This document shows, piece by piece, positions 1 to 64,000 of a stretch of 64,000 nucleotides of DNA. The DNA lies in the IMG/VR virus record IMGVR_UViG_3300009181_000033, positions 233,895 through 297,894 of that record. One strand, written 5' to 3'. Origin of the DNA: a virus. Position 1 is the first letter of the stretch. Every line of letters starts with the position of its first letter. The translations under genes and the position numbers were made by a program. A model generated the notes under the pieces. That model had not been told where the DNA came from. It saw only the letters and a list, made by a program, of their open reading frames with translations, and did not search any database.

Positions 1-950
1 ACACAAACGACGCACAAAAAGCCATCCAGGTGAAATGTTCGAGCTGTGAAGAAGTGTTCTATGGATCTCTTAGATCCTTGCAGTATGGCAAGTGTTTTAA
101 ATGTTCCCCTGGGGGATCGATTGCTCAAGAAAACATTGCGACCTGGTTGGAAGGAGTGGGTTGTGTCGTGAAGAGGAATGATAGGTCGATGCTAGGTGGT
201 TTGGAACTGGACATACACGTCCCTGGTGGGAATTTGGCCATTGAATACAATGGTCTTTATTGGCACTCCCACACGCATCGATCATCTAATTATCACGAAA
301 ATAAGACAAAATTGGCGCGCGAGGCTGGCATAAATTTGATTCACATCTTCGAGGATGAGTGGAGGGATAAGGGTGAGATTATTAAATCAATGATCTGCTC
401 CCGCTTGGGAATCGACATCAAGTCGATAGGTGCAAGAAGGTGCGTTGTGAAACAAATTGATTCAAGGGCTAGAAAGATTTTCTTTGAAGAAAACCACGTA
501 GATGGTGATGTGACATCAACTGTTGCGTGGGGATTGTATTTTGGTGAAGACCTAGTTTATGCGATGTCAATCAGGAGACCATTTCATAAAAAAGAAGGAG
601 TGATGGAGGTTGCAAGATGCGCCGCCAAAAAATTCCACAATGTTCAAGGCGGATTGAGCAGATTGGTCAAGTTGGCCATTCAATGGTGCAAAGAACACGA
701 TTACAAAAACCTAATGACGTATGTTGACACAAGACATGGAGGAATGGGCGAAGGTTATTTGAAGGCAGGTTTTTCAAAAGCTGGACGTACCCCTCCAAGA
801 TTTTGGTGGACAGACTTCGAAAATAGATACAATAGATTTAAATACAAAGCAGATTCCCAAAAAGGCCTCACAGAAGTGGCGGTTGCAGAAGCAGCCGGTG
901 TCGTAAAAATATGGGGATGTGAAAATATAATTTTCAAAATTGACATTTAG
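1..950 (+). CDS. Homing-endonuclease-like protein, 5' end outside window
   Basis: Partial gene: the frame is open from base 3, so the GTG at 30 is probably not the true start. The visible part opens with a Cys pair (C-S-S-C) and a second pair (C-F-K-C), like a small zinc ribbon, followed by a nuclease-like core (ELDIHVP, then LAIEYNGLYWHS, then IFEDEW). This core fits the PD-(D/E)XK/Vsr-like fold of phage homing endonucleases. It aligns over its whole length with the C-terminal two thirds of the 483-residue protein at 14993-16444 (same IFEDEWRDK, YVD.R and W.TD..NRY blocks). It is one of the few plus-strand genes in this part and ends at the bidirectional terminator at 969-1026. A free-standing homing endonuclease beside the sheath gene is inferred. 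The catalytic residues are not proven. Confidence 0.7.
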   Translation, partial: TNDAQKAIQVKCSSCEEVFYGSLRSLQYGKCFKCSPGGSIAQENIATWLEGVGCVVKRNDRSMLGGLELDIHVPGGNLAIEYNGLYWHSHTHRSSNYHENKTKLAREAGINLIHIFEDEWRDKGEIIKSMICSRLGIDIKSIGARRCVVKQIDSRARKIFFEENHVDGDVTSTVAWGLYFGEDLVYAMSIRRPFHKKEGVMEVARCAAKKFHNVQGGLSRLVKLAIQWCKEHDYKNLMTYVDTRHGGMGEGYLKAGFSKAGRTPPRFWWTDFENRYNRFKYKADSQKGLTEVAVAEAAGVVKIWGCENIIFKIDI

Positions 951-967
951 GTGTCATCCAATAGGCA

Positions 968-1026
968 ATAAAAAGCCTCCGATAAATGGACTCATATTGA
1001 TCCATCTATTTATCGGAGGCTTTTTT
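968..1026. terminator. Bidirectional Rho-independent terminator
   Basis: A long inverted repeat (970-990 with 1001-1022) forms a GC-rich stem around AAGCCTCCGATAAATGGA, flanked by an A-run on the left and a T-run on the right. It therefore has a U-tract in both directions. It lies between the convergent ends of the plus-strand endonuclease gene (stop at 950) and the minus-strand sheath gene (stop at 1045), so it probably serves both. Confidence 0.9.
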
Positions 1027-1044
1027 AGTTATCGTTCTAGGTTC

Positions 1045-4000
1045 TTATTGGACCTGTGCGAGGTTGTTGGCCACGACGAAGTCAAGGCTGACGAACTCGA
1101 TGCTCTTCGTGGGTTGCACGAAGATCTTGCCGCGAATGGTGTTGTTCTCGATGTCGTCCTGGGTCGTCGTCGAGGAATCGATGATGACCTTGAATCTCTC
1201 GAGACCGCTGAGGGCTTGGATTCTCTGGAGGCGTGGTGTCACAGAGGCAGAGAAGCGGGCGAGTGTTGCAGCTCTGTTAGGTTCGAACAAGATGGTGTTC
1301 GCAATGTCTCTGACTTGGCGCCTAATCTCGATGAGAAGACGACGGACATTAACGCGATCTAGAGCGGAAGCGGCAACCTGCAGTGTCTTCTGGCCCCAGA
1401 CGACGATGCCGCCGCGAGGATTGGTACCGCTCTGAGCAGAACCTGGGAAGGCGACGATAGGATTGATTGAATTGTCATACAAGGAATCCATGTCCTTTTG
1501 CTTGAGTCTAACTCTTGGCTCGAGGGCTTCTTGTGGAAGTGCACCTCTGGTGAAGCCGGCGGGGGCAAACCAAGGATGACCAACAGCGTCATTCAAGGCC
1601 AGGGCTCCGAGAACGAGAACTGAAGGAGGGGCTTGCACGTTGATTCCCTTTGGATCTCTGTATAAGACATCCGGGAAATACGCTGCGGCGAAGGAGGAGT
1701 CGACTGTGCGATTCTTGAAGTTGTTGATTGTGTTAACAACAGAAGGAATCTGGTCTTCATCCTCAACCTGTTCGTAATTCTCGTCGAGTTGTTCAATGTC
1801 CATGACGTACATGGCATCGAATCTCTCTTCAACCGCCAAAATGGCCGCATCGGTGACGATCGGCTCTCTTATGCTTGGGATGGCTAGAAGCTGTATGTCC
1901 ATGTTGACAACATTCTTCATGATCTCAATGGCTTTCATGTAGGCCTTGACGTTCGGTCCATTTTCAGCTCCACGGTTGGTTGTGGCGCCCATATCGGCAT
2001 GAACAGCTGTATTGTTGATCTCTTCTGAGTCCTTGTCAAAAATATTGACACCGTTGAATCCGCCTTGCATGAAGGTCGTATATTTCACAAATGATTTATT
2101 TGTCAAGAAGTCATCGACCCTTAGGGCTCTTGTTTTATTTGTGTTGTTGGATATGATATTTCCATCCCTCACATAAACTGCGCTCTTCCATTGATTGGAA
2201 TCTGCGTCACCTGTGGTGCCAGTGACAACCTGCAGGTGTTCCAAGGAGAACATGTTGTTGCAGAACCTATCGGAATCGACGATGCCGAGCTGTGCTGTGT
2301 CCGGTTGTCCTGAATTGCTCCCGGTTAAGAATCCAGCAAAGTCTGGATAGTATTTGCCGAATGATTTGATTCCATCATTTGGAAGAATGGAGCCATTTTG
2401 CCTCAGGACAGTTTGTGGATGCTCAAATTGAACGCCCCAATAGAATTTGGGTTCAACGTTTTCCTTTGCCGAATCAACATCATTTATTGTTATCTTCTTT
2501 CTAAATGGTAGCGGAGGTGTGACCACGTGATTGAACACAGAATCGACTGTTAGCACTGCATTCTCTACTGCCTTCAATGAAGAAGAAAGTGGTGACGATC
2601 CAGAAGTGACCAAGTGATCAATTCCCCTGAATCCGATAGGCAACGCGACTGGGTCAACGAATCCATTTTCAACATCGGGGTGAACTTCAACCCTGACGTA
2701 ATTTGATCTGTTCTCGTAGTTTCCTTGTATGACCATCTTTTGAGCAGATTCTTCTCTGTCAAAATCGTAATATGCGTGAATGTCTCCAATCACCTTTGCA
2801 ATATAACGATCAGAAGATGGATCCAGATTTACACCTGAAAATGTCTCATTCGCTATCGTCTTCTTGTCCAAATCCCTGTCATTGAACTCCCTTAGAACAA
2901 CCGTAAAGTTGCCGTATTTGTTCATGGGATCATTGGAGGGTGTTAAATTTTCAATTGATATCTTGTATTGATAGGCTGGACCAACACCGTCATCGAGAGC
3001 ATGGAACCTAAAGAGATTAATGGGCTTACCACCAAATTTCTGAGAGATGAACCAAGGCGACTTGGCATGACCAAACCTGTCCTGGAAATTCTCATAATTG
3101 GGAACAATCCTATTGGGATCAAAGTAGTTCCTGGCAGTTGATCCGGTAACCAAGAACGCCGCCTGTTCTTTGCCGGTGCCAGTTGCACCTGCACCCGCGG
3201 TGCTTTCAACAACAGCCGTCCCTGTCACAGCTGCTAAAACGGGATGGATATCCCAATTCGCATAAAGATAGTGACCAGCTTCTTGTATTTTATTGGGGTC
3301 AGTGTTGAGCACATTAGCAAAATAATTGTTTGAAGTGACGTCAAAAGAAGCTGTTATGATATTAGGATAAGAAGCCGTCAAACCCTGATGTCCGTTTAGG
3401 AACATTGAGAATTCCTGTTTGGGACTGGCGTTGTTGCCAAGGACGACGTCGCCTAATTGCGATCCTTTTATGTTTGCTTGCAAAGCAACCAAAGCAGATC
3501 CGGGTTGTGCTGAAGAAATACCGGCCACCGAGGAAGAGAGCGTTAGGATGACTCCGCTTGGGGCCATTAAAACGCCCCTAACAATAGGAACGGCGGCGGC
3601 GTGAGACCCTGCAGCTGCGGCAACTGCTGACTTGTAACCTTGTATGCCGGCTTCGCTAAAGACAGTTGAGCCAGCAGATTCTGACATGAAACAACCAAGG
3701 AAGTAGGTTCTTCCCGCAACTCCCAAGTTGTTTGCAAATGGATTTCTCTCTTTCGTTCCAGGGACGCCCGAGAGCGGATTTGGAACATTGTCTCCAACAA
3801 CGAAACCGGCATTGGTGACAGTCCCGTCGTCAGTTCTTTCCCTGCCGTCACCAGTCCCAAGAACCCTGAGATAGGTTACAGCCTGGGCATTCCTTAACCA
3901 TTCAAACACTGCAAGAGGTCCGAATTTTTTGCCGTCTGTTTCACCAAACTTATTGTACCAATCTCCTATCGTGCCGACAGTGACCGGCACGAAGGCGGGC

Positions 4001-4119
4001 CCATTAAGGGCAGTGCCAACAATGCCTGCTGGCGTTCCGACGGGTGCTCGGGCCACTGGACCCGAGATGTCTATCTCTCTTGTTGTTACTCCTGCACTAC
4101 CGAATTTCAACTGTGCCAT
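1045..4119 (-). CDS. Tail sheath protein, paralogue 1 (gp18-like)
   Basis: A 1024-residue contractile tail sheath protein. The N-terminus (FGSAGVTTREIDISGPV, then GTPAGIVGTALNGPAFVPV) is the classic sheath opening. The C-terminal 250 residues (PWFAPAGFTRG, GQKTLQ, SALDRVNVRRLLIEIRR) are the conserved sheath core domain, ending with the strand that links to neighbouring subunits. It is far longer than T4 gp18 (659 aa), so the middle carries large insertions, probably surface domains. A Shine-Dalgarno GGAG precedes the ATG at 4119. It follows a second sheath gene (4164-7184) with the same fold, with only 44 bp between them. The 3' third of the gene (about 1045-2000) is clearly more GC-rich than the 5' part, which may reflect mosaic origin. 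Confidence 0.95.
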   Translation of the reverse strand: MAQLKFGSAGVTTREIDISGPVARAPVGTPAGIVGTALNGPAFVPVTVGTIGDWYNKFGETDGKKFGPLAVFEWLRNAQAVTYLRVLGTGDGRERTDDGTVTNAGFVVGDNVPNPLSGVPGTKERNPFANNLGVAGRTYFLGCFMSESAGSTVFSEAGIQGYKSAVAAAAGSHAAAVPIVRGVLMAPSGVILTLSSSVAGISSAQPGSALVALQANIKGSQLGDVVLGNNASPKQEFSMFLNGHQGLTASYPNIITASFDVTSNNYFANVLNTDPNKIQEAGHYLYANWDIHPVLAAVTGTAVVESTAGAGATGTGKEQAAFLVTGSTARNYFDPNRIVPNYENFQDRFGHAKSPWFISQKFGGKPINLFRFHALDDGVGPAYQYKISIENLTPSNDPMNKYGNFTVVLREFNDRDLDKKTIANETFSGVNLDPSSDRYIAKVIGDIHAYYDFDREESAQKMVIQGNYENRSNYVRVEVHPDVENGFVDPVALPIGFRGIDHLVTSGSSPLSSSLKAVENAVLTVDSVFNHVVTPPLPFRKKITINDVDSAKENVEPKFYWGVQFEHPQTVLRQNGSILPNDGIKSFGKYYPDFAGFLTGSNSGQPDTAQLGIVDSDRFCNNMFSLEHLQVVTGTTGDADSNQWKSAVYVRDGNIISNNTNKTRALRVDDFLTNKSFVKYTTFMQGGFNGVNIFDKDSEEINNTAVHADMGATTNRGAENGPNVKAYMKAIEIMKNVVNMDIQLLAIPSIREPIVTDAAILAVEERFDAMYVMDIEQLDENYEQVEDEDQIPSVVNTINNFKNRTVDSSFAAAYFPDVLYRDPKGINVQAPPSVLVLGALALNDAVGHPWFAPAGFTRGALPQEALEPRVRLKQKDMDSLYDNSINPIVAFPGSAQSGTNPRGGIVVWGQKTLQVAASALDRVNVRRLLIEIRRQVRDIANTILFEPNRAATLARFSASVTPRLQRIQALSGLERFKVIIDSSTTTQDDIENNTIRGKIFVQPTKSIEFVSLDFVVANNLAQVQ

Positions 4120-4163
4120 TTATTTGCTCCATTGATAGCTAACTATTGTCTACCTAAAAAATT

Positions 4164-7100
4164 TCACACGAACTCAACGCCACTATTTGTAACAATGAAA
4201 TCAATTGCGATGAACTCGACAACCCTTGTGGGAACAACGACTATTCTTCCATTCAGGCGATTGAGATCGACATCTTCTTGGGTGTTATTGCTCTCATTCA
4301 TAACAACCTGGAAGGCTTCTACGCCGGCCTGAATTTGAATGAGACCCAACTGGAAAGAAGCATCGGCAACAAACTTATTACGAACGGCTGGCGTGTTTTG
4401 CTCGAACACTATGTTCTTTGCAATACCGGAAATGATTCTCTTTATCTCCAGCATCAACCTTCTCACGTTGACCCTATCAAGAGCCGAACGATTAATTTGT
4501 AGCGTCTTTTGACCAAAGATAACGAAACCCATCTTGGGGAAAGTGGCTATCGGATTGATGCGTGATTCGTAGAGGCGGTCCCTGTCAGAAACATTTAGTC
4601 TCACGCCGACATTTGTTACGAAGTCCAACGCTGCCCTGTTGAAACCAGCAGGGGCAAACCAAGGATAAGAAACTCTGTCGTTAAAGCCCAAAGCACCCAA
4701 GGCAGCAACTGAGGCCGGAACCCTTACTTTTCTCTTGTTGACGGTGTCATCGACAAAGACATCAGGATAGTATGTCGCAACGTAATTATTGTCAATGGTC
4801 CTTGCATCAAGTTGATTTGCTGTGCGCACTATGTTTGGTTTGACACTTGAATCATCATAAATGACTGCGTCATCATCGCTATATGAAGGAATGTCCATCA
4901 CGTGCATGGCCATTCCATAATCCCTAACCTTCTGCATGGTTCTGTCATTTATGTATACATCCCTGATACCTGGTATACAGATGATGTTCGTGTTCGCCTC
5001 GAGCGGGTTGGTCATTATGTCAACGGCGGACAAGTAAGAATTAACACCGTTGTTGTCTTCGTTAAAGCCAGACGGATTGACAGTGCCAAAACCTTCTGGA
5101 TAGAAAGTTGGTGATGCACCTGAATCGAAAGAAACTGACTTATCATTCAATCGACGAGCGTTTCTATCCAAGAAATTGGTTCCATCAAATCCACCATACA
5201 TGAAATTGGTGAACTTGGCATAAGCGGAGAACCTATTGAATTCAGAGGCGGTCCCTTGGGACAGCAACGTTGCGAAAGTAATTCTGTCTATCTGAGAAGT
5301 CCCATCATTGTTTAACACGTACGTGCTAGAGTCAAGTTTGGCATTTCTCACGTAGGCTGCCTGCCTCATGTGACTGTTCACCGAACTTGTGAGATCTGTG
5401 ATTGAAGAGTTGTAGAACGCGACATTTGCCAATGAGAACTTATTATTGTTCATGTCGTCGGCAAAAGATCCCGTCAACAACGAGTCTAGTTTCGATATTC
5501 CAACAAACTTGGTAAATGACTCGAGCAGAGAATTTTTCTCTGTGACAAGGTTGGCGTTTAACAACATGTTGTTTTTGACATCATTGGTGACGTCAGAACC
5601 AGTGCTGCTTCTCTCAAACTTAACGCCCCAATAGTAGGCTGGATTTGCTTGCTCTGCAGCACCAGGCTCACCGGTAAACGTTGGGGTTTGTTTCACTTCA
5701 CCTCTTGTAACCTTGAACCTAAGGGGGAGAGGTGGGAGGAAAGAACCAGACAGTGATGTTCCGGCAGAAGAAGAACAATGCAGTCTTGAAGCAGAAGGAT
5801 CGAGAGCACCATCGTTGGTCAAGGGGCTGGTTTTCAACAACTCTGGACCCCTGAATCCGAACGGAAGAGCGGTGGTTGGAATTTGCTCTTTTTCGTGCTC
5901 TTCGCTCATCTCAATTCTGACGTATCTTGAATTATTTGCATACTTGCCAAGGGCAACGATTCTCTTCTCGTTAGGATCAAGAGAATCAAAGTTATAGAAA
6001 ACTTTTCTATCTCCGATCATCTTGGCTATGTAATTTGGAGCCTTTGGATCCAAGGTGACATTTGAAAATTGTTCGAGAACCATAGGGCTCACGTCGGTAT
6101 CGTTCCAGTCCCTTATTTGAACATTGAACGTTCCATACTTGTTTGCTTCATTTGCAGACGCCTTGACGTTTGTGATAGAAATCTTGTAAAGGCTGTTTGC
6201 ATATTGACCATCGTCCAACGACTCGAACCTAAAAAGATCGTATTCTTTTGTTCCATACGGTTGTGATATAAAGAATGTGCTCTTGGGCGTGGTGTATCTC
6301 GTGTTGTAAGAACCAAACACCTTGCTAAATGGATTTCCGTGAAGACCGTCAGCGGAAGAACCGCTGAGTATCGCCACAGAGTTTCCTGCATCAACGTATG
6401 CAATTGTGTGATCAACAGCAAAATCTGCGTGTAGATAATGTTGTTCTTGATAGAACTTGTCAGGATCCCTGTTTAGAACCTTGGCAAAATAATCCTTGTC
6501 TGTTGGGTTGAATGAAGCGGTTAAAACCTTCACGCCGGAAAGTCCATCCATTTTTGAGAATGAATCACCTATGGAAGAAGAGATGATGAGTTTAAATTTC
6601 CCATCGGAGTGCATTGGGTGATCGTCGTTATTAACAACCTTCACTGCCACCAAGCTAGAATTGGATCCCGTAACCATGATTCTTGCTGTAGAGGGCGTCA
6701 TGATGAGGCCTCTTATCAAGTCGGCAGATGTAGAATTTGTTATGGTGTCATTGTTGGTAAAATCAGCAACTGCAACGTCTTCATTGGGTCCAAACGTATG
6801 TTTGGCAGCCAAAAACTGAACCCTTCCAGTAGTTGAATCGTCCAAAACAAAGCCGGCATTATTGACAACACCTTTTGTCAAAGTATCACTCAGGTGTTGA
6901 GCTGTAGTGTTGGCTCCTGCACCCAGCACCCTGAGATATGTCAAGGATGATCTGTTCTTTAAAAATTCGCAAACCGCGTATGGTCCAAAATGCTTTGGAT
7001 CAAGATTGCCAAAGTTTTGCACAAATTCATTAAAATTTGCTACAGTAAATGGCACAAAGGCGGGGCCTTTGTTTGATGTTCCTATGATTCCTGCAGGGAC

Positions 7101-7184
7101 GCCTACTGGTCCAGATGTCCTGGGTGATGATAAATCTATTTCGCGTTCATAAAAATTTGGCGACTTAAAGGTCTGCTCTGACAT
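4164..7184 (-). CDS. Tail sheath protein, paralogue 2 (gp18-like)
   Basis: A 1006-residue paralogue of the downstream sheath protein. The same N-terminal motif (FYEREIDLSS, GVPAGIIGTSNKGPAFVPF) and the same C-terminal core (YPWFAPAGFNRAALD, FGQKTLQINRSALDRVNVRRLMLEIKR) are visible, with a divergent middle. The ATG at 7184 has a strong AAGGAG site. Two full-length sheaths in tandem suggest either a mixed sheath or one specialised for a position such as the baseplate or collar end. The sequence does not say which is more abundant. A 115-bp non-coding gap upstream (7185-7299) probably holds a promoter. Confidence 0.95.
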   Translation of the reverse strand: MSEQTFKSPNFYEREIDLSSPRTSGPVGVPAGIIGTSNKGPAFVPFTVANFNEFVQNFGNLDPKHFGPYAVCEFLKNRSSLTYLRVLGAGANTTAQHLSDTLTKGVVNNAGFVLDDSTTGRVQFLAAKHTFGPNEDVAVADFTNNDTITNSTSADLIRGLIMTPSTARIMVTGSNSSLVAVKVVNNDDHPMHSDGKFKLIISSSIGDSFSKMDGLSGVKVLTASFNPTDKDYFAKVLNRDPDKFYQEQHYLHADFAVDHTIAYVDAGNSVAILSGSSADGLHGNPFSKVFGSYNTRYTTPKSTFFISQPYGTKEYDLFRFESLDDGQYANSLYKISITNVKASANEANKYGTFNVQIRDWNDTDVSPMVLEQFSNVTLDPKAPNYIAKMIGDRKVFYNFDSLDPNEKRIVALGKYANNSRYVRIEMSEEHEKEQIPTTALPFGFRGPELLKTSPLTNDGALDPSASRLHCSSSAGTSLSGSFLPPLPLRFKVTRGEVKQTPTFTGEPGAAEQANPAYYWGVKFERSSTGSDVTNDVKNNMLLNANLVTEKNSLLESFTKFVGISKLDSLLTGSFADDMNNNKFSLANVAFYNSSITDLTSSVNSHMRQAAYVRNAKLDSSTYVLNNDGTSQIDRITFATLLSQGTASEFNRFSAYAKFTNFMYGGFDGTNFLDRNARRLNDKSVSFDSGASPTFYPEGFGTVNPSGFNEDNNGVNSYLSAVDIMTNPLEANTNIICIPGIRDVYINDRTMQKVRDYGMAMHVMDIPSYSDDDAVIYDDSSVKPNIVRTANQLDARTIDNNYVATYYPDVFVDDTVNKRKVRVPASVAALGALGFNDRVSYPWFAPAGFNRAALDFVTNVGVRLNVSDRDRLYESRINPIATFPKMGFVIFGQKTLQINRSALDRVNVRRLMLEIKRIISGIAKNIVFEQNTPAVRNKFVADASFQLGLIQIQAGVEAFQVVMNESNNTQEDVDLNRLNGRIVVVPTRVVEFIAIDFIVTNSGVEFV

Positions 7185-7299
7185 TACCTATCTCCTTAAA
7201 TGTGGGCTTTCGCTTCAGAAGATAAGTATTATCGAAAAGTATAAAAAATAAATTATAACTTGGGACAAACGTTTGCAAACACAACATTTCAAAGAAAAA
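7185..7299 (-). promoter_or_regulatory. Probable promoter/leader region of the sheath genes
   Basis: This AT-rich gap of 115 bp lies before the first sheath gene. On the minus strand it holds stretches such as TTATAATTTATTTTTTATAC and AATACTTATC. A very similar CATACTTATC lies before the gp13-like gene (10370-10417). No hairpin followed by a U-run was seen. A promoter is inferred from position and composition only. Confidence 0.35.
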
Positions 7300-8508
7300 T
7301 CATTCTTTGGAATCACCGGGAAAAACATTTGTGAGTTCTATTTCTAAATCCCCCAGCGAATAATTGTTTTTAGAATAAACTGTTTCTCCATTTGATGATG
7401 CGCTTCTCACCCTATAATTTGAACCAAATATGGAGAGATTGTCGCGAGGAAAAAGCTTCGGTCTTTTTGGATGTATTTCCATGGGGAGCGTAGGATCGTC
7501 TGTCCCCAATTCGTACTGGTCGTCGATAGAATTAGGGTCTTGATCAGCAACCACAGACGGTGAGGCCGTCAATGACTCGAACTTTATAATAGGCGATGAA
7601 ATATATCTTTTTATTGGAATTGGTGAACCGGGAGTCTGGGAAACAAAGAAATAAGCAGGAACGTTGACGTTAAAGGAGTATTTGATGAATCTTTCCTGTT
7701 GGGACATATCATCAAAATTATTCTCTAATGCGTAAGAACCACCATCGACTGACGCTACAAACCAGTATCCCTTGGGTGTTTCAAGCTTCCAGCCTTGGAC
7801 TTGGGGCAAAAATGAAGTTATCACTTTTTCCATTATTTGGTTGGCGTGCTGCATATATTGCGTCCATATTGTTATTTGATATTTTGCAGTGTAGAATTGA
7901 GGAGTGGGCACAACTATTGTTTCTACAATATTATTGTTCAAATAAGGCTGGAGCAATTTGCCATTCATTGCATCTTTTGTGTCCGACAACTCACCTAATC
8001 TTCTATCCGTTGTCAATTGGGAAGAAGAAACGTGGGTTGAAACTGCTAAATTTTCTTGGTCTTTCAAAAAAAATTTATTTATCAAATTTTGATAATCCCT
8101 GTCAGACTTGTGTAGTCTCCTGTTGACGGTTATCTCTCCAACACTTTGATTAATTCCACGGGCCGTCATCTCTTCACTGGGTGATTGGGCTAGTTCGGTT
8201 CTCATTATTGTCAACAAGGGGAGCAAGAGAGTATTGTTCCTGTCCCTAAGAGGTCGACCATTTTTTAACAAAGACCATTTTTCTCCAGCAGCGAAAATAA
8301 CTGGGATTTTTTTCAAGGGTGATGAATCATTGCCTCCGCAGAACGGAGATATTTCTTTTTCAAAAAGATTAAACAGTGCTACGTCGACGTCTTCGACCCC
8401 ACAAGGAGGCAAATATAGATCAACACTCCCTTGAGTGGTCTCATACCCTGTGGGCAAAGGGAGCTGACCATTATTTGATTTGCTGCCTGGATTAAACCGA
8501 GTTGCCAT
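7300..8508 (-). CDS. Probable tail sheath stabiliser/tail completion protein (gp15-like)
   Basis: A 402-residue protein between the neck genes (gp13, gp14) and the sheath genes, the place where T4-type phages keep the tail-terminator gene 15. The N-terminal half has a run typical of these phage proteins (IPVIFAAGEKWSLL, LRDRNNTLLLPLLTIMRT), followed by a beta-rich region (TIWTQYMQHANQIMEKVITSF) and IKYSFNVNVPAYFFV. It is longer than T4 gp15 (272 aa). The assignment rests mainly on context and the overall pattern; another tail-completion role (gp3-like) is possible. The ATG start is clear. Confidence 0.6.
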   Translation of the reverse strand: MATRFNPGSKSNNGQLPLPTGYETTQGSVDLYLPPCGVEDVDVALFNLFEKEISPFCGGNDSSPLKKIPVIFAAGEKWSLLKNGRPLRDRNNTLLLPLLTIMRTELAQSPSEEMTARGINQSVGEITVNRRLHKSDRDYQNLINKFFLKDQENLAVSTHVSSSQLTTDRRLGELSDTKDAMNGKLLQPYLNNNIVETIVVPTPQFYTAKYQITIWTQYMQHANQIMEKVITSFLPQVQGWKLETPKGYWFVASVDGGSYALENNFDDMSQQERFIKYSFNVNVPAYFFVSQTPGSPIPIKRYISSPIIKFESLTASPSVVADQDPNSIDDQYELGTDDPTLPMEIHPKRPKLFPRDNLSIFGSNYRVRSASSNGETVYSKNNYSLGDLEIELTNVFPGDSKE

Positions 8509-8515
8509 TTTTCAC

Positions 8516-9184
8516 CTACTCATCATAAAAGGAAGAACCGGCGCCTGTTTGATCTCCCTTATCGGACACTTCTTTGGGACCGGTAATAGGTTTATCAAGC
8601 ACACCATTTTCGATAAGGTCTCTCTTGTCACCAGTGGCTTCTCCGTTTTTATCGATAGACTCGCCTCTTTGTTGAACAAATTCTTTTTGTACAGCATCTG
8701 CATCTGTGTATTTGATGTCTGTTGGCCCAATTGTTGGAGCCTTAAACAGACCTTCACGAGCTTTGATTCCTATTAGTTTGACTCCATCCTTGTGCTCAGG
8801 CATACCGAATATATTGCGCATAAAAACTCGCTCGGTTATCTCATAAAAAACATCCGAAAAAGAAAAGAAGTCACCTATGTTGACATTTATTCCTTTGTCT
8901 AAGAGGTCCCTGTATTGTATGAACGCCTCAATTTTGAATTGGGCATCGATACCGAATTTATCTATTTTTGTATCTGATTGAAAGTTGCTGTCTATTAAAC
9001 AATCTATGGCTATGGGATTGTCGTAGATCTTTTGAAGTGCTTCATTATAGACGCCATGGGATTTTGTTTTCGTCTCAGAAATTGGGTAATAATAAATCTT
9101 TTGACCGACCACATCCTTTATTATTTCCTTAGTTATGTCGGAAATAAAATTCAATTCCCTGGGTGTGATAAATAATCTGGCCAT
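8516..9184 (-). CDS. Neck protein (gp14-like)
   Basis: A 222-residue head-completion/neck protein. It lies directly downstream of the gp13-like gene (3-bp gap) and before the gp15-like gene. The sequence RELNFISDITKEIIKDVVGQKIYYYPI, with later blocks VNIGDFFSFSDVFYEITE and RNIFGMPEHKDGVKLIGIKAREG, matches the style of T4-superfamily gp14 proteins. These join the portal vertex to the tail after DNA packaging. The C-terminal 60 residues are polar and low in complexity. The length is near that of T4 gp14 (256 aa). Confidence 0.75.
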   Translation of the reverse strand: MARLFITPRELNFISDITKEIIKDVVGQKIYYYPISETKTKSHGVYNEALQKIYDNPIAIDCLIDSNFQSDTKIDKFGIDAQFKIEAFIQYRDLLDKGINVNIGDFFSFSDVFYEITERVFMRNIFGMPEHKDGVKLIGIKAREGLFKAPTIGPTDIKYTDADAVQKEFVQQRGESIDKNGEATGDKRDLIENGVLDKPITGPKEVSDKGDQTGAGSSFYDE

Positions 9185-9187
9185 GTT

Positions 9188-10369
9188 TTATCCTATTACG
9201 ATCCCCTTGCCCAAAGGCATTGGGATGTACCTTAATTGTTTATTGAGATTTTCGGCGGCGGCCGCATCGGCCTCGAGCAACTTTTGGTGAGTAAGATTTG
9301 CCAAAAATTCCTTCATTTGAGTTTGAAGCTTGTCCTTTTCTTCTTTTCCTTGAGACAAGAGAGATTCACCGTTTAGCTGCAAATCCGCATTTGGAATCGG
9401 GATGGATTGAAATTTAGATCGAATTAAACCCAAAAGCTCTTTGCAAAGCGCCAAAGTATACTGCCTTATCCACTGCTTTCCAGGTTGATTAATTGTATTG
9501 AAAGGTATGTTGTTGAGCGGAAAATTCTGTGGGCCCGAAATTCCAAATATGGAATCGTCAGTTGTGAACGCTGACGGATTATAGGGATTGCCTGGTGGCA
9601 TAACCTTGCAATAAAGTCGACCAACCTGCAGGTCCGTCACAGGTATGGGATATATCCTTATATTGCCACCCAGAACCTCATATGAATAATGAGATCTTCT
9701 GACCCTAAAGGCAGATTCTAACATTCCTCTTCTTAAAATGTCTTCAAAGATTGGAAGAACGTAAAAGATAGTTGAATTGACGTAAGACTCATAATTGAAA
9801 TTTGTTGCCAAGAAATTAGTGACGTTTGAAGCATTCAACAAAAAATGTTGGGCTGCCAAAGGCTCAACATGAAACAATTCTACTATCTTTAATTTTCCTT
9901 TGGAACCAGAAGGCAGTGTGTCATATACCACATTTCCTGAGGTCACATCCTTTAGTTCTGTATAGAGATTATAGTCTTGTCTTCCACTTTGAATATCAAA
10001 GTAACCCAAAGTTGCGTTACTCGAGCCACCAACAAAAGCTTCAGTCGCATATGGCTCGGCTTTCCTTAAAAGATATTCAAGAGAGCCTCTGGCATATTTG
10101 TTGGTGAAATCGACTGAGCCGGTCGCTAATCCCAAAACGTTAGTCAACTCTGAAGTTATCTTTGTCTCTAGAACAAGGCGGCTATATTCACAACATGCTT
10201 CTTCAAAGCAAGCCCATATTTCCTTCTTTGTCAATTCGACTGACAGGACGTCATCGCCTAATTTTCTTTTAACAAAGACAACCATTCTGTCTGCTTCACC
10301 TTGAAAGGCGGCGTCTGAATCAAAAAACCCAAATGGCGTCGGAGAAATTGTAGAATTAAAATTAGACAT
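9188..10369 (-). CDS. Neck protein (gp13-like)
   Basis: A 393-residue neck protein. The N-terminal part (KRKLGDDVLSVELTKKEIWACFEEACCEYSR) is the conserved helical start of gp13-family head-completion proteins. Further marks are LRRGMLESAFRVRRSHYSYEVLGGNIRIYPIP and a C-terminal helix with WIRQYTLALCKELLGLIRSKF. In T4, gp13 and gp14 form the collar ring that accepts the preassembled tail. The gene is first in a tight gp13-gp14-gp15-sheath series. The gap before it (10370-10417) is AT-rich and may hold a promoter. Confidence 0.8.
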   Translation of the reverse strand: MSNFNSTISPTPFGFFDSDAAFQGEADRMVVFVKRKLGDDVLSVELTKKEIWACFEEACCEYSRLVLETKITSELTNVLGLATGSVDFTNKYARGSLEYLLRKAEPYATEAFVGGSSNATLGYFDIQSGRQDYNLYTELKDVTSGNVVYDTLPSGSKGKLKIVELFHVEPLAAQHFLLNASNVTNFLATNFNYESYVNSTIFYVLPIFEDILRRGMLESAFRVRRSHYSYEVLGGNIRIYPIPVTDLQVGRLYCKVMPPGNPYNPSAFTTDDSIFGISGPQNFPLNNIPFNTINQPGKQWIRQYTLALCKELLGLIRSKFQSIPIPNADLQLNGESLLSQGKEEKDKLQTQMKEFLANLTHQKLLEADAAAAENLNKQLRYIPMPLGKGIVIG

Positions 10370-10417
10370 TCTTCACACCTGTCATGTTGATAAGTATGAG
10401 AAAGATTTTAAATTCTA

Positions 10418-10612
10418 TTAAATATCATCAATGATTTCTTTGACAAAGAGACGAAGCAAATTTTCCTTCACGATGTCATCGTCATCGTCGTTTTCTTTGC
10501 CGCTTTTTACTAAAGTAAGACGAGCAGTTGGCGGCAAATAAGCCATTCCACCACCTCGCGAATCACCAAGTTTTCTTTTGATTATATCTCTTCGACTCTT
10601 CTTTTTTGGCAT
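10418..10612 (-). CDS. Small hypothetical protein, basic N-terminus and acidic C-terminus
   Basis: A 64-residue protein with a strongly basic start (MPKKKSRRDIIKRKLG), a glycine patch and an acidic run (five D residues), ending IVKENLLRLFVKEIIDDI. It follows the 73-residue gene with a 14-bp gap. No family recognised. The charge split resembles small scaffold or internal virion proteins, but that is only an impression. Confidence 0.6.
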   Translation of the reverse strand: MPKKKSRRDIIKRKLGDSRGGGMAYLPPTARLTLVKSGKENDDDDDIVKENLLRLFVKEIIDDI

Positions 10613-10626
10613 GGCGCCAATAAATA

Positions 10627-10848
10627 TTACATTCCTGCGATTAATGCCTGAACAGCAGTTGAGACTCGTTCCTGCAACTCCCTCGGCAAAGCAGAAAGAA
10701 GAACATAATTCTCTGCCTTTGTTGTGTCTTGAGGCATTCCACCAGCCATATAATCAGAATTTGTTTTTACAATGGCCCTAATTACCAAAGGCGGTAATCC
10801 CACCCTAGTTGAATAAATCGGTTGATATAAATCTACTTTATTTTCCAT
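10627..10848 (-). CDS. Small hypothetical protein
   Basis: A 73-residue protein, MENKVDLYQPIYSTRVGL at the N-terminus, with no membrane segment or known motif. Its ATG lies one base after the stop of the upstream 59-residue gene and it is followed closely by another small gene. This supports translation as part of one operon leading into the neck genes. Function unknown. Confidence 0.6.
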   Translation of the reverse strand: MENKVDLYQPIYSTRVGLPPLVIRAIVKTNSDYMAGGMPQDTTKAENYVLLSALPRELQERVSTAVQALIAGM

Positions 10849-10849
10849 T

Positions 10850-11029
10850 TCATCCTCTGAGGAGATTCTTGTTCTCCATTAATGCCCCATTGATATTATT
10901 TAATTGCCTCTTTAGCTGAACCAATTCTTGTAAAATCAATTGGGTTGGCTCACCTCTATTCTCCAATAGTATCAGATTCTCTTCCAATAACTTTATTTTC
11001 TCACACAGAATTTCTCTTGTAGCTGACAC
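10850..11029 (-). CDS. Short coiled-coil protein (59 aa), GTG start
   Basis: A reading frame of 59 codons starting at GTG 11029, preceded by AAGGCGGTG as a ribosome site, and stopping one base before the next gene's ATG. The protein begins (M)SATREILCEKIKLLEENL and is almost wholly helical, with leucine spacing typical of a coiled coil (LLEENLILLENR, LVQLKRQLNNINGAL). No family recognised. The translational coupling with the next gene is the best evidence that it is real. Confidence 0.5.
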   Translation of the reverse strand: MSATREILCEKIKLLEENLILLENRGEPTQLILQELVQLKRQLNNINGALMENKNLLRG

Positions 11030-11059
11030 TTTATCACCGCCTTTAATCGAGAATGTTTA

Positions 11060-11135
11060 AATTGGTTGTATAGACAGGAATTGAACCTGCGATCTTCTGG
11101 TGTGAAGCAGACGTAATACCACTTCCCACCCTGCG
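11060..11135 (-). tRNA. Degenerate tRNA-like sequence
   Basis: The minus strand shows a good T-arm (GCAGG, loop TTCAATT, CCTGT) followed by a 7-nt acceptor strand and an encoded CCA. Upstream lie a weak D-like arm and an anticodon-like hairpin TCTG..CAGA with an 8-nt loop containing TTCA. The 5' strand that should pair with the acceptor end (TGTATAG) is absent. It therefore looks like a decayed or highly aberrant tRNA. Read at face value the anticodon would be TCA, but the stem is too poor to trust this. Confidence 0.35.
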
Positions 11136-11254
11136 TCGATAATTTATATCTTATGAAGATATGTGTTTTTGTATATTTTTTAGTGCAGCGGATGAGAATC
11201 GATCCCACAAGCAAACCGCACAAGATCGAAAGTTTCCATTAGTTTGTGGCCACA

Positions 11255-11328
11255 TGGTTGGGGTGTAGTGAATCGAACACTAATTCACGGATTCAAAGTC
11301 CGTCGTCTTGCCATTAGACGACACCCCA
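11255..11328 (-). tRNA. tRNA-Gln (anticodon TTG)
   Basis: A full cloverleaf is visible on the minus strand: acceptor TGGGGTG paired with CACCCCA, a D-arm around GTCTAATGGCAAGAC, an anticodon stem ACGGA/TCCGT with loop CTTTGAA (anticodon TTG), a T-arm TAGTG-TTCGATT-CACTA, discriminator A and an encoded CCA at the 3' end. TTG reads CAA (Gln). It lies in a small tRNA patch between the neck genes and a short protein gene. Confidence 0.93.
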
Positions 11329-11400
11329 GTCTACTTGCCCAATCTTTACGATTGGACCAGAACCAGAAACACATCTATCAAATTTTATTTTTAATAAGGG

Positions 11401-11661
11401 TTACCTTTGAGGACTTGATTGAAGATTTTGACTCAAGTTCAACCAGTTATTTTGTTCTTTTTGAACCAAATCATTTATCTTTTTTGACTCCTGTTGTGCC
11501 CAGGATCTATATACTTCCTGCTCCAATTCTTCCTGTTCTTTTTTTAGAGCTGAAAGGATGGGTTTCCTAAATTTATCCAATAAATGCTGTTTGGTATTTG
11601 CGTCTCTAATTAATGTTTCATAAATCTCAAGCATTTCAGATGCCGTGAAGGCCACATTCAT
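11401..11661 (-). CDS. Small helical hypothetical protein
   Basis: An 86-residue protein beginning MNVAFTASEMLEIYETLIRD, highly charged and helical, with a central E/Q-rich coiled-coil-like stretch (KKEQEELEQEVYRSW). Its ATG overlaps the stop of the upstream acidic-repeat gene by 4 bases (ATGA), which indicates coupled translation. No known family. Confidence 0.65.
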   Translation of the reverse strand: MNVAFTASEMLEIYETLIRDANTKQHLLDKFRKPILSALKKEQEELEQEVYRSWAQQESKKINDLVQKEQNNWLNLSQNLQSSPQR

Positions 11662-12272
11662 TGAGTGTCACCAATTCCATAGGCATAGTCAAGTTTAAAT
11701 ATATTTGCCCAAGCCTTACATAGTCTCTTATAAGTAAAGACTTCCCAATCTTCACCATCATGAAATTCTATAGTCTTATCAGTTACCTTGATGGTGGTGA
11801 TCTCTGGAAGAAGAATTGAGCCTTCATTGATCAAAACATCGACTGCGTTCCTAAAATCTACATCCTCAAACTGAACTGTGACCTTCTCACCAATGGAATT
11901 TTTAACATCCTGGGCTGGTAAATCCTGCAAGTCAGAAGCCGGCACTAAAAAGTGATGCTCGATTTTTTCATTATCGGGCTCTTCGACTGCTTCCCTTCCC
12001 GTCTCCTCATCTTCATCTTCATCTTCATCTTCATCTTGATCTTCATCTTCATCTTGATCTTCATCTTCATCTTCATCTTCATCTTGATCTTGATCTTGAT
12101 CTTGATCTTGAGTCTGGCTTGGTCGACAAGCGCTCTCTTCACCGGTTAAAAAAATCTCTATGTTTGACATCATGTTTGATATCTGTTCCTTTGTGGCAGG
12201 ATCCCAATCGCTACCTGAAATCTGAAAGAGAAGAGAGTATAGAAATAGTGACTCGGTTTTGGAAAGATTCAT
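11658..12272 (-). CDS. Hypothetical protein with (D/E)(Q/D)-repeat tract
   Basis: A 204-residue protein. I place the start at the ATG at 12272 (MNLSKTESLFLYSLLFQ), which has AGGAG nine bases upstream. The frame runs open to a GTG at 12323, but that extension would translate through the terminator hairpin at 12291-12318. The N-terminus is helical. The middle is an acidic tract of alternating D/Q and D/E residues coded by hexanucleotide repeats (about 12006-12112). The C-terminal 80 residues look folded (VTVQFEDVDFRNAVDVLIN, FHDGEDWEVFTYKRLCKAWANIF). No family recognised. The tract is probably variable in length. Confidence 0.7.
   Translation of the reverse strand: MNLSKTESLFLYSLLFQISGSDWDPATKEQISNMMSNIEIFLTGEESACRPSQTQDQDQDQDQDEDEDEDEDQDEDEDQDEDEDEDEDEETGREAVEEPDNEKIEHHFLVPASDLQDLPAQDVKNSIGEKVTVQFEDVDFRNAVDVLINEGSILLPEITTIKVTDKTIEFHDGEDWEVFTYKRLCKAWANIFKLDYAYGIGDTQ
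12006..12112. repeat. Hexanucleotide microsatellite coding an acidic tract
   Basis: Repeats of TCATCT/TGATCT in steps of 6 bases lie inside the gene at 11658-12272. They encode runs of DE and DQ pairs on the minus strand. Such repeats expand and contract in multiples of 6 without breaking the frame. Confidence 0.9.
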
Positions 12273-12288
12273 TAGATGTTCTCCTATA

Positions 12289-12319
12289 AAAAGGACGGGA
12301 ACTTTCGTTCCCGTCCTTG
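12289..12319 (-). terminator. Rho-independent terminator
   Basis: A perfect 12-bp stem (12291-12302 with 12307-12318, core GGACGGGAAC) with a 4-nt loop, followed on the minus strand by TTTTTATA. It lies just after the gene at 12348-12620 and before the ribosome site of the next gene. Confidence 0.9.
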
Positions 12320-12347
12320 CCACATGTCAAAGCAAAATTAATATATT

Positions 12348-12620
12348 TCAGTGTGACTTCTGTGTAAACTGATAATGCTTCTGTAGTGCCCTATAGATTG
12401 TCCTAGCAGTCCTTCCATCAAATCGATAAGTAATGCCTTCTGGGGTATCAACATACATTGTTGTCGAATCAACCTTTGGATTCGTGCTGACAGCAATGTT
12501 AACGCTATTATCACTTCGCCTAAAAGTCTCGGTCCTGAAATTGCCTCTTCGATCCTCACGAGTACGAATGGAAGCACTACGATTTTGGCTGACAACGTCG
12601 TTGTTCTTGGTCTTGGACAT
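12348..12620 (-). CDS. Small basic hypothetical protein
   Basis: A 90-residue protein with start ATG 12620 (MSKTKNNDVVSQNRSASIR), chosen because CCAGGAGAA lies just upstream; an in-frame ATG at 12680 lacks such a site. The N-terminal half is Arg/Ser/Asn-rich and probably disordered. The C-terminal half ends VDTPEGITYRFDGRTARTIYRALQKHYQ, a compact beta-then-helix pattern. It stands alone between two terminators, so it is probably a single-gene transcript. Function unknown. Confidence 0.65.
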   Translation of the reverse strand: MSKTKNNDVVSQNRSASIRTREDRRGNFRTETFRRSDNSVNIAVSTNPKVDSTTMYVDTPEGITYRFDGRTARTIYRALQKHYQFTQKSH

Positions 12621-12686
12621 TTCTATTTCTCCTGGACTTAATCGTCCTTGATGGTTGAACTTTAGTGCACGCACTGTCATATGTTC

Positions 12687-12729
12687 AAAAAAATAAATCG
12701 AGCGGCATTTCTACCGCTCGATTTATTTT
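12687..12729. terminator. Bidirectional Rho-independent terminator
   Basis: A perfect 15-bp inverted repeat (12691-12705 with 12714-12728, core ATCGAGCGG) with A-run and T-run flanks. It lies directly after the stop of the ParB-like gene (12742) on the minus strand. Confidence 0.9.
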
Positions 12730-12741
12730 CACATCTTCAAA

Positions 12742-13725
12742 TCACTTGATAATTCCAGCCAGCTTCTGCCAACGCTCAACAACAACAGAGCCATCTCTCT
12801 GATAGCCCGAAGTCTGTTGTTTCTTTTTATCTCCCTTTTCACCAGTCAAAGCATTGACTTCGGGTGAATATGGGGGATTGATGTCCATTTTTCCTGATTC
12901 AATGTCTTTCTTCACTGCAGCCAACTCACTTGGCTCGATTGCCGGCATGTCAACCTTGGGCGGCATCCATCCTTCAACAGCCCTAGTGTCTGCTGTGGAG
13001 GCCCAATTTTCTTTGACATGTTCAGCTGCGGCCTCGAGCGTATCAAACCCATTAGCCTGGAATGCTTTAAGGATTTCTTCAGGCACAGGAAGGAACTTTC
13101 CTCCCTTGGAGGCCATCTCCACAAACTTATCTGCGACAGCTTCTGGTGTGAGTGAATCAAGATCAGTGTCAGAAGGCTTGCCTTTTCCACCGTGAGCAGC
13201 TGTCCAAACATTAAGAACACCAACCAATTGCTTGCCAGGAAGATCAATCTGCAAACCACCGACTGAAGCGCTGGGGTCAACCATCAGGGTGGCTGCCCAG
13301 CGATGATGGCCGTCCATGATGTGATTGTCATTAGAAATAATGGCCCCCAAATCACCACCAGCTCCGCCGCTGAAGCTTCCCATCTTACCCATCATTTGAA
13401 TGGCCATTCCAACAAATTTGCCAAAGTCCATGGTTGTTTGGGTTGCTCTCAAGCTGTCAGCAGGTGAATTTGTCTGGCCGCCGGAAGCAACATCGTCCTC
13501 GGCATCTTCGTCTTCTAGTCCTTTTGAAGCCAAGGCCTTTGCGATAGAAGGATCAACTTGACTCAGGTTCGTAGGGAAAAGACTAGGGTCAATTTTAGCA
13601 GGTGAAGCATCCTCAAACAACGACAAAAGAGAGCGAGAATGCCCCTTGGGGGAACGTATTTCCTTCAAAGCTTTTCTTGCTTCAGATGCTATCAAATTTC
13701 TCAGTTGTAATTCTGTCAATCTCAT
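12742..13725 (-). CDS. ParB-like domain protein with N-terminal tag and C-terminal RWxxLAGI tail
   Basis: A 327-residue protein. Residues 1-22 (MRLTELQLRNLIASEARKAL) form the short helix shared with five other proteins in this window. The central motif around residues 132-143 (NDNHIMDGHHRWAA) is the ParB/sulfiredoxin-type D-G-x-H-R signature, so a ParB-like NTP-binding or nuclease fold is likely. The last residues (VVVERWQKLAGIIK) match the C-terminus of the scaffold protein at 18459-20528. The start overlaps the stop of the upstream tagged gene by 4 bases. I infer a protein taken into the prohead. What the ParB-like domain does there is unknown. Confidence 0.7.
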   Translation of the reverse strand: MRLTELQLRNLIASEARKALKEIRSPKGHSRSLLSLFEDASPAKIDPSLFPTNLSQVDPSIAKALASKGLEDEDAEDDVASGGQTNSPADSLRATQTTMDFGKFVGMAIQMMGKMGSFSGGAGGDLGAIISNDNHIMDGHHRWAATLMVDPSASVGGLQIDLPGKQLVGVLNVWTAAHGGKGKPSDTDLDSLTPEAVADKFVEMASKGGKFLPVPEEILKAFQANGFDTLEAAAEHVKENWASTADTRAVEGWMPPKVDMPAIEPSELAAVKKDIESGKMDINPPYSPEVNALTGEKGDKKKQQTSGYQRDGSVVVERWQKLAGIIK

Positions 13726-14066
13726 TTCTTCTTTTCCTCTCCGTCCTCAGACGAAACCTTCTTCAAAACGTTCATGGCCTTAACAGTGTCCTCCGGAGAA
13801 GCCTGCATCAGCTTGGCAAAAATATCACCAAACACGGAATTGTCGAGGCTGTTTCTCTTTCCAGCCCGTAGATTGGAAACAGCGGTCTTCAACTTGCCAA
13901 CATCTGCTCCCAAAGCGTCTGCCATTTTTTTAATATCAACATTGCCTTCAACATCAGCGGTCTCGCCACCCACCTTTGTTGGGCCGGCCTCAAAAATATT
14001 GTGGAGAGTCATCTTTTGCTTTTCTGATTCAACTAATTTTCTCAAAAGTCTGGCCGTTAATTTCAT
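13722..14066 (-). CDS. Small protein with N-terminal packaging-type tag
   Basis: A 114-residue protein. The N-terminus MKLTARLLRKLVESEKQKMT matches the helix found in other head-locus proteins here and includes an L-V-E site of the kind cut by T4-type prohead proteases. The rest is small and helical (VDIKKMADALGADVGKLKTAVSNLR) with a charged tail. It is translationally coupled to the ParB-like gene through an ATGA-type overlap. No known family. Confidence 0.65.
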   Translation of the reverse strand: MKLTARLLRKLVESEKQKMTLHNIFEAGPTKVGGETADVEGNVDIKKMADALGADVGKLKTAVSNLRAGKRNSLDNSVFGDIFAKLMQASPEDTVKAMNVLKKVSSEDGEEKKK

Positions 14067-14087
14067 AAAAATAAATATTCAACAAAA

Positions 14088-14435
14088 TTAATTTTTTGGC
14101 CCGTGTGACCCTTTTTTTCGCAGCACCAACGGATTTTCTTTAACCAACCAAAACTCCTTGTCAATGGGCGGATCTTCCCCTTCACGAAACCACATCAACT
14201 TTCTACCGCCAGTAGATGCATAAACACCTATTATCGTTATGTGCCCCGCGTGGATCAGGTCGTGACAAGAGTGACAGACAATCGCAAGGTTTTCGTTATT
14301 GTTGGTACAGCGCGGATCACACCTGGGAATTATATGGTGGACATTGAGCGCATCAGGATTTGAAAAGTCACAGATCTCGCAACTATCCTTCAACAGACCT
14401 TCCTGTCCACTCCTCCTACGACTCTTTCGCTTCAT
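14088..14435 (-). CDS. HNH endonuclease
   Basis: A 115-residue HNH nuclease. The start is ATG 14435 (MKRKSRRRSGQEG) with an AGGTGA site upstream; the longer frame overlaps the previous gene. It has a zinc-binding Cys pair (C-E-I-C), then LNVHHIIPRCD as the HH core, then NENLAIVCHSCHDLIH as the N/H part with a second Cys pair. Members act as homing nucleases or packaging-associated nickases in phages. Here it sits beside another homing-type gene, away from the terminase. Confidence 0.85.
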   Translation of the reverse strand: MKRKSRRRSGQEGLLKDSCEICDFSNPDALNVHHIIPRCDPRCTNNNENLAIVCHSCHDLIHAGHITIIGVYASTGGRKLMWFREGEDPPIDKEFWLVKENPLVLRKKGSHGPKN

Positions 14436-14442
14436 GGGAAAA

Positions 14443-14907
14443 TCACCTGCCAGACATTGCAGCCTTAAAAACAAGACTGCCGATCGCATGGTGCCTGCCG
14501 TCCACCTGATAAAAGAGGTTCACGCCCTTCTCCAATGCCCACAGGATTAACCAATTTAATGTCTTAACATCAAGCTTGCTCCTTGCCTCGGCAACCTCGT
14601 AATGTGTCAAATCGGCGCGGGATGGAAGGACTATCTTGGATATAATGACACCCGACAAATCAGGCCTCATCCACTCCGGGAACACATCCGCCTCGACCCT
14701 CCAGGAACAGTTGTACGACTTGCATGTGTTGGGTCGACCCTCGTAGTCGGTGCACTTTCCACCAGCAAGAAAGAAACAAGGTCGACCAGGATACATCTGG
14801 TGCCCCTTTATATCGGCAGACAACCAGCCCTCACAACAACCCGTGCAAGGACCACAAGCACGAGAAGAATCTTGCAAAACAGGCAATGACGTCACTTTAT
14901 CTGTCAT
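14443..14907 (-). CDS. YkgJ-type cysteine-cluster protein
   Basis: A 154-residue protein of the YkgJ (CxxCxxCC) family: CGPCTGCCEGW near residue 18, then CFFLAGGKC and TCKSYNCSW. The Cys pattern binds zinc or an iron-sulphur centre in this family. Its exact cellular role is not established. The rest is a helical cap with EWMRPDLSGVIISK and ALEKGVNLFYQVDGR. It is seven bases upstream of the HNH gene. It is unusual in a structural gene block and may have come in with the neighbouring nucleases. Confidence 0.8.
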   Translation of the reverse strand: MTDKVTSLPVLQDSSRACGPCTGCCEGWLSADIKGHQMYPGRPCFFLAGGKCTDYEGRPNTCKSYNCSWRVEADVFPEWMRPDLSGVIISKIVLPSRADLTHYEVAEARSKLDVKTLNWLILWALEKGVNLFYQVDGRHHAIGSLVFKAAMSGR

Positions 14908-14992
14908 GCCACAATCATATGCGGTATTTCGAACTTGTCGATGGCCTCTCGAATATATTCTTCAAGTAACACTATTGACATGACATTAAATA

Positions 14993-16444
14993 CTACATGC
15001 ATGTGCTAATTCTGAATATATGTGATCCACAACCATATATCCTTGAAACTTTCGCTGCAAGGGCAACTTGTCTCTCTGTTAAACCTAGTTGTGCACGATA
15101 TCTAAATCGATCGTAACGTAACTCATTATCTGTGTACCAATAATCAGGTGCTGTGCAACCGACTCTTTCAAAACCAGCAGAAACGTATCCATTGCCAGTT
15201 CCAACTCTTCGATCAACATACGTCATGATCTGCGAATATCCATTCTTGGAAGACCAATCACGAGCCACCTTTAGCAACTTTGATAATCCGCCAGGAACAG
15301 ACATTCCCTTCTGTGTACTAAATCTAGCAATCTCAATGGAATTTTCATATTTTCCGCCATGACGAGGCACGCGTAAAGACAAAGCTGCAACGATATTGCC
15401 ATTTCTGTCACGCAGACCCCAGCAAACTTTGCTGGGTGTGTAACCAGCAAGATGTGTCGCATTAAAGAACGCTTTCTGTTCTTTCGTAGATAGCTCAATA
15501 ACTGTGGTTGACCAAGTCTTACATTTTGAAGGGTGAAATCCTAGCCTATGTTGAATCATTGATTTTATGATGTCTTGCTTGTCACGCCACTCATCTTCAA
15601 ATATTTGCAACAAGCTTATACCGACTGATTCAGCCATTTCAGCTTTCACAGAATGGGACTTCTTATCAAATTCTTCAGTGGGCTTGCCTGCTTCACTGTG
15701 CCAAAACAAACCATGACACTCAATTCCAAATTTTTTAGATGGAACATAAATGTCAATCTCTTTCGGTGATAATGTTTTTCTGTCACCGCTTATTGCGTCC
15801 GCAGATAAAGAACGAACATACTCAAATACAGATAACTCCCAATTTGATTTGCCGACTGGACAACATCGATAACAACGGCTACCTCTTTCAAACGCCTGCA
15901 ATGTTTTTTGTTGTCTCTCTCCGCATTTAAGACACTCGAATGTGAGATATTGCTGCTGCCTTGAATGATATTCATTCAAAGAAGTAATCAGCTTAAACTC
16001 AAGTGATCTCTCACTAATTCTTTCATTTAATGCCGATGAAAACAGTGTTTTATTTTCCGATATTCTTTTTATAGTCTCTTGTGCGTGACGTTTGCCATAA
16101 AAATGGTTGCCTTCACCGGTTGCCCGCTCAGCTGCAGCGGCTATTCTGACATCCGTCTCTTTTGTCTTCCCTCTGTTCCAGGCCTCGTTTGCACCGCCTC
16201 GAGCCCCTCCTTCTTTCATCGCAAGACGAGCGTGCTCTTTACAATACTTCTTAAAAGTAAAAGCAACATATCGAACATCAGCACCACACTCAGCGCAAAC
16301 AGGTTGAATTCCTCCATGCTGCGCTTGAACTGTGTAATCAAATGAAGACAACTTGTGCTCAATTCTCACATGATCAGAAAATCTCTTCAGATCAACATTT
16401 GAATAGTCGCACAACTTACACTTCATGTCGTTAACGGCTTGCAT
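14993..16444 (-). CDS. Large homing endonuclease with zinc-finger and NUMOD3-like modules
   Basis: A 483-residue protein. The N-terminus has a C2H2-like finger (CKLCDYSNVDLKRFSDHVRIEH), a second Cys pair (CAECG) and a NUMOD3-like DNA-binding motif (GNHFYGKRHAQETIKRISENK). The centre has CLKCGE and CYRCC ribbons, followed by the nuclease-like core EIDIYVPSKKFGIECHGLFWHS and IFEDEWRDK. The C-terminal two thirds match the gene at 1-950. It stands next to the capsid gene, separated by the capsid terminator, a typical place for a free-standing homing gene. No Shine-Dalgarno is obvious before ATG 16444; ATG at 16426 is an alternative. Confidence 0.8.
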   Translation of the reverse strand: MQAVNDMKCKLCDYSNVDLKRFSDHVRIEHKLSSFDYTVQAQHGGIQPVCAECGADVRYVAFTFKKYCKEHARLAMKEGGARGGANEAWNRGKTKETDVRIAAAAERATGEGNHFYGKRHAQETIKRISENKTLFSSALNERISERSLEFKLITSLNEYHSRQQQYLTFECLKCGERQQKTLQAFERGSRCYRCCPVGKSNWELSVFEYVRSLSADAISGDRKTLSPKEIDIYVPSKKFGIECHGLFWHSEAGKPTEEFDKKSHSVKAEMAESVGISLLQIFEDEWRDKQDIIKSMIQHRLGFHPSKCKTWSTTVIELSTKEQKAFFNATHLAGYTPSKVCWGLRDRNGNIVAALSLRVPRHGGKYENSIEIARFSTQKGMSVPGGLSKLLKVARDWSSKNGYSQIMTYVDRRVGTGNGYVSAGFERVGCTAPDYWYTDNELRYDRFRYRAQLGLTERQVALAAKVSRIYGCGSHIFRISTCM

Positions 16445-16486
16445 GAACTAATAATTATATACTATTCTGCAATTGTAAAAAACAAA

Positions 16487-16513
16487 AAGGGCTGCCCTTT
16501 TGAGGCAGCCCTT
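16487..16513 (-). terminator. Rho-independent terminator after the major capsid gene
   Basis: A perfect 10-bp stem AAGGGCTGCC/GGCAGCCCTT with a 7-nt loop, followed on the minus strand by TTTTTGTTTTTT. It lies about 30 bases after the stop of the capsid gene. Confidence 0.93.
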
Positions 16514-16544
16514 AATGAGTCATCCCTTCAGATGACGTTCAAGT

Positions 16545-18416
16545 TCAGATGACATTCATGTCGAGAACGGTGACGGTGCCGTAGAAGTCCGAGCGGACCA
16601 TCTTCTTGCCGTAGCGGGTCATCACACCCTTACGAGGTGTGAAATCCTCAGGCGCGAAGATTGTAGGGGTCACAATCAGGGGCACGTAAGGAGCGTAGAC
16701 GTATCCGGTCTCGAGGTAGCTGCCACCCTTGTAGCCGACGAGGATCTTGTTGCGAACGAAGTAAGGATCCTTGTAGACGGTGAAGCGGTTGGAGAGGGTG
16801 CCGATGGCCTCTGCACCGATGGTGAAGGGGCTAGCGACCTGGCCCTCGCCGTCCATGGAGAACTTGGGCTTGTAGAGAACTGAGCTCTCGAGGATGGTGG
16901 CGACATCGGGTCCGGTGACCATGAAGTTCGCAGAACCACGGAGTGTCTTGCGGTGGATGGTGTTGGCGACGTCGATGATGGTCTCGATGAGAGTCTCGTA
17001 CCACTCGCGGACGGTGCCTGTGAACTGAGGGCCGATCTGGTATTGGTCGGCTAGTGTTACGCGGCCACCGGTTGTCTTGTTGACGAAGCGACCGGGTGAG
17101 CGGCTCCAATAGTAGTTGGCGCCATTGGCTTGGCTGACTAGGTCGTTGAGGATCTCACGGTCGATCTCGAGGGCGATCTGCTCTGAGAGGATTGAGGTGA
17201 GCTCCACCTCGGCGTCCATGCTGTGGTACGCGTTGAGGTCCTGAGCGAGCTCGGGTGACCACTTGGCGCGTAGCTTGCGGGTCTCGGCGGTGATGCTGAT
17301 GGCCTCGATCTTGATGTCGATCTCTGGGATGACTGGTGAGGGGGTCGAGCCGAAGTCGGACTCGAAGGAGGGGACGGTGATGGTGGCACCGCTGGTGCTG
17401 TCCACGTTGAGCTTTTGGTCAAGAACGAATGTGAACTTGCCGGTAGCGGTGGGAGTAAAGGCAGCAACGCCGTTGGCACCCTTCACGAGCATGAGAACGT
17501 GAGTGCCGTTGAGGGCATTTGGTGTAAATGTGAAGGCCGAGTTGTCCCAGTCACCGCGCTTGTTGAGGCGGCGAAGGTTCTTGATGCCTGTGCCGCCTTG
17601 GTAGGTGTCGCCCCAGGCGTCGGCGCCGGTGATGCCGGCGTGGAGAGCGATCTGGTTGACGGCGAGGCGGTCAATGGTTGAACCGATTGAGTCAAGCTTG
17701 ACAATCTCGAACATCGCATCGAGCTGACCGAGGTCGAGCGCAGTCTCAACCTGGGCATCGAAGTCGGCGTAGCGGGCGTTAGAACCTGAGAAGTCGAGGG
17801 CTGATCTGAGAACGCCGCCTGCAACCCAAGCTCCTGTACCGCTCCATGAACCGGAGGCGGCGACAGAGGAGTTTGTGAGGTCGACTGTTAGGTTCGAGCC
17901 GGTAACGCGTGAGTAGCCGACGTTAACGAGGTCGTATTGGCCGCCGGTGGCTAGAGAGCCGCTCTGAACGCCTCTGCCGGTGGGGTTGTTGTAGATTGAC
18001 TGGCCACGGGTGTAGGTCGAGGTTGAGTCGGACCCTGGGACGCCAACATTGCTACCGTATGTGTAGTCGAGGTAGAAGATGAGGCCTGATGGGAGACTCA
18101 TTGGTTGAATTGAGACGAGCTCGTTGGCAACGAGGCCACCGAATACGCGGCGAACGATTGGGAACGCGATGTTGGAAAAGCCCTGGATCTGACCGGAGCC
18201 GGCGAGGTTGCCACCGCCGGTTGAAAGGCCATTGCTCTCCTTAAGGACCTGGGCAGCCTGGTTCTCTAGGAGCTGTCCCATCATCTCACGCTTCTGGCCG
18301 TCGAGGCCACGGAGGAGGCCTGTGCGGCTCCACTTCTCGGTGAGGCGTGCGCGCTCGGCACCGACGTGCTTCTCGCGGATGCCCTGAGCTAACTGATCTA
18401 AACTAAAATACTTCAT
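16545..18416 (-). CDS. Major capsid protein (gp23-like)
   Basis: A 623-residue major head protein. The N-terminus (MKYFSLDQLAQGIREKHV, then LLENQAAQVLKE) is helical and contains several L/I-x-E sites, fitting removal of a prohead-targeting propeptide. Conserved blocks follow: IQGFSNIAFPIVRRVFGGLVANELVSIQPMSLPSGLIFYLDY, then KLRAKWSPELAQDLNAYHSMDAEVELTSILSEQIALEIDREIL, then RGSANFMVTGPDVATILE. All are typical of the HK97-fold gp23 family of T4-type phages. It is longer than T4 gp23 (521 aa). The gene is much richer in G+C than most of the window, as is the adjoining part of the scaffold gene. It has its own strong terminator. Confidence 0.96.
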   Translation of the reverse strand: MKYFSLDQLAQGIREKHVGAERARLTEKWSRTGLLRGLDGQKREMMGQLLENQAAQVLKESNGLSTGGGNLAGSGQIQGFSNIAFPIVRRVFGGLVANELVSIQPMSLPSGLIFYLDYTYGSNVGVPGSDSTSTYTRGQSIYNNPTGRGVQSGSLATGGQYDLVNVGYSRVTGSNLTVDLTNSSVAASGSWSGTGAWVAGGVLRSALDFSGSNARYADFDAQVETALDLGQLDAMFEIVKLDSIGSTIDRLAVNQIALHAGITGADAWGDTYQGGTGIKNLRRLNKRGDWDNSAFTFTPNALNGTHVLMLVKGANGVAAFTPTATGKFTFVLDQKLNVDSTSGATITVPSFESDFGSTPSPVIPEIDIKIEAISITAETRKLRAKWSPELAQDLNAYHSMDAEVELTSILSEQIALEIDREILNDLVSQANGANYYWSRSPGRFVNKTTGGRVTLADQYQIGPQFTGTVREWYETLIETIIDVANTIHRKTLRGSANFMVTGPDVATILESSVLYKPKFSMDGEGQVASPFTIGAEAIGTLSNRFTVYKDPYFVRNKILVGYKGGSYLETGYVYAPYVPLIVTPTIFAPEDFTPRKGVMTRYGKKMVRSDFYGTVTVLDMNVI

Positions 18417-18458
18417 TTCTTAATCTCCTGTGTTGTAGTTGGTAAAAATTTGAAACAA

Positions 18459-20528
18459 TCACTTAACAATGCCCGCGAGACGTGCCCAGCGCTCGGCCTC
18501 GAAACCTTCGTTGAGGTTCGTGGCGGCCGCACGGGGGGACGGACGCGAGGATGAACCAATGACTCCGTAGCTGGTTGACTCTGACAACTGCTTGGATGAG
18601 GTACCACGGAGTGCCTTGGTGAGGCTCTCGTACACAAGCTTGACTTCACGCTCATTGCGGGCCTCGTCGAGGCGCTCAATCACTTCGGCCTTCTGGCGCT
18701 TAGTGAGCGACTCATTCTGGAGGAGCTTGTTTGTGTAGAGTAGCTTAGCATTGAACAGATTTGTTTCTGCCAACTTAGCGCGGAGAATAGCGGCCTCCGC
18801 AACCGTTTTTCTGGTCTCGCCATTGATGACGTTACCTCTGCGGACAGCCTCTGTGAGCATGCCCTGGAGACGGCGGGTGCGCATCACCGACTCATTAAAC
18901 TTGCGAGCGTAGAAGTTGTAGGCCTCTTGCATCTTCTTGGCCTGCTTGGCCTTCTTCTGCTGCTCTTGCTTTGCCTTCTGGGCTGCGCCCTTCTGGCCTT
19001 TCTTCTGCTGTTCATTAGCCTGCTTCTCGGCCTGTTTGGCCTGGGACTCGGCTTGCTGCTTGCCTTTCTTGGCTTGTTGTGCCTTCTGCTTGGCCTCTGA
19101 CTGGAGACGGGCTTCGGCACGGAGATTGCGGCGGAGTGACTCTACAGTCTTGCCGGGTTCGTTTGACTGATCGCTGGGCTGCTCGGTGTCAGCGCCGTGC
19201 TCGGCGTCCTCGCCGTGGGCCTGATAAACCTGATCGAGCTCATCGAGCTCATCGAGCTCATTTGCGCTCTTGTCATCAGTGTGCTTGGAGGCGTGGGACT
19301 CTTCCTCGTCTTGGCCTTCGGTTGTGAGGTCGATGTCGACGAATGGATCGCCAAGGTCATCATCCTCGAAATCATCGGAAACATCGCCTGGGCCATGGCC
19401 CCAGCTCTGTGCCTTGGTCTCCGCCTCTTCACGGAGGGCTCTCATGCGACCAATCTCGCGGCGTAGCATGTTTTCATCAATCTCAACGACAACATCATTA
19501 CCAAGTCCGTGTGATTCCATTGTAGCTCCTTCTAAATCAAGATCTTCGTCTTCATCTTCTCCGCCTTCGACCTCTTCATCTCCACCGAGATCAAGGTCTT
19601 CCCCGCCTTCATCTTCCCCGCCTTCGGCCTCTTCATCTCCACCGAGATCAAGGTCTTCCCCGCCTTCATCTTCCCCGCCTTCTTCACCTTCGGCCTCCTC
19701 ACTGGGTGGCTCTGTGATCAAATCGACACCAATGTCGTCAAGGCTATCCTCGAGCTCGTCGGGTAAGTTGGTTAGCTTGAGTGTGAGTTCTGATTCAGAC
19801 AAATTTCTTCTATTTCTTTTCATTTTCTGCTCCGTGAGCTTGGTAAGGGTTGAATAACAATCTTTCAAAACCTTCAAATTCAGCTGTTTTTTATGCGAAT
19901 TGTCAGTGTTTTCGTTTAAGTGCTTATACATATCGCGAACTTTAGCAATAGTTGCAGAAAGACGATCAGAATATCCTCTGGATTCTCTAATTATTTTTCC
20001 GGCGCCTCTCAAAAGTTTGACGTTCTGTACAATGGATCGAATACTAGATTCGATAACTACACTTTTCTTTGATGACATGAGCATACCTAATTTTTCAGCT
20101 GCCTCCCTGCTCAATTCGTATTCTCCAGAAGGGGTTCTTAAAGCATCTAAATCCAAAGTCACTTTCCCTTCTTCATCGGGCATTGATATTGCATCAGCAA
20201 TGGCATCATGGGTCCCGAGTGCCACACTCGAATCAAGTGGAACATCATCAAAATCATCGACAGACGAACCTGCCGGCAGAGCTGTGTCATCTATTGCAGA
20301 CGCAGCTGCTGCAGTCTCAGGAAATTCGTCCATAAGCAGTTTTTCATTGTTGGCCTCAGACTCCTCAGAATTCTCAGCCTCAGAGCTCTCACCAAGCAAT
20401 TGGTGTTCTATGAGATCACGAATACGAGGCGTCACTGCCTCCAGCAAGGCTCTTTTGGCGTTATCTTCTGCCACTTCTTTTAATTTTTTAACATCGGCCA
20501 ACGCCTCTTCATAAAGCTGCTTAGACAT
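18459..20528 (-). CDS. Prohead scaffold/core protein (gp22-like)
   Basis: A 689-residue acidic protein directly upstream of the capsid gene, the place of T4 gene 22. The N-terminus ADVKKLKEVAEDNAKRALLEAVTPRI is a long amphipathic helix. The middle has E/D/G-rich repeats (19-residue unit, residues about 285-325) and a Lys/Gln/Ala coiled coil (QKAQQAKKGKQQ region, about 470-540). The last residues FEAERWARLAGIVK match the C-terminus of the ParB-like protein at 12742. It is over twice the length of T4 gp22 (269 aa). Base composition changes sharply near 19790: the capsid-proximal part is GC-rich, the 5' part AT-rich. The scaffold role is inferred from position, charge and coiled coil. Confidence 0.8.
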   Translation of the reverse strand: MSKQLYEEALADVKKLKEVAEDNAKRALLEAVTPRIRDLIEHQLLGESSEAENSEESEANNEKLLMDEFPETAAAASAIDDTALPAGSSVDDFDDVPLDSSVALGTHDAIADAISMPDEEGKVTLDLDALRTPSGEYELSREAAEKLGMLMSSKKSVVIESSIRSIVQNVKLLRGAGKIIRESRGYSDRLSATIAKVRDMYKHLNENTDNSHKKQLNLKVLKDCYSTLTKLTEQKMKRNRRNLSESELTLKLTNLPDELEDSLDDIGVDLITEPPSEEAEGEEGGEDEGGEDLDLGGDEEAEGGEDEGGEDLDLGGDEEVEGGEDEDEDLDLEGATMESHGLGNDVVVEIDENMLRREIGRMRALREEAETKAQSWGHGPGDVSDDFEDDDLGDPFVDIDLTTEGQDEEESHASKHTDDKSANELDELDELDQVYQAHGEDAEHGADTEQPSDQSNEPGKTVESLRRNLRAEARLQSEAKQKAQQAKKGKQQAESQAKQAEKQANEQQKKGQKGAAQKAKQEQQKKAKQAKKMQEAYNFYARKFNESVMRTRRLQGMLTEAVRRGNVINGETRKTVAEAAILRAKLAETNLFNAKLLYTNKLLQNESLTKRQKAEVIERLDEARNEREVKLVYESLTKALRGTSSKQLSESTSYGVIGSSSRPSPRAAATNLNEGFEAERWARLAGIVK
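19561..19690. repeat. 57-bp tandem repeat inside the scaffold gene
   Basis: Two nearly identical 57-bp units (19561-19617 and 19618-19674) and the start of a third encode the 19-residue acidic unit containing GGEDEGGEDLDLGGD. The frame is preserved. Confidence 0.9.
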
Positions 20529-20585
20529 CTATTGTTTCCTTACTTGTGTTGCTGTTTGTCATAACTATGAACTATATCATGTTTT

Positions 20586-21101
20586 TTATTTTGAATCACC
20601 AAAATTAAGAAATGTTCCATCTTCAGAAATTGGATTAGCTATTACATTTGCAGATGGATTAGCTGTGCCGCCTGAACCAATTGTTAAATTTGGCTTATAC
20701 GATGAAGCACTTAGCGCGGCATCATCTGCATCTGAATCTGGCAAAGACCAAGAGCCGGCCCCAGGTGATCTTAGATCGGGCATGTAAGGGTTCGCTGGAA
20801 AGCCGATCGAGAGGCTCTCCGTCTTCTTTGGTCTAGAAACGGATGTTAAATCAGGAACTGTTTCTTTAGCGATGGTCCTGGGGTTTGTCGACCAAAGGCC
20901 TTGATCGAAATCATTTAAGTGACTTAAAGCAGTAGATCGGGCAGCCCGGGCAGCATCCTCCGGTTTTTCGGAGGAGGAATAAAAATCACCAGCAGCAACT
21001 TTATCATTAAAGAGGCCTTTTAAGCGCAGCCATTTTTGAGCGCCTTCAGTTGACCTATATGGTATATAGTCGATGTATCTGCCTGAACCCGGGATGCCCA
21101 T
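20586..21101 (-). CDS. Small head-locus protein, duplicate A
   Basis: A 171-residue protein, paralogue of the next gene upstream. Shared blocks are GRYIDYIPY at the start, the WSTNPR and ETVPDLTSVSR segments, GFPANPYMPDLRSPG and SYKPNLTIGSGGTANPSANV near the end. It is Pro/Ser/Gly-rich and looks extended rather than globular. The position between the scaffold and the tagged small genes suggests a head-associated protein such as a decoration or core component. No known family. Confidence 0.65.
   Translation of the reverse strand: MGIPGSGRYIDYIPYRSTEGAQKWLRLKGLFNDKVAAGDFYSSSEKPEDAARAARSTALSHLNDFDQGLWSTNPRTIAKETVPDLTSVSRPKKTESLSIGFPANPYMPDLRSPGAGSWSLPDSDADDAALSASSYKPNLTIGSGGTANPSANVIANPISEDGTFLNFGDSK
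20629..20714. repeat. 86-bp direct repeat, copy 1 (copy 2 at 21162-21247)
   Basis: Identical 86-bp stretches 533 bases apart code for the same C-terminal segment in the two duplicate genes. The rest of the two genes is much less alike, which suggests gene conversion or strong constraint here. Confidence 0.9.
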
Positions 21102-21109
21102 CTATAACC

Positions 21110-21646
21110 TCAAGATTTTTTTGTAGAAGATCCCTTGACCAAAACGGGGGTTGCTGCAACAATTGGATTAGCTATTACATTTGCAGATGGATTAGCTGTG
21201 CCGCCTGAACCAATTGTTAAATTTGGCTTATACGATGAAGCACTTAGTGCGTCATCACCTGAATCTGGCAAAGACCAATTGTCGCTTCCTGGACCACCAG
21301 AAGAACCAGGTGATCTCAAGTCAGGCATGTAGGGGTTTGCTGGAAAGCCTGCCTTGGCTGCGGTTGGAGCTGAGGCTCTAGAAACGGATGTTAAATCAGG
21401 AACTGTTGCAGCCGGATCTTTCCTTGGATTTGTCGACCAAGTCTCTGGATCAAAATCCCCAGAGAGGTTGGCGTAATTCGTCCTAATGCCGGTGGCAACT
21501 GTGGTGAGATCATCGCCGGCATAAACACTTCCAACATCTGCTTGGGAGCTCTGGTTATTAAAAAGTCCTTTAATTTTATCGTAAATAGCCTTAGATCTTG
21601 GTTCTTGTGGCACGTACTTTGTGTATCTTCCTGTTCCTACCGACAT
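21110..21646 (-). CDS. Small head-locus protein, duplicate B
   Basis: A 178-residue paralogue of the adjoining downstream gene, eight bases away. It has the same GRYTKYVPQ start, IKGLFNNQ, WSTNPR, VPDLTSVSR, FPANPYMPDLRSPG and TIGSGGTANPSANVIANPI blocks. An 86-bp stretch (21162-21247) is identical to 20629-20714, so the pair arose by tandem duplication with recent sequence exchange. Role unknown, probably structural. Confidence 0.65.
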   Translation of the reverse strand: MSVGTGRYTKYVPQEPRSKAIYDKIKGLFNNQSSQADVGSVYAGDDLTTVATGIRTNYANLSGDFDPETWSTNPRKDPAATVPDLTSVSRASAPTAAKAGFPANPYMPDLRSPGSSGGPGSDNWSLPDSGDDALSASSYKPNLTIGSGGTANPSANVIANPIVAATPVLVKGSSTKKS

Positions 21647-21671
21647 ATGTCACCTTCCATTCTTTTTAAAG

Positions 21672-21917
21672 TCAAATGTTTCCACGGAGACGACGGCGTG
21701 TTTCAGCTATTCTTGCGAGACGACGGCGTAATCTTGTCTCCTCAATTTTTAATGCCTTCATGTAATCAATTGTTTTTTCTAAAGCCTTTTCGCTCCCAAC
21801 CTCGCCTGCATCAAGCTCCTCTGTGTCCTTGGCACGATCCTCAGTGGACTCCATATCGCCAAACTTGGAGACCTCCTGGAGTATGATTTTACGAAGCATG
21901 GTATTTGTCAATTTCAT
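21672..21917 (-). CDS. Small protein with N-terminal packaging-type tag
   Basis: An 81-residue protein. The start MKLTNTMLRKIILQEVSKFG is the shared tag helix, including an L-Q-E site. It is followed by an acidic stretch and a basic helical end (EETRLRRRLARIAETRRRLRG). The acid-then-base layout resembles small prohead core proteins such as T4 gp67, gp68 or the internal proteins, but no direct homology is claimed. A clear GGAGAG ribosome site precedes the ATG. Confidence 0.65.
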   Translation of the reverse strand: MKLTNTMLRKIILQEVSKFGDMESTEDRAKDTEELDAGEVGSEKALEKTIDYMKALKIEETRLRRRLARIAETRRRLRGNI

Positions 21918-21972
21918 TTTTAATCTCTCCGTGATAACAAATCTTAAATATTATTCAATATGATTTTTTCAG

Positions 21973-22386
21973 TTATTTCTTAAGAGAAGAACCCATAAAA
22001 GCAAGTTCTGCCCACTTTGAAGTCACTTCTTCTCCAAAGATTTCATTGGGTTCAGCTGAGGCCAATGCTTGTTCGACTAAACCACCAGCTTGAGAAGTAA
22101 ATTTGCCCTTTGTATCTCCTTCAAGCATTTTTGGAAGTGTGGATGCAGCAGTGTCAGCCAAAATCATTTCCATTATTTTGTTTCCCCCCGACTCCTTTTT
22201 TATGGCATTAGAAAGATAAGGTGTTATTTTTCTTTGGGGTTGTTGTAAAGCACTTGAAGTTGTGGACTTGGTAGAATGAATAACCTGATTTCCTCGTGAG
22301 GAATTTGGCGAGCCTATTCCTTCGCTAAGTATTTCAACCAAACATTCCTTTACAATATTTTTTAATTCAAATTTTGACAATTTCAT
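21973..22386 (-). CDS. Head-locus protein with N-terminal packaging-type tag
   Basis: A 137-residue protein. I start at ATG 22386 (MKLSKFELKNIVKECLVEIL) with AAGGAGAT upstream; an adjoining TTG would add one residue. The N-terminus is the shared tag and holds L-V-E and L-S-E sites. The middle is Ser/Gln-rich and flexible. The C-terminal half is helical (NKIMEMILADTAASTLPKML). It lies directly downstream of the protease gene. A packaged or core protein is inferred. Confidence 0.65.
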   Translation of the reverse strand: MKLSKFELKNIVKECLVEILSEGIGSPNSSRGNQVIHSTKSTTSSALQQPQRKITPYLSNAIKKESGGNKIMEMILADTAASTLPKMLEGDTKGKFTSQAGGLVEQALASAEPNEIFGEEVTSKWAELAFMGSSLKK

Positions 22387-22410
22387 CAAAGATCTCCTTG
22401 CGACATGTGA

Positions 22411-23022
22411 TCACTTCCTTGTGGCCAATATGTCATTAATGATTCTGTCAATTCTATCAGATTTGTTAAAAACTTTTCTTAATTCAAACGAATTAATTGT
22501 TTTCCCCTCAGGAAGCATAAAGGCTCCAGGAGTAGAGGGCTCAGAAACGTAGTCCCAACATATCAATTGAAAATCATCCTGAACGATGTGATAATCTCCT
22601 TGTTTTTTTGTGGAACCGACTCCCCTAGAAGATATTCCCAGCTTGACACCTGATTCCACCAAGGACTGCAGTATCTTTCCTGATGGTGTGTCCAGAAGCT
22701 CCACTGTCCCATAAACAACCCCCTTTTCAAGATGAGCTTCTTTGACTATGTGAGAAACATTCTTGAGGTTGACGACAGAAGAATCTGGGTGATCCAATTC
22801 GCCGAGGGCCCTATTTTCAGAAATAAACTTTTGATAATTTCTAATTTCTCTCTCGAGAACGGCAGTGGGATATATCCTTCCATTTTGGTTCAAGGTGTCT
22901 GATTTTTGAAGGATGCCCTTCATGACAACCTTGCCACCATTCTTCTCACGAGATTCTTTGATCATCTCGGGAGTATAGTCAAAAACTTCATACGAATTTA
23001 GAAGCCTTAAATCTTGTCCCAT
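22411..23022 (-). CDS. Prohead core protease (gp21-like)
   Basis: A 203-residue serine protease of the T4 gp21 (S77-like) family. Diagnostic blocks are LNQNGRIYPTAVLEREI, then ALGELDHPDSS with the catalytic His (about residue 78), then VKLGISSRGVGS with the catalytic Ser (about 131), and WDYVSEPSTPGAFM. The enzyme is activated inside the prohead, cuts scaffold and capsid propeptides after L/I-x-E sites, and then degrades itself. The length is close to T4 gp21 (212 aa). It lies between the portal/core genes and the scaffold and capsid genes, as in T4. Confidence 0.93.
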   Translation of the reverse strand: MGQDLRLLNSYEVFDYTPEMIKESREKNGGKVVMKGILQKSDTLNQNGRIYPTAVLEREIRNYQKFISENRALGELDHPDSSVVNLKNVSHIVKEAHLEKGVVYGTVELLDTPSGKILQSLVESGVKLGISSRGVGSTKKQGDYHIVQDDFQLICWDYVSEPSTPGAFMLPEGKTINSFELRKVFNKSDRIDRIINDILATRK

Positions 23023-23025
23023 AGC

Positions 23026-23883
23026 TTACTCCTTCGACTCCAATTCCTCTTTTAATCTGGAATATAACATAAATCTGGTAACGGTTGAATCGTCCACGTC
23101 TCCCAAGTTTTCTTGAATTAGGCACGATTTAACTTCATCAAGTTTGCTCTTCACATACTCGTTCTTTTGATCCTCGGTCTCGTATTGCTCTATGAGCTCC
23201 AATAAATTATCCTTGGCTTCATGTAGCTTCATCTTGATTGATGACATATCGTCAGAAGCAGTTGAAAAAGCGTACGCCCTTATGAGACTCTTCTGTTGTT
23301 CATTAAGCACAGAATCGTATTTTTCATTCAACTTCTTTGTCATAACCTTCATCAGCAATCTCGCTGAACCATTTGTGTCCTCGGTTATTGTTTGATCGAC
23401 AGGGGCTGACTTTTCAGTAACTAACCACTTCATCAATTGATCTTCATATTGTGCCATCTTCAAGAGATCTTTATTGGGAGATCTCCATTCATTCATCAAT
23501 GTTTGAATTGTGGCAAGCGCTCTATATTCATTAACATGTTGATCATAAAAATTATCATCATTAATGACGTGATTAATGTGCTTGATCAACAATGACTTTT
23601 CACGATCGATTGCTGCGTGATTCATGGACACAGCGGCAGACTTCGCTTCCCTGAGGATTGAGGCAGCCACGTGCTCGGAAGAAACAGTTGTCTTTACCAA
23701 AGAATTAATTAAACGAAATTCTTTATAAAGATTAGTTCCTGGTTTGTAGTGCCTCTTAAGGATCCTAAGGGCACCAGCAGACCTCTTTTTGTCATCCTCT
23801 ATCAAAGATTTTGAAATGGTCCTTACCAAGAACTCATAAAGAAGCATTGAATTTCTTTTCTTATTATGGTTCCTTCCGCTCAT
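23026..23883 (-). CDS. Hypothetical helical protein of the prohead-core locus
   Basis: A 285-residue, mainly helical protein between portal and protease, where T4 keeps the core genes 67 and 68. It starts MSGRNHNKKRNSMLLYEFLVRTISKSLIEDD and includes charged helices (LYKEFRLINSLVKTTVSSEHVAASILREAKSA), ending FMLYSRLKEELESKE. Its ATG overlaps the portal stop by 4 bases. No catalytic motif. A core or portal-assembly role is inferred from position only. Confidence 0.65.
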   Translation of the reverse strand: MSGRNHNKKRNSMLLYEFLVRTISKSLIEDDKKRSAGALRILKRHYKPGTNLYKEFRLINSLVKTTVSSEHVAASILREAKSAAVSMNHAAIDREKSLLIKHINHVINDDNFYDQHVNEYRALATIQTLMNEWRSPNKDLLKMAQYEDQLMKWLVTEKSAPVDQTITEDTNGSARLLMKVMTKKLNEKYDSVLNEQQKSLIRAYAFSTASDDMSSIKMKLHEAKDNLLELIEQYETEDQKNEYVKSKLDEVKSCLIQENLGDVDDSTVTRFMLYSRLKEELESKE

Positions 23884-26800
23884 TTGTCACTCCCATCATT
23901 GATAAATACTTCTTCATTTTCATTTTCTTCTTCGAAATTTTCTGTAAGGGTTCGAGAATTTTGTTTCTGGCGTTGACCATCCATCATGTGTTGGAACTTT
24001 GGTGACATCGTCATTCTGCGAAGAGATGATGCAACATCACTCCCCATCATTGTTTTATGAACCCTAGATTCACCAAATGGATTTCCTAAATATGAATTCA
24101 TAAAGTCTTTGTCATAAGGATCAGACATTGATTTGGAATCGTGGCTCGTCATTTTTGCAAAATCAGGCTCATGAATCCTCGATGCACTATTGTGTTTTAT
24201 TCTTGCCCTGTTTCTAAGAACTCTGTCAAGTTGTTTTTGTGCCTTGACTGGGACAGTCACATCCTTTAAGCCGCCAAGCTTGACTGGGTAATCTTCTTCG
24301 TCGTCCGGATCATCGCCAGCTGTGATAAGATCAAGCTTGGGAGATTTTTGAATTGGATCGTCACTAGCGAATAGGTCACCGCCACCTTCTTCATCACCAC
24401 CGCCTTCATCGCCTCCGCCCCCAGCGGCATCACCAGAATCAACATCATCACCGCCCGAATCTTCTGGTTTGGCAGCCTCAATTGTTGCATCGATCATCTT
24501 TTCCTTAAGTCTCTGCTCGTCGATGGCGGCGATCTGTTCAGCGCTCAATCCCCATATTTCTTTACGAATAAATTCCTTGCTCATTTGACCTTCGGGGGCT
24601 GAGCCGGCTATCTCAAACTTCGCCCTCCAGAGCTCAAGCTTCTGTTGTTGTGCAATTGTTGAAGGGTTACTAAGTCTAAGGGTGAAGTTTTGAAGATCCT
24701 CTGAGTCAAATCCATTGGCATATAAATGAATAATTGCCAATTTGTTAAGCTCTGATATCATTGTCTTCTGAATGACATTGATAGTCCTGGAGAATCTAAT
24801 GTCTTCCTGTGCCAAAGTCGCCTTGCTGGAAAGGGCTTCGTCATAACCGAGATACGCTCTCGGTATCTTGAGCGCGGCGAACAACTTCTTTTGTATATAA
24901 GCAACGTCCTCTACGGCGGCTGCATTTTGACCGCCGGCCAAGGTGTCAATCTTGGTTCCTGACTCTCCACCGCGAACAGGAATGAAGTAGTCCTCATCAA
25001 CAGAAAGCGGATTATACCTCAAATCGACCCTGCCTGTTGTTCTATCAACAACCTGACTTGACCTAAGATTCTTCTTCTGTTCCTCGACGTACATCGGGAC
25101 ATTTTCCGGAGGAATATTAGCGACATCAATATAGAAAACCCTTCTCTCCGGCGCACGAACAACACGATAAACAAGCATGGCGTCCTCGATAAGGATGAGC
25201 TGGCGCCATATGCGGCGGGCAGGTTCGATGACAGAAGAACCGTAAGGAAGGAACATGTCATTGCCAAGAAGTCTGAAGTGTGTCACTTCCCAGTTTTCGA
25301 GCGTTCTATTCCCAAGAGTAACCCAGCGATATCGAACTGCCATGGGATCATTTGGATCATAATTCTCTTCTCGCTCTATCTCATTAACTGGAATTGGAAA
25401 GGCATTGATGACGCCATGTGTAGGCGAAACATCATTATAAAGAAACATGTCGCCGTATTTAACAAGGTTCCTGACCCAGGAGCGAAGATTGAACTCGACA
25501 TTTAATGTATTATAAAAGAGATCTTCTAAGATCTCCCTTATTTTTTCATTATCAGAATAAATGTGGAGTACTCTTCCTTTTTCATCTTGGGCACAAGTCT
25601 CATCTGCGTATATGTCAAGTGCTGCGGCGAGCTCGGGAGTATTGTGCGAAATGACAGTGTCTGTGGCAAAATTCTTGTATCCATCGACCGTTAAATCAAA
25701 GAGAGGAATGACACCATGATACTCAACAGATGCGACCTTGAGATTTTCATAATTGCTGGAGAAGTCCGTGTAATTCTTGTATCCATTGTCTTTTAATCTT
25801 TTCGAAACAATTTCAACAGAGGTGCCTAAAGAAGCAGCCAATTGTGACCTGGACATGCCCTTAGAAAAGGCAGAACAAATCTTATCGAATGTTAATGATT
25901 TAATATAACGTGGATTATTCCCACCATCATTATCCCATCCTGCATTGTGCCAATCTGGATTGTAGGCACGAGCAAAGGTCTCAAAGTTTTCGTATCCATG
26001 CTTTCGAAGTCTACGTTTGATGACGTTCGGATCTGTATCGAGCACCTCACACATCTTACGTGAGTTAAATCCAACTCTTTCGGCGATCTCGAGAATTCTA
26101 CCAAACGTAATGTCTTTACGCTCAGCAGGATTGTTTTCTGTCATAAACTTAGAATGATTGACTTTAAATTGTTGAATCCATTCAGAGTTTTGCTCGGACC
26201 ACTTGGCACCATTTAAGATTTTTGAGTGTAATTCTAGGTGGGCTTTTTCTGTCATCACCTGCAGATTTTCAGGCCTATTGTCGTGCTTGATGAAGTTGCA
26301 ATGATGCACTACTTCACCGTCAATCAGAGGTGAACCTTTCAACATTTCCCCAATGACTCTATGCTCTGCAACCCATCCATTCGTTTTGGAACGACGGTCC
26401 ATTGTGTAGATCCAGCGATAACCTTCACCGTCTTCCTTACAGCCATTGAAGAGATCTCGACGATAGAATGGCATCATTGCATCACCTGCCTTAAGATCTT
26501 CTATCTTACAGAAGGTGCCATCACGCTTCATAAGTCGGTGATTAGGAGTGCCGATTATTTTTTGACCATTATCGAATGTGACAGTGTATGCAGCATCGAC
26601 ACGTGTTTGACGAGCCTGTTTCCCAAAAGCGGGGACGATGCGACCTAAATTGTGATCATAGGCATACACCAAGAAAGTATGCTCCGGGTTGCTTTCGCAT
26701 TCCTGGGCCAGTTCTAAAACTGTCTTGTAACCCCCAGGAACTGCTATCTTTGTATCACCGTGAAGGCAATACTCCATCTCTCCGAAATCTTGATAACGCA

Positions 26801-27008
26801 TGAGGCGCTCGGAAAGATTATATGCATTTGCTGTAATCGTGGCATATGTGGGAGCCATCGATTTTTGGAAAAGCAAAGCGCCGCTGCTCTTTGTTTTATC
26901 AGCAACGGCTATTGTTGTGTCTAGATTTCTAAGCTTTCTTCGTACTACCGGCCCACTCCTAAAAAGCTTAGTTAATTTCTGAAATAAATTCTCGTTTTCT
27001 TTTGCCAT
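23880..27008 (-). CDS. Portal protein (gp20-like) interrupted by an intein
   Basis: A 1042-residue precursor. Residues 1-80 and 457-1042 form a 666-residue T4-type portal: PTYATITANAYNLSERLMRYQDFGEMEY, then TPELAAALDIYADETCAQDEKG, DMFLYNDV, EVTHFRLLGNDMFLPYGSSVIEPARRIWRQL, EDYFIPVRGGESGTKIDTLAGGQN and KIPRAYLGYDEALSSKATLAQEDIRFSRTI. Residues 81-456 are an intein with its own HNH nuclease. The extein C-terminus is long, with acidic G/E/D-rich runs. The portal forms the dodecameric vertex ring that starts head assembly and docks the terminase. The intein sits at a conserved spot before ELAAALDIYAD, and splicing is needed to make a working protein. Confidence 0.95.
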   Translation of the reverse strand: MAKENENLFQKLTKLFRSGPVVRRKLRNLDTTIAVADKTKSSGALLFQKSMAPTYATITANAYNLSERLMRYQDFGEMEYCLHGDTKIAVPGGYKTVLELAQECESNPEHTFLVYAYDHNLGRIVPAFGKQARQTRVDAAYTVTFDNGQKIIGTPNHRLMKRDGTFCKIEDLKAGDAMMPFYRRDLFNGCKEDGEGYRWIYTMDRRSKTNGWVAEHRVIGEMLKGSPLIDGEVVHHCNFIKHDNRPENLQVMTEKAHLELHSKILNGAKWSEQNSEWIQQFKVNHSKFMTENNPAERKDITFGRILEIAERVGFNSRKMCEVLDTDPNVIKRRLRKHGYENFETFARAYNPDWHNAGWDNDGGNNPRYIKSLTFDKICSAFSKGMSRSQLAASLGTSVEIVSKRLKDNGYKNYTDFSSNYENLKVASVEYHGVIPLFDLTVDGYKNFATDTVISHNTPELAAALDIYADETCAQDEKGRVLHIYSDNEKIREILEDLFYNTLNVEFNLRSWVRNLVKYGDMFLYNDVSPTHGVINAFPIPVNEIEREENYDPNDPMAVRYRWVTLGNRTLENWEVTHFRLLGNDMFLPYGSSVIEPARRIWRQLILIEDAMLVYRVVRAPERRVFYIDVANIPPENVPMYVEEQKKNLRSSQVVDRTTGRVDLRYNPLSVDEDYFIPVRGGESGTKIDTLAGGQNAAAVEDVAYIQKKLFAALKIPRAYLGYDEALSSKATLAQEDIRFSRTINVIQKTMISELNKLAIIHLYANGFDSEDLQNFTLRLSNPSTIAQQQKLELWRAKFEIAGSAPEGQMSKEFIRKEIWGLSAEQIAAIDEQRLKEKMIDATIEAAKPEDSGGDDVDSGDAAGGGGDEGGGDEEGGGDLFASDDPIQKSPKLDLITAGDDPDDEEDYPVKLGGLKDVTVPVKAQKQLDRVLRNRARIKHNSASRIHEPDFAKMTSHDSKSMSDPYDKDFMNSYLGNPFGESRVHKTMMGSDVASSLRRMTMSPKFQHMMDGQRQKQNSRTLTENFEEENENEEVFINDGSDK
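25641..26768 (-). mobile_element. Intein with HNH homing endonuclease in the portal gene
   Basis: A 376-residue intein. It starts with Cys (CLHGDTKIAVPGGY, N1 splicing block), has the TPNHR block (residues 154-158 of the precursor) and ends VISHN with the +1 residue Thr. An HNH nuclease lies in the middle (GEVVHHCNFIKHDNRPENLQVM, then HLELHSK). Two tandem helix-turn-helix repeats follow (TFGRILEIAERVGFNSRKMCEVL and TFDKICSAFSKGMSRSQLAASLG), probably for target-site binding. All residues needed for splicing (Cys1, block-B His, penultimate His, Asn, +1 Thr) are visible, so it looks active. Confidence 0.93.
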
Positions 27009-27051
27009 TTTTATTTTGCCATTCCATTAAGGGAATCGGCCCTGCTATATC

Positions 27052-27372
27052 TTACACTATTTTCTCGCCAGCACCAGTTGACTTAAGAGTAACTTTCTTG
27101 CCTTTCGATTGCGGCGGCTGGGTGGTGTCGACATACTGCATTGGAGAACCGATTATCCTATTGAGCAACTTCTCCAAATCCTCCAAAAGTTTGCCCACCT
27201 CAGCTTTTGCTTTGACGCTAGCGTCATTCTTAAATGTCTCAACAGCCCCAAGTAATTTTGTAGCACTTGACATTTGCTTGGAGGCAGCATTGTGATCTTC
27301 GCCTTCATTTAACTTCGTGGCGAGTTCTTCTCTGATGATTTTTTTTAGCCTGTCTAATTCAATTTTTGGCAT
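27052..27372 (-). CDS. Small protein with N-terminal packaging-type tag
   Basis: A 106-residue protein between terminase and portal. The N-terminus MPKIELDRLKKIIREELATK is the shared tag, followed by KLNEG with I-R-E and L-N-E sites. The rest is helical (ATKLLGAVETFKNDASVKAKAEVGKLLEDLEKLLNR) with a flexible C-terminus. A TATAAAAACT box ends 13 bases before the ATG. Probably another internal or core protein; no family recognised. Confidence 0.65.
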   Translation of the reverse strand: MPKIELDRLKKIIREELATKLNEGEDHNAASKQMSSATKLLGAVETFKNDASVKAKAEVGKLLEDLEKLLNRIIGSPMQYVDTTQPPQSKGKKVTLKSTGAGEKIV

Positions 27373-27385
27373 TTCACGAACCCCT

Positions 27386-27395
27386 AGTTTTTATA
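27386..27395 (-). promoter_or_regulatory. Candidate T4-type late promoter box
   Basis: TATAAAAACT on the minus strand, close to the T4 late consensus TATAAATA, 13 bases before the tagged small gene. An almost identical TATAAAAACTG lies 14 bases before the PhoH gene (52891-52901). Inferred from similarity and position only. Confidence 0.3.
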
Positions 27396-27404
27396 TATTG
27401 ACGT

Positions 27405-29033
27405 CTAACGGTATAACCAAGAAAAATCTGTGACATCGGCATGTTTAATTTCTGATGAATCTCTTGGTTTCATAATCTGTTGCGGTGTGTATCCCATGGA
27501 ATGTGTGCTTATCACAGGTCTCACACTATTAATTCCACCAGGTAAATCAGCATAAGAATGATTACCTTTTTGTGTTGCCTTCAACATGGCCATAGCCATA
27601 TTCATGCCTTGCTCATTGTAACCAGAGTCGCCGGCAACAAGCCAAGAGCCAATGGCAACGCTCATTATGAGATCGTCATGGGCGTCTTTTGCAGCTTGAG
27701 CCTTGGAACCGTTCCAAACGAAGGCCTGGAATTGGTCATACAATCGCTGCGAGTGGGACACCAGTCGACCATTCCTTATCAATTCTTCAAGTTTTGCCAG
27801 TATTTGATTCCTGGTTTTAAGCTGTGTGGAGAAACCAGGAATTGCATCTGGGTCAGTTGATTTATACTCAAATACGTCACCTTGAGTCCCTTGGTAGTAC
27901 AACTTTGGGTAACCCATGTCTCTAAGTTTAACACAAGTAAAATAGCCAAAGGTGTTTTGCTCCGGGCATATGAGGGCATCGTTATACATTCTTCCATATT
28001 CGGCCAAAACGTCGGCAAATTTGTCGGGAGGTATTTTCCCCATAAATTCGGCACAGACTTCACAAGATTCGTGATCTATAATGTGAAAGGTTGAAAAATC
28101 GGCAGCATCTCCCCTGGCAATATCTGCAGAAAGAACATACTTTTTGCCGACTTCAGGATTTCTCCATATCCAAACCCCATTTTGATGTCCAACTTTTTGT
28201 ATTGGTGGACTAATCAGTTCGCGTAATCTCTCCAAGTCATTTGGCTGCAAGAATGTGTCACCTGAAGAAATGAAGTCACAGAGGAACTCTTGGGCCACTT
28301 TGCGCTTAGGAAGATTCTTCGTTTCCTTGTCGAACCACTCTTGATCGTGCTCAGGGTGTGTCCACCACAGAAGTCTAATTGGATTAAAATCATTTGAACC
28401 TGATTCGGCACCAACCCAGAGTTTATAGTATTGACCTCCCACACCATTTGGGGTAGACAATATGATTGCAGAACCACCGGTAGAAAGGGTGGGATACAGT
28501 GAAGTCCAAATTTCATCGAAGTCTCTAATAAATGCTGCCTCGTCAACGATTAATAAAGCCAATGCCTCTGATCGACCAGCGTCTGGGGAAGTTGGAACTG
28601 CCGTTATGGTCGACCCATTGGTGAACCTAATGGCTTGTTTTGTTGGCTCAAATTTTGTAAGCAAAAGCCAGGGAGGAAGTCCATCGAGCATCGTCTTCAC
28701 TTTTTTAATGAAGTTGATGGCCGTTGCAAGCTTGGTCGCAATAACAAGTATGTTTTTATCCTTCTTGAAGATTGCATACCAAACACAATAGGCAGCCGAG
28801 ACCGTTGAAAGTCCAAGCTGCCTTGATTTGAGAACTATGTTAAATCGATGTTCTTGAAAAGCTTTGACACAATCATCTTGAAAATCGTAAGTATCAAAAG
28901 GTATGAGCCCCCTCAGCTGGTGTTGGATCTTGCAATACTTCTTCATAAAGTATGAAGGATCTTTTCCGCATTTGATTATCTCGGCAACCTGTTGTTGCCG
29001 AGATAATGTGGGAGTGCTCGGTATTTTACTCAT
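27405..29033 (-). CDS. Terminase large subunit (gp17-like)
   Basis: A 542-residue packaging motor. The ATPase has the variant Walker A KSRQLGLST (residues 69-77), Walker B ALLIVDEAAF (159-168) and the coupling motif ILSTPNG (191-197). The RNase H-like nuclease has its first acid at SADIARGD (D304), the second at ICPEQN and the third in the DAHDDLIM region. It is close in size to T4 gp17 (610 aa). It cuts and pumps DNA into proheads through the portal. Its stop lies close before the tagged small gene. Its start overlaps the upstream gene by 4 bases. Confidence 0.96.
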   Translation of the reverse strand: MSKIPSTPTLSRQQQVAEIIKCGKDPSYFMKKYCKIQHQLRGLIPFDTYDFQDDCVKAFQEHRFNIVLKSRQLGLSTVSAAYCVWYAIFKKDKNILVIATKLATAINFIKKVKTMLDGLPPWLLLTKFEPTKQAIRFTNGSTITAVPTSPDAGRSEALALLIVDEAAFIRDFDEIWTSLYPTLSTGGSAIILSTPNGVGGQYYKLWVGAESGSNDFNPIRLLWWTHPEHDQEWFDKETKNLPKRKVAQEFLCDFISSGDTFLQPNDLERLRELISPPIQKVGHQNGVWIWRNPEVGKKYVLSADIARGDAADFSTFHIIDHESCEVCAEFMGKIPPDKFADVLAEYGRMYNDALICPEQNTFGYFTCVKLRDMGYPKLYYQGTQGDVFEYKSTDPDAIPGFSTQLKTRNQILAKLEELIRNGRLVSHSQRLYDQFQAFVWNGSKAQAAKDAHDDLIMSVAIGSWLVAGDSGYNEQGMNMAMAMLKATQKGNHSYADLPGGINSVRPVISTHSMGYTPQQIMKPRDSSEIKHADVTDFSWLYR

Positions 29034-29464
29034 GCTAGCTCAAATATGGTTTTTCTTCTATAGTACGCGGTCCTTTTGGGATTGTGGACATTGAAACCAA
29101 TTATTTCTAATGAATCAGATGAATCCTTTTCTGAAAAGCTAATAGTCTCCCCCGCTAAATCTCTATAGGCGTCTTTCACGTGCTTGACATGAGCGGCTAT
29201 AATCTTAAGAGAATCCTCTGAACAACTTCTCTTCATGAGAATCATTTCTTTTTCAGAGACAAAATTAGTAATGACTTGATATGACGCTAAAATCATGTTG
29301 CCGCCCAGCAAAGTGAATTTGACAGAATGAGAGGCGGTCAGTGGCGTTGAGCTTCTTCCCCATGTTGTGTCTATGGCCTGACCTAGGGCGTTAAGATTGA
29401 GATCGGTTAAGGTTGTGTTAATTGATTGGCCGTTGATGTAGTTGTCTATGTTTCTATTGGGCAT
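29030..29464 (-). CDS. Hypothetical protein beside terminase
   Basis: A 144-residue protein with start at ATG 29464 (MPNRNIDNYINGQSINTTL), chosen because AAGAGGAAA lies about 10 bases upstream; an upstream TTG in frame has no such site. The sequence SVKFTLLGGNMILASYQVITNF followed by a charged helix (CSEDSLKIIAAHVKHVKDAYRDLAG) suggests an alpha/beta virion or packaging protein. It overlaps the terminase start by 4 bases, so a packaging partner is possible. It does not resemble T4 gp16. Confidence 0.6.
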   Translation of the reverse strand: MPNRNIDNYINGQSINTTLTDLNLNALGQAIDTTWGRSSTPLTASHSVKFTLLGGNMILASYQVITNFVSEKEMILMKRSCSEDSLKIIAAHVKHVKDAYRDLAGETISFSEKDSSDSLEIIGFNVHNPKRTAYYRRKTIFELA

Positions 29465-29489
29465 CGCTGAAGGTTTCCTCTTATAAATA

Positions 29490-29765
29490 TTATCTTTCGC
29501 CAAATTTATTTATGATTTCATCATGTGAAGGTCGCCAACCAGTAGACCACTTCTCCTGATTTCTCCTGGCCCATGTTTGTGCACATCTGTCACAACACTC
29601 AAACTTCTCGTAGGACTCATCATCATATGTCGTTCTCATAATCATTTCACAAAGAGGACAAGTAAGCGGCTGCCCCTTCTCCATGTCTTCAGGCTTAATA
29701 ACAAAAAAACCTGCAGGATCCTCTAATATCACTCGACCATTTGTGTATTTTTTCCATTGATTCAT
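29490..29765 (-). CDS. Small zinc-ribbon protein
   Basis: A 91-residue protein with two Cys pairs (TCPLCEM and ECCDRCAQTW) that form a plain zinc ribbon. The N-terminal part is beta-rich (NGRVILEDPAGFFVIKPEDM) and the C-terminal end is basic and Trp-rich. Its ATG overlaps the stop of the gp47-gp46 fusion gene by 4 bases. Nucleic-acid binding is likely; no specific family identified. Confidence 0.65.
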   Translation of the reverse strand: MNQWKKYTNGRVILEDPAGFFVIKPEDMEKGQPLTCPLCEMIMRTTYDDESYEKFECCDRCAQTWARRNQEKWSTGWRPSHDEIINKFGER

Positions 29766-32700
29766 ATCAACTCAACCTTAGAATCCTTTTCATTTTTGCT
29801 TATTTCGATTATGTGGTCAGCAGAATCCTTGATGCCGTCAACGTGAGTTATAACAAATATGGTTTTAAAGTATCTCTTTAGTGATGTCAATAATCGACTA
29901 CAAGATTCAACTCCGGCATTGTCAAGGGTGCCAAACCCTTCGTCTATAATAAAGAAATTTGGTTTTGGCAAAGAAGAAACATTGATCATTGCAACCCTAA
30001 GTGATATTGCAGCTATTGTCTTTTCCATTCCGCTGCACAATTCAATTATTCTTCTTGAATCTCCGTAGTTTATATACATCTCCAGCGAATCGGAATCCTC
30101 GTCAGATTCAACTTCTATGGTGAAGTCAACAATTCCCTGAAGTATTTTTTGCACTTCTGCATTGATTATTGGCAACTGGGATTTTGTCACAAGAAGCGGA
30201 ATGCCTTTCTTGCAAAATGCACTAGAAATAAGCTCCCTAATCCTCATACTCTTCAATAAATCATCCCTGGTCGATTTTTCAATTTGGAGATTTTCTAAAC
30301 TGGCCAGGAGCTTGCCGTGTTGCGAGGCTGCTGATAATTTGGCCATATCCCATTCCTTGATGTCATCAGAATAACTTTCTATTTTTTTCTTAATGGAAAC
30401 TAGCTCAAAATTTTCCTCATTATTTAAAGCTATCTCCATGTCAACAAGCCTCTGTTTTTCTTCTTCCAGATTTTTTTGGAGAGGAGTGCAGAGCGACTTG
30501 TGTTTTTCTATTTCAGTTTCTTTCTTGGACATCTCCAGGCTCAGCTTCGCCATGAGAGCTGCGGCCTTTTCATGCTTTGAAATCTTGTCCTCGATGTTTT
30601 CGTCCTCCATTTCCGACAAAAGGATTTTTAGTTCGTCCAATTGACGGAGGGCTTCGTCGGCCTTCTTCTTTTGTTCTTCAACTTTTGTCTTGTTTGAATG
30701 GGCGTCCTTTATGAATTTGCAAGTGGGATAATCGTCACCACAAGGAACATCGTCAAGAATCTTTAATGACTTCTTCTGCTGTGTCAGAAGAGAGAGCTCC
30801 TTCTCATGAAGGTGTCTAAGCTCCAGGACAGAAGACTCAATTTTTCTTTTTGATTCGGACTTCTTTTTCAAAAAATCGATATCGTATTTTGCCAAGAGAC
30901 TAGTCAAAGAAGAGATTTTGGAACGATGATCCTCCATTTCAACAAGGAGAATAGCGTAGTTGTCTTCATGCTCCTTCAATTCTGATGAAACAGCAGCAAC
31001 TTTTTTTCTCTGCGACGTTACATCAGCCTCAACGACGATCGCGGAAGTGTGTGTGCTGGCTTCATGTCGTAGAGACGTCAATGTGGTCTGGTGTTCGGCT
31101 ATTCTAAAAGTCAAATCCAAGATTGTTTTTTGGCACTCTGAGATGGAGTCCTCGCTGCTCTTTTTTAACTCATCCCAATTCCTGTCTGGGAAATTTTTTA
31201 GTTGAGCCTTATATGAATTCACGTCCTTCGAAGCCAACTCATACATCTTGTCAAATATGTCTAAGTCAAGAAACCTGGAAAGTATGGAGCGCCTCTTTGT
31301 TGAGCCTTGCGATATGAACTGACTGGTCTCACCTTGGGCGGACAAAGAAGTCATTAAGAAGTCGTCAGGTGAACCCAATAAGTGTCTTATTGTTTTCTCT
31401 GTATCGTTTCTCTGCTCTCCGCACAAATCATCCATTTCACCGTCCTCTCTCATCTTGAAAAGATTTAGGGACGTTGAGGCGGAAACTACGCCTTTCTTAT
31501 TGGTCGATTTTGTAGTCTGTCTCTCCAAGACGTAAGTGGTGCCATTATGATCAAGCACCGCCTTGGAATAACAGTGCGGTTTTCTAACGTTGCAAACATT
31601 AATATTCTTCATTGGACCACGATCGGTCGTGTTGAAAAGGGAATACATGATGGAACCAACTATAGAAGACTTACCAGTCCTGTTTGGACCAAATATTCCA
31701 ACAATTCCATTTAGATTGTCGAAATTGATTTGATTGCCTTCTCCATATGAAAAAAGATTGTCCCACGTGAGGTGGCGAAGTGACCACTTAGAAGATCTAT
31801 TTGAATCATCGGATGTAACAGCTGTAGAGAGATATGTCTTGACTTGATCTGTGACCTCATCAACCTCCACTTGGGAAAGATTTGCCTCCTTGTGATAATC
31901 CTTTAACAGTCTAGCAAGGGTATCAACGGACCTAAGATCCGTTTTGTTGATAACTGTGTCCTCAGATGCCTTCACCACCTGCTTGTCAAAAGACACATCA
32001 GATTTGAATGTGACCTCTGTTGCCGCCATCGAAGTCCTGAGAATCTCAGAGAGTCTATGCACGTCATCTTGAGTAATTTGAACCTGGGATCTAATTCTGA
32101 ATCTGCTTCCGGAAGGCAGCTTCTTCACAAGCTGCACGGTGGAGGATAAATCACCCGCCCAATCCACGGTGATGAATGGTTTTGGATTTGGCAGCGGCCT
32201 TGTCGTGACTGACCATTTCTTGGCGCTCTCTATTTCCCACAACAAATAACCATGCTCAATCTGCTCAGCGTAATTCTGTTGCACAGGCGTTCCTGGGTAT
32301 GCAATCCAAGGTTTTTTGTTTCTGTGTCCAAGAAATTGAGGCTTGTGAATGTCGCCCAAGAAAGCAAAATCAAAATCCTTGAAAAAATCGACATTGACAC
32401 CTTCGTCAATGTCCCAACCCGTCTCTGTCGATGAACCCCTAACCGGTCCGTGAAATGCCGCTATATTAATACAATCACCAACAGGCTTCACAGAAGACCA
32501 TCCTTCTTCATCAAAGCAAGAAAACACACAAAGGTTGAAGCCTTTGTCAATTTCATAAACCCCGCTCTTTTTATAAAGGTGGACGTTCTTATTTTTCATT
32601 GCCTCCACGATTGGTGAGACAGCGTCCTGTCGAGATAGGTTGACCAGATTACCATCATGGTTTCCGAGAGTGAGATGAACAGGCGCAACCTCTGCCATCG

Positions 32701-32902
32701 CCGTTAACCACCAAGTTAAAAAATCGATGTATTCAGGTGAGATGCCCGTGGTTTTTGTGTGAAATATGTCACCGCCAACGAAAATGTGATCGACGTCTTG
32801 GGACTTACAATCGTCAATGAAAGCTTGAAGTATTTGACGATACTCTTCATGTCTAGACAACGCACGAATGTGCACGTCAGCAGTGTGGGCAAATTTAAGC
32901 AT
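29762..32902 (-). CDS. Fused recombination nuclease/ATPase (gp47-gp46, Mre11-Rad50 type)
   Basis: A 1046-residue single-chain SbcD-SbcC. Residues 1-240 are the Mre11-like phosphoesterase: HTADVH (D9, H11), VGGDIFH (D45), LGNHDGN (81-84) and LGDIHKP. Residues 372-1046 are the Rad50-like ATPase: Walker A GPNRTGKSS (405-413), a long coiled coil with a hook CGDDYPTC (C721, C728; six residues between the Cys instead of the usual two), and Walker B FFIIDEGFGTLD near the end. T4 makes these as two proteins, gp47 and gp46, which resect ends in recombination-dependent replication. The start codon sits inside a 20-bp palindrome. Confidence 0.94.
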   Translation of the reverse strand: MLKFAHTADVHIRALSRHEEYRQILQAFIDDCKSQDVDHIFVGGDIFHTKTTGISPEYIDFLTWWLTAMAEVAPVHLTLGNHDGNLVNLSRQDAVSPIVEAMKNKNVHLYKKSGVYEIDKGFNLCVFSCFDEEGWSSVKPVGDCINIAAFHGPVRGSSTETGWDIDEGVNVDFFKDFDFAFLGDIHKPQFLGHRNKKPWIAYPGTPVQQNYAEQIEHGYLLWEIESAKKWSVTTRPLPNPKPFITVDWAGDLSSTVQLVKKLPSGSRFRIRSQVQITQDDVHRLSEILRTSMAATEVTFKSDVSFDKQVVKASEDTVINKTDLRSVDTLARLLKDYHKEANLSQVEVDEVTDQVKTYLSTAVTSDDSNRSSKWSLRHLTWDNLFSYGEGNQINFDNLNGIVGIFGPNRTGKSSIVGSIMYSLFNTTDRGPMKNINVCNVRKPHCYSKAVLDHNGTTYVLERQTTKSTNKKGVVSASTSLNLFKMREDGEMDDLCGEQRNDTEKTIRHLLGSPDDFLMTSLSAQGETSQFISQGSTKRRSILSRFLDLDIFDKMYELASKDVNSYKAQLKNFPDRNWDELKKSSEDSISECQKTILDLTFRIAEHQTTLTSLRHEASTHTSAIVVEADVTSQRKKVAAVSSELKEHEDNYAILLVEMEDHRSKISSLTSLLAKYDIDFLKKKSESKRKIESSVLELRHLHEKELSLLTQQKKSLKILDDVPCGDDYPTCKFIKDAHSNKTKVEEQKKKADEALRQLDELKILLSEMEDENIEDKISKHEKAAALMAKLSLEMSKKETEIEKHKSLCTPLQKNLEEEKQRLVDMEIALNNEENFELVSIKKKIESYSDDIKEWDMAKLSAASQHGKLLASLENLQIEKSTRDDLLKSMRIRELISSAFCKKGIPLLVTKSQLPIINAEVQKILQGIVDFTIEVESDEDSDSLEMYINYGDSRRIIELCSGMEKTIAAISLRVAMINVSSLPKPNFFIIDEGFGTLDNAGVESCSRLLTSLKRYFKTIFVITHVDGIKDSADHIIEISKNEKDSKVELI

Positions 32903-32913
32903 GCATGCTTAAA
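32894..32913. promoter_or_regulatory. 20-bp perfect palindrome over the gp47-gp46 start codon
   Basis: A perfect inverted repeat with core AAGCATGCATGCTT spans the ATG (32902). It includes a second ATG four bases upstream in another frame. It could act as an operator or form mRNA structure that limits translation. Nothing else explains it in the 41-bp gap. Confidence 0.4.
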
Positions 32914-32943
32914 CTACCCACCATTAGCCTAAATGTACAAAAA

Positions 32944-34140
32944 TTAAGCCTTGCTCAAAGCACGTGCGCCGGCGCCGAGGGCCCGTGTGCCAAGGCTGGC
33001 TATTTCGCCGGCCGAGGAGCCCATTTCAGCACCCATCGATCCCAATTCTCCGGCCGTACTCATTGCCTTTGAAGCAGCTTTTCCGGCAGCCAAGGCACCA
33101 TGAGCAGCATCCTTTAACGAAGCAAAGACTTGACCCAATGTTTCACCCAAGTGCATAAAGGCACTGATCAACATGGGAAGAAAGAGGGCAACTTTTAAAA
33201 CCTTGAAAATTGCATCTTTTTCCTTGGAAGAAATTTCAATCTCATGGCCATGTGAATCCTTGCCTTTTTCTTTCTTTGTGAAGTCAGCATAAGATATTGG
33301 CTTTTCTTTCTTAAAGACCTTGGCAAAAGCATAGTAAGCAGCGTACTGTGCCTGGGGTGGGAAGGCGGTAACCTCGAGCCACTTTGATTCCACAGAATGA
33401 AGGAAGTGTTCTATTTTTTCACAAATTTTACTAGCCTTATCAAGGCCAAATTTTCTTAGTGTCCAAACCAAGAGCTTAAGAGCAAAAATACCCAGACCAA
33501 GATAACCAACAACTGCTGTCTGTACAGCCCACCACGTGGTGGCCAAGGATGCGACCCCCGTCAGGACAGCAATCTCATGTAGTCGGCTCTTCTTGTTTTT
33601 TTCGATGGCCTCGAGGAGTTGATCCAATTGCTCCTCCAGAAACATGGAATTCTGGGAGAATTCCCCGTGCATAATCGATTCATTTTTGGCAGGGACTGCT
33701 GTAGCGATCTCTTTCTCGATATCAATAGACTTAATCTGTTCAAAACCAGCATTGATCTTAGCTAGTTCAGGAACAGTGGCCATGATTTGTTCTACGCTAG
33801 TGCCAGACTCTTCCAAGGCTTCCGTGAATTTTTTGACATCGCCTATAATGTCAAGGCTTTGAAGTGATTGCACAGCCTTGTTCAACTTCGCAATAATTTC
33901 TTCTGCCTTGGAAGCTATTTCTTTCTTTACTTTTTCACCGAGCCCCTTGAATGGTTGCTTTATGGCATCCAAAAATCCTTCATTAACAAGGTATTCTCTC
34001 GCCAATTCTTCACGTATCATTCTCCTCAAGCTACTTTCGCTGATTGAAAGTCTGGTCCCGCCAATATGCACGGGTTGGTTGAACACGATTTGTCTTGAAG
34101 AAGCTCTCTTTTTCATATTCGTAAATATGATGAATCTCAA
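32944..34140 (-). CDS. Tagged protein with hydrophobic segments, probably internal virion protein
   Basis: About 398 residues. After a short basic lead, residues about 33-55 (SISESSLRRMIREELAREY, then LVNEG) carry the shared tag with I-R-E sites. Then come a charged helical region, two or three hydrophobic segments (ATTWWAVQTAVVGYLGLGIFALKLLVW; VALFLPMLISAFMHLGETLG) and an Ala/Gly-rich tail. This fits a protein carried in the head and delivered to a membrane. The TTG at 34140 overlaps the primase stop; ATG 34116 (MKKRASSRQ) is the likelier start, though neither has a good ribosome site. No family recognised. Confidence 0.6.
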   Translation of the reverse strand: MRFIIFTNMKKRASSRQIVFNQPVHIGGTRLSISESSLRRMIREELAREYLVNEGFLDAIKQPFKGLGEKVKKEIASKAEEIIAKLNKAVQSLQSLDIIGDVKKFTEALEESGTSVEQIMATVPELAKINAGFEQIKSIDIEKEIATAVPAKNESIMHGEFSQNSMFLEEQLDQLLEAIEKNKKSRLHEIAVLTGVASLATTWWAVQTAVVGYLGLGIFALKLLVWTLRKFGLDKASKICEKIEHFLHSVESKWLEVTAFPPQAQYAAYYAFAKVFKKEKPISYADFTKKEKGKDSHGHEIEISSKEKDAIFKVLKVALFLPMLISAFMHLGETLGQVFASLKDAAHGALAAGKAASKAMSTAGELGSMGAEMGSSAGEIASLGTRALGAGARALSKA

Positions 34141-35126
34141 AATATGTTCTTGCTGTTCATGGCTTTTTGCAACCTGATAGAAAAATTATCCTCCCAAGAC
34201 ATTGACTTTGCCTCTCGAAGGGCAACCTCAAATTCATGTTTCGACATGTTCCCAGGGTCTCCCCAAGGCCGAACATCAACCACCACAACATCAATATCGT
34301 ACTCTTGGAGTTTCTTCACGAGTCTGGGCATCTTCTTGTCCCACATGTCTCCGTCCAAGGCCAAGGCGATAGGTGTGCCGTGCAATAAAATTTTATTGAA
34401 CAACTCATGTCTCTCATCGAGATCAGATCCCAGAAGCGATGTAGAATTTTCGACACACTTCACAAGATCAAATGGACCTTCGCACAAGACTAGTCTCTGA
34501 GACCAATCTATGTTTATTTCGTTAAAAACGACAGGGTTTCTATCGACGTCAGGGTTATCGTATTTGGGTCTTTTATTTTTATCGATGGTTCTTGCGGTAA
34601 AATAATTCAGATTGCCCTGAGAATCAAATGAAGGCATCAGGATCCTTCTTTTCCACTTCTGCTCGTTGGATACACCAAATTTATAGTACCAAGCATCCTT
34701 TTCGCATAGACCCCTAGAAAAGAGGTACCTCCACATCGCCTTGACGTCTGGATCATTGTCGGGTGCGAAGACCAAGAGCTGAAAATCCTTGGGTAGGACC
34801 AACTTTTCTTCAACGAGCTCTTTGCCACCGGTGACAATATTGTCCTTCACACCTGGTATTCCAAAGATGGAGCGATATATGTCCAATTGCGATTGTGTCC
34901 CATGTTTTTTTAGCAATGGGGCCAAAGAACGGGCTTTCCAACCACACACCCAACAATGATTAATATCATTGTCTGTGCGAATGGAAAGTTTTTTCTTGGA
35001 AGCATCTATTGGTGAACATATGGGACATTTAACGTCGAAATTTTTGCCATCGCTGGACAATTTACCGCGACCAAAAACCGTCTCATAAAATCTTATCTTA
35101 TCAGTAAGGGAAAAAACTGAAGACAC
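34137..35126 (-). CDS. DNA primase (DnaG/gp61-type)
   Basis: A 329-residue primase. An N-terminal zinc ribbon (CPIC at 34-37 with HCWVCG at 57-62) precedes a TOPRIM domain with LVLCEGPFDLV (E216) and ALALDGDMWDKK (D258, D260). Between them WKRRILMPSFDSQGNLNYFTART matches the RNA-polymerase domain of DnaG-like enzymes. It is about the size of T4 gp61 (342 aa). It makes RNA primers for lagging-strand synthesis with the replicative helicase, which is not in this window. The start is GTG at 35126. Confidence 0.92.
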   Translation of the reverse strand: MSSVFSLTDKIRFYETVFGRGKLSSDGKNFDVKCPICSPIDASKKKLSIRTDNDINHCWVCGWKARSLAPLLKKHGTQSQLDIYRSIFGIPGVKDNIVTGGKELVEEKLVLPKDFQLLVFAPDNDPDVKAMWRYLFSRGLCEKDAWYYKFGVSNEQKWKRRILMPSFDSQGNLNYFTARTIDKNKRPKYDNPDVDRNPVVFNEINIDWSQRLVLCEGPFDLVKCVENSTSLLGSDLDERHELFNKILLHGTPIALALDGDMWDKKMPRLVKKLQEYDIDVVVVDVRPWGDPGNMSKHEFEVALREAKSMSWEDNFSIRLQKAMNSKNIF

Positions 35127-35150
35127 AGGTTCACATTACTAACGACAAGA

Positions 35151-35696
35151 CTATTTGTTCAAAAGAGATGCTGCCTTGGCTATCACGTATGCATCCGTCA
35201 TATCTCGAGAAGCATCGATGGGATTGCCTGACTTCTTTTTACCCCAAACAACGTGAGATAAATCATGCTCCATCATGTGCTTGAACACCTGTTCCTTATG
35301 ACTCATTCCAGCAATGGAAGTCTTTTGCAGTTTGACACCACACATTTTTCTGGCTCGAGCAGCAGATATGTAAGTCGGCTCTATTTTAAAACTGTCCCTG
35401 GCCAGATATGAAACTATGCCATTGAACCTCATCAGCGTGGTAATGGTCCCTGCAGAGGACATTCCTTTGGAGAATCCCAACAAGGGTTCTTCAAGAGACA
35501 ATATGCCGGGCTTAAATTGCAGCTTTGAGAAATAGTCCCTTATTGAATCGGCTTTTTCAAAAAGTGTATTACAGCCTTTGAAATTTAAATAATCGAGAAG
35601 CTTGATGTGACCACCATCACTAATAACGGCATCCGAATCTAAAACGCATATTCCCGTACAGGAAGTAGAAACATCAAGTCCTAAAATAAAAGTCAT
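35151..35696 (-). CDS. RuvC-like Holliday junction resolvase
   Basis: A 181-residue RNase H-fold nuclease. Acidic residues are in the expected places: ILGLDVSTSCTG (D8), LSLEEPLLG (E69/E70) and SRDMTDAYVIA (D164, D167). The conserved GFSKGMSSAGTITTLMRFNG loop fits phage RuvC-like resolvases. It would cut branched DNA before packaging, the job of endonuclease VII (gp49) in T4. It lies between primase and a gp4-like nuclease gene. Confidence 0.85.
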   Translation of the reverse strand: MTFILGLDVSTSCTGICVLDSDAVISDGGHIKLLDYLNFKGCNTLFEKADSIRDYFSKLQFKPGILSLEEPLLGFSKGMSSAGTITTLMRFNGIVSYLARDSFKIEPTYISAARARKMCGVKLQKTSIAGMSHKEQVFKHMMEHDLSHVVWGKKKSGNPIDASRDMTDAYVIAKAASLLNK

Positions 35697-35751
35697 AAAC
35701 CATTATTTCTCATAGTGAACTTGTGTAAACGTCTAATCACGGCAAATCTGG

Positions 35752-36174
35752 TTAGAGCAACCCCATTTCTTTTAGTTGGACTTCCGTGACTATTTCATAT
35801 GTCATGCCGTGAGTCCTGCACCACTCGATCGCGGCTAATGCTTTTTTAATGACAGTCGCTTGATCTAGCTTGCGCTTAGGCTTGACCTCGATCAATTTAT
35901 GCGTACCATCCATGTAGGTCACCGAGAAATCAGGATAATACTTACGAACCTTTCCGGTCTTCTTGTTGGAAAGGTACTCTATAGCTATCAACTCGTAGGA
36001 CCATGAATAAACGTCTGGGTTGGAGTCCAGCCATTCCATGTATTTGGCTTCCCAACCACTACGATACTTGTAAACACGGCCTGTTTTTTTGGATGCATAC
36101 TCACCCCGTTGATAGCGGCTTCGCTTCTTTCGTTTCTTTCGAAGTTTATTCTTTGTAGGTATCCGGGGTTCCAT
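35752..36174 (-). CDS. Head completion nuclease (gp4-like, TnsA/PD-(D/E)XK fold)
   Basis: A 140-residue basic protein with core YRSGWEAKYMEWLDSNPDV, then WSYE, KYYPDFSVTYMDG and HKLIEVKP: the E...D...ExK layout of TnsA-like nucleases and of T4 gp4. In T4 gp4 completes the packaged head before tail joining. The N-terminus is very rich in Lys/Arg. I use ATG 36174; a TTG at 36192 would add six residues. It follows the first large tail-structure gene within 20 bases. Confidence 0.82.
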   Translation of the reverse strand: MEPRIPTKNKLRKKRKKRSRYQRGEYASKKTGRVYKYRSGWEAKYMEWLDSNPDVYSWSYELIAIEYLSNKKTGKVRKYYPDFSVTYMDGTHKLIEVKPKRKLDQATVIKKALAAIEWCRTHGMTYEIVTEVQLKEMGLL

Positions 36175-36194
36175 GTGTTTAAGGACGGACAAGC

Positions 36195-38738
36195 CTAAAA
36201 ATCGAAAGCAACCTTAAAAAGAATCTTATCGCGTTCTCTCTTTATGACCGGCTGGGCTAGCTTGGCCTTCGCCACAACGTTCATATTTTCATCATGAAAA
36301 TATAGGCCGCTGATGTAAACAAAAGGATCCTTGTCAGTGATATCGGCAGAGGCAGAGATAACGTTTTTATTTTTTATGTATGTCAAATTTGAAGAAGAAT
36401 TTAACAAACCGGGAGGAGCAAGAATTTCATACTTCTTGGTGTATATGTTCCTAGTACCCTTGAAGGATATTTCATACCTATTTTTGCCGAAAAAATAAAG
36501 ATGTGGACTTTTTATCACAACAATCCCTTCGTCATAAAATATATTTCCAACGCAATTAGAAATGGCGTGTTTGGTGTCACTATCTGCACGATATAAACCA
36601 CCAAATCCATCGTCCTTAAGTGTGATTTTTATTGAGCCGGCCGAGCCGGACACATCAGCATCAACAATAGAAAAGGTGCCAGGCAAAATGCTGCTGCCAT
36701 AATACAAATTGCTTATGTCAAAAAACGTAACCTGATCCGAAGAAGGATCTTTTGTTTTTTGATATATTGACAAAGGCGTGTCTTTTGTAACGCCTCTATT
36801 ATTCTGGTCTTGAAAGGATCCAGGTTGCGCTGACTGAGAATTTAAATACCTTTGATAAAGGCTCGCCATTTTGCCTGATGGCTTCAGGGGGGAGCTTGGT
36901 GAATATCCGATCAACTCTTGCTTAAAATCATCCCACGCAACAGAATCGATCTCGGTAGAACTCACAGAACCAATGTTTGTTGCATTTTCAGTTGGCCTAG
37001 ACGGAAGAACCAATTCTTCTAAATTTATTAGGCTATAGTCCTTGAGCCCAAATAGGTTCCTGTAAGAATTCCTAGAGAATTCGCCTCTTAGTATCTCATA
37101 ATTGGGATCGAACGTTCCGTCGTCGCACGGTAAAATAGTCAAATTTCTTTTGGCAGCAGTGGTCGTGTACAATAAATTATTGACATCTAATTTTGAATTA
37201 CTTGTTGAAAATATAGAGGACGTCAAATGTAACAATCTAGGATATCTGTTTTTTGCAAAATCACTTACAAAATTTTCTAGATTGATGTAGTGGGCACCCA
37301 CGCCGAAAGCCATGGCAACATTAAATGGATCATCAGTTGAACCCAATGTTGTCTTTGTTGGTGTTTGAAAAACACCGCCCGCATCTCCCAATGGTTTTCT
37401 AATTGGGGTTGTTTCTGTGAAGAAAGGAGGAAGATAAAAGGCAATTTTTTCTGCATTTCTGGCCTCTGAAAGAGAAAGTCCCGTGGCGGCCGAAGAAGAA
37501 ATTTCTAATGCAGACTCATAATATCTTTTTATGGTTATTCCATGCACCTCTGCCTTAAGAGGGTGTGTGAAAGACTGGAAGGCATGTTTTTCGCCTAATA
37601 ACGCTGTTTCAGTATCGTAAGAAGTTTCATCCAGTGGAAATATCCCGTCCCTCTCTTGTGATCCAAGCGTGAAATATTTGCCAAATGAAGCACCGTCGCC
37701 ATCATAATAATTTCCAATACACAAACCATATGGATTCTGTCTTGTTGGAGACAAGGCTGGACTGATGGAGGAAAGTGGAACCGAAAATTTCCCTCTATCA
37801 TATCCGTTGATCACAAAAGAACCAGTGCCATAATTGAGCTTATTCGTTCCCCAGCGCACCACGACATGATGCCACCGGTTGTGGATCAAAACATTATCGT
37901 CTGATAAAAACACATATGACCCTGTGACGGCTTTGGAAGGTGCGACTTCAGAGCCGTCCAATAATTGTAATTGCAATCTAAATCCGCGCGGAAGACCATT
38001 TTCATCCTTGAGGCTACCAGTCACAAGCGACAAGGCATAACTTGAAGAAAGATGCAATATGGTTCCGGCCCTGAAGTGTCCGTTGTCTAAACCGTCAACC
38101 TGATATCTTGGATTTATGTGAAAATCAAAACTAAAGGCTCCACTCAAACAATAGTCGCCTGAAGGATATCCCGTTGGTACAAATTTACTTATTGAAGCAG
38201 AATCCAAATAACTCACATTGGGATACAAGAGCACAGAAGAACTCGGTATGGACTTTGAATTATTTGATACCGTGAAAAAATTTAAACAGTTGTAATTGGT
38301 ATATGCCCAATTGGCGCTAGGGTATGTGCCGTGATAATATGGCATCAAAACATCTTTGACATTATTTTTCAAAAGTGTTTTTTCCGTCAAGTCAGAAGTT
38401 GGAGTAAATCTCTTCACCAACAGTTGTTTATTTGCCTTGATTTTTGCTTTTTTTACATTATCAACGTAAGTGTTGACATCATTTTTAATTGATTTTTTTT
38501 GATTCCTTAGATTTCTGGTGTTGTTGATGATGTTTCTTTCTTGCGTCCTAAAATCATCGTCCGCCAAATAAGAAGGATTGGAATCACTAAAGGAACAATT
38601 TTTCTCTGACGTTGACTGTCTGGAAAAGACATTAATTGACCCTGTCACGCCTGCCGAACTTGAAACATATGTTCGGCGAGGCGTTGTTACTAAAGTCAAT
38701 GTCTCTATATTGTCTTTATTGACAGGTATAATTGCCAT
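36195..38738 (-). CDS. Virion structural protein with LamG/ConA-like lectin domain
   Basis: An 847-residue protein. Residues about 190-290 form a ConA/LamG-type jelly roll (YCLSGAFSFDFHINPRYQ, TILHLSSSYALSLVTGS, RWHHVVVRWG, FVINGYDRGKF), a carbohydrate- or surface-binding fold common in phage tails. The N-terminal part is polar and helical. The last 40 residues (HDENMNVVAKAKLAQPVIKRERDKILFKVAFDF) match the end of the next protein (38753-40045). This suggests a shared C-terminal docking domain. Baseplate or tail-tip function is inferred. Confidence 0.75.
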   Translation of the reverse strand: MAIIPVNKDNIETLTLVTTPRRTYVSSSAGVTGSINVFSRQSTSEKNCSFSDSNPSYLADDDFRTQERNIINNTRNLRNQKKSIKNDVNTYVDNVKKAKIKANKQLLVKRFTPTSDLTEKTLLKNNVKDVLMPYYHGTYPSANWAYTNYNCLNFFTVSNNSKSIPSSSVLLYPNVSYLDSASISKFVPTGYPSGDYCLSGAFSFDFHINPRYQVDGLDNGHFRAGTILHLSSSYALSLVTGSLKDENGLPRGFRLQLQLLDGSEVAPSKAVTGSYVFLSDDNVLIHNRWHHVVVRWGTNKLNYGTGSFVINGYDRGKFSVPLSSISPALSPTRQNPYGLCIGNYYDGDGASFGKYFTLGSQERDGIFPLDETSYDTETALLGEKHAFQSFTHPLKAEVHGITIKRYYESALEISSSAATGLSLSEARNAEKIAFYLPPFFTETTPIRKPLGDAGGVFQTPTKTTLGSTDDPFNVAMAFGVGAHYINLENFVSDFAKNRYPRLLHLTSSIFSTSNSKLDVNNLLYTTTAAKRNLTILPCDDGTFDPNYEILRGEFSRNSYRNLFGLKDYSLINLEELVLPSRPTENATNIGSVSSTEIDSVAWDDFKQELIGYSPSSPLKPSGKMASLYQRYLNSQSAQPGSFQDQNNRGVTKDTPLSIYQKTKDPSSDQVTFFDISNLYYGSSILPGTFSIVDADVSGSAGSIKITLKDDGFGGLYRADSDTKHAISNCVGNIFYDEGIVVIKSPHLYFFGKNRYEISFKGTRNIYTKKYEILAPPGLLNSSSNLTYIKNKNVISASADITDKDPFVYISGLYFHDENMNVVAKAKLAQPVIKRERDKILFKVAFDF

Positions 38739-38752
38739 TTTTGTTCCAAGTC

Positions 38753-40045
38753 TTAGAAGTCGAGTCTTACTCTAAATGTAAGATCTCTTCCGGGATTTTT
38801 TTCCACTGGCCTACTCAATTTGGCAACAGCCAAGAGAGTTTGTGAATTATCATAAAGGCCAATGGTTGTGACATACGTAAATGTCTCTTGGTTGTCGTCG
38901 CCCTGTGCAGGATCATAAATTGTCAATCGACCCTGATTGTCACCTGTCTGCTCAATGTAGGTTGGATTTGAAGAATAATTGAAATCATCCGGCATTGCCC
39001 TGCAGAATATTAAAGAAGAATTAATGTTTGTCACATTCTGGAATGTCATGGCCGTCAAACTGCCGGCGCCGAACCTAGAATAACAAAAATGATCAATGAC
39101 ATTATCGACACTTCCGGAAACCAAGAAGTCTGGCACCAATTTAGCCTTGTTTTCTGTTTCAGTTCCTGTTCCGCCCAATATTGTGAACCCCAGAGGTGCC
39201 ATGGCATCTATTGGTCCGTAAATAAACTGTGTTCCTGACACGACTTTTTCTATGTCTAATACAACTATTCCATAGTCATAATAAAGCAAACCCACAGTAT
39301 TTGTCGTAGAAGATGCATCAACCAAATATCCGTATTGTCCACCCACGTCAAAATACCTGGCGGCGGCGGAACCAATGTCGGTGTAAATGGCAGAGCCAGA
39401 CGTTGCAGTCAAATTAATGTTATATCTTGGACTTGAAACAGGTGGACCATAGCCAGCACCGGGAGAGCTGCTTGGAGATGAGGCTGTTGTAAAAAACCTC
39501 ATGGCAAAAGTTTCTCTTTTTATTTGATCTCTAGAAAACAGCCTCTTAAATGCAATGAATAGCGCTGCATCTACTGGTTTATTTTGTTGACTACTGACCA
39601 AGGTTGAATCATTTGGCAATTGAAACATGCTCGAACGATCTCCGAGCAAAACTTGGGCAAACTGTCCGTAAATATCGGTCTTTTCCCTCATCATTATCGA
39701 GCTGCTCGGATAAAGATATTTGTTGTTTATGTCGTAACCAGTGGAAGCAGTGCCAGCTATTCCACTTGAGTTTTTTGTGTCTGATTGCCTAAATGAATCA
39801 GGCGGGGCTAGTCCAACAGTTATGTCAAAGATTGGATTTGCAGTTTGGAGAGTGAAATCTTGATCATAGACTGTTTGAAAGAGAGAAGAAGTTACCCCAG
39901 GGCCTATTCCACCTGTAACAAAAGACTGATATTTTCTTCTAGAAACAGAGGCGCTGATGTCCTCCTGCAGGACATCAATCAATTGATTTAAAAAGGATCT
40001 GGTTGTTTTTATGTCGCTATCAGCAATTGCCTTAAGTGTAGCCAT
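38753..40045 (-). CDS. Virion structural protein with shared C-terminal domain
   Basis: A 430-residue beta-rich protein starting MATLKAIADSDIKTTRSFLNQLIDVLQEDI. The C-terminal part (TIGLYDNSQTLLAVAKLSRPVEKNPGRDLTFRVRLDF) is a paralogue of the end of the 847-residue protein. The middle is Ser/Gly/Thr-rich, with VDAALFIAFKRLFSRDQIKRETFAMRFF. No enzyme motif. It belongs to the cluster of large tail or baseplate proteins at 36195-51440. Confidence 0.7.
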   Translation of the reverse strand: MATLKAIADSDIKTTRSFLNQLIDVLQEDISASVSRRKYQSFVTGGIGPGVTSSLFQTVYDQDFTLQTANPIFDITVGLAPPDSFRQSDTKNSSGIAGTASTGYDINNKYLYPSSSIMMREKTDIYGQFAQVLLGDRSSMFQLPNDSTLVSSQQNKPVDAALFIAFKRLFSRDQIKRETFAMRFFTTASSPSSSPGAGYGPPVSSPRYNINLTATSGSAIYTDIGSAAARYFDVGGQYGYLVDASSTTNTVGLLYYDYGIVVLDIEKVVSGTQFIYGPIDAMAPLGFTILGGTGTETENKAKLVPDFLVSGSVDNVIDHFCYSRFGAGSLTAMTFQNVTNINSSLIFCRAMPDDFNYSSNPTYIEQTGDNQGRLTIYDPAQGDDNQETFTYVTTIGLYDNSQTLLAVAKLSRPVEKNPGRDLTFRVRLDF

Positions 40046-40060
40046 CTTTCTTTATCTCTC

Positions 40061-40810
40061 TTATAGTGTTAGTGTAGCAGTATATGTGACAGGTATGTTT
40101 AGCGTACAACCATGTTGATTTCCAACAACAACGATATAGCTGCTTATGGTTCTTTCATTTGAAACGCCTGTTCTCTTCCCGTAAATTGACAACGTTGTAT
40201 TGTCAATGCTTTGAGGTGCGATTTCAAATTGAATGTAATCGGATGTTTGTCTCAGGCTGTACGTATAAGTGGCCACCCTGTTGGAGTCGCCGGCATCAAT
40301 GGAGGCCGAGGCTCGACCAGGCGCTGTCAAAGAACCATTTACGGCATTTCCAATGCTAAAAAACCTATCTGGCACCTTTATTGTATATGAAGTTTGCAAT
40401 AGTGATGTTGGTATATTGGAAACTCCCGTTGTGTTATTGTAATACAATTGAACCTTGACAGGTGAAACATTTCCTTTTTTTAAGGAAATAATGCTGTCTG
40501 TCTTTAAGACTGGGAAAAACGTGGTTTGTACCGCGGCCGCATTATTTTCCCTACCTATCAATCTGTACTTGATTGCTATGTTGGAATTGGTCATTGCCTC
40601 AAAAATAGGCGTATTTTTTTCTATCTTTTCTTTTCCAACAGATCGGCCATATTTTTTTATCAACCTATAGTCGACTTCATCATCAGCGAGAGAATAATAA
40701 ACTATTTGGAAATTTTCTTTGCCGCTGGCGGTTGCCAATTGTTGACGACCATAATCCGTTAAAACTGCATCCAAAATAATATTGTTTGTACTGTGATCTA
40801 GCAATCCCAT
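40061..40810 (-). CDS. Virion structural protein (MGxLD N-terminal family)
   Basis: A 249-residue protein. The first 60 residues (MGLLDHSTNNIILDAVLTDY, GRQQL, FQIVYYSLADDEVDY) match the start of the 500-residue protein at 49938-51440 (MGILDNKSRIIDAIITSEGRRQ, ADVSY). The C-terminal half looks like an immunoglobulin-like beta domain (NRVATYTYSLRQTSDYIQFEIAP, TISSYIVVVGNQHGCTLNIPVTYTATLTL). A tail or baseplate protein is inferred from context. A likely -10 sequence (TATAAT) lies about 30 bases upstream. Confidence 0.7.
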   Translation of the reverse strand: MGLLDHSTNNIILDAVLTDYGRQQLATASGKENFQIVYYSLADDEVDYRLIKKYGRSVGKEKIEKNTPIFEAMTNSNIAIKYRLIGRENNAAAVQTTFFPVLKTDSIISLKKGNVSPVKVQLYYNNTTGVSNIPTSLLQTSYTIKVPDRFFSIGNAVNGSLTAPGRASASIDAGDSNRVATYTYSLRQTSDYIQFEIAPQSIDNTTLSIYGKRTGVSNERTISSYIVVVGNQHGCTLNIPVTYTATLTL

Positions 40811-40904
40811 GTGAGGCCTCTTTATGAAATATTATACTCTATTTTTTTATGACCAATTATATCGAATTCAAATGATGTGTTGACACCAAGAAATTAATCA
40901 GTCT
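40811..40904 (-). promoter_or_regulatory. Intergenic gap with candidate promoter
   Basis: 94 bp between two structural genes. On the minus strand GAGTATAATATTTC lies about 25 bases before the ATG at 40810, preceded by AT-rich sequence. No terminator hairpin was found. A promoter is possible but unproven. Confidence 0.3.
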
Positions 40905-42716
40905 TCAGTGTGTGTAACGGTTTTTGTCATAGATTTGTATTTTCACCAATTGCATTTTTTGATTATCTAAATTCATCAATTGCAAAAGATAATATGGAGA
41001 AGAATCAGCTGATACATTATCTGACCCGTTAACTATTCTAAACTCCTTCGCACCGCTCAAAACTTTTAGATACTCAGGATTAAAATACACTGTCATTTTA
41101 GTGTTTCCGTACCCTGTCAATTTGATACAATCCTTGAATGCATCCATTTTTAAATTCATGTTGGGGTATTGGCGGGGTGAATTTGCGTCGCAAACTACCT
41201 TCGAAACAAGTTTATTTTTATACGAATCAAATGTGACTAAATGTTGTGCAGAATAATTGGATATCATTCCATGCGCATCAACAGTGCAAATAGAATAAAT
41301 GTATGAAGAGGCAGTTGAAAATTCCTTGTCTATATAAAAATCATCATCAACATGTATGTAAATTGGAGTCGAAGATGTTTTTACCAAATTAGATAAGTCA
41401 CTTCTTGGTGTCCTGTTCCCATCAACTATTTCGCCAGTACCATATCTTAAGTTGGCATCACCGGCGTCAGATGTATCCCATGAGTATTGGGCAATCAATT
41501 CGAATGGTTCCTCAATGCTCTTTCTTCTCATGATCTGTATTTGTTTTATGTCGTCTTGAGTATTAACTGGCAATCCCCAGGATATTATTAGGTTGTTTTT
41601 CTGAAAATCGTATGAAAATTTAATGTCTTCGGGTGGTGGGGGAGGAATATACTCAAAGCACTCTATTGATTTTGAAATTGGCCTTGATGCAACAAGAACA
41701 TTTCCATAAGAAGACTCTTTGTTATCCTTGTCATAAATCAAGACACTCATTTCAGCAATAACGCTTAAGGAATAGATGTAGGTTTTTCCATATAGAATAT
41801 TTTTGTCTATGTAGAAATTTTTCTCAAAATCTTCTATATAAAATTCTTCTTCGAATTGAAATCCATCAGGTGTAACTAAATACCTTTTTAGAAGATATCC
41901 CCTCATATAAACAGAGCGATTATTTAATGTTGAACTATATTTCTTGGTTAATGGTAAATTGATCTGTTCAGGCCAGCCACCAGCCTTCGCAGCTATAGAA
42001 TTTTCATTTAAAAACTTGAAATTAACATTCTTTAATTTTGAACCAACAAACAAATCAGGAACAACAAAAGAATTCAATTGAGCATTGAGCGATAAGTTTT
42101 CTGATATTGAATTTAAAAATTCGCTTGTATCATGAGCTGACGAGGGCGCACCGGTACCATTGACTACCTTTAAACCCAATGAATTATCAGGAAAATCTGC
42201 TAGGCTTGTGTAAGCTTGAGCTATGCTAGCAAATTCTTTCTGTTGTTTCTCGCTATCCATATCAGTTTCTTTGGCAATGTCGCCGATAAGAGCAGCTGCC
42301 ATTTGAAAGACACTTTCCGTTCGAACGTTGTTAATTCTAGCTGCAACCTCTATGTCTTCACTCCCTTGTCGTATATCCTGAACATCTGAAAAAACAAATG
42401 AAACGTAATTGGGACTAAAATCATCTTCAAAGACTATTTTTGAGATGTTTTCTTTTATGTAATTTTTTTTTGTTTTTTGGGATCTGGGGTCAACAGGTCT
42501 ATCAAGTTCAAATTTTGATATTTGGGGTTTAAACCAAGAAATCTTGACATATCTTGGTAATGTTTCAGTAAGATTTCCTGACCGTGGACTATCCGGTCGG
42601 CGTGTTCTTTCATCGACGACATAAAAATTATAATTAAATGTTACATCAATTGATTTTACTTCGGGCACATTGACTATCGTAGAAGATGGTGATGCGTTAG
42701 ATTCTTTGCTAGCCAT
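40905..42716 (-). CDS. Virion structural protein with fibronectin-III-like domains
   Basis: A 603-residue beta-rich protein. Around residues 350-470, PPPPPEDIKFSYDFQKNNLIISWGLPVNT and ASSYIYSICTVDAHGMISNYSAQHLV are typical of an FN3 repeat after a polyproline linker. The N-terminal part has VTFNYNFYVVDERTRR and YVKISWFKP. It overlaps the stop/start with the 1566-residue gene by one base. A tail or baseplate adhesion role is likely. Confidence 0.72.
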   Translation of the reverse strand: MASKESNASPSSTIVNVPEVKSIDVTFNYNFYVVDERTRRPDSPRSGNLTETLPRYVKISWFKPQISKFELDRPVDPRSQKTKKNYIKENISKIVFEDDFSPNYVSFVFSDVQDIRQGSEDIEVAARINNVRTESVFQMAAALIGDIAKETDMDSEKQQKEFASIAQAYTSLADFPDNSLGLKVVNGTGAPSSAHDTSEFLNSISENLSLNAQLNSFVVPDLFVGSKLKNVNFKFLNENSIAAKAGGWPEQINLPLTKKYSSTLNNRSVYMRGYLLKRYLVTPDGFQFEEEFYIEDFEKNFYIDKNILYGKTYIYSLSVIAEMSVLIYDKDNKESSYGNVLVASRPISKSIECFEYIPPPPPEDIKFSYDFQKNNLIISWGLPVNTQDDIKQIQIMRRKSIEEPFELIAQYSWDTSDAGDANLRYGTGEIVDGNRTPRSDLSNLVKTSSTPIYIHVDDDFYIDKEFSTASSYIYSICTVDAHGMISNYSAQHLVTFDSYKNKLVSKVVCDANSPRQYPNMNLKMDAFKDCIKLTGYGNTKMTVYFNPEYLKVLSGAKEFRIVNGSDNVSADSSPYYLLQLMNLDNQKMQLVKIQIYDKNRYTH

Positions 42717-45700
42717 TATGAAATTCCTAAAAATGGTTCGATGGTTATGAAATATTCGTCCATATACACATCATCAGGTGTAATGTCCCTTAATTTATAA
42801 AGAAATTTATCTTTATCCCTGTTGGATTTAGGCGCATGGGGAATTATAAATTTTTGATTCTTAAGAGAATCAATTTGTGGCTTGAGTTCAGCGAATGATT
42901 TGCCTGGCTCCATCATCGATGTGTCTATTATAAAATCATCTGGGTCAAAAATTATTGAAAATGTTCTATCGAACTTCCTGGGATATACGGCCTTCTTCAA
43001 TATTTGTGCTGGCCTAAGAATAAAAGTTTCATTATGCAAATAGGAAATAAGCGTACTGGTAACGTCTATTGTAGGTAGATTATTTTGATTCGTGGCAGCG
43101 GCAGCAGCATTTCTTTCTTGTTGAGATCCATTCACAGGCACTTCTCTTGTGACTCCTGTGACTGGATCAACATATGTTGTCCTATTTGTACCAGCACTGA
43201 CTCCTCCTGCTGTAGAAGCCAAGGAAGCAAATTTACCATAACCCTCATTCAAGTAAGAAAGCTCTTTTGACATGGGTTCATAATTATAATATCTAGTTTC
43301 ATCAATCGAAACGCCTGTCATCCATCTAATATATTCTTCCGCCAAGAAGCTTTTAGCATGATTCTCATAAATTTCAAGACTCTCAGAAGTGCTGAGGGAT
43401 GAGCCGTACTTTATAGCTATTTTTGGATCAGAAGCGTCAGTGTGCAATTCAAAACGGTCGCCCGTCCAATATTTTGTTGGTAACTCAAGCGGATTATTTG
43501 TTCCATTCTTCAATGTTGATGCATCCCAATTTCCAATGACTCGGGTTGGGAATCTATTGAGATCAAATAAATAACTCAGCGGTTTAAAAACCAAATATCT
43601 ATGCAATAAATCAATTTTAAATATTTTGATTCTTACAATATTTTTCTTAATGGATTCATCCGACGTAAAATCTTGACTGTCGTATGACATAAGATTTCTC
43701 ATCATTTTTGGTGGTATTCCCACAGAAATGATTCGCTTATTGTTTCCATCTTTCTTATAAAAAATCTCATTATTAAAATAAGTTTTCACAATAGGAAAAG
43801 AACAAATTTCCAAATCATTGACAGGAAGATAAGAACCAAATGGCAAATTTGCCATGGAGTTAGAATTAAAAGATGGAATTATGCTCTTTAATTTATTTTG
43901 ACCATCGTTTTCTTTTGATATTCTATCAGATATTTCAGAATATATGTAATTCGACATTATCATTTGCTCTTCTGTGCTAGACGCATTAAAGAGCGATATT
44001 TTTTGGTCAATAGTGAAATTATTATTTTCATAAAAATAAGGCAGCGTCTTATCGAGATAAGGTTTAAAATTATTGGACAATAATTCTATAAAACTATTGA
44101 TTTTATTAAGAGCGTGGGTGACAAAACCCTTTATCATAAAAACTTCAGAAAGCAATTCTTTCATTTCTTGTTTCATGTAGGTTTTTGCTTTAAAAAGATA
44201 TTTGTTAAAAACACCATTTTTATCGGCGGTAAAACCCCAAATTGTTGAATGATCAATTGGATTGCTTTTATTAAAAAAAGATGTCGTAAAAATAAATGTT
44301 GAATCACCAAAAGCATTGTTTAAATTTACGCCTTGGGCACCGGTGCCCACAGACCAATAATTTGTATTCTCAAGACTTCGATTTCTAAAGATTTCACTTG
44401 ACACTTTAAAGTTGCTCATTGTTGATGCCAGTTTTTTTGTTGCAACGTAAGCCATGTCCAGACTTTCATGTGTTAAACAAGAAATTGTCAGCATCATATT
44501 TGTCATGTATGCAACCATATAAACGTTCTTATCTATCCCAGAGTATTCTGTGTTTATGGGGTAGATGTTATATTCTTCCTTGAATGTTTGCATAAAGGTC
44601 AAAAGAATATTTGATTTTTCATAAAATATTTCTTTTTTTATTGTTTCTAATTCAAAAGCAAGATTTTGATCAAAAGCATTCACCCAAAAACTAGACACAT
44701 TTGATATTTCATCAAATGAATCAAGAGATTTTAGCTGATCAGATTGCCAATGACCACATAGCGAGGTCAAACTTTCCATAAGATTATCAACAGCATGTTT
44801 GTATAAGAAATTGCCCTCTGTCACAGAGGCCTCATCAAGAACAAAACATATACACATCACCCAGAGACTAACAGCTCCTCGGCGAGCGGCATGCCCTTTT
44901 ATAGGATCAGTTTGAAACATAGAACCGGCTATTTTTTTTATCAACATAGCAAAAAACCTATTATGGTTATCAGCCGGGGTCCAGTCGCTAAATTTGGATG
45001 TATCGGTTTTTATATTTTTTTTATCAGATATGTCCAAGATTTTAACATAACTTGTAAAAATACTTTTAAATCTTTGGTTTAGATATTGAGGTAAAAAATT
45101 TTCCTGGGCATTCTGGGAATTGTTGAGATCGTCATTGTAAGTGTTAACAAAATCCTCCAAGATCTTAGTGGTCTCGACAGCATCTTCGAGTCTCTTCTTT
45201 AACCTATTGATTCTACTTAAATCATAGGCATCACCATTTGCATTAATGTTCAATGATGTCTCGAGATAATATTCTCTACCTGTTGTAATTTTAGGCGACT
45301 GTGTGTCACCAAGTGGACTATTGTCCCTCTCAAAGGTAAAAACGCTATATTTATCTTGTCCGATTGATGCATATTCATGAGCAAGGCTCATGAGAGAAAG
45401 CCCCTTGCCAATTGGATTTTCTGGCATTTCAAAAGTTTTTTCAGGGACAACACCAACAAGATGGTCCCAAACTGATACGTTCATTCCGTCAGGAGCTGTT
45501 TCAAATCCTCTTGCTTTCAATGCGCTGGAATAATCATTGATTGTTTTACCATAACTCTTTTCCCTTTGTAAAACGTCAGATATTCTGGCCACTGCACGTG
45601 GAATGGCATCTTCAAAGGCTGTAGTATAATCCGTGCCATTCCAATTAACCGCCTCGGCAATCTCCTTGTTGTTTTTACCTCCGATTGGTCGATCTATAAA

Positions 45701-47416
45701 AATAGATTGTTTTTCGGTAAAAGTAAATAACTTTAAAAGTGGTTTCTCCACTTGCTCAGTGTATATAGATAAACTATCCTTTGTAGACAAACTTGATAAT
45801 GGATTAGTTGTGACAATATTGGCATATGTGTCTGGCATTTTAATGCCATTATTTATCCATAATGAATCTTTGGCCTGCAGGTTCTTATCAGAAGAGGCAA
45901 TAGAATTAAATGATGAATTGCTCGTCCCAATTGAAGAAACACTCAATGAAAATTTCAATTCATTCAGTGTTTTAATCCACAGTTCAGTATCAGGGAATGT
46001 TTTTATGCCTTGAGGTGTTGCTATGCCTTTTTTTATTAAATAGTCTTTGACGTTTTCATATTTCGAATTTCCAACCAATCTAATTCCTAGTCTAGCTAAT
46101 TCATTGGAAAATGAATTTTTTGATGGGCTTAGTTTAGCCAAATCTTCCTCTTCGGTTGGAAAATCTTCTTCTACAGGGTATTTGTCTTTCAGAGGCTTAT
46201 TAACATTGAGAGCAGCGTCAAGCTCCTTAAATTTTGGAAATATTTTATTTAAAAATGAATCTGTGACAATTGGCAAAGTTGCTTTAATGGAGTCTTGAGC
46301 CGGCTTAACCACTCTTTCTTTTAAATTTGTGCTATGAAGAACAGTTATTGCATTTTGGGCATTCAAAATCCTTGCATTTTCTTTGAGATTTAAAATGTCT
46401 CCAATTCGTGTTAAATCGCCTTTTTCATAAATTGGCAAAAATTCAGAATTCAATATTATGCTGGGCGCTTCATTTGGTAGACCAGAATATTTTAAAACCT
46501 TTATTTTTGAAGGAGTTGGGGCAGCTGACGTGTCTTTTTCTCGTGGTGATCGTGAAAATGGCGGTTTTGCTACTATTTTTTTACTTTCAATAACGTTTTT
46601 TGCTCTTTTTTCATCAAGATCCTTCAGGATTTGTTGATATCTTGTATCAAGACTTGGTTCTCTTGCAAGATCGCCTGTGGCAGCTGTACCCTCAGTTGCA
46701 CCTGCAGCTGCGCTGCCTACACCTGTGGCATCTGTACCTATGGCTGGGCCTTTTGTAGTTTTAGCTTTGGCTGCAGCTTCAGCTGCTGCAGCTTCAGCAG
46801 CCTTTCGACGCATAGCATCATTTGCAGCTGTCCCTGCCGTGCCTGTGGCAGCTGTACCCTCAGTTGCACCTGCAGCTGCGTTACCTGTACCTGTGGCAGC
46901 TGTGCCTGCTGTAGTTTTAGCTTTGGCTGCAGCATCTGCTTCAGCTTTTAATTTCATCTGTTCAGCTAAAGCGGCATTATTCGTTCCAGTTGATGGAGGG
47001 GAGGAACCATGAACATGAGAAGCAGTAGAATTAGATTCATTTTTTACATTTTTTTGTCCACTTCCTCCTTTTGTTTGTCCGGAAGGTGTTTTTGTAGTGG
47101 CGTTAGTCGCCTGCTTTTTTTTCTCTGCGTCAGCAGCAGCTTTTGCTGCTGCTGATTTTGCGGCAGCATCAGCAGCAGCTTTAGCAGTCGCTGCCTTTTC
47201 TTCATCTGTTCTCTTTTTTTCGTCTGCCTTTTTCTTTGCTTCTTCGGCTGCCCTTTTCTCTCGATCGGCTTTTTCCTTCTGAAGATCTTGAAGCCTTTTT
47301 TTGGCAGCATCTTCTGTCGCTTTTTTTGCGGCTGCATCCGCCGCGGGATCTTTTGCCGTTTTTGCAGCAGAATTTGTTCCTGATCTGCCTGCCCCTGTTC
47401 CTGTTCCTGCTGCCAT
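42716..47416 (-). CDS. Very large structural protein with Ala/Lys-rich N-terminus
   Basis: A 1566-residue protein. Residues 1 to about 120 are an A/K/E/D-rich TolA-like helix (KKATEDAAKKRLQDLQKEKAD). Residues about 120-260 are low-complexity A/T/G with two copies of AAAGATEGTAATG. The remaining 1300 residues look folded and mixed alpha/beta, with no known catalytic motif. Two 40-bp identical DNA stretches (46673-46712 and 46841-46880) underlie the protein repeat. It lies in the tail cluster and may be a baseplate hub or wedge component with a flexible arm. This is inference from position. Confidence 0.7.
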   Translation of the reverse strand: MAAGTGTGAGRSGTNSAAKTAKDPAADAAAKKATEDAAKKRLQDLQKEKADREKRAAEEAKKKADEKKRTDEEKAATAKAAADAAAKSAAAKAAADAEKKKQATNATTKTPSGQTKGGSGQKNVKNESNSTASHVHGSSPPSTGTNNAALAEQMKLKAEADAAAKAKTTAGTAATGTGNAAAGATEGTAATGTAGTAANDAMRRKAAEAAAAEAAAKAKTTKGPAIGTDATGVGSAAAGATEGTAATGDLAREPSLDTRYQQILKDLDEKRAKNVIESKKIVAKPPFSRSPREKDTSAAPTPSKIKVLKYSGLPNEAPSIILNSEFLPIYEKGDLTRIGDILNLKENARILNAQNAITVLHSTNLKERVVKPAQDSIKATLPIVTDSFLNKIFPKFKELDAALNVNKPLKDKYPVEEDFPTEEEDLAKLSPSKNSFSNELARLGIRLVGNSKYENVKDYLIKKGIATPQGIKTFPDTELWIKTLNELKFSLSVSSIGTSNSSFNSIASSDKNLQAKDSLWINNGIKMPDTYANIVTTNPLSSLSTKDSLSIYTEQVEKPLLKLFTFTEKQSIFIDRPIGGKNNKEIAEAVNWNGTDYTTAFEDAIPRAVARISDVLQREKSYGKTINDYSSALKARGFETAPDGMNVSVWDHLVGVVPEKTFEMPENPIGKGLSLMSLAHEYASIGQDKYSVFTFERDNSPLGDTQSPKITTGREYYLETSLNINANGDAYDLSRINRLKKRLEDAVETTKILEDFVNTYNDDLNNSQNAQENFLPQYLNQRFKSIFTSYVKILDISDKKNIKTDTSKFSDWTPADNHNRFFAMLIKKIAGSMFQTDPIKGHAARRGAVSLWVMCICFVLDEASVTEGNFLYKHAVDNLMESLTSLCGHWQSDQLKSLDSFDEISNVSSFWVNAFDQNLAFELETIKKEIFYEKSNILLTFMQTFKEEYNIYPINTEYSGIDKNVYMVAYMTNMMLTISCLTHESLDMAYVATKKLASTMSNFKVSSEIFRNRSLENTNYWSVGTGAQGVNLNNAFGDSTFIFTTSFFNKSNPIDHSTIWGFTADKNGVFNKYLFKAKTYMKQEMKELLSEVFMIKGFVTHALNKINSFIELLSNNFKPYLDKTLPYFYENNNFTIDQKISLFNASSTEEQMIMSNYIYSEISDRISKENDGQNKLKSIIPSFNSNSMANLPFGSYLPVNDLEICSFPIVKTYFNNEIFYKKDGNNKRIISVGIPPKMMRNLMSYDSQDFTSDESIKKNIVRIKIFKIDLLHRYLVFKPLSYLFDLNRFPTRVIGNWDASTLKNGTNNPLELPTKYWTGDRFELHTDASDPKIAIKYGSSLSTSESLEIYENHAKSFLAEEYIRWMTGVSIDETRYYNYEPMSKELSYLNEGYGKFASLASTAGGVSAGTNRTTYVDPVTGVTREVPVNGSQQERNAAAAATNQNNLPTIDVTSTLISYLHNETFILRPAQILKKAVYPRKFDRTFSIIFDPDDFIIDTSMMEPGKSFAELKPQIDSLKNQKFIIPHAPKSNRDKDKFLYKLRDITPDDVYMDEYFITIEPFLGIS
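46673..46880. repeat. Internal repeat in the low-complexity arm of the 1566-residue gene
   Basis: A 40-bp sequence at 46673-46712 recurs exactly at 46841-46880, with further similar stretches around both copies (period about 168 bp). It encodes the repeated A/T/G-rich arm. Confidence 0.85.
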
Positions 47417-47430
47417 GTTCCAATCACCCT

Positions 47431-49941
47431 TTAGTTAAAATTTTTCCTATAAAGAACTGGCGTTATCCACTCAGAATCAACGTATATTTCATTGGAATAG
47501 CCGGGTTCATCAATATCGTAATGTGGCATTAATGGTACAATAATATAGTAAATCGAACCCACATCGTCCTTGTTTAATTCATGATAGATATAATTTTTAT
47601 GGGTTTTACCCAAAAATTTCCTAACACCGTTTACTACCTTCATGACAAGAAAAGAGTCATAGAATACTCCCGCGGCATTTCTTACGCTAAAGTTTATTTC
47701 CCAATTAATTCTTATGGTGTCTATGTCAAGCCTAAACGCGTTAACATTTTTAATGGATATGGCGTCGACAAAACTATTGCTTTTAATCTCCTGTGTCAAA
47801 CCATATTGTTCGGCTGTCATTGTTTCGTATGTGTCGATAACTGGGACTCCGTCTAGTTCGAAATTTAAAACTCCAGTTAATTTTGTAAGTGGATTCTCCC
47901 ATTTGTAGGGCGAGTAAAACCACTTTTTACCGTTCACTTCTCCGTTTTCAACATAATCCTTGAAGAGAGTAAGCGGATTTCTTCTATAAGTTATGATTTT
48001 ATAAACGTATTTATTGTAAGGATCATAAGGAAGCAGCGCATTTTTAGTCCTACTTTCATTATCATCTATAAAAGTACCATCTCCCATTAGGGTAAAGCTT
48101 TCTCTCACACAAGTCGTTAAATTTAATCTAACTACTTCATGGACTATAATACCTGTGTAGTCTTTTTTAGGAATGGCAGAAGTGGATATGTTCGACGAAT
48201 TAACGAAATAATCATATAGTTCCGGTGAAAACTCCTTTAATATGCTAGTGATTTTATCGTCTTCTTTTTGTGATGTGGTTGTTATTATGTTAAAAGCAAC
48301 ATTTTCAAAAGAAACATCTGCAGTTGATACAATACTAACATCAATTGGATTCTCAAAATAAGAAAGTAGAGGATGTTTATAAAACATGAAATTTGATCTA
48401 TTTTCTACTATTCCATTGTCAACAGAAACATAATATTCGAATATTTCGCCTGGTTCATACGGAACAGACAACGTAGTCTCAGATTCGCCAATAGTCGTAG
48501 AAATCATTGAAGCTAATATATAGCCTCCCTCATATTCCTTTGTAAATCCATTTGACAATCTTCTTTTATAGAGAAAAATTTTCTTGCAATCAAATGGAAT
48601 ATTATAGACTTTCACAAAAATCATATCATTATTTTGTGGAATTTTATAAGCATCAATCATGATAGAATTGATAATCTTGTTTTGCCCCCAGATGATTTCA
48701 TTGAATACGTGTGATTCAACACCATCAATATTCACTGGTACTATTTTAAAAATAGTTATGGGATCGGAGGGTCTATAAATTATTGGTACACCTATTCTTT
48801 CCCTCAACACAGATGTCAAAATGTTATTTTTTGTATAAGAAGTTCTGACATTGTGCTGGTTAAAAGATGCCACGTAAACGTTATAAGAAACTATTTCTGG
48901 TCCATTCAAATTATCTTTAATAGTCAAATAACATATGTTATCAACCTTATTGCCCGTGACAACCAATTCTGGTTGATATATTGAGGCCTTGTATGCCTGA
49001 TAATGTATTAAACAGTCTATATTAAAATTTTTTGTTTCAACTATTTCATTGAGCTGTTTATGAACTTCAAAGGCTACGTTGATTTTAGAATTTTTATAAT
49101 TCATTGAAATTTCAACATCTGTTGTCATTTCAAAAAAATCAAGATCTTTTGTGGTTTCCCTTGTTTCATATAATATAGATTTATTTTCAAATTGACTTGG
49201 CGAAACAACGTGTAGAAAATATCTCAAATAATCCAAAGATATTTCTTTTTTGTTTTTCAAATAATTTGAAATAAATTTGGCATCATATGTGTCAGTCCTA
49301 GAGTCAAAAGACTCCTCACTTACAGAATGTGGCATGACACCATATCGGTTAATTGCATCTATTGCATTATGTGGATTGAATAAAACGTTTTCTGCAAGCT
49401 TTTTTGGCACATGAGGTGTTATGTCAGAAGCGTAAGTTTCAATGAATGTATAATTATATTCATATAAGTCCTTCGGAATGGTTGGAATGCCATAAGGAAC
49501 AAAAATTAAATCTTTTTCAACAATGGTGGTGCCGTCACTCTTTATGCCCTTGTGGTGCATCAATTGATTCAAACCTGAACTTAATTTTGATTGTGCCGAT
49601 GGTGATAATGGCTCACCACCTTGAAAAAACCCATTAGATTCTTTTTTGGATTGATCTCTTGTATTTATTTTTTCTACTTGTGAAGTGTTTCTAGAGTCAC
49701 CAATTATCACATCATTGTCTTGTGGAACATTAAAATTTTCGTCGGTCTCATTTGACTTGACCCTAATCACTAATTTTTCATAATCCCTAATATCTTCGCT
49801 GGTTCTCAAAGAAATTTTCCAACGAAATTTAAATCTCATCGTGTTCTTTGTCCTATCAACATCCACCAATTCAGCAAAGGCATCTTTGTTTATGATAAGC
49901 AAATCACTGGTGTTTTGATTTTTATTGTAAGAGAATATCAT
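47431..49941 (-). CDS. Large virion structural protein
   Basis: An 836-residue beta-rich protein (MIFSYNKNQNTSDLLIINKD) with several FN3-like stretches (NAFRLDIDTIRINWEINFSV, DDVGSIYYIIVPLMPHYDIDEPG near the C-terminus). It shows no enzyme signature. It lies between the MGxLD-type protein and the 1566-residue protein, overlapping the former by 4 bases. Probably a baseplate or tail-fibre connector protein; exact role unknown. Confidence 0.7.
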   Translation of the reverse strand: MIFSYNKNQNTSDLLIINKDAFAELVDVDRTKNTMRFKFRWKISLRTSEDIRDYEKLVIRVKSNETDENFNVPQDNDVIIGDSRNTSQVEKINTRDQSKKESNGFFQGGEPLSPSAQSKLSSGLNQLMHHKGIKSDGTTIVEKDLIFVPYGIPTIPKDLYEYNYTFIETYASDITPHVPKKLAENVLFNPHNAIDAINRYGVMPHSVSEESFDSRTDTYDAKFISNYLKNKKEISLDYLRYFLHVVSPSQFENKSILYETRETTKDLDFFEMTTDVEISMNYKNSKINVAFEVHKQLNEIVETKNFNIDCLIHYQAYKASIYQPELVVTGNKVDNICYLTIKDNLNGPEIVSYNVYVASFNQHNVRTSYTKNNILTSVLRERIGVPIIYRPSDPITIFKIVPVNIDGVESHVFNEIIWGQNKIINSIMIDAYKIPQNNDMIFVKVYNIPFDCKKIFLYKRRLSNGFTKEYEGGYILASMISTTIGESETTLSVPYEPGEIFEYYVSVDNGIVENRSNFMFYKHPLLSYFENPIDVSIVSTADVSFENVAFNIITTTSQKEDDKITSILKEFSPELYDYFVNSSNISTSAIPKKDYTGIIVHEVVRLNLTTCVRESFTLMGDGTFIDDNESRTKNALLPYDPYNKYVYKIITYRRNPLTLFKDYVENGEVNGKKWFYSPYKWENPLTKLTGVLNFELDGVPVIDTYETMTAEQYGLTQEIKSNSFVDAISIKNVNAFRLDIDTIRINWEINFSVRNAAGVFYDSFLVMKVVNGVRKFLGKTHKNYIYHELNKDDVGSIYYIIVPLMPHYDIDEPGYSNEIYVDSEWITPVLYRKNFN

Positions 49942-51440
49942 TCCGGATCCCTATCTCTTTGAGAAAGAACTATCGTAAACAAATTAACATAACAAGTGGT
50001 TCCTCTGTCATCAATAAAAGTTTTACCAATGAAAAAAACTCTATTTTTTTCATTGGGATCACTTCCAACATCATTTTGCATATAACCAAAATCAACAATG
50101 TCCAATTTAGAAACTGTATTGTCAACAATTTCAAAGAACTGCCCTAAGATATTATTATTTCTAGAAGTTTTTTCAAAAACAACATCTTGACTAGGATAAT
50201 TTTTTAGGTCTGCCATTAATTTTGACATCATTAACGTCATTTCATTATCACCCCATGAGGGATAGTCGCCTAGAAAATATTTTGTTGGTATGTTTTTTAT
50301 GTCTTTTTTGTTTGCAACAATCGAATCACTGACTTTAACCAAAGGTGGCAAATATCTAAAATTTTCTAAATTACTTAATTTGCTATCGCTAAAAAGAGAA
50401 TCGATAGAATTCAATGTTGGAGGAGCCATCGTAAGCTGCCTAAGTCGTCGTGCAGATATTTGGTTTAAATCAAATTTTATTTCTGAGTCAAATTTGCTGT
50501 TTTCAGGAGCCTTTGGGTAGATACTGAAATTATCGTCCTCAAACAATCTATCTATTGTAGAAATTATTTTTAGGTCTTGAAAGTTGTCAAATGAAGAAGA
50601 CAAAATATCAGTTATTTGACTAGAAAAATTTGCAACTTCTATTTCTTCTCTGTGTAATTTGCCACCCAACACCGGGCCCTCTAGTGATAAAGAAGACGTT
50701 ATTGAGCCTATTGTGTTAGGTGTTATTTTCAAAATCTGTCCACTTGCTATATTTTCGGTGCTTTTCGAATCCAAAAAAACAACATTGGCCTGTTGTGTTG
50801 CAAAAACACTGGGCCCTTCACTGGAGCTGATTAAAGAAATAGCCCTGACTATACACTTGGCTAAGGACTGCGCATCCAATCCATCCTTAGTTCCTATGTA
50901 CGCTTTGTAGGGTTTACCAGTTAGACCGCTACATCCAGCAAATGAACCGGTAATGAATTCTGATGGGAAGTCAGGTTTTATTAAAATGCTGGCCGTGAAT
51001 GCCCCCGCGCCATCACAATAAATAAACCCTTTTTCATCGTTGGCTTTATCGTACTTTAAAAAATTAAAAGTCTTTATGGTCCTTCCGTGATAATAAGAAT
51101 ATGCAGATAATTTGCCATTTATGAATTCACCTTGTGCTTGACTAGATCCTTCGCCAAAAGGCAAATTGATTCCAAGGTTTAAGTTTTGTTTTTTAAATGG
51201 AACTAATTTACCTTCGTCGTTAGCTTCAAAAACTATTTGATCCTGTGGCAAATTTGCTGCTTCAAAATAAAGCTTGCTTGTAGGATCTTCATGCCCATTT
51301 TCGACGTCTGGCAGATAAGAAACATCTGCATCAGTAAAAGTGACATAGGAGACATTAAACGTGCCTTCGGACATTTGTCTACGACCTTCGGACGTTATTA
51401 TTGCATCAATGATTCTGGATTTATTATCGAGTATTCCCAT
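49938..51440 (-). CDS. Virion structural protein (MGxLD N-terminal family)
   Basis: A 500-residue protein. I place the start at ATG 51440, giving MGILDNKSRIIDAIITSEGR, because this aligns with the start of the 249-residue paralogue at 40061-40810. The frame extends four codons further to a GTG. After the shared N-terminal 60 residues the sequence is unique, with EFITGSFAGCSGLTGKPYKAYIGTKDG and a C-terminal VDFGYMQNDVGSDPNEKNRVFFIGKTFI. It is the first gene of the tail-structure cluster. Confidence 0.72.
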   Translation of the reverse strand: MGILDNKSRIIDAIITSEGRRQMSEGTFNVSYVTFTDADVSYLPDVENGHEDPTSKLYFEAANLPQDQIVFEANDEGKLVPFKKQNLNLGINLPFGEGSSQAQGEFINGKLSAYSYYHGRTIKTFNFLKYDKANDEKGFIYCDGAGAFTASILIKPDFPSEFITGSFAGCSGLTGKPYKAYIGTKDGLDAQSLAKCIVRAISLISSSEGPSVFATQQANVVFLDSKSTENIASGQILKITPNTIGSITSSLSLEGPVLGGKLHREEIEVANFSSQITDILSSSFDNFQDLKIISTIDRLFEDDNFSIYPKAPENSKFDSEIKFDLNQISARRLRQLTMAPPTLNSIDSLFSDSKLSNLENFRYLPPLVKVSDSIVANKKDIKNIPTKYFLGDYPSWGDNEMTLMMSKLMADLKNYPSQDVVFEKTSRNNNILGQFFEIVDNTVSKLDIVDFGYMQNDVGSDPNEKNRVFFIGKTFIDDRGTTCYVNLFTIVLSQRDRDPE

Positions 51441-51482
51441 GTCAATTACCACACTAATTTATGTTTAAACAAAACATTATTG

Positions 51483-52877
51483 CTAAAGAATCTTTGAAGC
51501 AAGTGTTGCCAATTCAGATCTCTCTCCCTTTAGCAGTGTTACGTGACCTGATATTGCAAATGGCTTGAATTTTTCTATTGCATAAGTCAAACCATTTGTG
51601 AACGTGTCAACATGAACGTTGTCAATTTGTTCTATATCGCCGGTTAAAACTATTTTGGTTCCATCACCTGCTCGAGTAACAATAGTTTTTAACTCATGCA
51701 TGGATAGATTTTGAGCTTCATCAATTATCATAAATGCATTGGGAATTGATCTACCCCTAATGAAGGAAATTGCTTCGATCTCTATAAGGCCCTTTTGTTG
51801 CATTAATTCAAGATAGGGATCTTTAAATCCACCAGGCTGTTGTTCGGAGCTCTTTTTTCTATTATTCATGCTTTGTTTCTTCAAAGAAGAGCCAAGCAAG
51901 TATTCAAGATTGTCCCTTATTGGAGCAATCCATGGCTCCATTTTTTCCTCCAAAGTCCCAGGAAGAAAACCAATATCTCGACCAACGGGTTGCACTGGTC
52001 TAGAAACTATTAACTTTTGATATATCGGTTTTTTTCCCAATGAATCAAGCTGTTCAAGACCCGCTGCTAGAGCCAACAATGTTTTTCCGCAGCCTGCTCT
52101 TCCGGTAAGGGTCATTAACTTAACTTCAGGATTTAACAATAAATCCATGGAAAAAACTTGTTCTTTATTTCTACACCTTATGCCAAAAACATTTTCATGT
52201 TTTTGCACATGTACCAAACTGCCATCAGCTTGATTTCTGGCCAGGGCCGAATTTGTCGTATTTCCAGCGCTATTGATAGATTTTAGAACGACTATTTGAT
52301 TGGGAAAAAATGCCTCTTGAGAAACATCGGAAGTGATCATCTTTTTTTCTTGATAAAAAGAATCAACAATTTCCTCCGTCGTTTCTACAACTTTTACGCC
52401 TGTATACAGAGAATCAACATTGTCAGAAACTCTATTGCTCAAATAGTCTTCTGCTTGAATTCCAAGAGAAGAACACTTTATCCTGATATTAATATCCTTG
52501 GAAATTAATATGACATCTGGGTCAACTTCCTTCATTTGAAGGATGAACCCAATGATCATATTATCAACAGAGGAACCGTATCCCAAATCAGAAGGCAAAA
52601 GATCCTTGTGTTCTCGTGAACAAGAAATAATTTTTAACTTGCCTCCACCAGGTAGATCAATTCCTTCCTTGAAATTTTGATCTCCTGACACGGATAAATC
52701 ATTTAGTTTTCTGGTGACCTCTCTGCAATTTCTACCGACCTCATCGGATCTAATCTTATGTTTGTCCAATTCCTCTAGAACCATCATGGGAATGATGAGG
52801 TCGTTATCTTCAAAATTTCTAAAACAATTAGGGTCACTCAATAAAACGTTTGTGTCTAAGATGTATGTTTTTTTCAT
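51483..52877 (-). CDS. PIN-domain PhoH-like ATPase
   Basis: A 464-residue two-domain protein. The N-terminal PIN nuclease has ILDTNVLLSDP, LEELDKHK and SVDNMIIGFIL/ILISKD acids. The C-terminal PhoH ATPase has Walker A TGRAGCGKTLLALA and Walker B FMIIDEAQNLS, followed by the TGDIEQID motif. This is the PhoH2/YlaK architecture linked to RNA unwinding and cleavage. Phages often carry phoH-type genes, with uncertain function. The start is ATG 52877 (MKKTYILDTNVL), which fits the PIN start better than a TTG at 52904. A TATAAAAACTG box lies 14 bases upstream. Confidence 0.9.
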   Translation of the reverse strand: MKKTYILDTNVLLSDPNCFRNFEDNDLIIPMMVLEELDKHKIRSDEVGRNCREVTRKLNDLSVSGDQNFKEGIDLPGGGKLKIISCSREHKDLLPSDLGYGSSVDNMIIGFILQMKEVDPDVILISKDINIRIKCSSLGIQAEDYLSNRVSDNVDSLYTGVKVVETTEEIVDSFYQEKKMITSDVSQEAFFPNQIVVLKSINSAGNTTNSALARNQADGSLVHVQKHENVFGIRCRNKEQVFSMDLLLNPEVKLMTLTGRAGCGKTLLALAAGLEQLDSLGKKPIYQKLIVSRPVQPVGRDIGFLPGTLEEKMEPWIAPIRDNLEYLLGSSLKKQSMNNRKKSSEQQPGGFKDPYLELMQQKGLIEIEAISFIRGRSIPNAFMIIDEAQNLSMHELKTIVTRAGDGTKIVLTGDIEQIDNVHVDTFTNGLTYAIEKFKPFAISGHVTLLKGERSELATLASKIL

Positions 52878-52890
52878 TTGATTTAAGTCG

Positions 52891-52901
52891 CAGTTTTTAT
52901 A
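52891..52901 (-). promoter_or_regulatory. Candidate T4-type late promoter box
   Basis: TATAAAAACTG on the minus strand, 14 bases before the PhoH ATG. It matches the box before the tagged gene at 27052 in both sequence and spacing. Inferred only. Confidence 0.3.
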
Positions 52902-52936
52902 CAATTTATGTTCTACGACAAACTATAGCATATTAT

Positions 52937-53215
52937 ATGACACAAATCAATAAATCAGACAATAAAACTAAGTTAAATGTTTTAGATAACACCACGTGCT
53001 ACGAAGCAATTGATAAGAATAAAACCACATGTCAAAGAAAAAATTGCCACCAGTGGATTAATCACCCTGGTGGTAAAAATTGCATTCATGTAACAACTCA
53101 ACAGGGAGCACTAACCCTAAGAGAAATAGGAAAAATATATGGCCTTACCAGAATGAGAATATGCCAAATAGAAAAAAATATCTATCAAAAAATAAGAACG
53201 TCCATACTCACTTAA
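52937..53215 (+). CDS. Small sigma-factor-region-4-like protein
   Basis: A 92-residue protein on the plus strand inside a minus-strand block. The start is ATG 52937 (MTQINKSDNKTKLNVLDN); the longer open frame overlaps the PhoH gene. The C-terminal helix-turn-helix TLREIGKIYGLTRMRICQIEKNIYQKIR matches sigma-70 region 4, which binds -35 elements. Before it is a Cys cluster (CQRKNCHQWINHPGGKNC) that may bind zinc. Lacking region 2, it cannot be a full sigma factor. A co-regulator of phage transcription is likely. It ends eight bases inside the convergent next gene. Confidence 0.75.
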   Translation: MTQINKSDNKTKLNVLDNTTCYEAIDKNKTTCQRKNCHQWINHPGGKNCIHVTTQQGALTLREIGKIYGLTRMRICQIEKNIYQKIRTSILT

Positions 53216-53495
53216 CAGACTTCTTCTTAAATTTTCCAGGATTCAAGGCAGGCTCTGATTCAACAGCAGGGGGGACATTTTCCTCTTGCTGTTTTTCAAT
53301 TTGAACCTCTTCTTCAAGTGTCTTTATTTCTCCAACGCTATGAACCTCAACAACGTTGTTGCTAGCAAATTTACGATTTATTTCAGCTGAAGAATTCTCA
53401 ACGTTGGCGACGGTTTTTAATTCGTCCGCTGATCTTTTCTCGGCATCGATTTTTTGTTGCCAGACAATTCTTCTAACTCTTTCTTCTTGTCTCAT
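53208..53495 (-). CDS. Hypothetical charged protein
   Basis: A 95-residue, highly charged and probably disordered protein beginning MRQEERVRRIVWQQKIDAEK, with an acidic middle (EIKTLEEEVQIEKQQEENV) and a basic tail (KFKKKSVK). TGGAGAA precedes its ATG. It lies next to the Hc1-like gene and overlaps the end of the plus-strand sigma-like gene by eight bases. No known family. Confidence 0.55.
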   Translation of the reverse strand: MRQEERVRRIVWQQKIDAEKRSADELKTVANVENSSAEINRKFASNNVVEVHSVGEIKTLEEEVQIEKQQEENVPPAVESEPALNPGKFKKKSVK

Positions 53496-53514
53496 TTTGT
53501 TTCTCCAATAAAAT

Positions 53515-53544
53515 GGGCACAGTTTTATATATTTAACTGCACCC
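53515..53544 (-). terminator. Probable Rho-independent terminator after the Hc1-like gene
   Basis: On the minus-strand RNA, GGGUGCAGUU pairs with AACUGUGCCC (10 bp including two G-U pairs) around an AU loop, followed by AUUUUAUU. It lies just after the stop at 53553. On the other strand two mismatches appear, so it works best for the minus strand. Confidence 0.65.
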
Positions 53545-53552
53545 TTATTTTA

Positions 53553-53780
53553 TCACTGCTTTGTTTTCTTGGGCTTTGCTGGCTTTTTTGCGGCTTCAGC
53601 TTTCTCAAGCTCAATTGTAGACTTGACTAAATCCCTGGCATTGGCTTGCAACTGTCGAAGGCCTTTTCGAGCTCTGACACCAGCAGCAGCCACCCCGCGA
53701 GCATTCTTCAAAACATCGGACTCTATGGCTTCAATTAGAGCCTTAAGCTCTGTCCACTTGGTAAAAACATCTAAACTCAT
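53553..53780 (-). CDS. Hc1-like histone H1-type DNA-binding protein
   Basis: A 75-residue basic protein. The core ELKALIEAIESDVLKNARGV followed by RARKGLRQLQANARDLVKST and a Lys/Pro/Ala tail (EAAKKPAKPKKTKQ) matches the plan of bacterial histone H1-like Hc1 proteins. These have a helical N-terminal domain with VR.G...L, then a lysine-rich tail. Such proteins compact DNA. In a phage it could coat packaged or replicating DNA, or alter host nucleoid structure. It has a strong AGGAGG ribosome site and its own terminator. The family call rests on pattern, not on a search. Confidence 0.72.
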   Translation of the reverse strand: MSLDVFTKWTELKALIEAIESDVLKNARGVAAAGVRARKGLRQLQANARDLVKSTIELEKAEAAKKPAKPKKTKQ

Positions 53781-53836
53781 TGGTTAATGATAACCTCCTG
53801 CTCGAAATATACGCACGCCATCAAAAAAGTAAACCC

Positions 53837-55486
53837 TCAGCCCACAGATTGAGTAAATTCTTCAGGAAACATATCCTTGTTTCTCAAGAAGAAACGATTC
53901 CAATCGGAGTCAAGGATGTATGATATGGCGTGATCTTTCTCATTCCTGATAGATCTACCAAATGACTGGATGATGGACTTCGCAGTCATATATGGATACC
54001 ACATTTTATTACGCTCCATCCTTTTTTTGACTACAAGATCACCAAGGTATGGAAACGGTACCTTGCAAAGAATTTGAAATCTAGATGCTTCATCGGCCAA
54101 GTCAACACCTTCCATCATCGATGGACTGAGAAGGATGGTTGGCTCTTTTGCTTCGAGATGTTTCTTGAGTACATCATCCCTGTTTGTGGAATCATGAACA
54201 AGTATTCTGCTTGATCTGATGTTCTCTTGGAGAAACTTGGCGACCTTGTAATTCGAACTATGGATGATGCCTTTATCGCTAGGGTGTTTTTCCATGAGCA
54301 TCTTGACCGCCTCAACCATAACCGGCAACGTCTTATCAATGTTGTCCTTTGACATGCTACCGACTGGCACATAGTGAATAGGCCTATTCTCAATTGGAAA
54401 TGGTGAAGGGATTCTCAAGTATGCAACGTCATTTGTTTTTAAACCCACAGAGGCGCAAAATACATCCTTGTCGACCACTGTCGCAGACATCATCAAGATT
54501 CTTGCGCCGTTCCTAAAAAATACCTTCTCACTATACGGAGAAACATCGATGGGCTTAAATTCGAATTTTCTGGCGCCTCTCTTGTTGCCTTCCTGTGGAT
54601 AAGCAACATTCATTGCCCAATTGTCAGGTTTATAAACCTCAATGAACTGGTCAATCTTTCCCACATGTTTCTCCAGCATCTCATATTGCTTGGAGTAATC
54701 TCCGTAGCCCTCGATGCCCTCAGAGAGCTTCACAAGATTCTTTTCCAATTCTTTGACATATTTATTGACCGACTTTTTGTAAGTAGTCTTAACCCAGTCG
54801 AAGACGGCTTGTTGGCTGTCCAGCTTTGGTATCTTGCACTTAAGTGCATCGCGAGCAAATTTCTCTGAAAAAGTCACTTCCACAAATTTACCGAGCTCTG
54901 TCTCCACATTGTGACACTCATCCACAATGAGAAGCGCACGTGGTTCGAGCTTGCCTGCATACGTTGTCTCTGCCAAGAAATAAGAGAAGTTAGTGATGGA
55001 AACGGGCGAATCGATGAAGTCTTGTTTTTCTAGGCTATAGTGACACTCGTTCTTACACTGCTTCTGAAAATCAGTACCATTGAGTTGTTTGCCCAGCTTT
55101 GACAACAGCCTTTTCGACTCTGCACAAGTCTGATCGGAATAAAACTTGCACTTATAGTTGGAAGATGACTTGATGGACCTGATAAGTCCCTTGCCTGACT
55201 GGGGACCGAAGTCGGACATGTATTGTTCCTGCAGCAGCTTTTGGGTAGTTATGACGTAGGCACCTGTCATGGGTTCGCCATCTTCGTTCTTTATGGTAGG
55301 CGCATGAGCTTCCATATAGCGCGCGATGGCAATACCAGTAGCACTCTTTCCACTACCCGTACCCATTTCAAGCAATACATGTCTCTTTCCTGACTCATAT
55401 GCATCGATGGCAAATTCGATAGCCTTCCTTTGTTCCGGTCTAATTTTTGAGAACGGAAAATACTTTAAGTAGTCGTACTTAGGCAT
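53837..55486 (-). CDS. DinG/XPD-type DNA helicase
   Basis: A 549-residue superfamily 2 helicase. Walker A MGTGSGKSATG (residues 41-51), four Cys for a probable 4Fe-4S cluster (C113, C121, C144, C148), DECH box (189-192) and C-terminal motifs (SPSMMEGVDLADEASRFQILCKVPFPYLGD; QSFGRSIRNEKD with the motif VI Arg residues) are all present. Enzymes of this type unwind DNA 5' to 3' and remove R-loops or displaced strands. It probably aids phage replication or recombination. Confidence 0.92.
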   Translation of the reverse strand: MPKYDYLKYFPFSKIRPEQRKAIEFAIDAYESGKRHVLLEMGTGSGKSATGIAIARYMEAHAPTIKNEDGEPMTGAYVITTQKLLQEQYMSDFGPQSGKGLIRSIKSSSNYKCKFYSDQTCAESKRLLSKLGKQLNGTDFQKQCKNECHYSLEKQDFIDSPVSITNFSYFLAETTYAGKLEPRALLIVDECHNVETELGKFVEVTFSEKFARDALKCKIPKLDSQQAVFDWVKTTYKKSVNKYVKELEKNLVKLSEGIEGYGDYSKQYEMLEKHVGKIDQFIEVYKPDNWAMNVAYPQEGNKRGARKFEFKPIDVSPYSEKVFFRNGARILMMSATVVDKDVFCASVGLKTNDVAYLRIPSPFPIENRPIHYVPVGSMSKDNIDKTLPVMVEAVKMLMEKHPSDKGIIHSSNYKVAKFLQENIRSSRILVHDSTNRDDVLKKHLEAKEPTILLSPSMMEGVDLADEASRFQILCKVPFPYLGDLVVKKRMERNKMWYPYMTAKSIIQSFGRSIRNEKDHAISYILDSDWNRFFLRNKDMFPEEFTQSVG

Positions 55487-55525
55487 GAAATGTATACTAA
55501 ATGGCGAAACAGCAAATTTGCACCA

Positions 55526-56131
55526 TTACTCTTTTTCGCCAATGATCTTGTCGACAATTCCTAGTTTGATTGCCTCTTCAGGGAGAAGATAAACGTCATG
55601 ACCGGTCGACATTATCTTTTCTATTTTTGTCTTAGTTGCCCCGGTTTCTTTTACAATTGCATCGACCATTTGGTCTTGGAGCCTCTTGTGTTCCTTGACA
55701 TCATTGAGGACATCAAACACGGTGCCTCCAACGCCGCCTGAAACGGGGTGAATCATGATTCTGGCAGATTTTCCGATCATTCTTTTGCCCTTGTGTCCGG
55801 AAGCTAGCAGCAACACTCCGGCCGACATGACTTTTCCTAAAGCAATCGTATGCACCGGGCAAGGCAGGAATTTAATGGTGTCATAAAGAGTAAACATTTC
55901 ATCGACTGATCCACCATAAGTGGATATGACAAGATGAATGGGTTTATGGTTTTGGTTGGCCAAGTGCAGTAATTGCGCAACAACCATAGAAATAGATACT
56001 TCGTTAACGTCACCATGTAACACAACTAATCTAGTAGTGTCTCCGGCACTCACATTGGAGACGACCATGGTGTCTTCTGAATTGTTCTTTTCTTCTGATT
56101 TCAATAGTAATTTTGCTGTAGGCCTTCCCAT
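55526..56131 (-). CDS. ClpP-like serine protease
   Basis: A 201-residue ClpP-family protease. The oxyanion/substrate strand ISTYGGSV, catalytic Ser in GKVMSAGVLLLASG (S103), His in RIMIHPVSG (H128) and Asp in STGHDVYLL (D179) form the triad. In cells ClpP works with an AAA+ unfoldase. The start is ATG 56131, overlapping the stop of the previous gene in TGATG; a GTG lies one codon earlier. Some T4-type and other phages carry ClpP homologues as prohead proteases, but here a true gp21 is also present, so this one probably has another job, such as host control. Confidence 0.92.
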   Translation of the reverse strand: MGRPTAKLLLKSEEKNNSEDTMVVSNVSAGDTTRLVVLHGDVNEVSISMVVAQLLHLANQNHKPIHLVISTYGGSVDEMFTLYDTIKFLPCPVHTIALGKVMSAGVLLLASGHKGKRMIGKSARIMIHPVSGGVGGTVFDVLNDVKEHKRLQDQMVDAIVKETGATKTKIEKIMSTGHDVYLLPEEAIKLGIVDKIIGEKE

Positions 56132-56391
56132 CACATCTCCTTGTCTTGCATGTCATCACCACCATAAATCTTTGATATAAACAATGTATCGCCTTTCAAT
56201 TCTTTTATGTGCGATGTCATGTCCTTCATTTCGTCTATGTTTTCAAGTTCGAGACTGAGTTGATAAATGATTAACCATCTTTGTCTATCATTGACACCAA
56301 ATTGATTGATTTCAGAAACTATCTGACGAGCCTGGTTGTTATCGTATGCAATTTTTTCGGATTGCATCTGGCCATAAAATATTTGTTCCAT
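56131..56391 (-). CDS. Small hypothetical protein
   Basis: An 86-residue, mostly helical protein (MEQIFYGQMQSEKIAYDNNQ) with RWLIIYQLSLELENIDEMKDM in the centre. The stop overlaps the ClpP start, so the two are translated together. It could be a partner of the protease, but no family is recognised. Confidence 0.6.
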   Translation of the reverse strand: MEQIFYGQMQSEKIAYDNNQARQIVSEINQFGVNDRQRWLIIYQLSLELENIDEMKDMTSHIKELKGDTLFISKIYGGDDMQDKEM

Positions 56392-56394
56392 TAT

Positions 56395-56865
56395 TCACCC
56401 TGGGAATGCGACGTCTGTCCTGTTAAAAGATTCTATCTTAAAAAATGTATCACTCATTATGCGAACATATTTTCCTTGTTTCGTGTCGCTCTCTTCTTCC
56501 TTGACTAGTATCACAAACTCTCCCCACAATTTGTTTTCTACAATAAACTGTGCCAATTCCCACATCGGTAAATCAACATTATTTCTCTCCAAAATTGCAG
56601 AAAGATTTGAAGGCATAGATGTCTTAATGTCTTCAATGCTTAGTATTGAAGAAAGATTTTCTTTTCCTTGCAATATCTCAGACTTGCATATGTCAATAAC
56701 CTTATGAATTGATCCACAATTGTTGCATTGAGCATATTTAATGATGACTTCATCATCATCTTTTATTGCAGAAAAAACGATGAATTGGTGGGCAGGTGGA
56801 TTGGGTGTGGACTTAAATTGTGATAAAACACATCTGCATTTTACCAAGTGGAGTTGACCGCGCAT
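56395..56865 (-). CDS. Hypothetical protein with Cys pairs
   Basis: A 156-residue protein. Near the N-terminus K-C-R-C and later YAQCNNCGSIHKVIDIC form a probable zinc-binding site. The rest is alpha/beta with ILERNNVDLPMWELAQFIVENKLWGEFVILVKEE. It lies between two small genes in the ClpP group, with 3-bp and zero-bp gaps. Function unknown. Confidence 0.65.
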   Translation of the reverse strand: MRGQLHLVKCRCVLSQFKSTPNPPAHQFIVFSAIKDDDEVIIKYAQCNNCGSIHKVIDICKSEILQGKENLSSILSIEDIKTSMPSNLSAILERNNVDLPMWELAQFIVENKLWGEFVILVKEEESDTKQGKYVRIMSDTFFKIESFNRTDVAFPG

Positions 56866-57084
56866 TTATACCAACTTTTTTATTGAATTTTGAAAGTATG
56901 ATATTGCCTTTTGAGAAGAATCATCAAAAATGAAATTAACCACTTGAATTAACCTAGGGAGCTCCGAAGCTTCAATTTGAATTTGTCCATTTCGACTTGC
57001 ACTGATTAATCCGACAATCAAATTATCTTTGGTGCTATCAAGCACAAGCTTGGCTTCTTTTGAAATTTTATCGACGTTGTTCAT
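56866..57084 (-). CDS. Small hypothetical protein
   Basis: A 72-residue protein. I use ATG 57084 (MNNVDKISKEAKLVLDSTKD) because AGAGGTG directly upstream is a good ribosome site; a GTG two codons earlier is part of that site. Mixed helix/strand (GQIQIEASELPRLIQVVNFIF). It abuts the next gene without a gap. No family recognised. Confidence 0.6.
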   Translation of the reverse strand: MNNVDKISKEAKLVLDSTKDNLIVGLISASRNGQIQIEASELPRLIQVVNFIFDDSSQKAISYFQNSIKKLV

Positions 57085-57113
57085 GTTCACCTCTTTTTAA
57101 AATAATTCTACTT

Positions 57114-58226
57114 TCACACATGTAAATAACCCATTTTTTCAATGGCGCCATTGAAAGATTCAAAATATCGATTTGCAACTACTTCAGGACGTATTCCATT
57201 CGAACAAATGGAATTTAATCGACGTATTGCCTCGTCAAACTCAATCGAATTGCATGCGTATGATGCATCATCCGGTAGAGCCACCTCAACGCAGGAAGAA
57301 GATAGGCACTTTATGCGCTTTATTAGCGTCTCTGTCAGCTCAGGATTTTTTTCCATTTTTTCTTTGAGTTGCTTGATCAATATTTTTGTAGATTTTTTTG
57401 AGGCGGCATTCTTCAAGATTACCTTGTTTGATTGAAAGTTGCAGCTTTCCACCATTTTCAAAGTCGACATATCAATCGAAGAGATGAGTTGTCCCTTGAG
57501 GCTTGACACCACATCGGTGTTTGATGCTGTTGCTATATCCACCAAAGTATTAACACCTTCAAGGTCATATGTGATTTGATATGGAAAAAGCACCAGGTTT
57601 CCTCGATCATTGTTGACCTTGATTGTGTTAGCAACATCATCAGATAATCCCCTGCAAAAAAGTGCGCAGGGGATTTTGTTGTCGGAAAGAAATGTTAAAA
57701 CATGATGAATTTCAGATACGCTTTCAACATATCCATCGATGCACAAAACAGAAACATTCTTCAATAATTGCGGTCGAATATTGACCAGTGATTTTGCTGG
57801 AAATGAATAACCGTCATAAGCTTCAATGTAAAAATTGTGATTTGATGATTTTTTCAAAATCACACTTGTTGAAGATCCGGACATGTCAATGATGTTTTCC
57901 ATGATTTTGCGGTTGCGATGATTCATGAATCGAAAAGAGTTGATCACGGACTTTTTGGTGACTGGGGTGTCAGATGTGTCTTCTATTTTTTGGCCGACAA
58001 AAAGCCTGAGAAACATGTTCCCGGATCCAGGAGAAGTCTTCTCGGCCGTAATAAAATTAGAAAGCAAAATTTCATAAATCTTTGACTGGGATATATCAGT
58101 GGGTTTAATCCGAAGAATGTGCTGGATGTGCTTGAGTGGTCCGTCTTTTGAAAGTGATTTTTCAACATCCAAATTTTCTCTTATGATTTTTCTTACTTCT
58201 TCAACAATGACCGGCAATTCACTCAT
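57114..58226 (-). CDS. Divergent GroEL-apical-domain-like protein
   Basis: A 370-residue protein. Residues about 140-350 follow the order of the GroEL apical domain and its return to the intermediate domain: GYSFPAKSLVN (GroEL GYLSPYFIN region), LLKNVSVLCIDGYVESVSEIHHVLTFLSDNKIPCALFCRG (the strand-helix 'ISN..E..P.LE...K.GKPLLIIAE' segment), NNDRGNLVLFPYQIT (N..RG....), LVDIATASNTDVVSS, NKVILKNAA, then RIKCLSSSCVEVALPDD (R...L.GGVAV...G). The ATP-binding equatorial domain signature (GDGTTTA) is absent. It may therefore bind GroEL or substrates without folding ATPase activity. This is pattern-based. It is the first gene of the minus operon reading away from the repeat region. Confidence 0.55.
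   Translation of the reverse strand: MSELPVIVEEVRKIIRENLDVEKSLSKDGPLKHIQHILRIKPTDISQSKIYEILLSNFITAEKTSPGSGNMFLRLFVGQKIEDTSDTPVTKKSVINSFRFMNHRNRKIMENIIDMSGSSTSVILKKSSNHNFYIEAYDGYSFPAKSLVNIRPQLLKNVSVLCIDGYVESVSEIHHVLTFLSDNKIPCALFCRGLSDDVANTIKVNNDRGNLVLFPYQITYDLEGVNTLVDIATASNTDVVSSLKGQLISSIDMSTLKMVESCNFQSNKVILKNAASKKSTKILIKQLKEKMEKNPELTETLIKRIKCLSSSCVEVALPDDASYACNSIEFDEAIRRLNSICSNGIRPEVVANRYFESFNGAIEKMGYLHV
57646..57675. repeat. 10-bp perfect hairpin inside the GroEL-like gene
   Basis: AATCCCCTGC (57646-57655) pairs with GCAGGGGATT (57666-57675) around a 10-nt loop. It is strong for an AT-rich gene but has no following U-run on the minus strand. It may be chance or an mRNA structure. Confidence 0.5.
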
Positions 58227-58456
58227 GGGCTTATTCTACACACAACGAATTGCAAGTGGTTAATGCAAATTTACTTTTTGCATGTACAAGTCTAATTGCA
58301 GGTAGTATTCTAATTAATAATTAGAAGAATTAATTGGATCCAATTAGATACAATTAGAAGAATTAATTAGATACAATTAGATACAATTAGAAGAATTAAT
58401 TAGATACAATTGGATCCAATTAGATAGAATTAGATCCAATTAAGAGGCTAATTAGA
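58227..58456. promoter_or_regulatory. Divergent intergenic region between the minus and plus operons
   Basis: 230 bp between two divergent start codons, the only point of this kind in the window. It is very AT-rich and holds the 33-bp repeats. Promoters for both directions are expected here. Clear -35/-10 pairs could not be chosen with confidence. The ribosome site for the plus gene is AAGAGG, about 10 bases before ATG 58457. Confidence 0.7.
58319..58450. repeat. 33-bp tandem repeats (iteron-like)
   Basis: Units start at 58319, 58352, 58385 and 58418 with an exact 33-bp period; the last copy is partial and diverged. Each contains AATTAGA(A/T)(A)GAATTA elements. The 14-bp palindrome AATTGGATCCAATT occurs at 58333-58346 and 58408-58421. 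This is the most regular non-coding repeat in the window. Confidence 0.92.
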
Positions 58457-60445
58457 ATGAATTTAAAAGAACCAATTTTTGTAAATCCCAATAAGCTAAT
58501 AGAAGAAAATTCTGAGATTATTTTTGTTGCTGACGTGTTCGTTGAGGATTATGTCGGTGGAGCCGAATTAACGTCGGATGCAATCATCCAGGAATCACCA
58601 TTTGTGGTGCAAAAGCTACACTCAAAAGATGTAAATCTTGCAACTTTACAACAGGGAATTAATAAATTTTGGATATTTGGAAATTTTGCACAACTCAATC
58701 CAGAATTAATTCCTTCAATTGTGGCAAATTTGAAATACTCCGTCCTGGAGTATGACTATAAATACTGCAAATTTAGATCACCTGAAAAACACGTTGCAGC
58801 CGAAGGCACGTGCGATTGTGAAAGTAAAATCAATGGAAAATTGGTTTCCGCTTTTTACTTTGGATCCCAGGCTTTATGGTGGATGTCAGAACAACAAAAA
58901 AACAAATACACCAACTTATTTCCGTTTCTGCTGGAGAAAGATAATGTAGTTTTATCCAGCGTATTTTCCAAAGAAACTCTTGGAAAATTGAGACACTTGA
59001 GGGAGCAATCAAATCCAAAAAAGGGTTGGATTGTTTTAGGATCCACTTCTTGGGTGAAGGGTTTTGAAAATGCAAAAAAATGGTGTGAAGACAATCACAA
59101 AGAATATGAAGTTGTATGGAATTTGAGCTATGATGAAGTGCTAGCAAAACTTTCCACCTCTGAGGGCTTTGTCTACCTACCGGCCGGAGCCGATACGTGT
59201 CCAAGAATGGTGATTGAAGCTAAGTTATTGGGTTGTGAGCTTCACATGAACGACCATGTTCAACATGCAAAAGAAGAGTGGTTCAATACAGACGATTTAG
59301 ATTCTATCCAAGATTATCTCTACACAGCGCCAGACATATTCTGGAAGGCAATCAAATTGATCAAAAATCATAAACCAACCATTAGCGGTTACATCACTAC
59401 TTACAATTGTATTGCACAGGAATATCCATTTGAAAGAAGTATTAATTCCATGTTGCAATTTTGTGATGAGGTCTGTGTGGTCGACGGAGGTTCCACCGAT
59501 ACCACACCCGAGACTCTCTTTGACTTACAGATGAAGAACTCTCCAGAAGAGTCACGAGTCAAATTGATCGAGGACCTGAAGAGAGAGAAGGGTGAGACTC
59601 TTCCTATTTCCGTTCTCCACGAGGCACTCAACGGTATTTCACGAGTCAAAGTGAAGACGATATCCCGTGATTGGACTCATCCTCGACATGCAGTTTTTGA
59701 TGGCATGCAGAAGGCAGAAGCACGAAAGATGTGTACTGGCGAGTTCTGTTGGCAAATGGATTCTGACGAAATAGTACACGAGAAAGACGCTCATAAAATC
59801 ATTGAATTGTGTCAAAATATTCCAAAGAACGTCGACATTGTTTGTCTCCCGGTTGTGGAATATTGGGGAGGGCCCGAAAAAGTTAGACTTGACATTCAGC
59901 CTTGGAAATGGAGACTCAGCAGAAATTCTTCACACATCACCCATGGAATCCCAGTCGAACTTCGCCGCAATGATGTAAATGGTGACCTCTATGCACTCGA
60001 AGGTACCGATGGTTGTGACATGATCAACACAGAAACGGGTGAGAGATTGCCACATGTTACGTTCCACAACACAGAGACAGAAACAATTCGTAGAGCAGCA
60101 GTTTTAGGTGATGAGAATGCCATTAAAGCCTATCAGGATTGGTTCAATAAAGTTGTTGAAAATCTTCCTGGTGTATTTCATTATTCATGGTATGACATTC
60201 CGAGAAAAATTCGAACCTATAAGAATTATTGGACAAAACACTGGAATTCCCTTTACAACAAATCAATGAAAGACACAGCAGAATCAAACATGATGTTTGA
60301 TTTACCGTGGTCAGAAGTTTCTGAAGAGATGATAGAAGATTTGGCAAAAAATCTAAAAGAAAAAACAGGCGGTTGGATTTGGCACGGCAAATGGAAAGGC
60401 CAGCAAATTCCCCACCTGACAATTAACACAACGGAGCCAAAATGA
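58457..60445 (+). CDS. Two-domain glycosyltransferase (GT-B-like plus GT2)
   Basis: A 662-residue protein. Residues 1-300 have a GT-B look (FVADVFVEDYVGGAELTSD; KKGWIVLGSTSWVKGFENA; GFVYLPAGADTCPRMVIEAKLLGCELH, the nucleotide-sugar site of group-1 enzymes). Residues about 305-600 are a GT-A family-2 domain (TISGYITTYNCIAQEYPFERSINSML; VCVVDGGSTDTTPE; WQMDSDEIVHEKD with the DxD-type metal site). It probably adds sugars to a phage or host polymer. First gene of the plus-strand glycan operon; its stop overlaps the next start (ATGA). Confidence 0.88.
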   Translation: MNLKEPIFVNPNKLIEENSEIIFVADVFVEDYVGGAELTSDAIIQESPFVVQKLHSKDVNLATLQQGINKFWIFGNFAQLNPELIPSIVANLKYSVLEYDYKYCKFRSPEKHVAAEGTCDCESKINGKLVSAFYFGSQALWWMSEQQKNKYTNLFPFLLEKDNVVLSSVFSKETLGKLRHLREQSNPKKGWIVLGSTSWVKGFENAKKWCEDNHKEYEVVWNLSYDEVLAKLSTSEGFVYLPAGADTCPRMVIEAKLLGCELHMNDHVQHAKEEWFNTDDLDSIQDYLYTAPDIFWKAIKLIKNHKPTISGYITTYNCIAQEYPFERSINSMLQFCDEVCVVDGGSTDTTPETLFDLQMKNSPEESRVKLIEDLKREKGETLPISVLHEALNGISRVKVKTISRDWTHPRHAVFDGMQKAEARKMCTGEFCWQMDSDEIVHEKDAHKIIELCQNIPKNVDIVCLPVVEYWGGPEKVRLDIQPWKWRLSRNSSHITHGIPVELRRNDVNGDLYALEGTDGCDMINTETGERLPHVTFHNTETETIRRAAVLGDENAIKAYQDWFNKVVENLPGVFHYSWYDIPRKIRTYKNYWTKHWNSLYNKSMKDTAESNMMFDLPWSEVSEEMIEDLAKNLKEKTGGWIWHGKWKGQQIPHLTINTTEPK

Positions 60446-60813
60446 AAGAGAACAAATTGCATCAAGCAATATCGAAGCTTTTGACTGACCGCTTGGCAAA
60501 AAATAATGGAAAAAGATTGAATAGAGAAACTTGTACGGAAATATATCAAGACATATTTTTTAGCATAACGGAGCTATTCAAAGAGTCATCCACACCGCTT
60601 GGTAACGAAGCTGCAAATCTATTGGCACAGATGTATTATGATTGTGTGACACTGCAGACATCTTCTGGCAATTCAGAATTGGATCCAAGCATATTTGAAA
60701 AGAGGGCGTCGACAGACAACGTTCCTACAAAGGAATTAGCATTATTGGCAACAATGATGAACGGTACTCCCTTTGCACCTGTGTTTATATCGGCAGTCAA
60801 GAGGCGATCGTGA
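60442..60813 (+). CDS. Small hypothetical protein in the glycan operon
   Basis: A 123-residue helical protein (MKENKLHQAISKLLTDRLAK) with FFSITELFKESSTPLGNEAANLLAQMYYDCVTLQ and a tail ELALLATMMNGTPFAPVFISAVKRRS. It overlaps both neighbours by 4 bases, so it is translated with the glycosyltransferases. No family recognised. Confidence 0.65.
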   Translation: MKENKLHQAISKLLTDRLAKNNGKRLNRETCTEIYQDIFFSITELFKESSTPLGNEAANLLAQMYYDCVTLQTSSGNSELDPSIFEKRASTDNVPTKELALLATMMNGTPFAPVFISAVKRRS

Positions 60814-61544
60814 ACTCAATAGAGGATGTGAAAATTTGCGTCGCCATTTGTAATTACAATCACTCTCGCTATCTTAAGGAATCCATACAGAGCATTGTGG
60901 ATCAAACACACAAAAATCTTGATATTGCCGTTATTGATGATGGCTCAATCGACCAAGGAAATGTAAAGGACTTGGTTAAATCTTTTAACGACGAAAGAAT
61001 TAGGCTCATTCTTTTACCTACGAACAAAGGAAAATGGAATGCACTAAACACTGCCTTTTTGGGAACAGATGCAGTGATATGTACTTCTCATGATGCCGAC
61101 GATGTTTCTCTGCCGTGGAGATTAAAAGCCCAGATTAATTGCATGATTGAGACGAAGACTGTCCACAATTTGTGCGGCTTCATCTCTTGTTGGTCTGATC
61201 AAGAGGTGATAGATTACGCAACAAAGATTGAACTGCCTTCGGAAATGAAGGTAGCATCTGGCGATGCGGTCACGAAGAGCGTCCTTCAAGGTTTCGACAC
61301 TCCTGGAATCAACCATTATTTTACAGGCAATTTTGAAACTGCTGGTGTTAGTTCAATGTTCTATAAGAGAATTTGGGATTTAGGAATTAGATTTTTACCG
61401 CCTGGCAAAAACGTTAGGGTACTCATGAGTGAAGATTCTGATTTTAATTTTAGGCTCACGACAAGCCATCGTTCAACTTCTCTGTTATTAGAAACACCAT
61501 ATCTTTATAGAAGAAACACCAGCACAAACAAGGAAGAAAAATGA
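60810..61544 (+). CDS. Family 2 glycosyltransferase
   Basis: A 244-residue GT-A enzyme: ICVAICNYNHSRYLKESIQSIVDQTHKNLDIAVIDDGS at the start (nucleotide-sugar binding) and SHDADDVSLPWRLK as the DxD metal site, with a catalytic-type acid in MSEDSDFNFRL. The start is GTG at 60810 overlapping the upstream stop. It transfers a sugar from a nucleotide donor; the acceptor is unknown. Confidence 0.9.
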   Translation: MNSIEDVKICVAICNYNHSRYLKESIQSIVDQTHKNLDIAVIDDGSIDQGNVKDLVKSFNDERIRLILLPTNKGKWNALNTAFLGTDAVICTSHDADDVSLPWRLKAQINCMIETKTVHNLCGFISCWSDQEVIDYATKIELPSEMKVASGDAVTKSVLQGFDTPGINHYFTGNFETAGVSSMFYKRIWDLGIRFLPPGKNVRVLMSEDSDFNFRLTTSHRSTSLLLETPYLYRRNTSTNKEEK

Positions 61545-62293
61545 GCACTTCTTTTAAAATAGTTGTTCCCGTGTATAATTCGGAAAATTGGATTGAAAAA
61601 TGCCTATCTTCAATCAAGAATCAAAAACATAAAGAATTTGAATGTGCCATATACAATGATTGTAGCACCGATTCAACAGGCGAAAAAATAGAAGATTTTA
61701 TTAAAGAATATGGTGATGAAAGATTTACAGTCGTTCACAATTCTTCTAACAAGAAAACTCTGTTTAATCTCATAGATGGATGCCAAACACTTAAATCAAA
61801 AGAAGAGCCAGAGTCAGTTTTGGTGGTAGTCGATGGAGATGACTCTTTGTTCAGCGAATATTCTTTGAGCTTGGTCGATAACGTATATCAAAAAACTGGA
61901 ACGTCTTTGACATATGGTTCATTTGTTCATTGGCCTACAGGAGAGATTTCTAATTTTTCTAGGGAATTCCCGAATGAAGTAAGGGCAAATAATAATTACA
62001 GAAAATTCCCGTTCGTTTCCAGTCATCTTAGAACCTACAAGAGCTATCTTTGGAATTCCATATTGGATTCAGACCTTAGAGACACAGATGGAGAATATTT
62101 TAAGGTAGCTTGTGATGTTGCAACAATGATACCAATGTTAGAAATGGCTGGTGGAAATTTTATACACATTCCCAACATTCTATATGTTTATAATAGATGG
62201 AATCCACTGAGCGATGACGTCATTAATTCTTCAGAGCAAGGAAGAATAGATAGATTAATAAGGTCTAGAAAAAAATACGAGCCGTTTTTATGA
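61541..62293 (+). CDS. Family 2 glycosyltransferase
   Basis: A 250-residue GT-A enzyme with KIVVPVYNSENWIEKCLSSIKNQKHKEFECAIYNDCSTDST and VVVDGDDSLFSEYSL (DxD site). The C-terminal part (CDVATMIPMLEMAGGNFIHIPNILYVYNRWNP) is typical of this family. The start ATG overlaps the previous stop by 4 bases. Confidence 0.9.
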   Translation: MSTSFKIVVPVYNSENWIEKCLSSIKNQKHKEFECAIYNDCSTDSTGEKIEDFIKEYGDERFTVVHNSSNKKTLFNLIDGCQTLKSKEEPESVLVVVDGDDSLFSEYSLSLVDNVYQKTGTSLTYGSFVHWPTGEISNFSREFPNEVRANNNYRKFPFVSSHLRTYKSYLWNSILDSDLRDTDGEYFKVACDVATMIPMLEMAGGNFIHIPNILYVYNRWNPLSDDVINSSEQGRIDRLIRSRKKYEPFL

Positions 62294-63057
62294 GAGATTT
62301 TTATAGTTTTGCCATGTTGGGAAAATATGGCAGACTTGGCAATCAAATGTTTCAAGTAGCTACAGTCGCATCCCTTGCAAGATTAAAGGGGTGCGATTTA
62401 GTTTTACCCAATAATGAAAACACAATCATTAGAAAATGCTTCAATATCCCATGCATTGACGCAACAGAAGATCATTCCTTTTTAACAAAAGGAAGATGGC
62501 AAGAGCCAAGCTTTTGTTATTCTAGACAAATATTGGATCTTCCGACCAATGTTGATATATTGGGATATCTCCAATCGTGGAGGTATTTGTTTGATGAAAA
62601 ATATATTAGACAAATATTTTCTTTCGATAAAAGTGTCATCGAAAGATGCAAGAATAATTTGCCAATAGGAGAATTAATATCTTTACACGTGCGAAGAGGA
62701 GATTATCTAAAATTTCCAAAAGTTTTCCCATTGCCATCAGTTGAATATTATGAAGATGCAGTGTCTTCAATAAAGTCTGAGAGACAGGATGCAATACCAG
62801 TAATTTTCACCGATGACAAAAAATGGTGTGAAGAAAATTTTCCAAAAATGCAAATTTTTTCCACTTCAGAAATCGATGATTTGTGTATGATGTCGTTATG
62901 CAAACATCATGTGATTGCCAATAGTAGCTTTAGCTGGTGGGGGTCTTGGTTGGCAAAATCAGAAGAACAAATAGTGTATTCACCGCATGCATGGTTTGGT
63001 CCAGAAGGACCACAGGACACACAGGATTTATTGCCACCCTGGTACAGGAGATCTTAA
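62290..63057 (+). CDS. Alpha-1,2-fucosyltransferase (GT11)
   Basis: A 255-residue GT11 enzyme. The three family motifs are visible: GRLGNQMFQ near residue 14, SLHVRRGDY near residue 138 (the GDP-fucose-binding Arg residues), and NSSFSWWGSWLA near residue 217. It moves fucose from GDP-fucose to a galactose-type acceptor in O-antigen-like chains. This shows that the operon builds or modifies a fucosylated glycan. Confidence 0.93.
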   Translation: MRDFYSFAMLGKYGRLGNQMFQVATVASLARLKGCDLVLPNNENTIIRKCFNIPCIDATEDHSFLTKGRWQEPSFCYSRQILDLPTNVDILGYLQSWRYLFDEKYIRQIFSFDKSVIERCKNNLPIGELISLHVRRGDYLKFPKVFPLPSVEYYEDAVSSIKSERQDAIPVIFTDDKKWCEENFPKMQIFSTSEIDDLCMMSLCKHHVIANSSFSWWGSWLAKSEEQIVYSPHAWFGPEGPQDTQDLLPPWYRRS

Positions 63058-64000
63058 TGCTATTAGATTTAGAAAAAATTGTTGAAGTTTTTAACATTCC
63101 ACAAACAGGTGTTTTTCACGTGGGTGCTCACCACGGCCAAGAAATGGAAAGGTATAAAAAATTAAAACTTAAGAATGTTGTGATGTTCGAACCATCTCCA
63201 AAGACATTTGAAATACTACAAGAAAACCTAAAGGATGAAGAAGTTACATTGGTAAATTTGGGCCTGGCGTCAGAAGACTCTGAACTAGAGCTCTATGTTG
63301 AATCAGCAAATTTAGGACAGTCTAATAGTTTGCTCAAACCAATGCTCCACACATCACAATATCCAGACATAAAATTTGAATCAAAAGAAAAAGTGAACCT
63401 CACTTCTTTGGACAAGTGGTGCGAAAAAAATGAAGAAAAATCCATTGCCAACATAATGTCTTTAGACGTTCAAGGCTATGAGCTTGAAGTATTACTGGGT
63501 GCACAAAAAACTTTGAAAAACATTGACATCATTATATGCGAGGTCAATAGAAGTGAACTATACAAAGATTGTGCTTTTGTAATTGAAATAGACATCTTTT
63601 TAAGACACCATGGCTTCAGGAGAGTGGCAACAAACTGGGTCGGAAAAACTTGGGGTGACGCAGCATATGTAAAGGAGAACTTTGTGCAAAGTGTGTCGAA
63701 GATTCCATCCATCGACATAATAGACAAATCATTTTCACACTCTAAGAGTGTTTTGGGATTTGATTCAGCTTGCCTATTGCCTACTTCTAAATTTAATTGG
63801 AATAGAGAGAAGACAGGTGATTTCGATTTTGTTGTTATAACCGATGAATCTGTCGCCACCAAGACTGAAAAAAGAAAAATTGCTTGGCTTTTGGAACCTA
63901 ATGACATATCAAATCATGCATACAACTATGTAGAAAATCACCAAAATGATTTTGTCGGAATAGTTTCTCATGACATAAATTTTGTTCAAAAAATTGAAAA
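63057..64000 (+). CDS. FkbM-type methyltransferase with extra C-terminal domain, 3' end outside window
   Basis: The frame runs from ATG 63057 (TAATG overlap with the previous stop) to the window edge without a stop. Residues 1-185 are an FkbM SAM-dependent methyltransferase: GVFHVGAHHGQEMERYKKL (SAM-binding), VVMFEPSPKTFEIL, IMSLDVQGYELEVLLGAQ. After a linker, KIAWLLEPNDISNHAYNYV and IVSHDINFVQKI resemble the nucleotide-sugar-binding half of a second glycosyltransferase-like domain. A methylation-plus-transfer fusion is inferred. The C-terminus cannot be seen. Confidence 0.8.
   Translation, partial: MLLDLEKIVEVFNIPQTGVFHVGAHHGQEMERYKKLKLKNVVMFEPSPKTFEILQENLKDEEVTLVNLGLASEDSELELYVESANLGQSNSLLKPMLHTSQYPDIKFESKEKVNLTSLDKWCEKNEEKSIANIMSLDVQGYELEVLLGAQKTLKNIDIIICEVNRSELYKDCAFVIEIDIFLRHHGFRRVATNWVGKTWGDAAYVKENFVQSVSKIPSIDIIDKSFSHSKSVLGFDSACLLPTSKFNWNREKTGDFDFVVITDESVATKTEKRKIAWLLEPNDISNHAYNYVENHQNDFVGIVSHDINFVQKIE

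Follow-up and report, generated by a model that had tools for sequence, protein, structure and literature searches.

A shared N-terminal helix as a candidate capsid-loading and processing tag on unrelated proteins of T4-type marine phages

Introduction

Among the closest described systems, the T4 internal proteins IPII and IPIII start with MKTYQEFIAE↓A (the arrow denotes an actual or predicted cut). Within this targeting element (CTS), targeting depends on residues 4 and 7, whereas processing requires residues 8 and 10 (PMC9026906). Across T4-type internal proteins, the bodies are diverse and the CTS alone is conserved (PMC3012670, PMC9026906). Phages of the SPN3US/phiKZ type contain many internal, ejected proteins that are cut by a prohead protease after a motif resembling the one recognized by T4 gp21 (PMC7411985). 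Their propeptides are long (>100 residues), with no shared short tag described, whereas the tags reported here have 14 residues; the SPN3US major capsid protein is cut after ATE, unlike the [LI]xE considered below.

As in T4-type CTS-bearing proteins, a short N-terminal sequence is common to otherwise unrelated proteins in the phages studied here. It can be described as a putatively amphipathic 14-residue element, M-x6-phi-xx-phi-[IL]-x-E, in which phi8, phi11, [IL]12 and E14 have the same spacing as residues 4, 7, 8 and 10 of the T4 CTS. Like T4 IPI, IPII, IPIII and Alt, the tagged proteins combine a short N-terminal element ending in [IL]xE with otherwise diverse bodies and, like T4, the tag-bearing phage has a gp21-type S77 protease, a gp22-position scaffold, gp23 and gp20. 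The likeness to the T4 CTS MKTYQEFIAEA itself is limited to the register phi-xx-phi-[IL]-x-E. Because the sequence differs while the register is shared, we treat the tag as working like a CTS and not its carriers as T4 internal protein homologs. Unlike T4, with about four such genes, these phages have tens of tagged genes, tandem arrays and at least three exchangeable tag classes. T4 internal proteins are described as basic and occur in the virion, whereas the bodies here are acidic and their place in the virion is predicted. We propose, with considerable confidence, that the helix is a capsid-targeting and processing signal of the T4 internal protein kind, in a larger system with several exchangeable tags.

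Results

The first-pass annotation of the window (the whole 64,000-nt stretch analyzed) had singled out six proteins that share an N-terminal helix and little else. All six are open frames, and in five the tag lies at the N-terminus, at the ATG or one residue away. The bodies have no credible Pfam domain in common, and [LI]xE occurs after or inside the tag in every one. A chance set could be rejected, as a hidden Markov model (HMM) trained on tags of other viral contigs ranked exactly these six on top of 405 window ORFs (17.3, 14.5, 12.2, 10.4, 10.0 and 6.5 bits; next-best ORFs 5.1 and then 1.0 bits). All window genes described below lie on the minus strand.

The first tagged cargo gene (12742..13725) encodes 327 aa, with the tag at residues 1–22 (13725–13660), a predicted cut after E38 (LFE↓D, codon 13614–13612) and the C-terminus ERWQKLAGIIK (12745–12777). 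In its orthologs, the tag is conserved and the linker variable, and [LI]xE↓DAxPxKID is present in 6/6. The label ‘ParB-like’ given to this protein found no support: it derived from a DGHHRWAA motif seen by eye, and searches for ParB/Srx relationships matched no Pfam family and no PDB sequence. An AlphaFold model built with six orthologs (mean pLDDT 37) was too poor to use. The second cargo gene (13722..14066, 114 aa) has the tag MKLTARLLRKLVESE (14066–14022) and a predicted cut at IFE26↓A27 (E codon 13991–13989); in a homolog, L537, the linker is longer, but LAE↓A again marks the boundary with the body. The sequence 12 nt upstream of this gene is ATATTTAT.

Two further tagged genes encode core-type proteins. 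The smaller (21672..21917, 81 aa, tag MKLTNTMLRKIILQE) lies between protease and scaffold and has a syntenic tagged counterpart in 5/5 genomes. The larger (21973..22386, 137 aa from its ATG, tag MKLSKFELKNIVKE) directly follows the protease, with a predicted cut at EILSE22↓G23 and the C-terminus KWAELAF; L[SAV]E↓G is kept in five genomes and in L190, with only the middle residue varying. Tagged genes conserved between protease and scaffold are a sequence-level feature of the lineage, and two of them adjoin these genes in all five genomes compared. They resemble those for the T4 core proteins gp67 and gp68, which are also small and adjoin protease and scaffold. T4 67/68 precede gene 21, whereas the conserved pair here follows the protease, and the comparison extends to termini only. 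A fifth tagged gene (27052..27372, 106 aa, tag MPKIELDRLKKIIREE, predicted cut KLNE23↓G24) lies between terminase and portal. In the sixth (32944..34140), the tag is present and delayed: RLSISESSLRRMIREELAREYLVNE↓GF (~34053–34006) begins ~6 residues past a GTG start at 34071 or ~30–45 residues past the other candidate starts (ATG 34116, TTG 34140). Two relatives, G015 and L139, likewise encode tagged proteins in which an element like this one, xEGF/LF, is present. The first pass described the window protein as membrane-active-looking, a tentative label.

These genes accompany a T4-type head module. The presumed processing enzyme, an S77 prohead protease that is gp21-like as originally annotated, is encoded at 22411..23022 (PF03420, 6e-25, 88.3 bits against a gathering score of 27; phrog_207, 2e-49). 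A gp22-like scaffold or core protein (18459..20528) was assigned by position. Its C-terminus, ERWARLAGIVK (18462–18494), carries a motif in common with the first cargo protein, and the same motif closes the scaffold-position protein in all five genomes and in two cultured phages. The major capsid protein gp23 (16545..18416; PF07068, 1e-76) has a predicted delta-domain cut at QVLKE60↓S61 (E codon 18239–18237), and the corresponding position in G015, G003 and G018 reads L[KR]E↓[SA]. The module further includes an intein-interrupted portal gp20 (23880..27008; PF07230, 2e-74; PF14890, 4e-12) and the large terminase gp17 (27405..29033; phrog_2, 2e-52). Judged by terminase, the closest cultured phages, at ~41% identity, are Flavobacterium phage immuto and Microcystis phage Mel-JY01.

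Profile searches of the same genome and of relatives, as the first pass had proposed, recovered further tags and none in shuffled ORFs: an HMM from this genome’s tags gave 136 matches of at least 8 bits among ORFs of five phage genomes versus 0 in the shuffled set. The consensus, tag 1, reads MK[IL]TxxQLRRIIREE and sits at the start codon in 515 of 529 tags. The 298-kb genome contains 17–18 tagged genes, only six of them near head genes; ~11–12 others are located at record positions 47–87, 165, 192–195 and 214 kb. Proximity of the original six to head genes was thus correct, but a restriction of the tag to that region was not, and tagged genes elsewhere in this genome and in relatives led us to reject a system limited to head-gene neighbors. 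That most tagged genes are distant from head genes counts against capsid loading. No tag was found on a recognized replication or metabolism gene. Related IMG/VR phages carry 28–39 tagged genes per genome, many of them lined up in tandem, with as many as 20 small, unrelated genes in one array, and these arrays change fast and differ in content between related phages; near-identical tags are frequent within one genome. Tagged proteins are small (median 106 aa) and acidic (net charge per residue −0.066), a charge that counts against a likeness to T4 internal proteins, although basic character is not a strict defining feature of these.

Across 84,980 cellular genomes, the tag was nearly absent (seven MAG contigs, one of which has the same length as an IMG/VR contig), and a cellular family was therefore rejected. 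Close tag-1 matches among 50,697 phage records were limited to one uncultured phage. In tblastn searches for cultured phages, the tag-1 consensus retrieved only one uncultured 484-kb phage and that of tag 3 nothing relevant, and exchanged bodies matched one uncultured phage record or none. Within the set of papers covered, literature searches returned no match to the tag peptides and no virion proteome of a tag-1 phage or of Flavobacterium phage immuto, for which MKKQILSEQFRRMQKLAGIITE and MENNFDIHKWQAKFLKE are candidate N-termini.

Downstream of the tag, a prohead-protease site is apparent as a sequence rule. At residues 17–32 of 510 non-redundant tags, [LI]xE was 2.4-fold enriched over shuffles (z 18), at varying distances (18, 19, 21 and 22); the tag-internal [LI]xE (E14) was left out of this count because it is partly built into the search patterns. 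No enrichment was seen for [LI]xD, [LI]xQ, VxE, AxE, FxE or MxE, and [LI]xxE was mildly enriched (1.5×). The preference for E over D/Q and for L/I over V/M/A/F led us to reject generic helix composition as the source of the motif. About 47% of tags lack [LI]xE at residues 17–32 and would depend on the tag-internal one. In orthologs of both cargo genes, [LI]xE keeps its place where the conserved body begins, although linker and P2 residue differ.

Two additional 14-residue tags were identified, MNLLREYIRELLxE and MKLLxENWRxFLxE, which both match the T4 CTS, MKTYQEFIAE, in their hydrophobic register and in ending with [LI]xE. Homologous bodies appear under different tag classes (610 cross-class pairs; 25 body clusters), with all three classes represented in five of these clusters. 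In 11 of the 25, homology starts no more than 10 residues from where the tag ends in either partner, and exchange frequently falls right at the predicted cut. Overall, 1,079 tagged ORFs formed 555 body clusters, of which 394 were singletons. Some tag-2 and tag-3 bodies match enzyme-like domains, including P-loop/Zeta-toxin-like kinase, HAD-like and RelA/SpoT-type HD domains.

Could tagged proteins instead be gp67/gp68-like structural elements of the core, shaping the head and then degraded rather than delivered? The position of the two most conserved tagged genes in a T4 67/68-like neighborhood fits this explanation, as do small, acidic bodies like that of T4 gp67. It predicts few, conserved proteins, however, and is at odds with fast-changing arrays that differ between relatives and with the enzyme-like domains. 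We regard it as very unlikely in general; it is probably true of the proteins encoded at 21973 and 21672 and not of the arrays. A little less likely still is pure gene-family expansion, in which duplicates of one ancestral gene would retain the helix as their slowest-changing part, with no targeting role. Tandem arrays and near-identical tags within one genome would be expected from such duplication, which accounts for the arrays but for neither tag exchange nor the protease rule. With three tag classes on homologous bodies, homology beginning close to the tag end, the large number of body clusters and singletons, and an enrichment that is specific to [LI]xE and seen at different spacings, family expansion is largely refuted.

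Capsid targeting with proteolytic release is further consistent with co-occurrence of tag and protease. S77 was present in all 26 tag-bearing contigs of at least 140 kb, a size class for which the random control comprised two contigs only and was too small, and in 22 of 46 tag-bearing contigs of 48–130 kb versus 1 of 21 random contigs of 35–110 kb (P = 6e-4); as the tag relatives are of common ancestry, neither these counts nor the motif enrichment are fully independent. The T4-type late promoter TATAAATA was not generally found upstream of head genes, and a tentative late-type motif, ATA[TC]TTA, was used instead. Relative to the early-type GTATAAT, it preceded tagged genes at 49:4 and comparison genes at 531:267, which tentatively suggests that tagged genes tend to follow late-type promoters. 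Least credible among the alternatives is that an amphipathic basic helix, in itself a generic targeting element, directs proteins to another destination or fate (membrane, tail, replication compartment, host target or degradation) and that [LI]xE reflects helix periodicity, for although [LI]xxE is also mildly enriched, periodicity would not favor E over D/Q or L/I over V/M/A/F, and the S77 association, the T4 CTS register and retention of [LI]xE at the body boundary despite different linkers argue against it.

Discussion

The initial proposal of a common capsid-core loading signal with L/I-x-E processing withstood all computational tests made. For the tagged proteins we infer core binding, cleavage, presence in the virion, injection and a function in the host, in the following order. 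During prohead assembly, the tag would bind the scaffold core and trap the attached protein inside. As the prohead matures, the S77 protease would cut after [LI]xE, either where the tag ends or at a further site lying a few residues downstream, to free the mature protein within the head. By analogy, ejection of the DNA would carry the mature cargo along into the next host. Interchangeable bodies would allow the lineage to keep a large, quickly changing set of small cargo, many in tandem arrays, presumably of counter-defense and takeover factors, and the tags themselves would be swapped between bodies.

A more far-reaching version, which we judge as evenly balanced between right and wrong, is a modular cargo-loading code in T4-type marine phages. 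Several interchangeable 14-residue N-terminal tags, together with a C-terminal RWxKLAGI element that the scaffold also carries, would label dozens of unrelated and rapidly replaced proteins in each phage as cargo to be packaged, released by the protease and injected. A large counter-defense and takeover arsenal would in this way accompany the DNA into the host ahead of any gene expression.

The analysis supplies candidates for new short capsid-loading tags. If the proposal is true, a 14-residue signature in raw sequence would mark genes of unknown function in large phages as encoding head-carried proteins that are injected at once. Because this signature can be read in sequence, candidate anti-defense and host-takeover proteins could then be listed across many uncultured phages. 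It would also suggest that the few internal proteins of T4 are a small case of a far larger strategy.

A shared N-terminal helix in and beyond the head region

Six window ORFs (12742, 13722, 21672, 21973, 27052 and 32944) share the N-terminal helix noted in the first-pass annotation, here termed tag 1 (MK[IL]TxxQLRRIIREE), and ranked as the top six of 405 window ORFs by an HMM trained solely on tags from other viral contigs. The sole inexact case was 32944, whose start codon is uncertain and in which the tag lies some way into the ORF. Scanning 121 tagged proteins encoded by five genomes (the source phage and IMG/VR relatives) against Pfam and PHROG placed at most one member in any Pfam family and two in any PHROG family; as far as these databases can tell, the bodies behind the tags are therefore unrelated. 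The proposed location around T4-type head genes held for the six ORFs but not for the whole set, since tag 1 occurs on 17–18 genes of the source genome, the remainder lying at 47–87, 165, 192–195 and 214 kb of the record.

The source record is an uncultured virus of 297,894 bp, with the window covering bases 233,895–297,894. The minus strand carries its T4-type head module, which comprises the terminase (27405–29033), an intein-containing portal gene (23880–27008), an S77 protease (22411–23022), a large scaffold-position protein (18459–20528) and gp23 (16545–18416). The closest cultured terminases, from Microcystis phage Mel-JY01 and Flavobacterium phage immuto, share ~41% identity. The portal intein carries an HNH homing-endonuclease domain, and gp23 contains a large additional stretch (approximately residues 130–340) ahead of its conserved C-terminal part. 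Two neighboring paralogous genes (20586–21101 and 21110–21646) with a common C-terminal half (ALSASSYKPNLTIGSGGTANPSANVIANPI) lie between a tagged core gene and the scaffold gene, and the ORF at 11658–12323 contains a long QD/ED repeat (DQDQDQDEDEDEDED). In the relative G003, two full-length major capsid protein genes are adjacent (L071–L072; 176269–178167 and 178261–180150), their N-termini identical to each other, as are their C-termini.

Loci were collected using a DNA pattern for MKITxxQLRRIIREE followed by a looser pattern. These searches brought together 529 tags from 152 loci. Of the tags, 515 sit at a start codon; shuffled ORFs gave no match to the tag of at least 10 bits. Three relatives of 267–293 kb encode 28–39 tagged genes each, with as many as 20 small, unrelated ones standing in a row, and a 187-kb relative encodes seven. 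Because the looser pattern matched only seven MAG contigs among 84,980 cellular species genomes, one exactly as long as an IMG/VR contig and another, of 306 kb, carrying tag arrays, we regard the tag as a phage feature. Very short tagged proteins (~40–57 aa) at three loci (L022; L088, 13174–13302; L105, 16017–16148) contain a PFG[ST]G stretch and then a common C-terminus, LIGHT or IIGHT.

Exchangeable tags in the register of the T4 targeting sequence

A search for further late-type N-termini revealed tag 2, M[NK]LLREYIRELLxE, on ~36 larger genes across the five genomes, for example in G003 (L063, L077), in the relative G018 (L103) and at 77128, 112134, 167477 and 169177 of the source record. 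In IMG/VR phage loci, tag 2 genes cluster close to tag 1 arrays. Tag 3, MKLLxENWRxFLxE, is widespread in viral contigs (L416–L494; L107, L123, L197, L207). All three tags are 14 residues long and follow phi8-xx-phi11-[IL]12-x-E14. The N-terminus of the T4 internal proteins IPII and IPIII, MKTYQEFIAE/A (slash, cut site, predicted for the phages described here), reads phi4-xx-phi7-I8-x-E10; in this capsid-targeting sequence, targeting requires residues 4 and 7, and processing requires residues 8 and 10 (PMC9026906). The register phi-xx-phi-[IL]-x-E is common to both, whereas the tag sequence itself is new.

A single small body occurs behind three tags in three phages (VKITKLQLRRIIAE/AIDLDIEKGDVILTGRFKNKRTIVK, MKHLREYIRQILLE/SISLDVDVGDVILTGRFKNKRTIVK and MKKLLTEWRKYLNE/MKLDIKVGDVLLGGRFKNKRIIVK). 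Overall, 610 cross-class homologous pairs fell into 25 body clusters, five holding all three classes; in 11 of the 25, homology starts no more than 10 residues from the tag end on both sides. Because homologous bodies sit behind different tags, the tag appears to be a separable signal whose end marks a functional boundary, and this exchange is the strongest argument for such a reading.

Predicted processing by the prohead protease

Sites following the [LI]xE rule of the T4 prohead protease (gp21, S77) were enriched 2.4-fold over shuffles at residues 17–32 (z = 18; 510 non-redundant tags). They are present in 53% of tags, with E at several distances (18, 19, 21, 22), and the same tags showed no enrichment of [LI]xD, [LI]xQ, [LI]E, VxE, FxE, MxE or AxE. 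Among untagged genes of the five genomes, 16% have [LI]xE at residues 17–30. Within the tag, E14 completes [LI]xE in 93%, although the search patterns partly select for this residue.

Orthologs provide the best single cases for the protease rule. Six orthologous copies of 12742 have a conserved tag and a variable linker, and their conserved body opens with DAxPxKID immediately behind LFE, LLE, LLE, IFE, LRE or IFE; L/I and E stay constant around a drifting middle residue, a pattern that matches the gp21 rule. In the 13722 pair, IFE/A and LAE/A fall at an identical body start despite linkers of unequal length. The 21973 family maintains L[SAV]E/G in five genomes and locus L190, and in capsid proteins of the window phage, G015, G003 and G018, L[KR]E/[SA] ends the delta-type region.

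An S77 protease is encoded in all 26 tag-bearing viral contigs of at least 140 kb (tag 1, 10/10 and 8/8; tags 2 and 3, 8/8), a size class with only two random contigs for comparison, and in 22 of 46 tag-bearing contigs of 48–130 kb versus one of 21 random contigs of 35–110 kb (p = 6e-4), counts that are not fully independent because some contigs are close relatives. In five of five genomes, two tagged genes lie downstream of the protease, directly or one gene on, ahead of the scaffold-position gene, whereas T4 core genes 67 and 68 immediately precede gene 21. The uncultured 484-kb phage LR756508 has a similar arrangement, with S77 followed by a gene beginning MRLSGRKLKKLVIEELRGVLSEA. The signal noted initially is a true one, and its reading as a capsid-targeting signal with L/I-x-E sites appears correct in outline.

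A shared C-terminal element, candidate promoters and presumed cargo

In 5/5 genomes the C-terminus of the scaffold-position protein reads [DE]RWAxLAG[IL]; in the two cultured relatives it reads RWQKLAGIIK and RMKKLAGIVK. This ending also occurs on presumed cargo 12742, its orthologs and several further large proteins (14 of 1,792 genes versus 0.2 expected). The shared element, RWxKLAGI, lies at 18462–18494 (scaffold-position protein) and 12745–12777 (12742) of the window, with further cases at L002 26592–27833 and L001 23870–24970. It is also N-terminal and followed by [LI]xE in G018 (NRWCKLAGILQE) and immuto (RRMQKLAGIITE). We infer a core-binding element common to scaffold and cargo.

In the five phage genomes, ATA[TC]TTA is found repeatedly ahead of genes for the portal, sheath, neck and scaffold, and GTATAAT ahead of other regions; ATA[TC]TTA[TAG] is a candidate late-promoter motif before structural genes, with early-type GGTATAATA elsewhere. 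Among tagged genes with any such motif, the nearest one upstream was of the ATA[TC]TTA type in 49 of 53, versus 531 of 798 untagged genes. Because array members have one common promoter, we consider this skew no more than suggestive.

Tagged bodies are acidic, unlike T4 internal proteins, and most gave no match. A few tag 2 and tag 3 bodies matched RelA/SpoT-type HD domains, a P-loop/Zeta-toxin-like kinase and HAD-like hydrolases, with weak matches to 2'-5' RNA ligase-like (2H) and acetyltransferase domains; these would suit counter-defense or takeover enzymes. Two tag 2-like proteins with a RelA/SpoT-type HD domain (HD_4; L088, 6729–7559, minus strand; L066, 4493–5107, plus strand) are possible alarmone hydrolases carried as cargo.

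Core binding, cleavage, virion presence and injection are predicted for the tagged proteins. The system is best described as probable T4-like capsid targeting and processing of new sequence, of much greater extent than in T4 and with modular, exchangeable tags.
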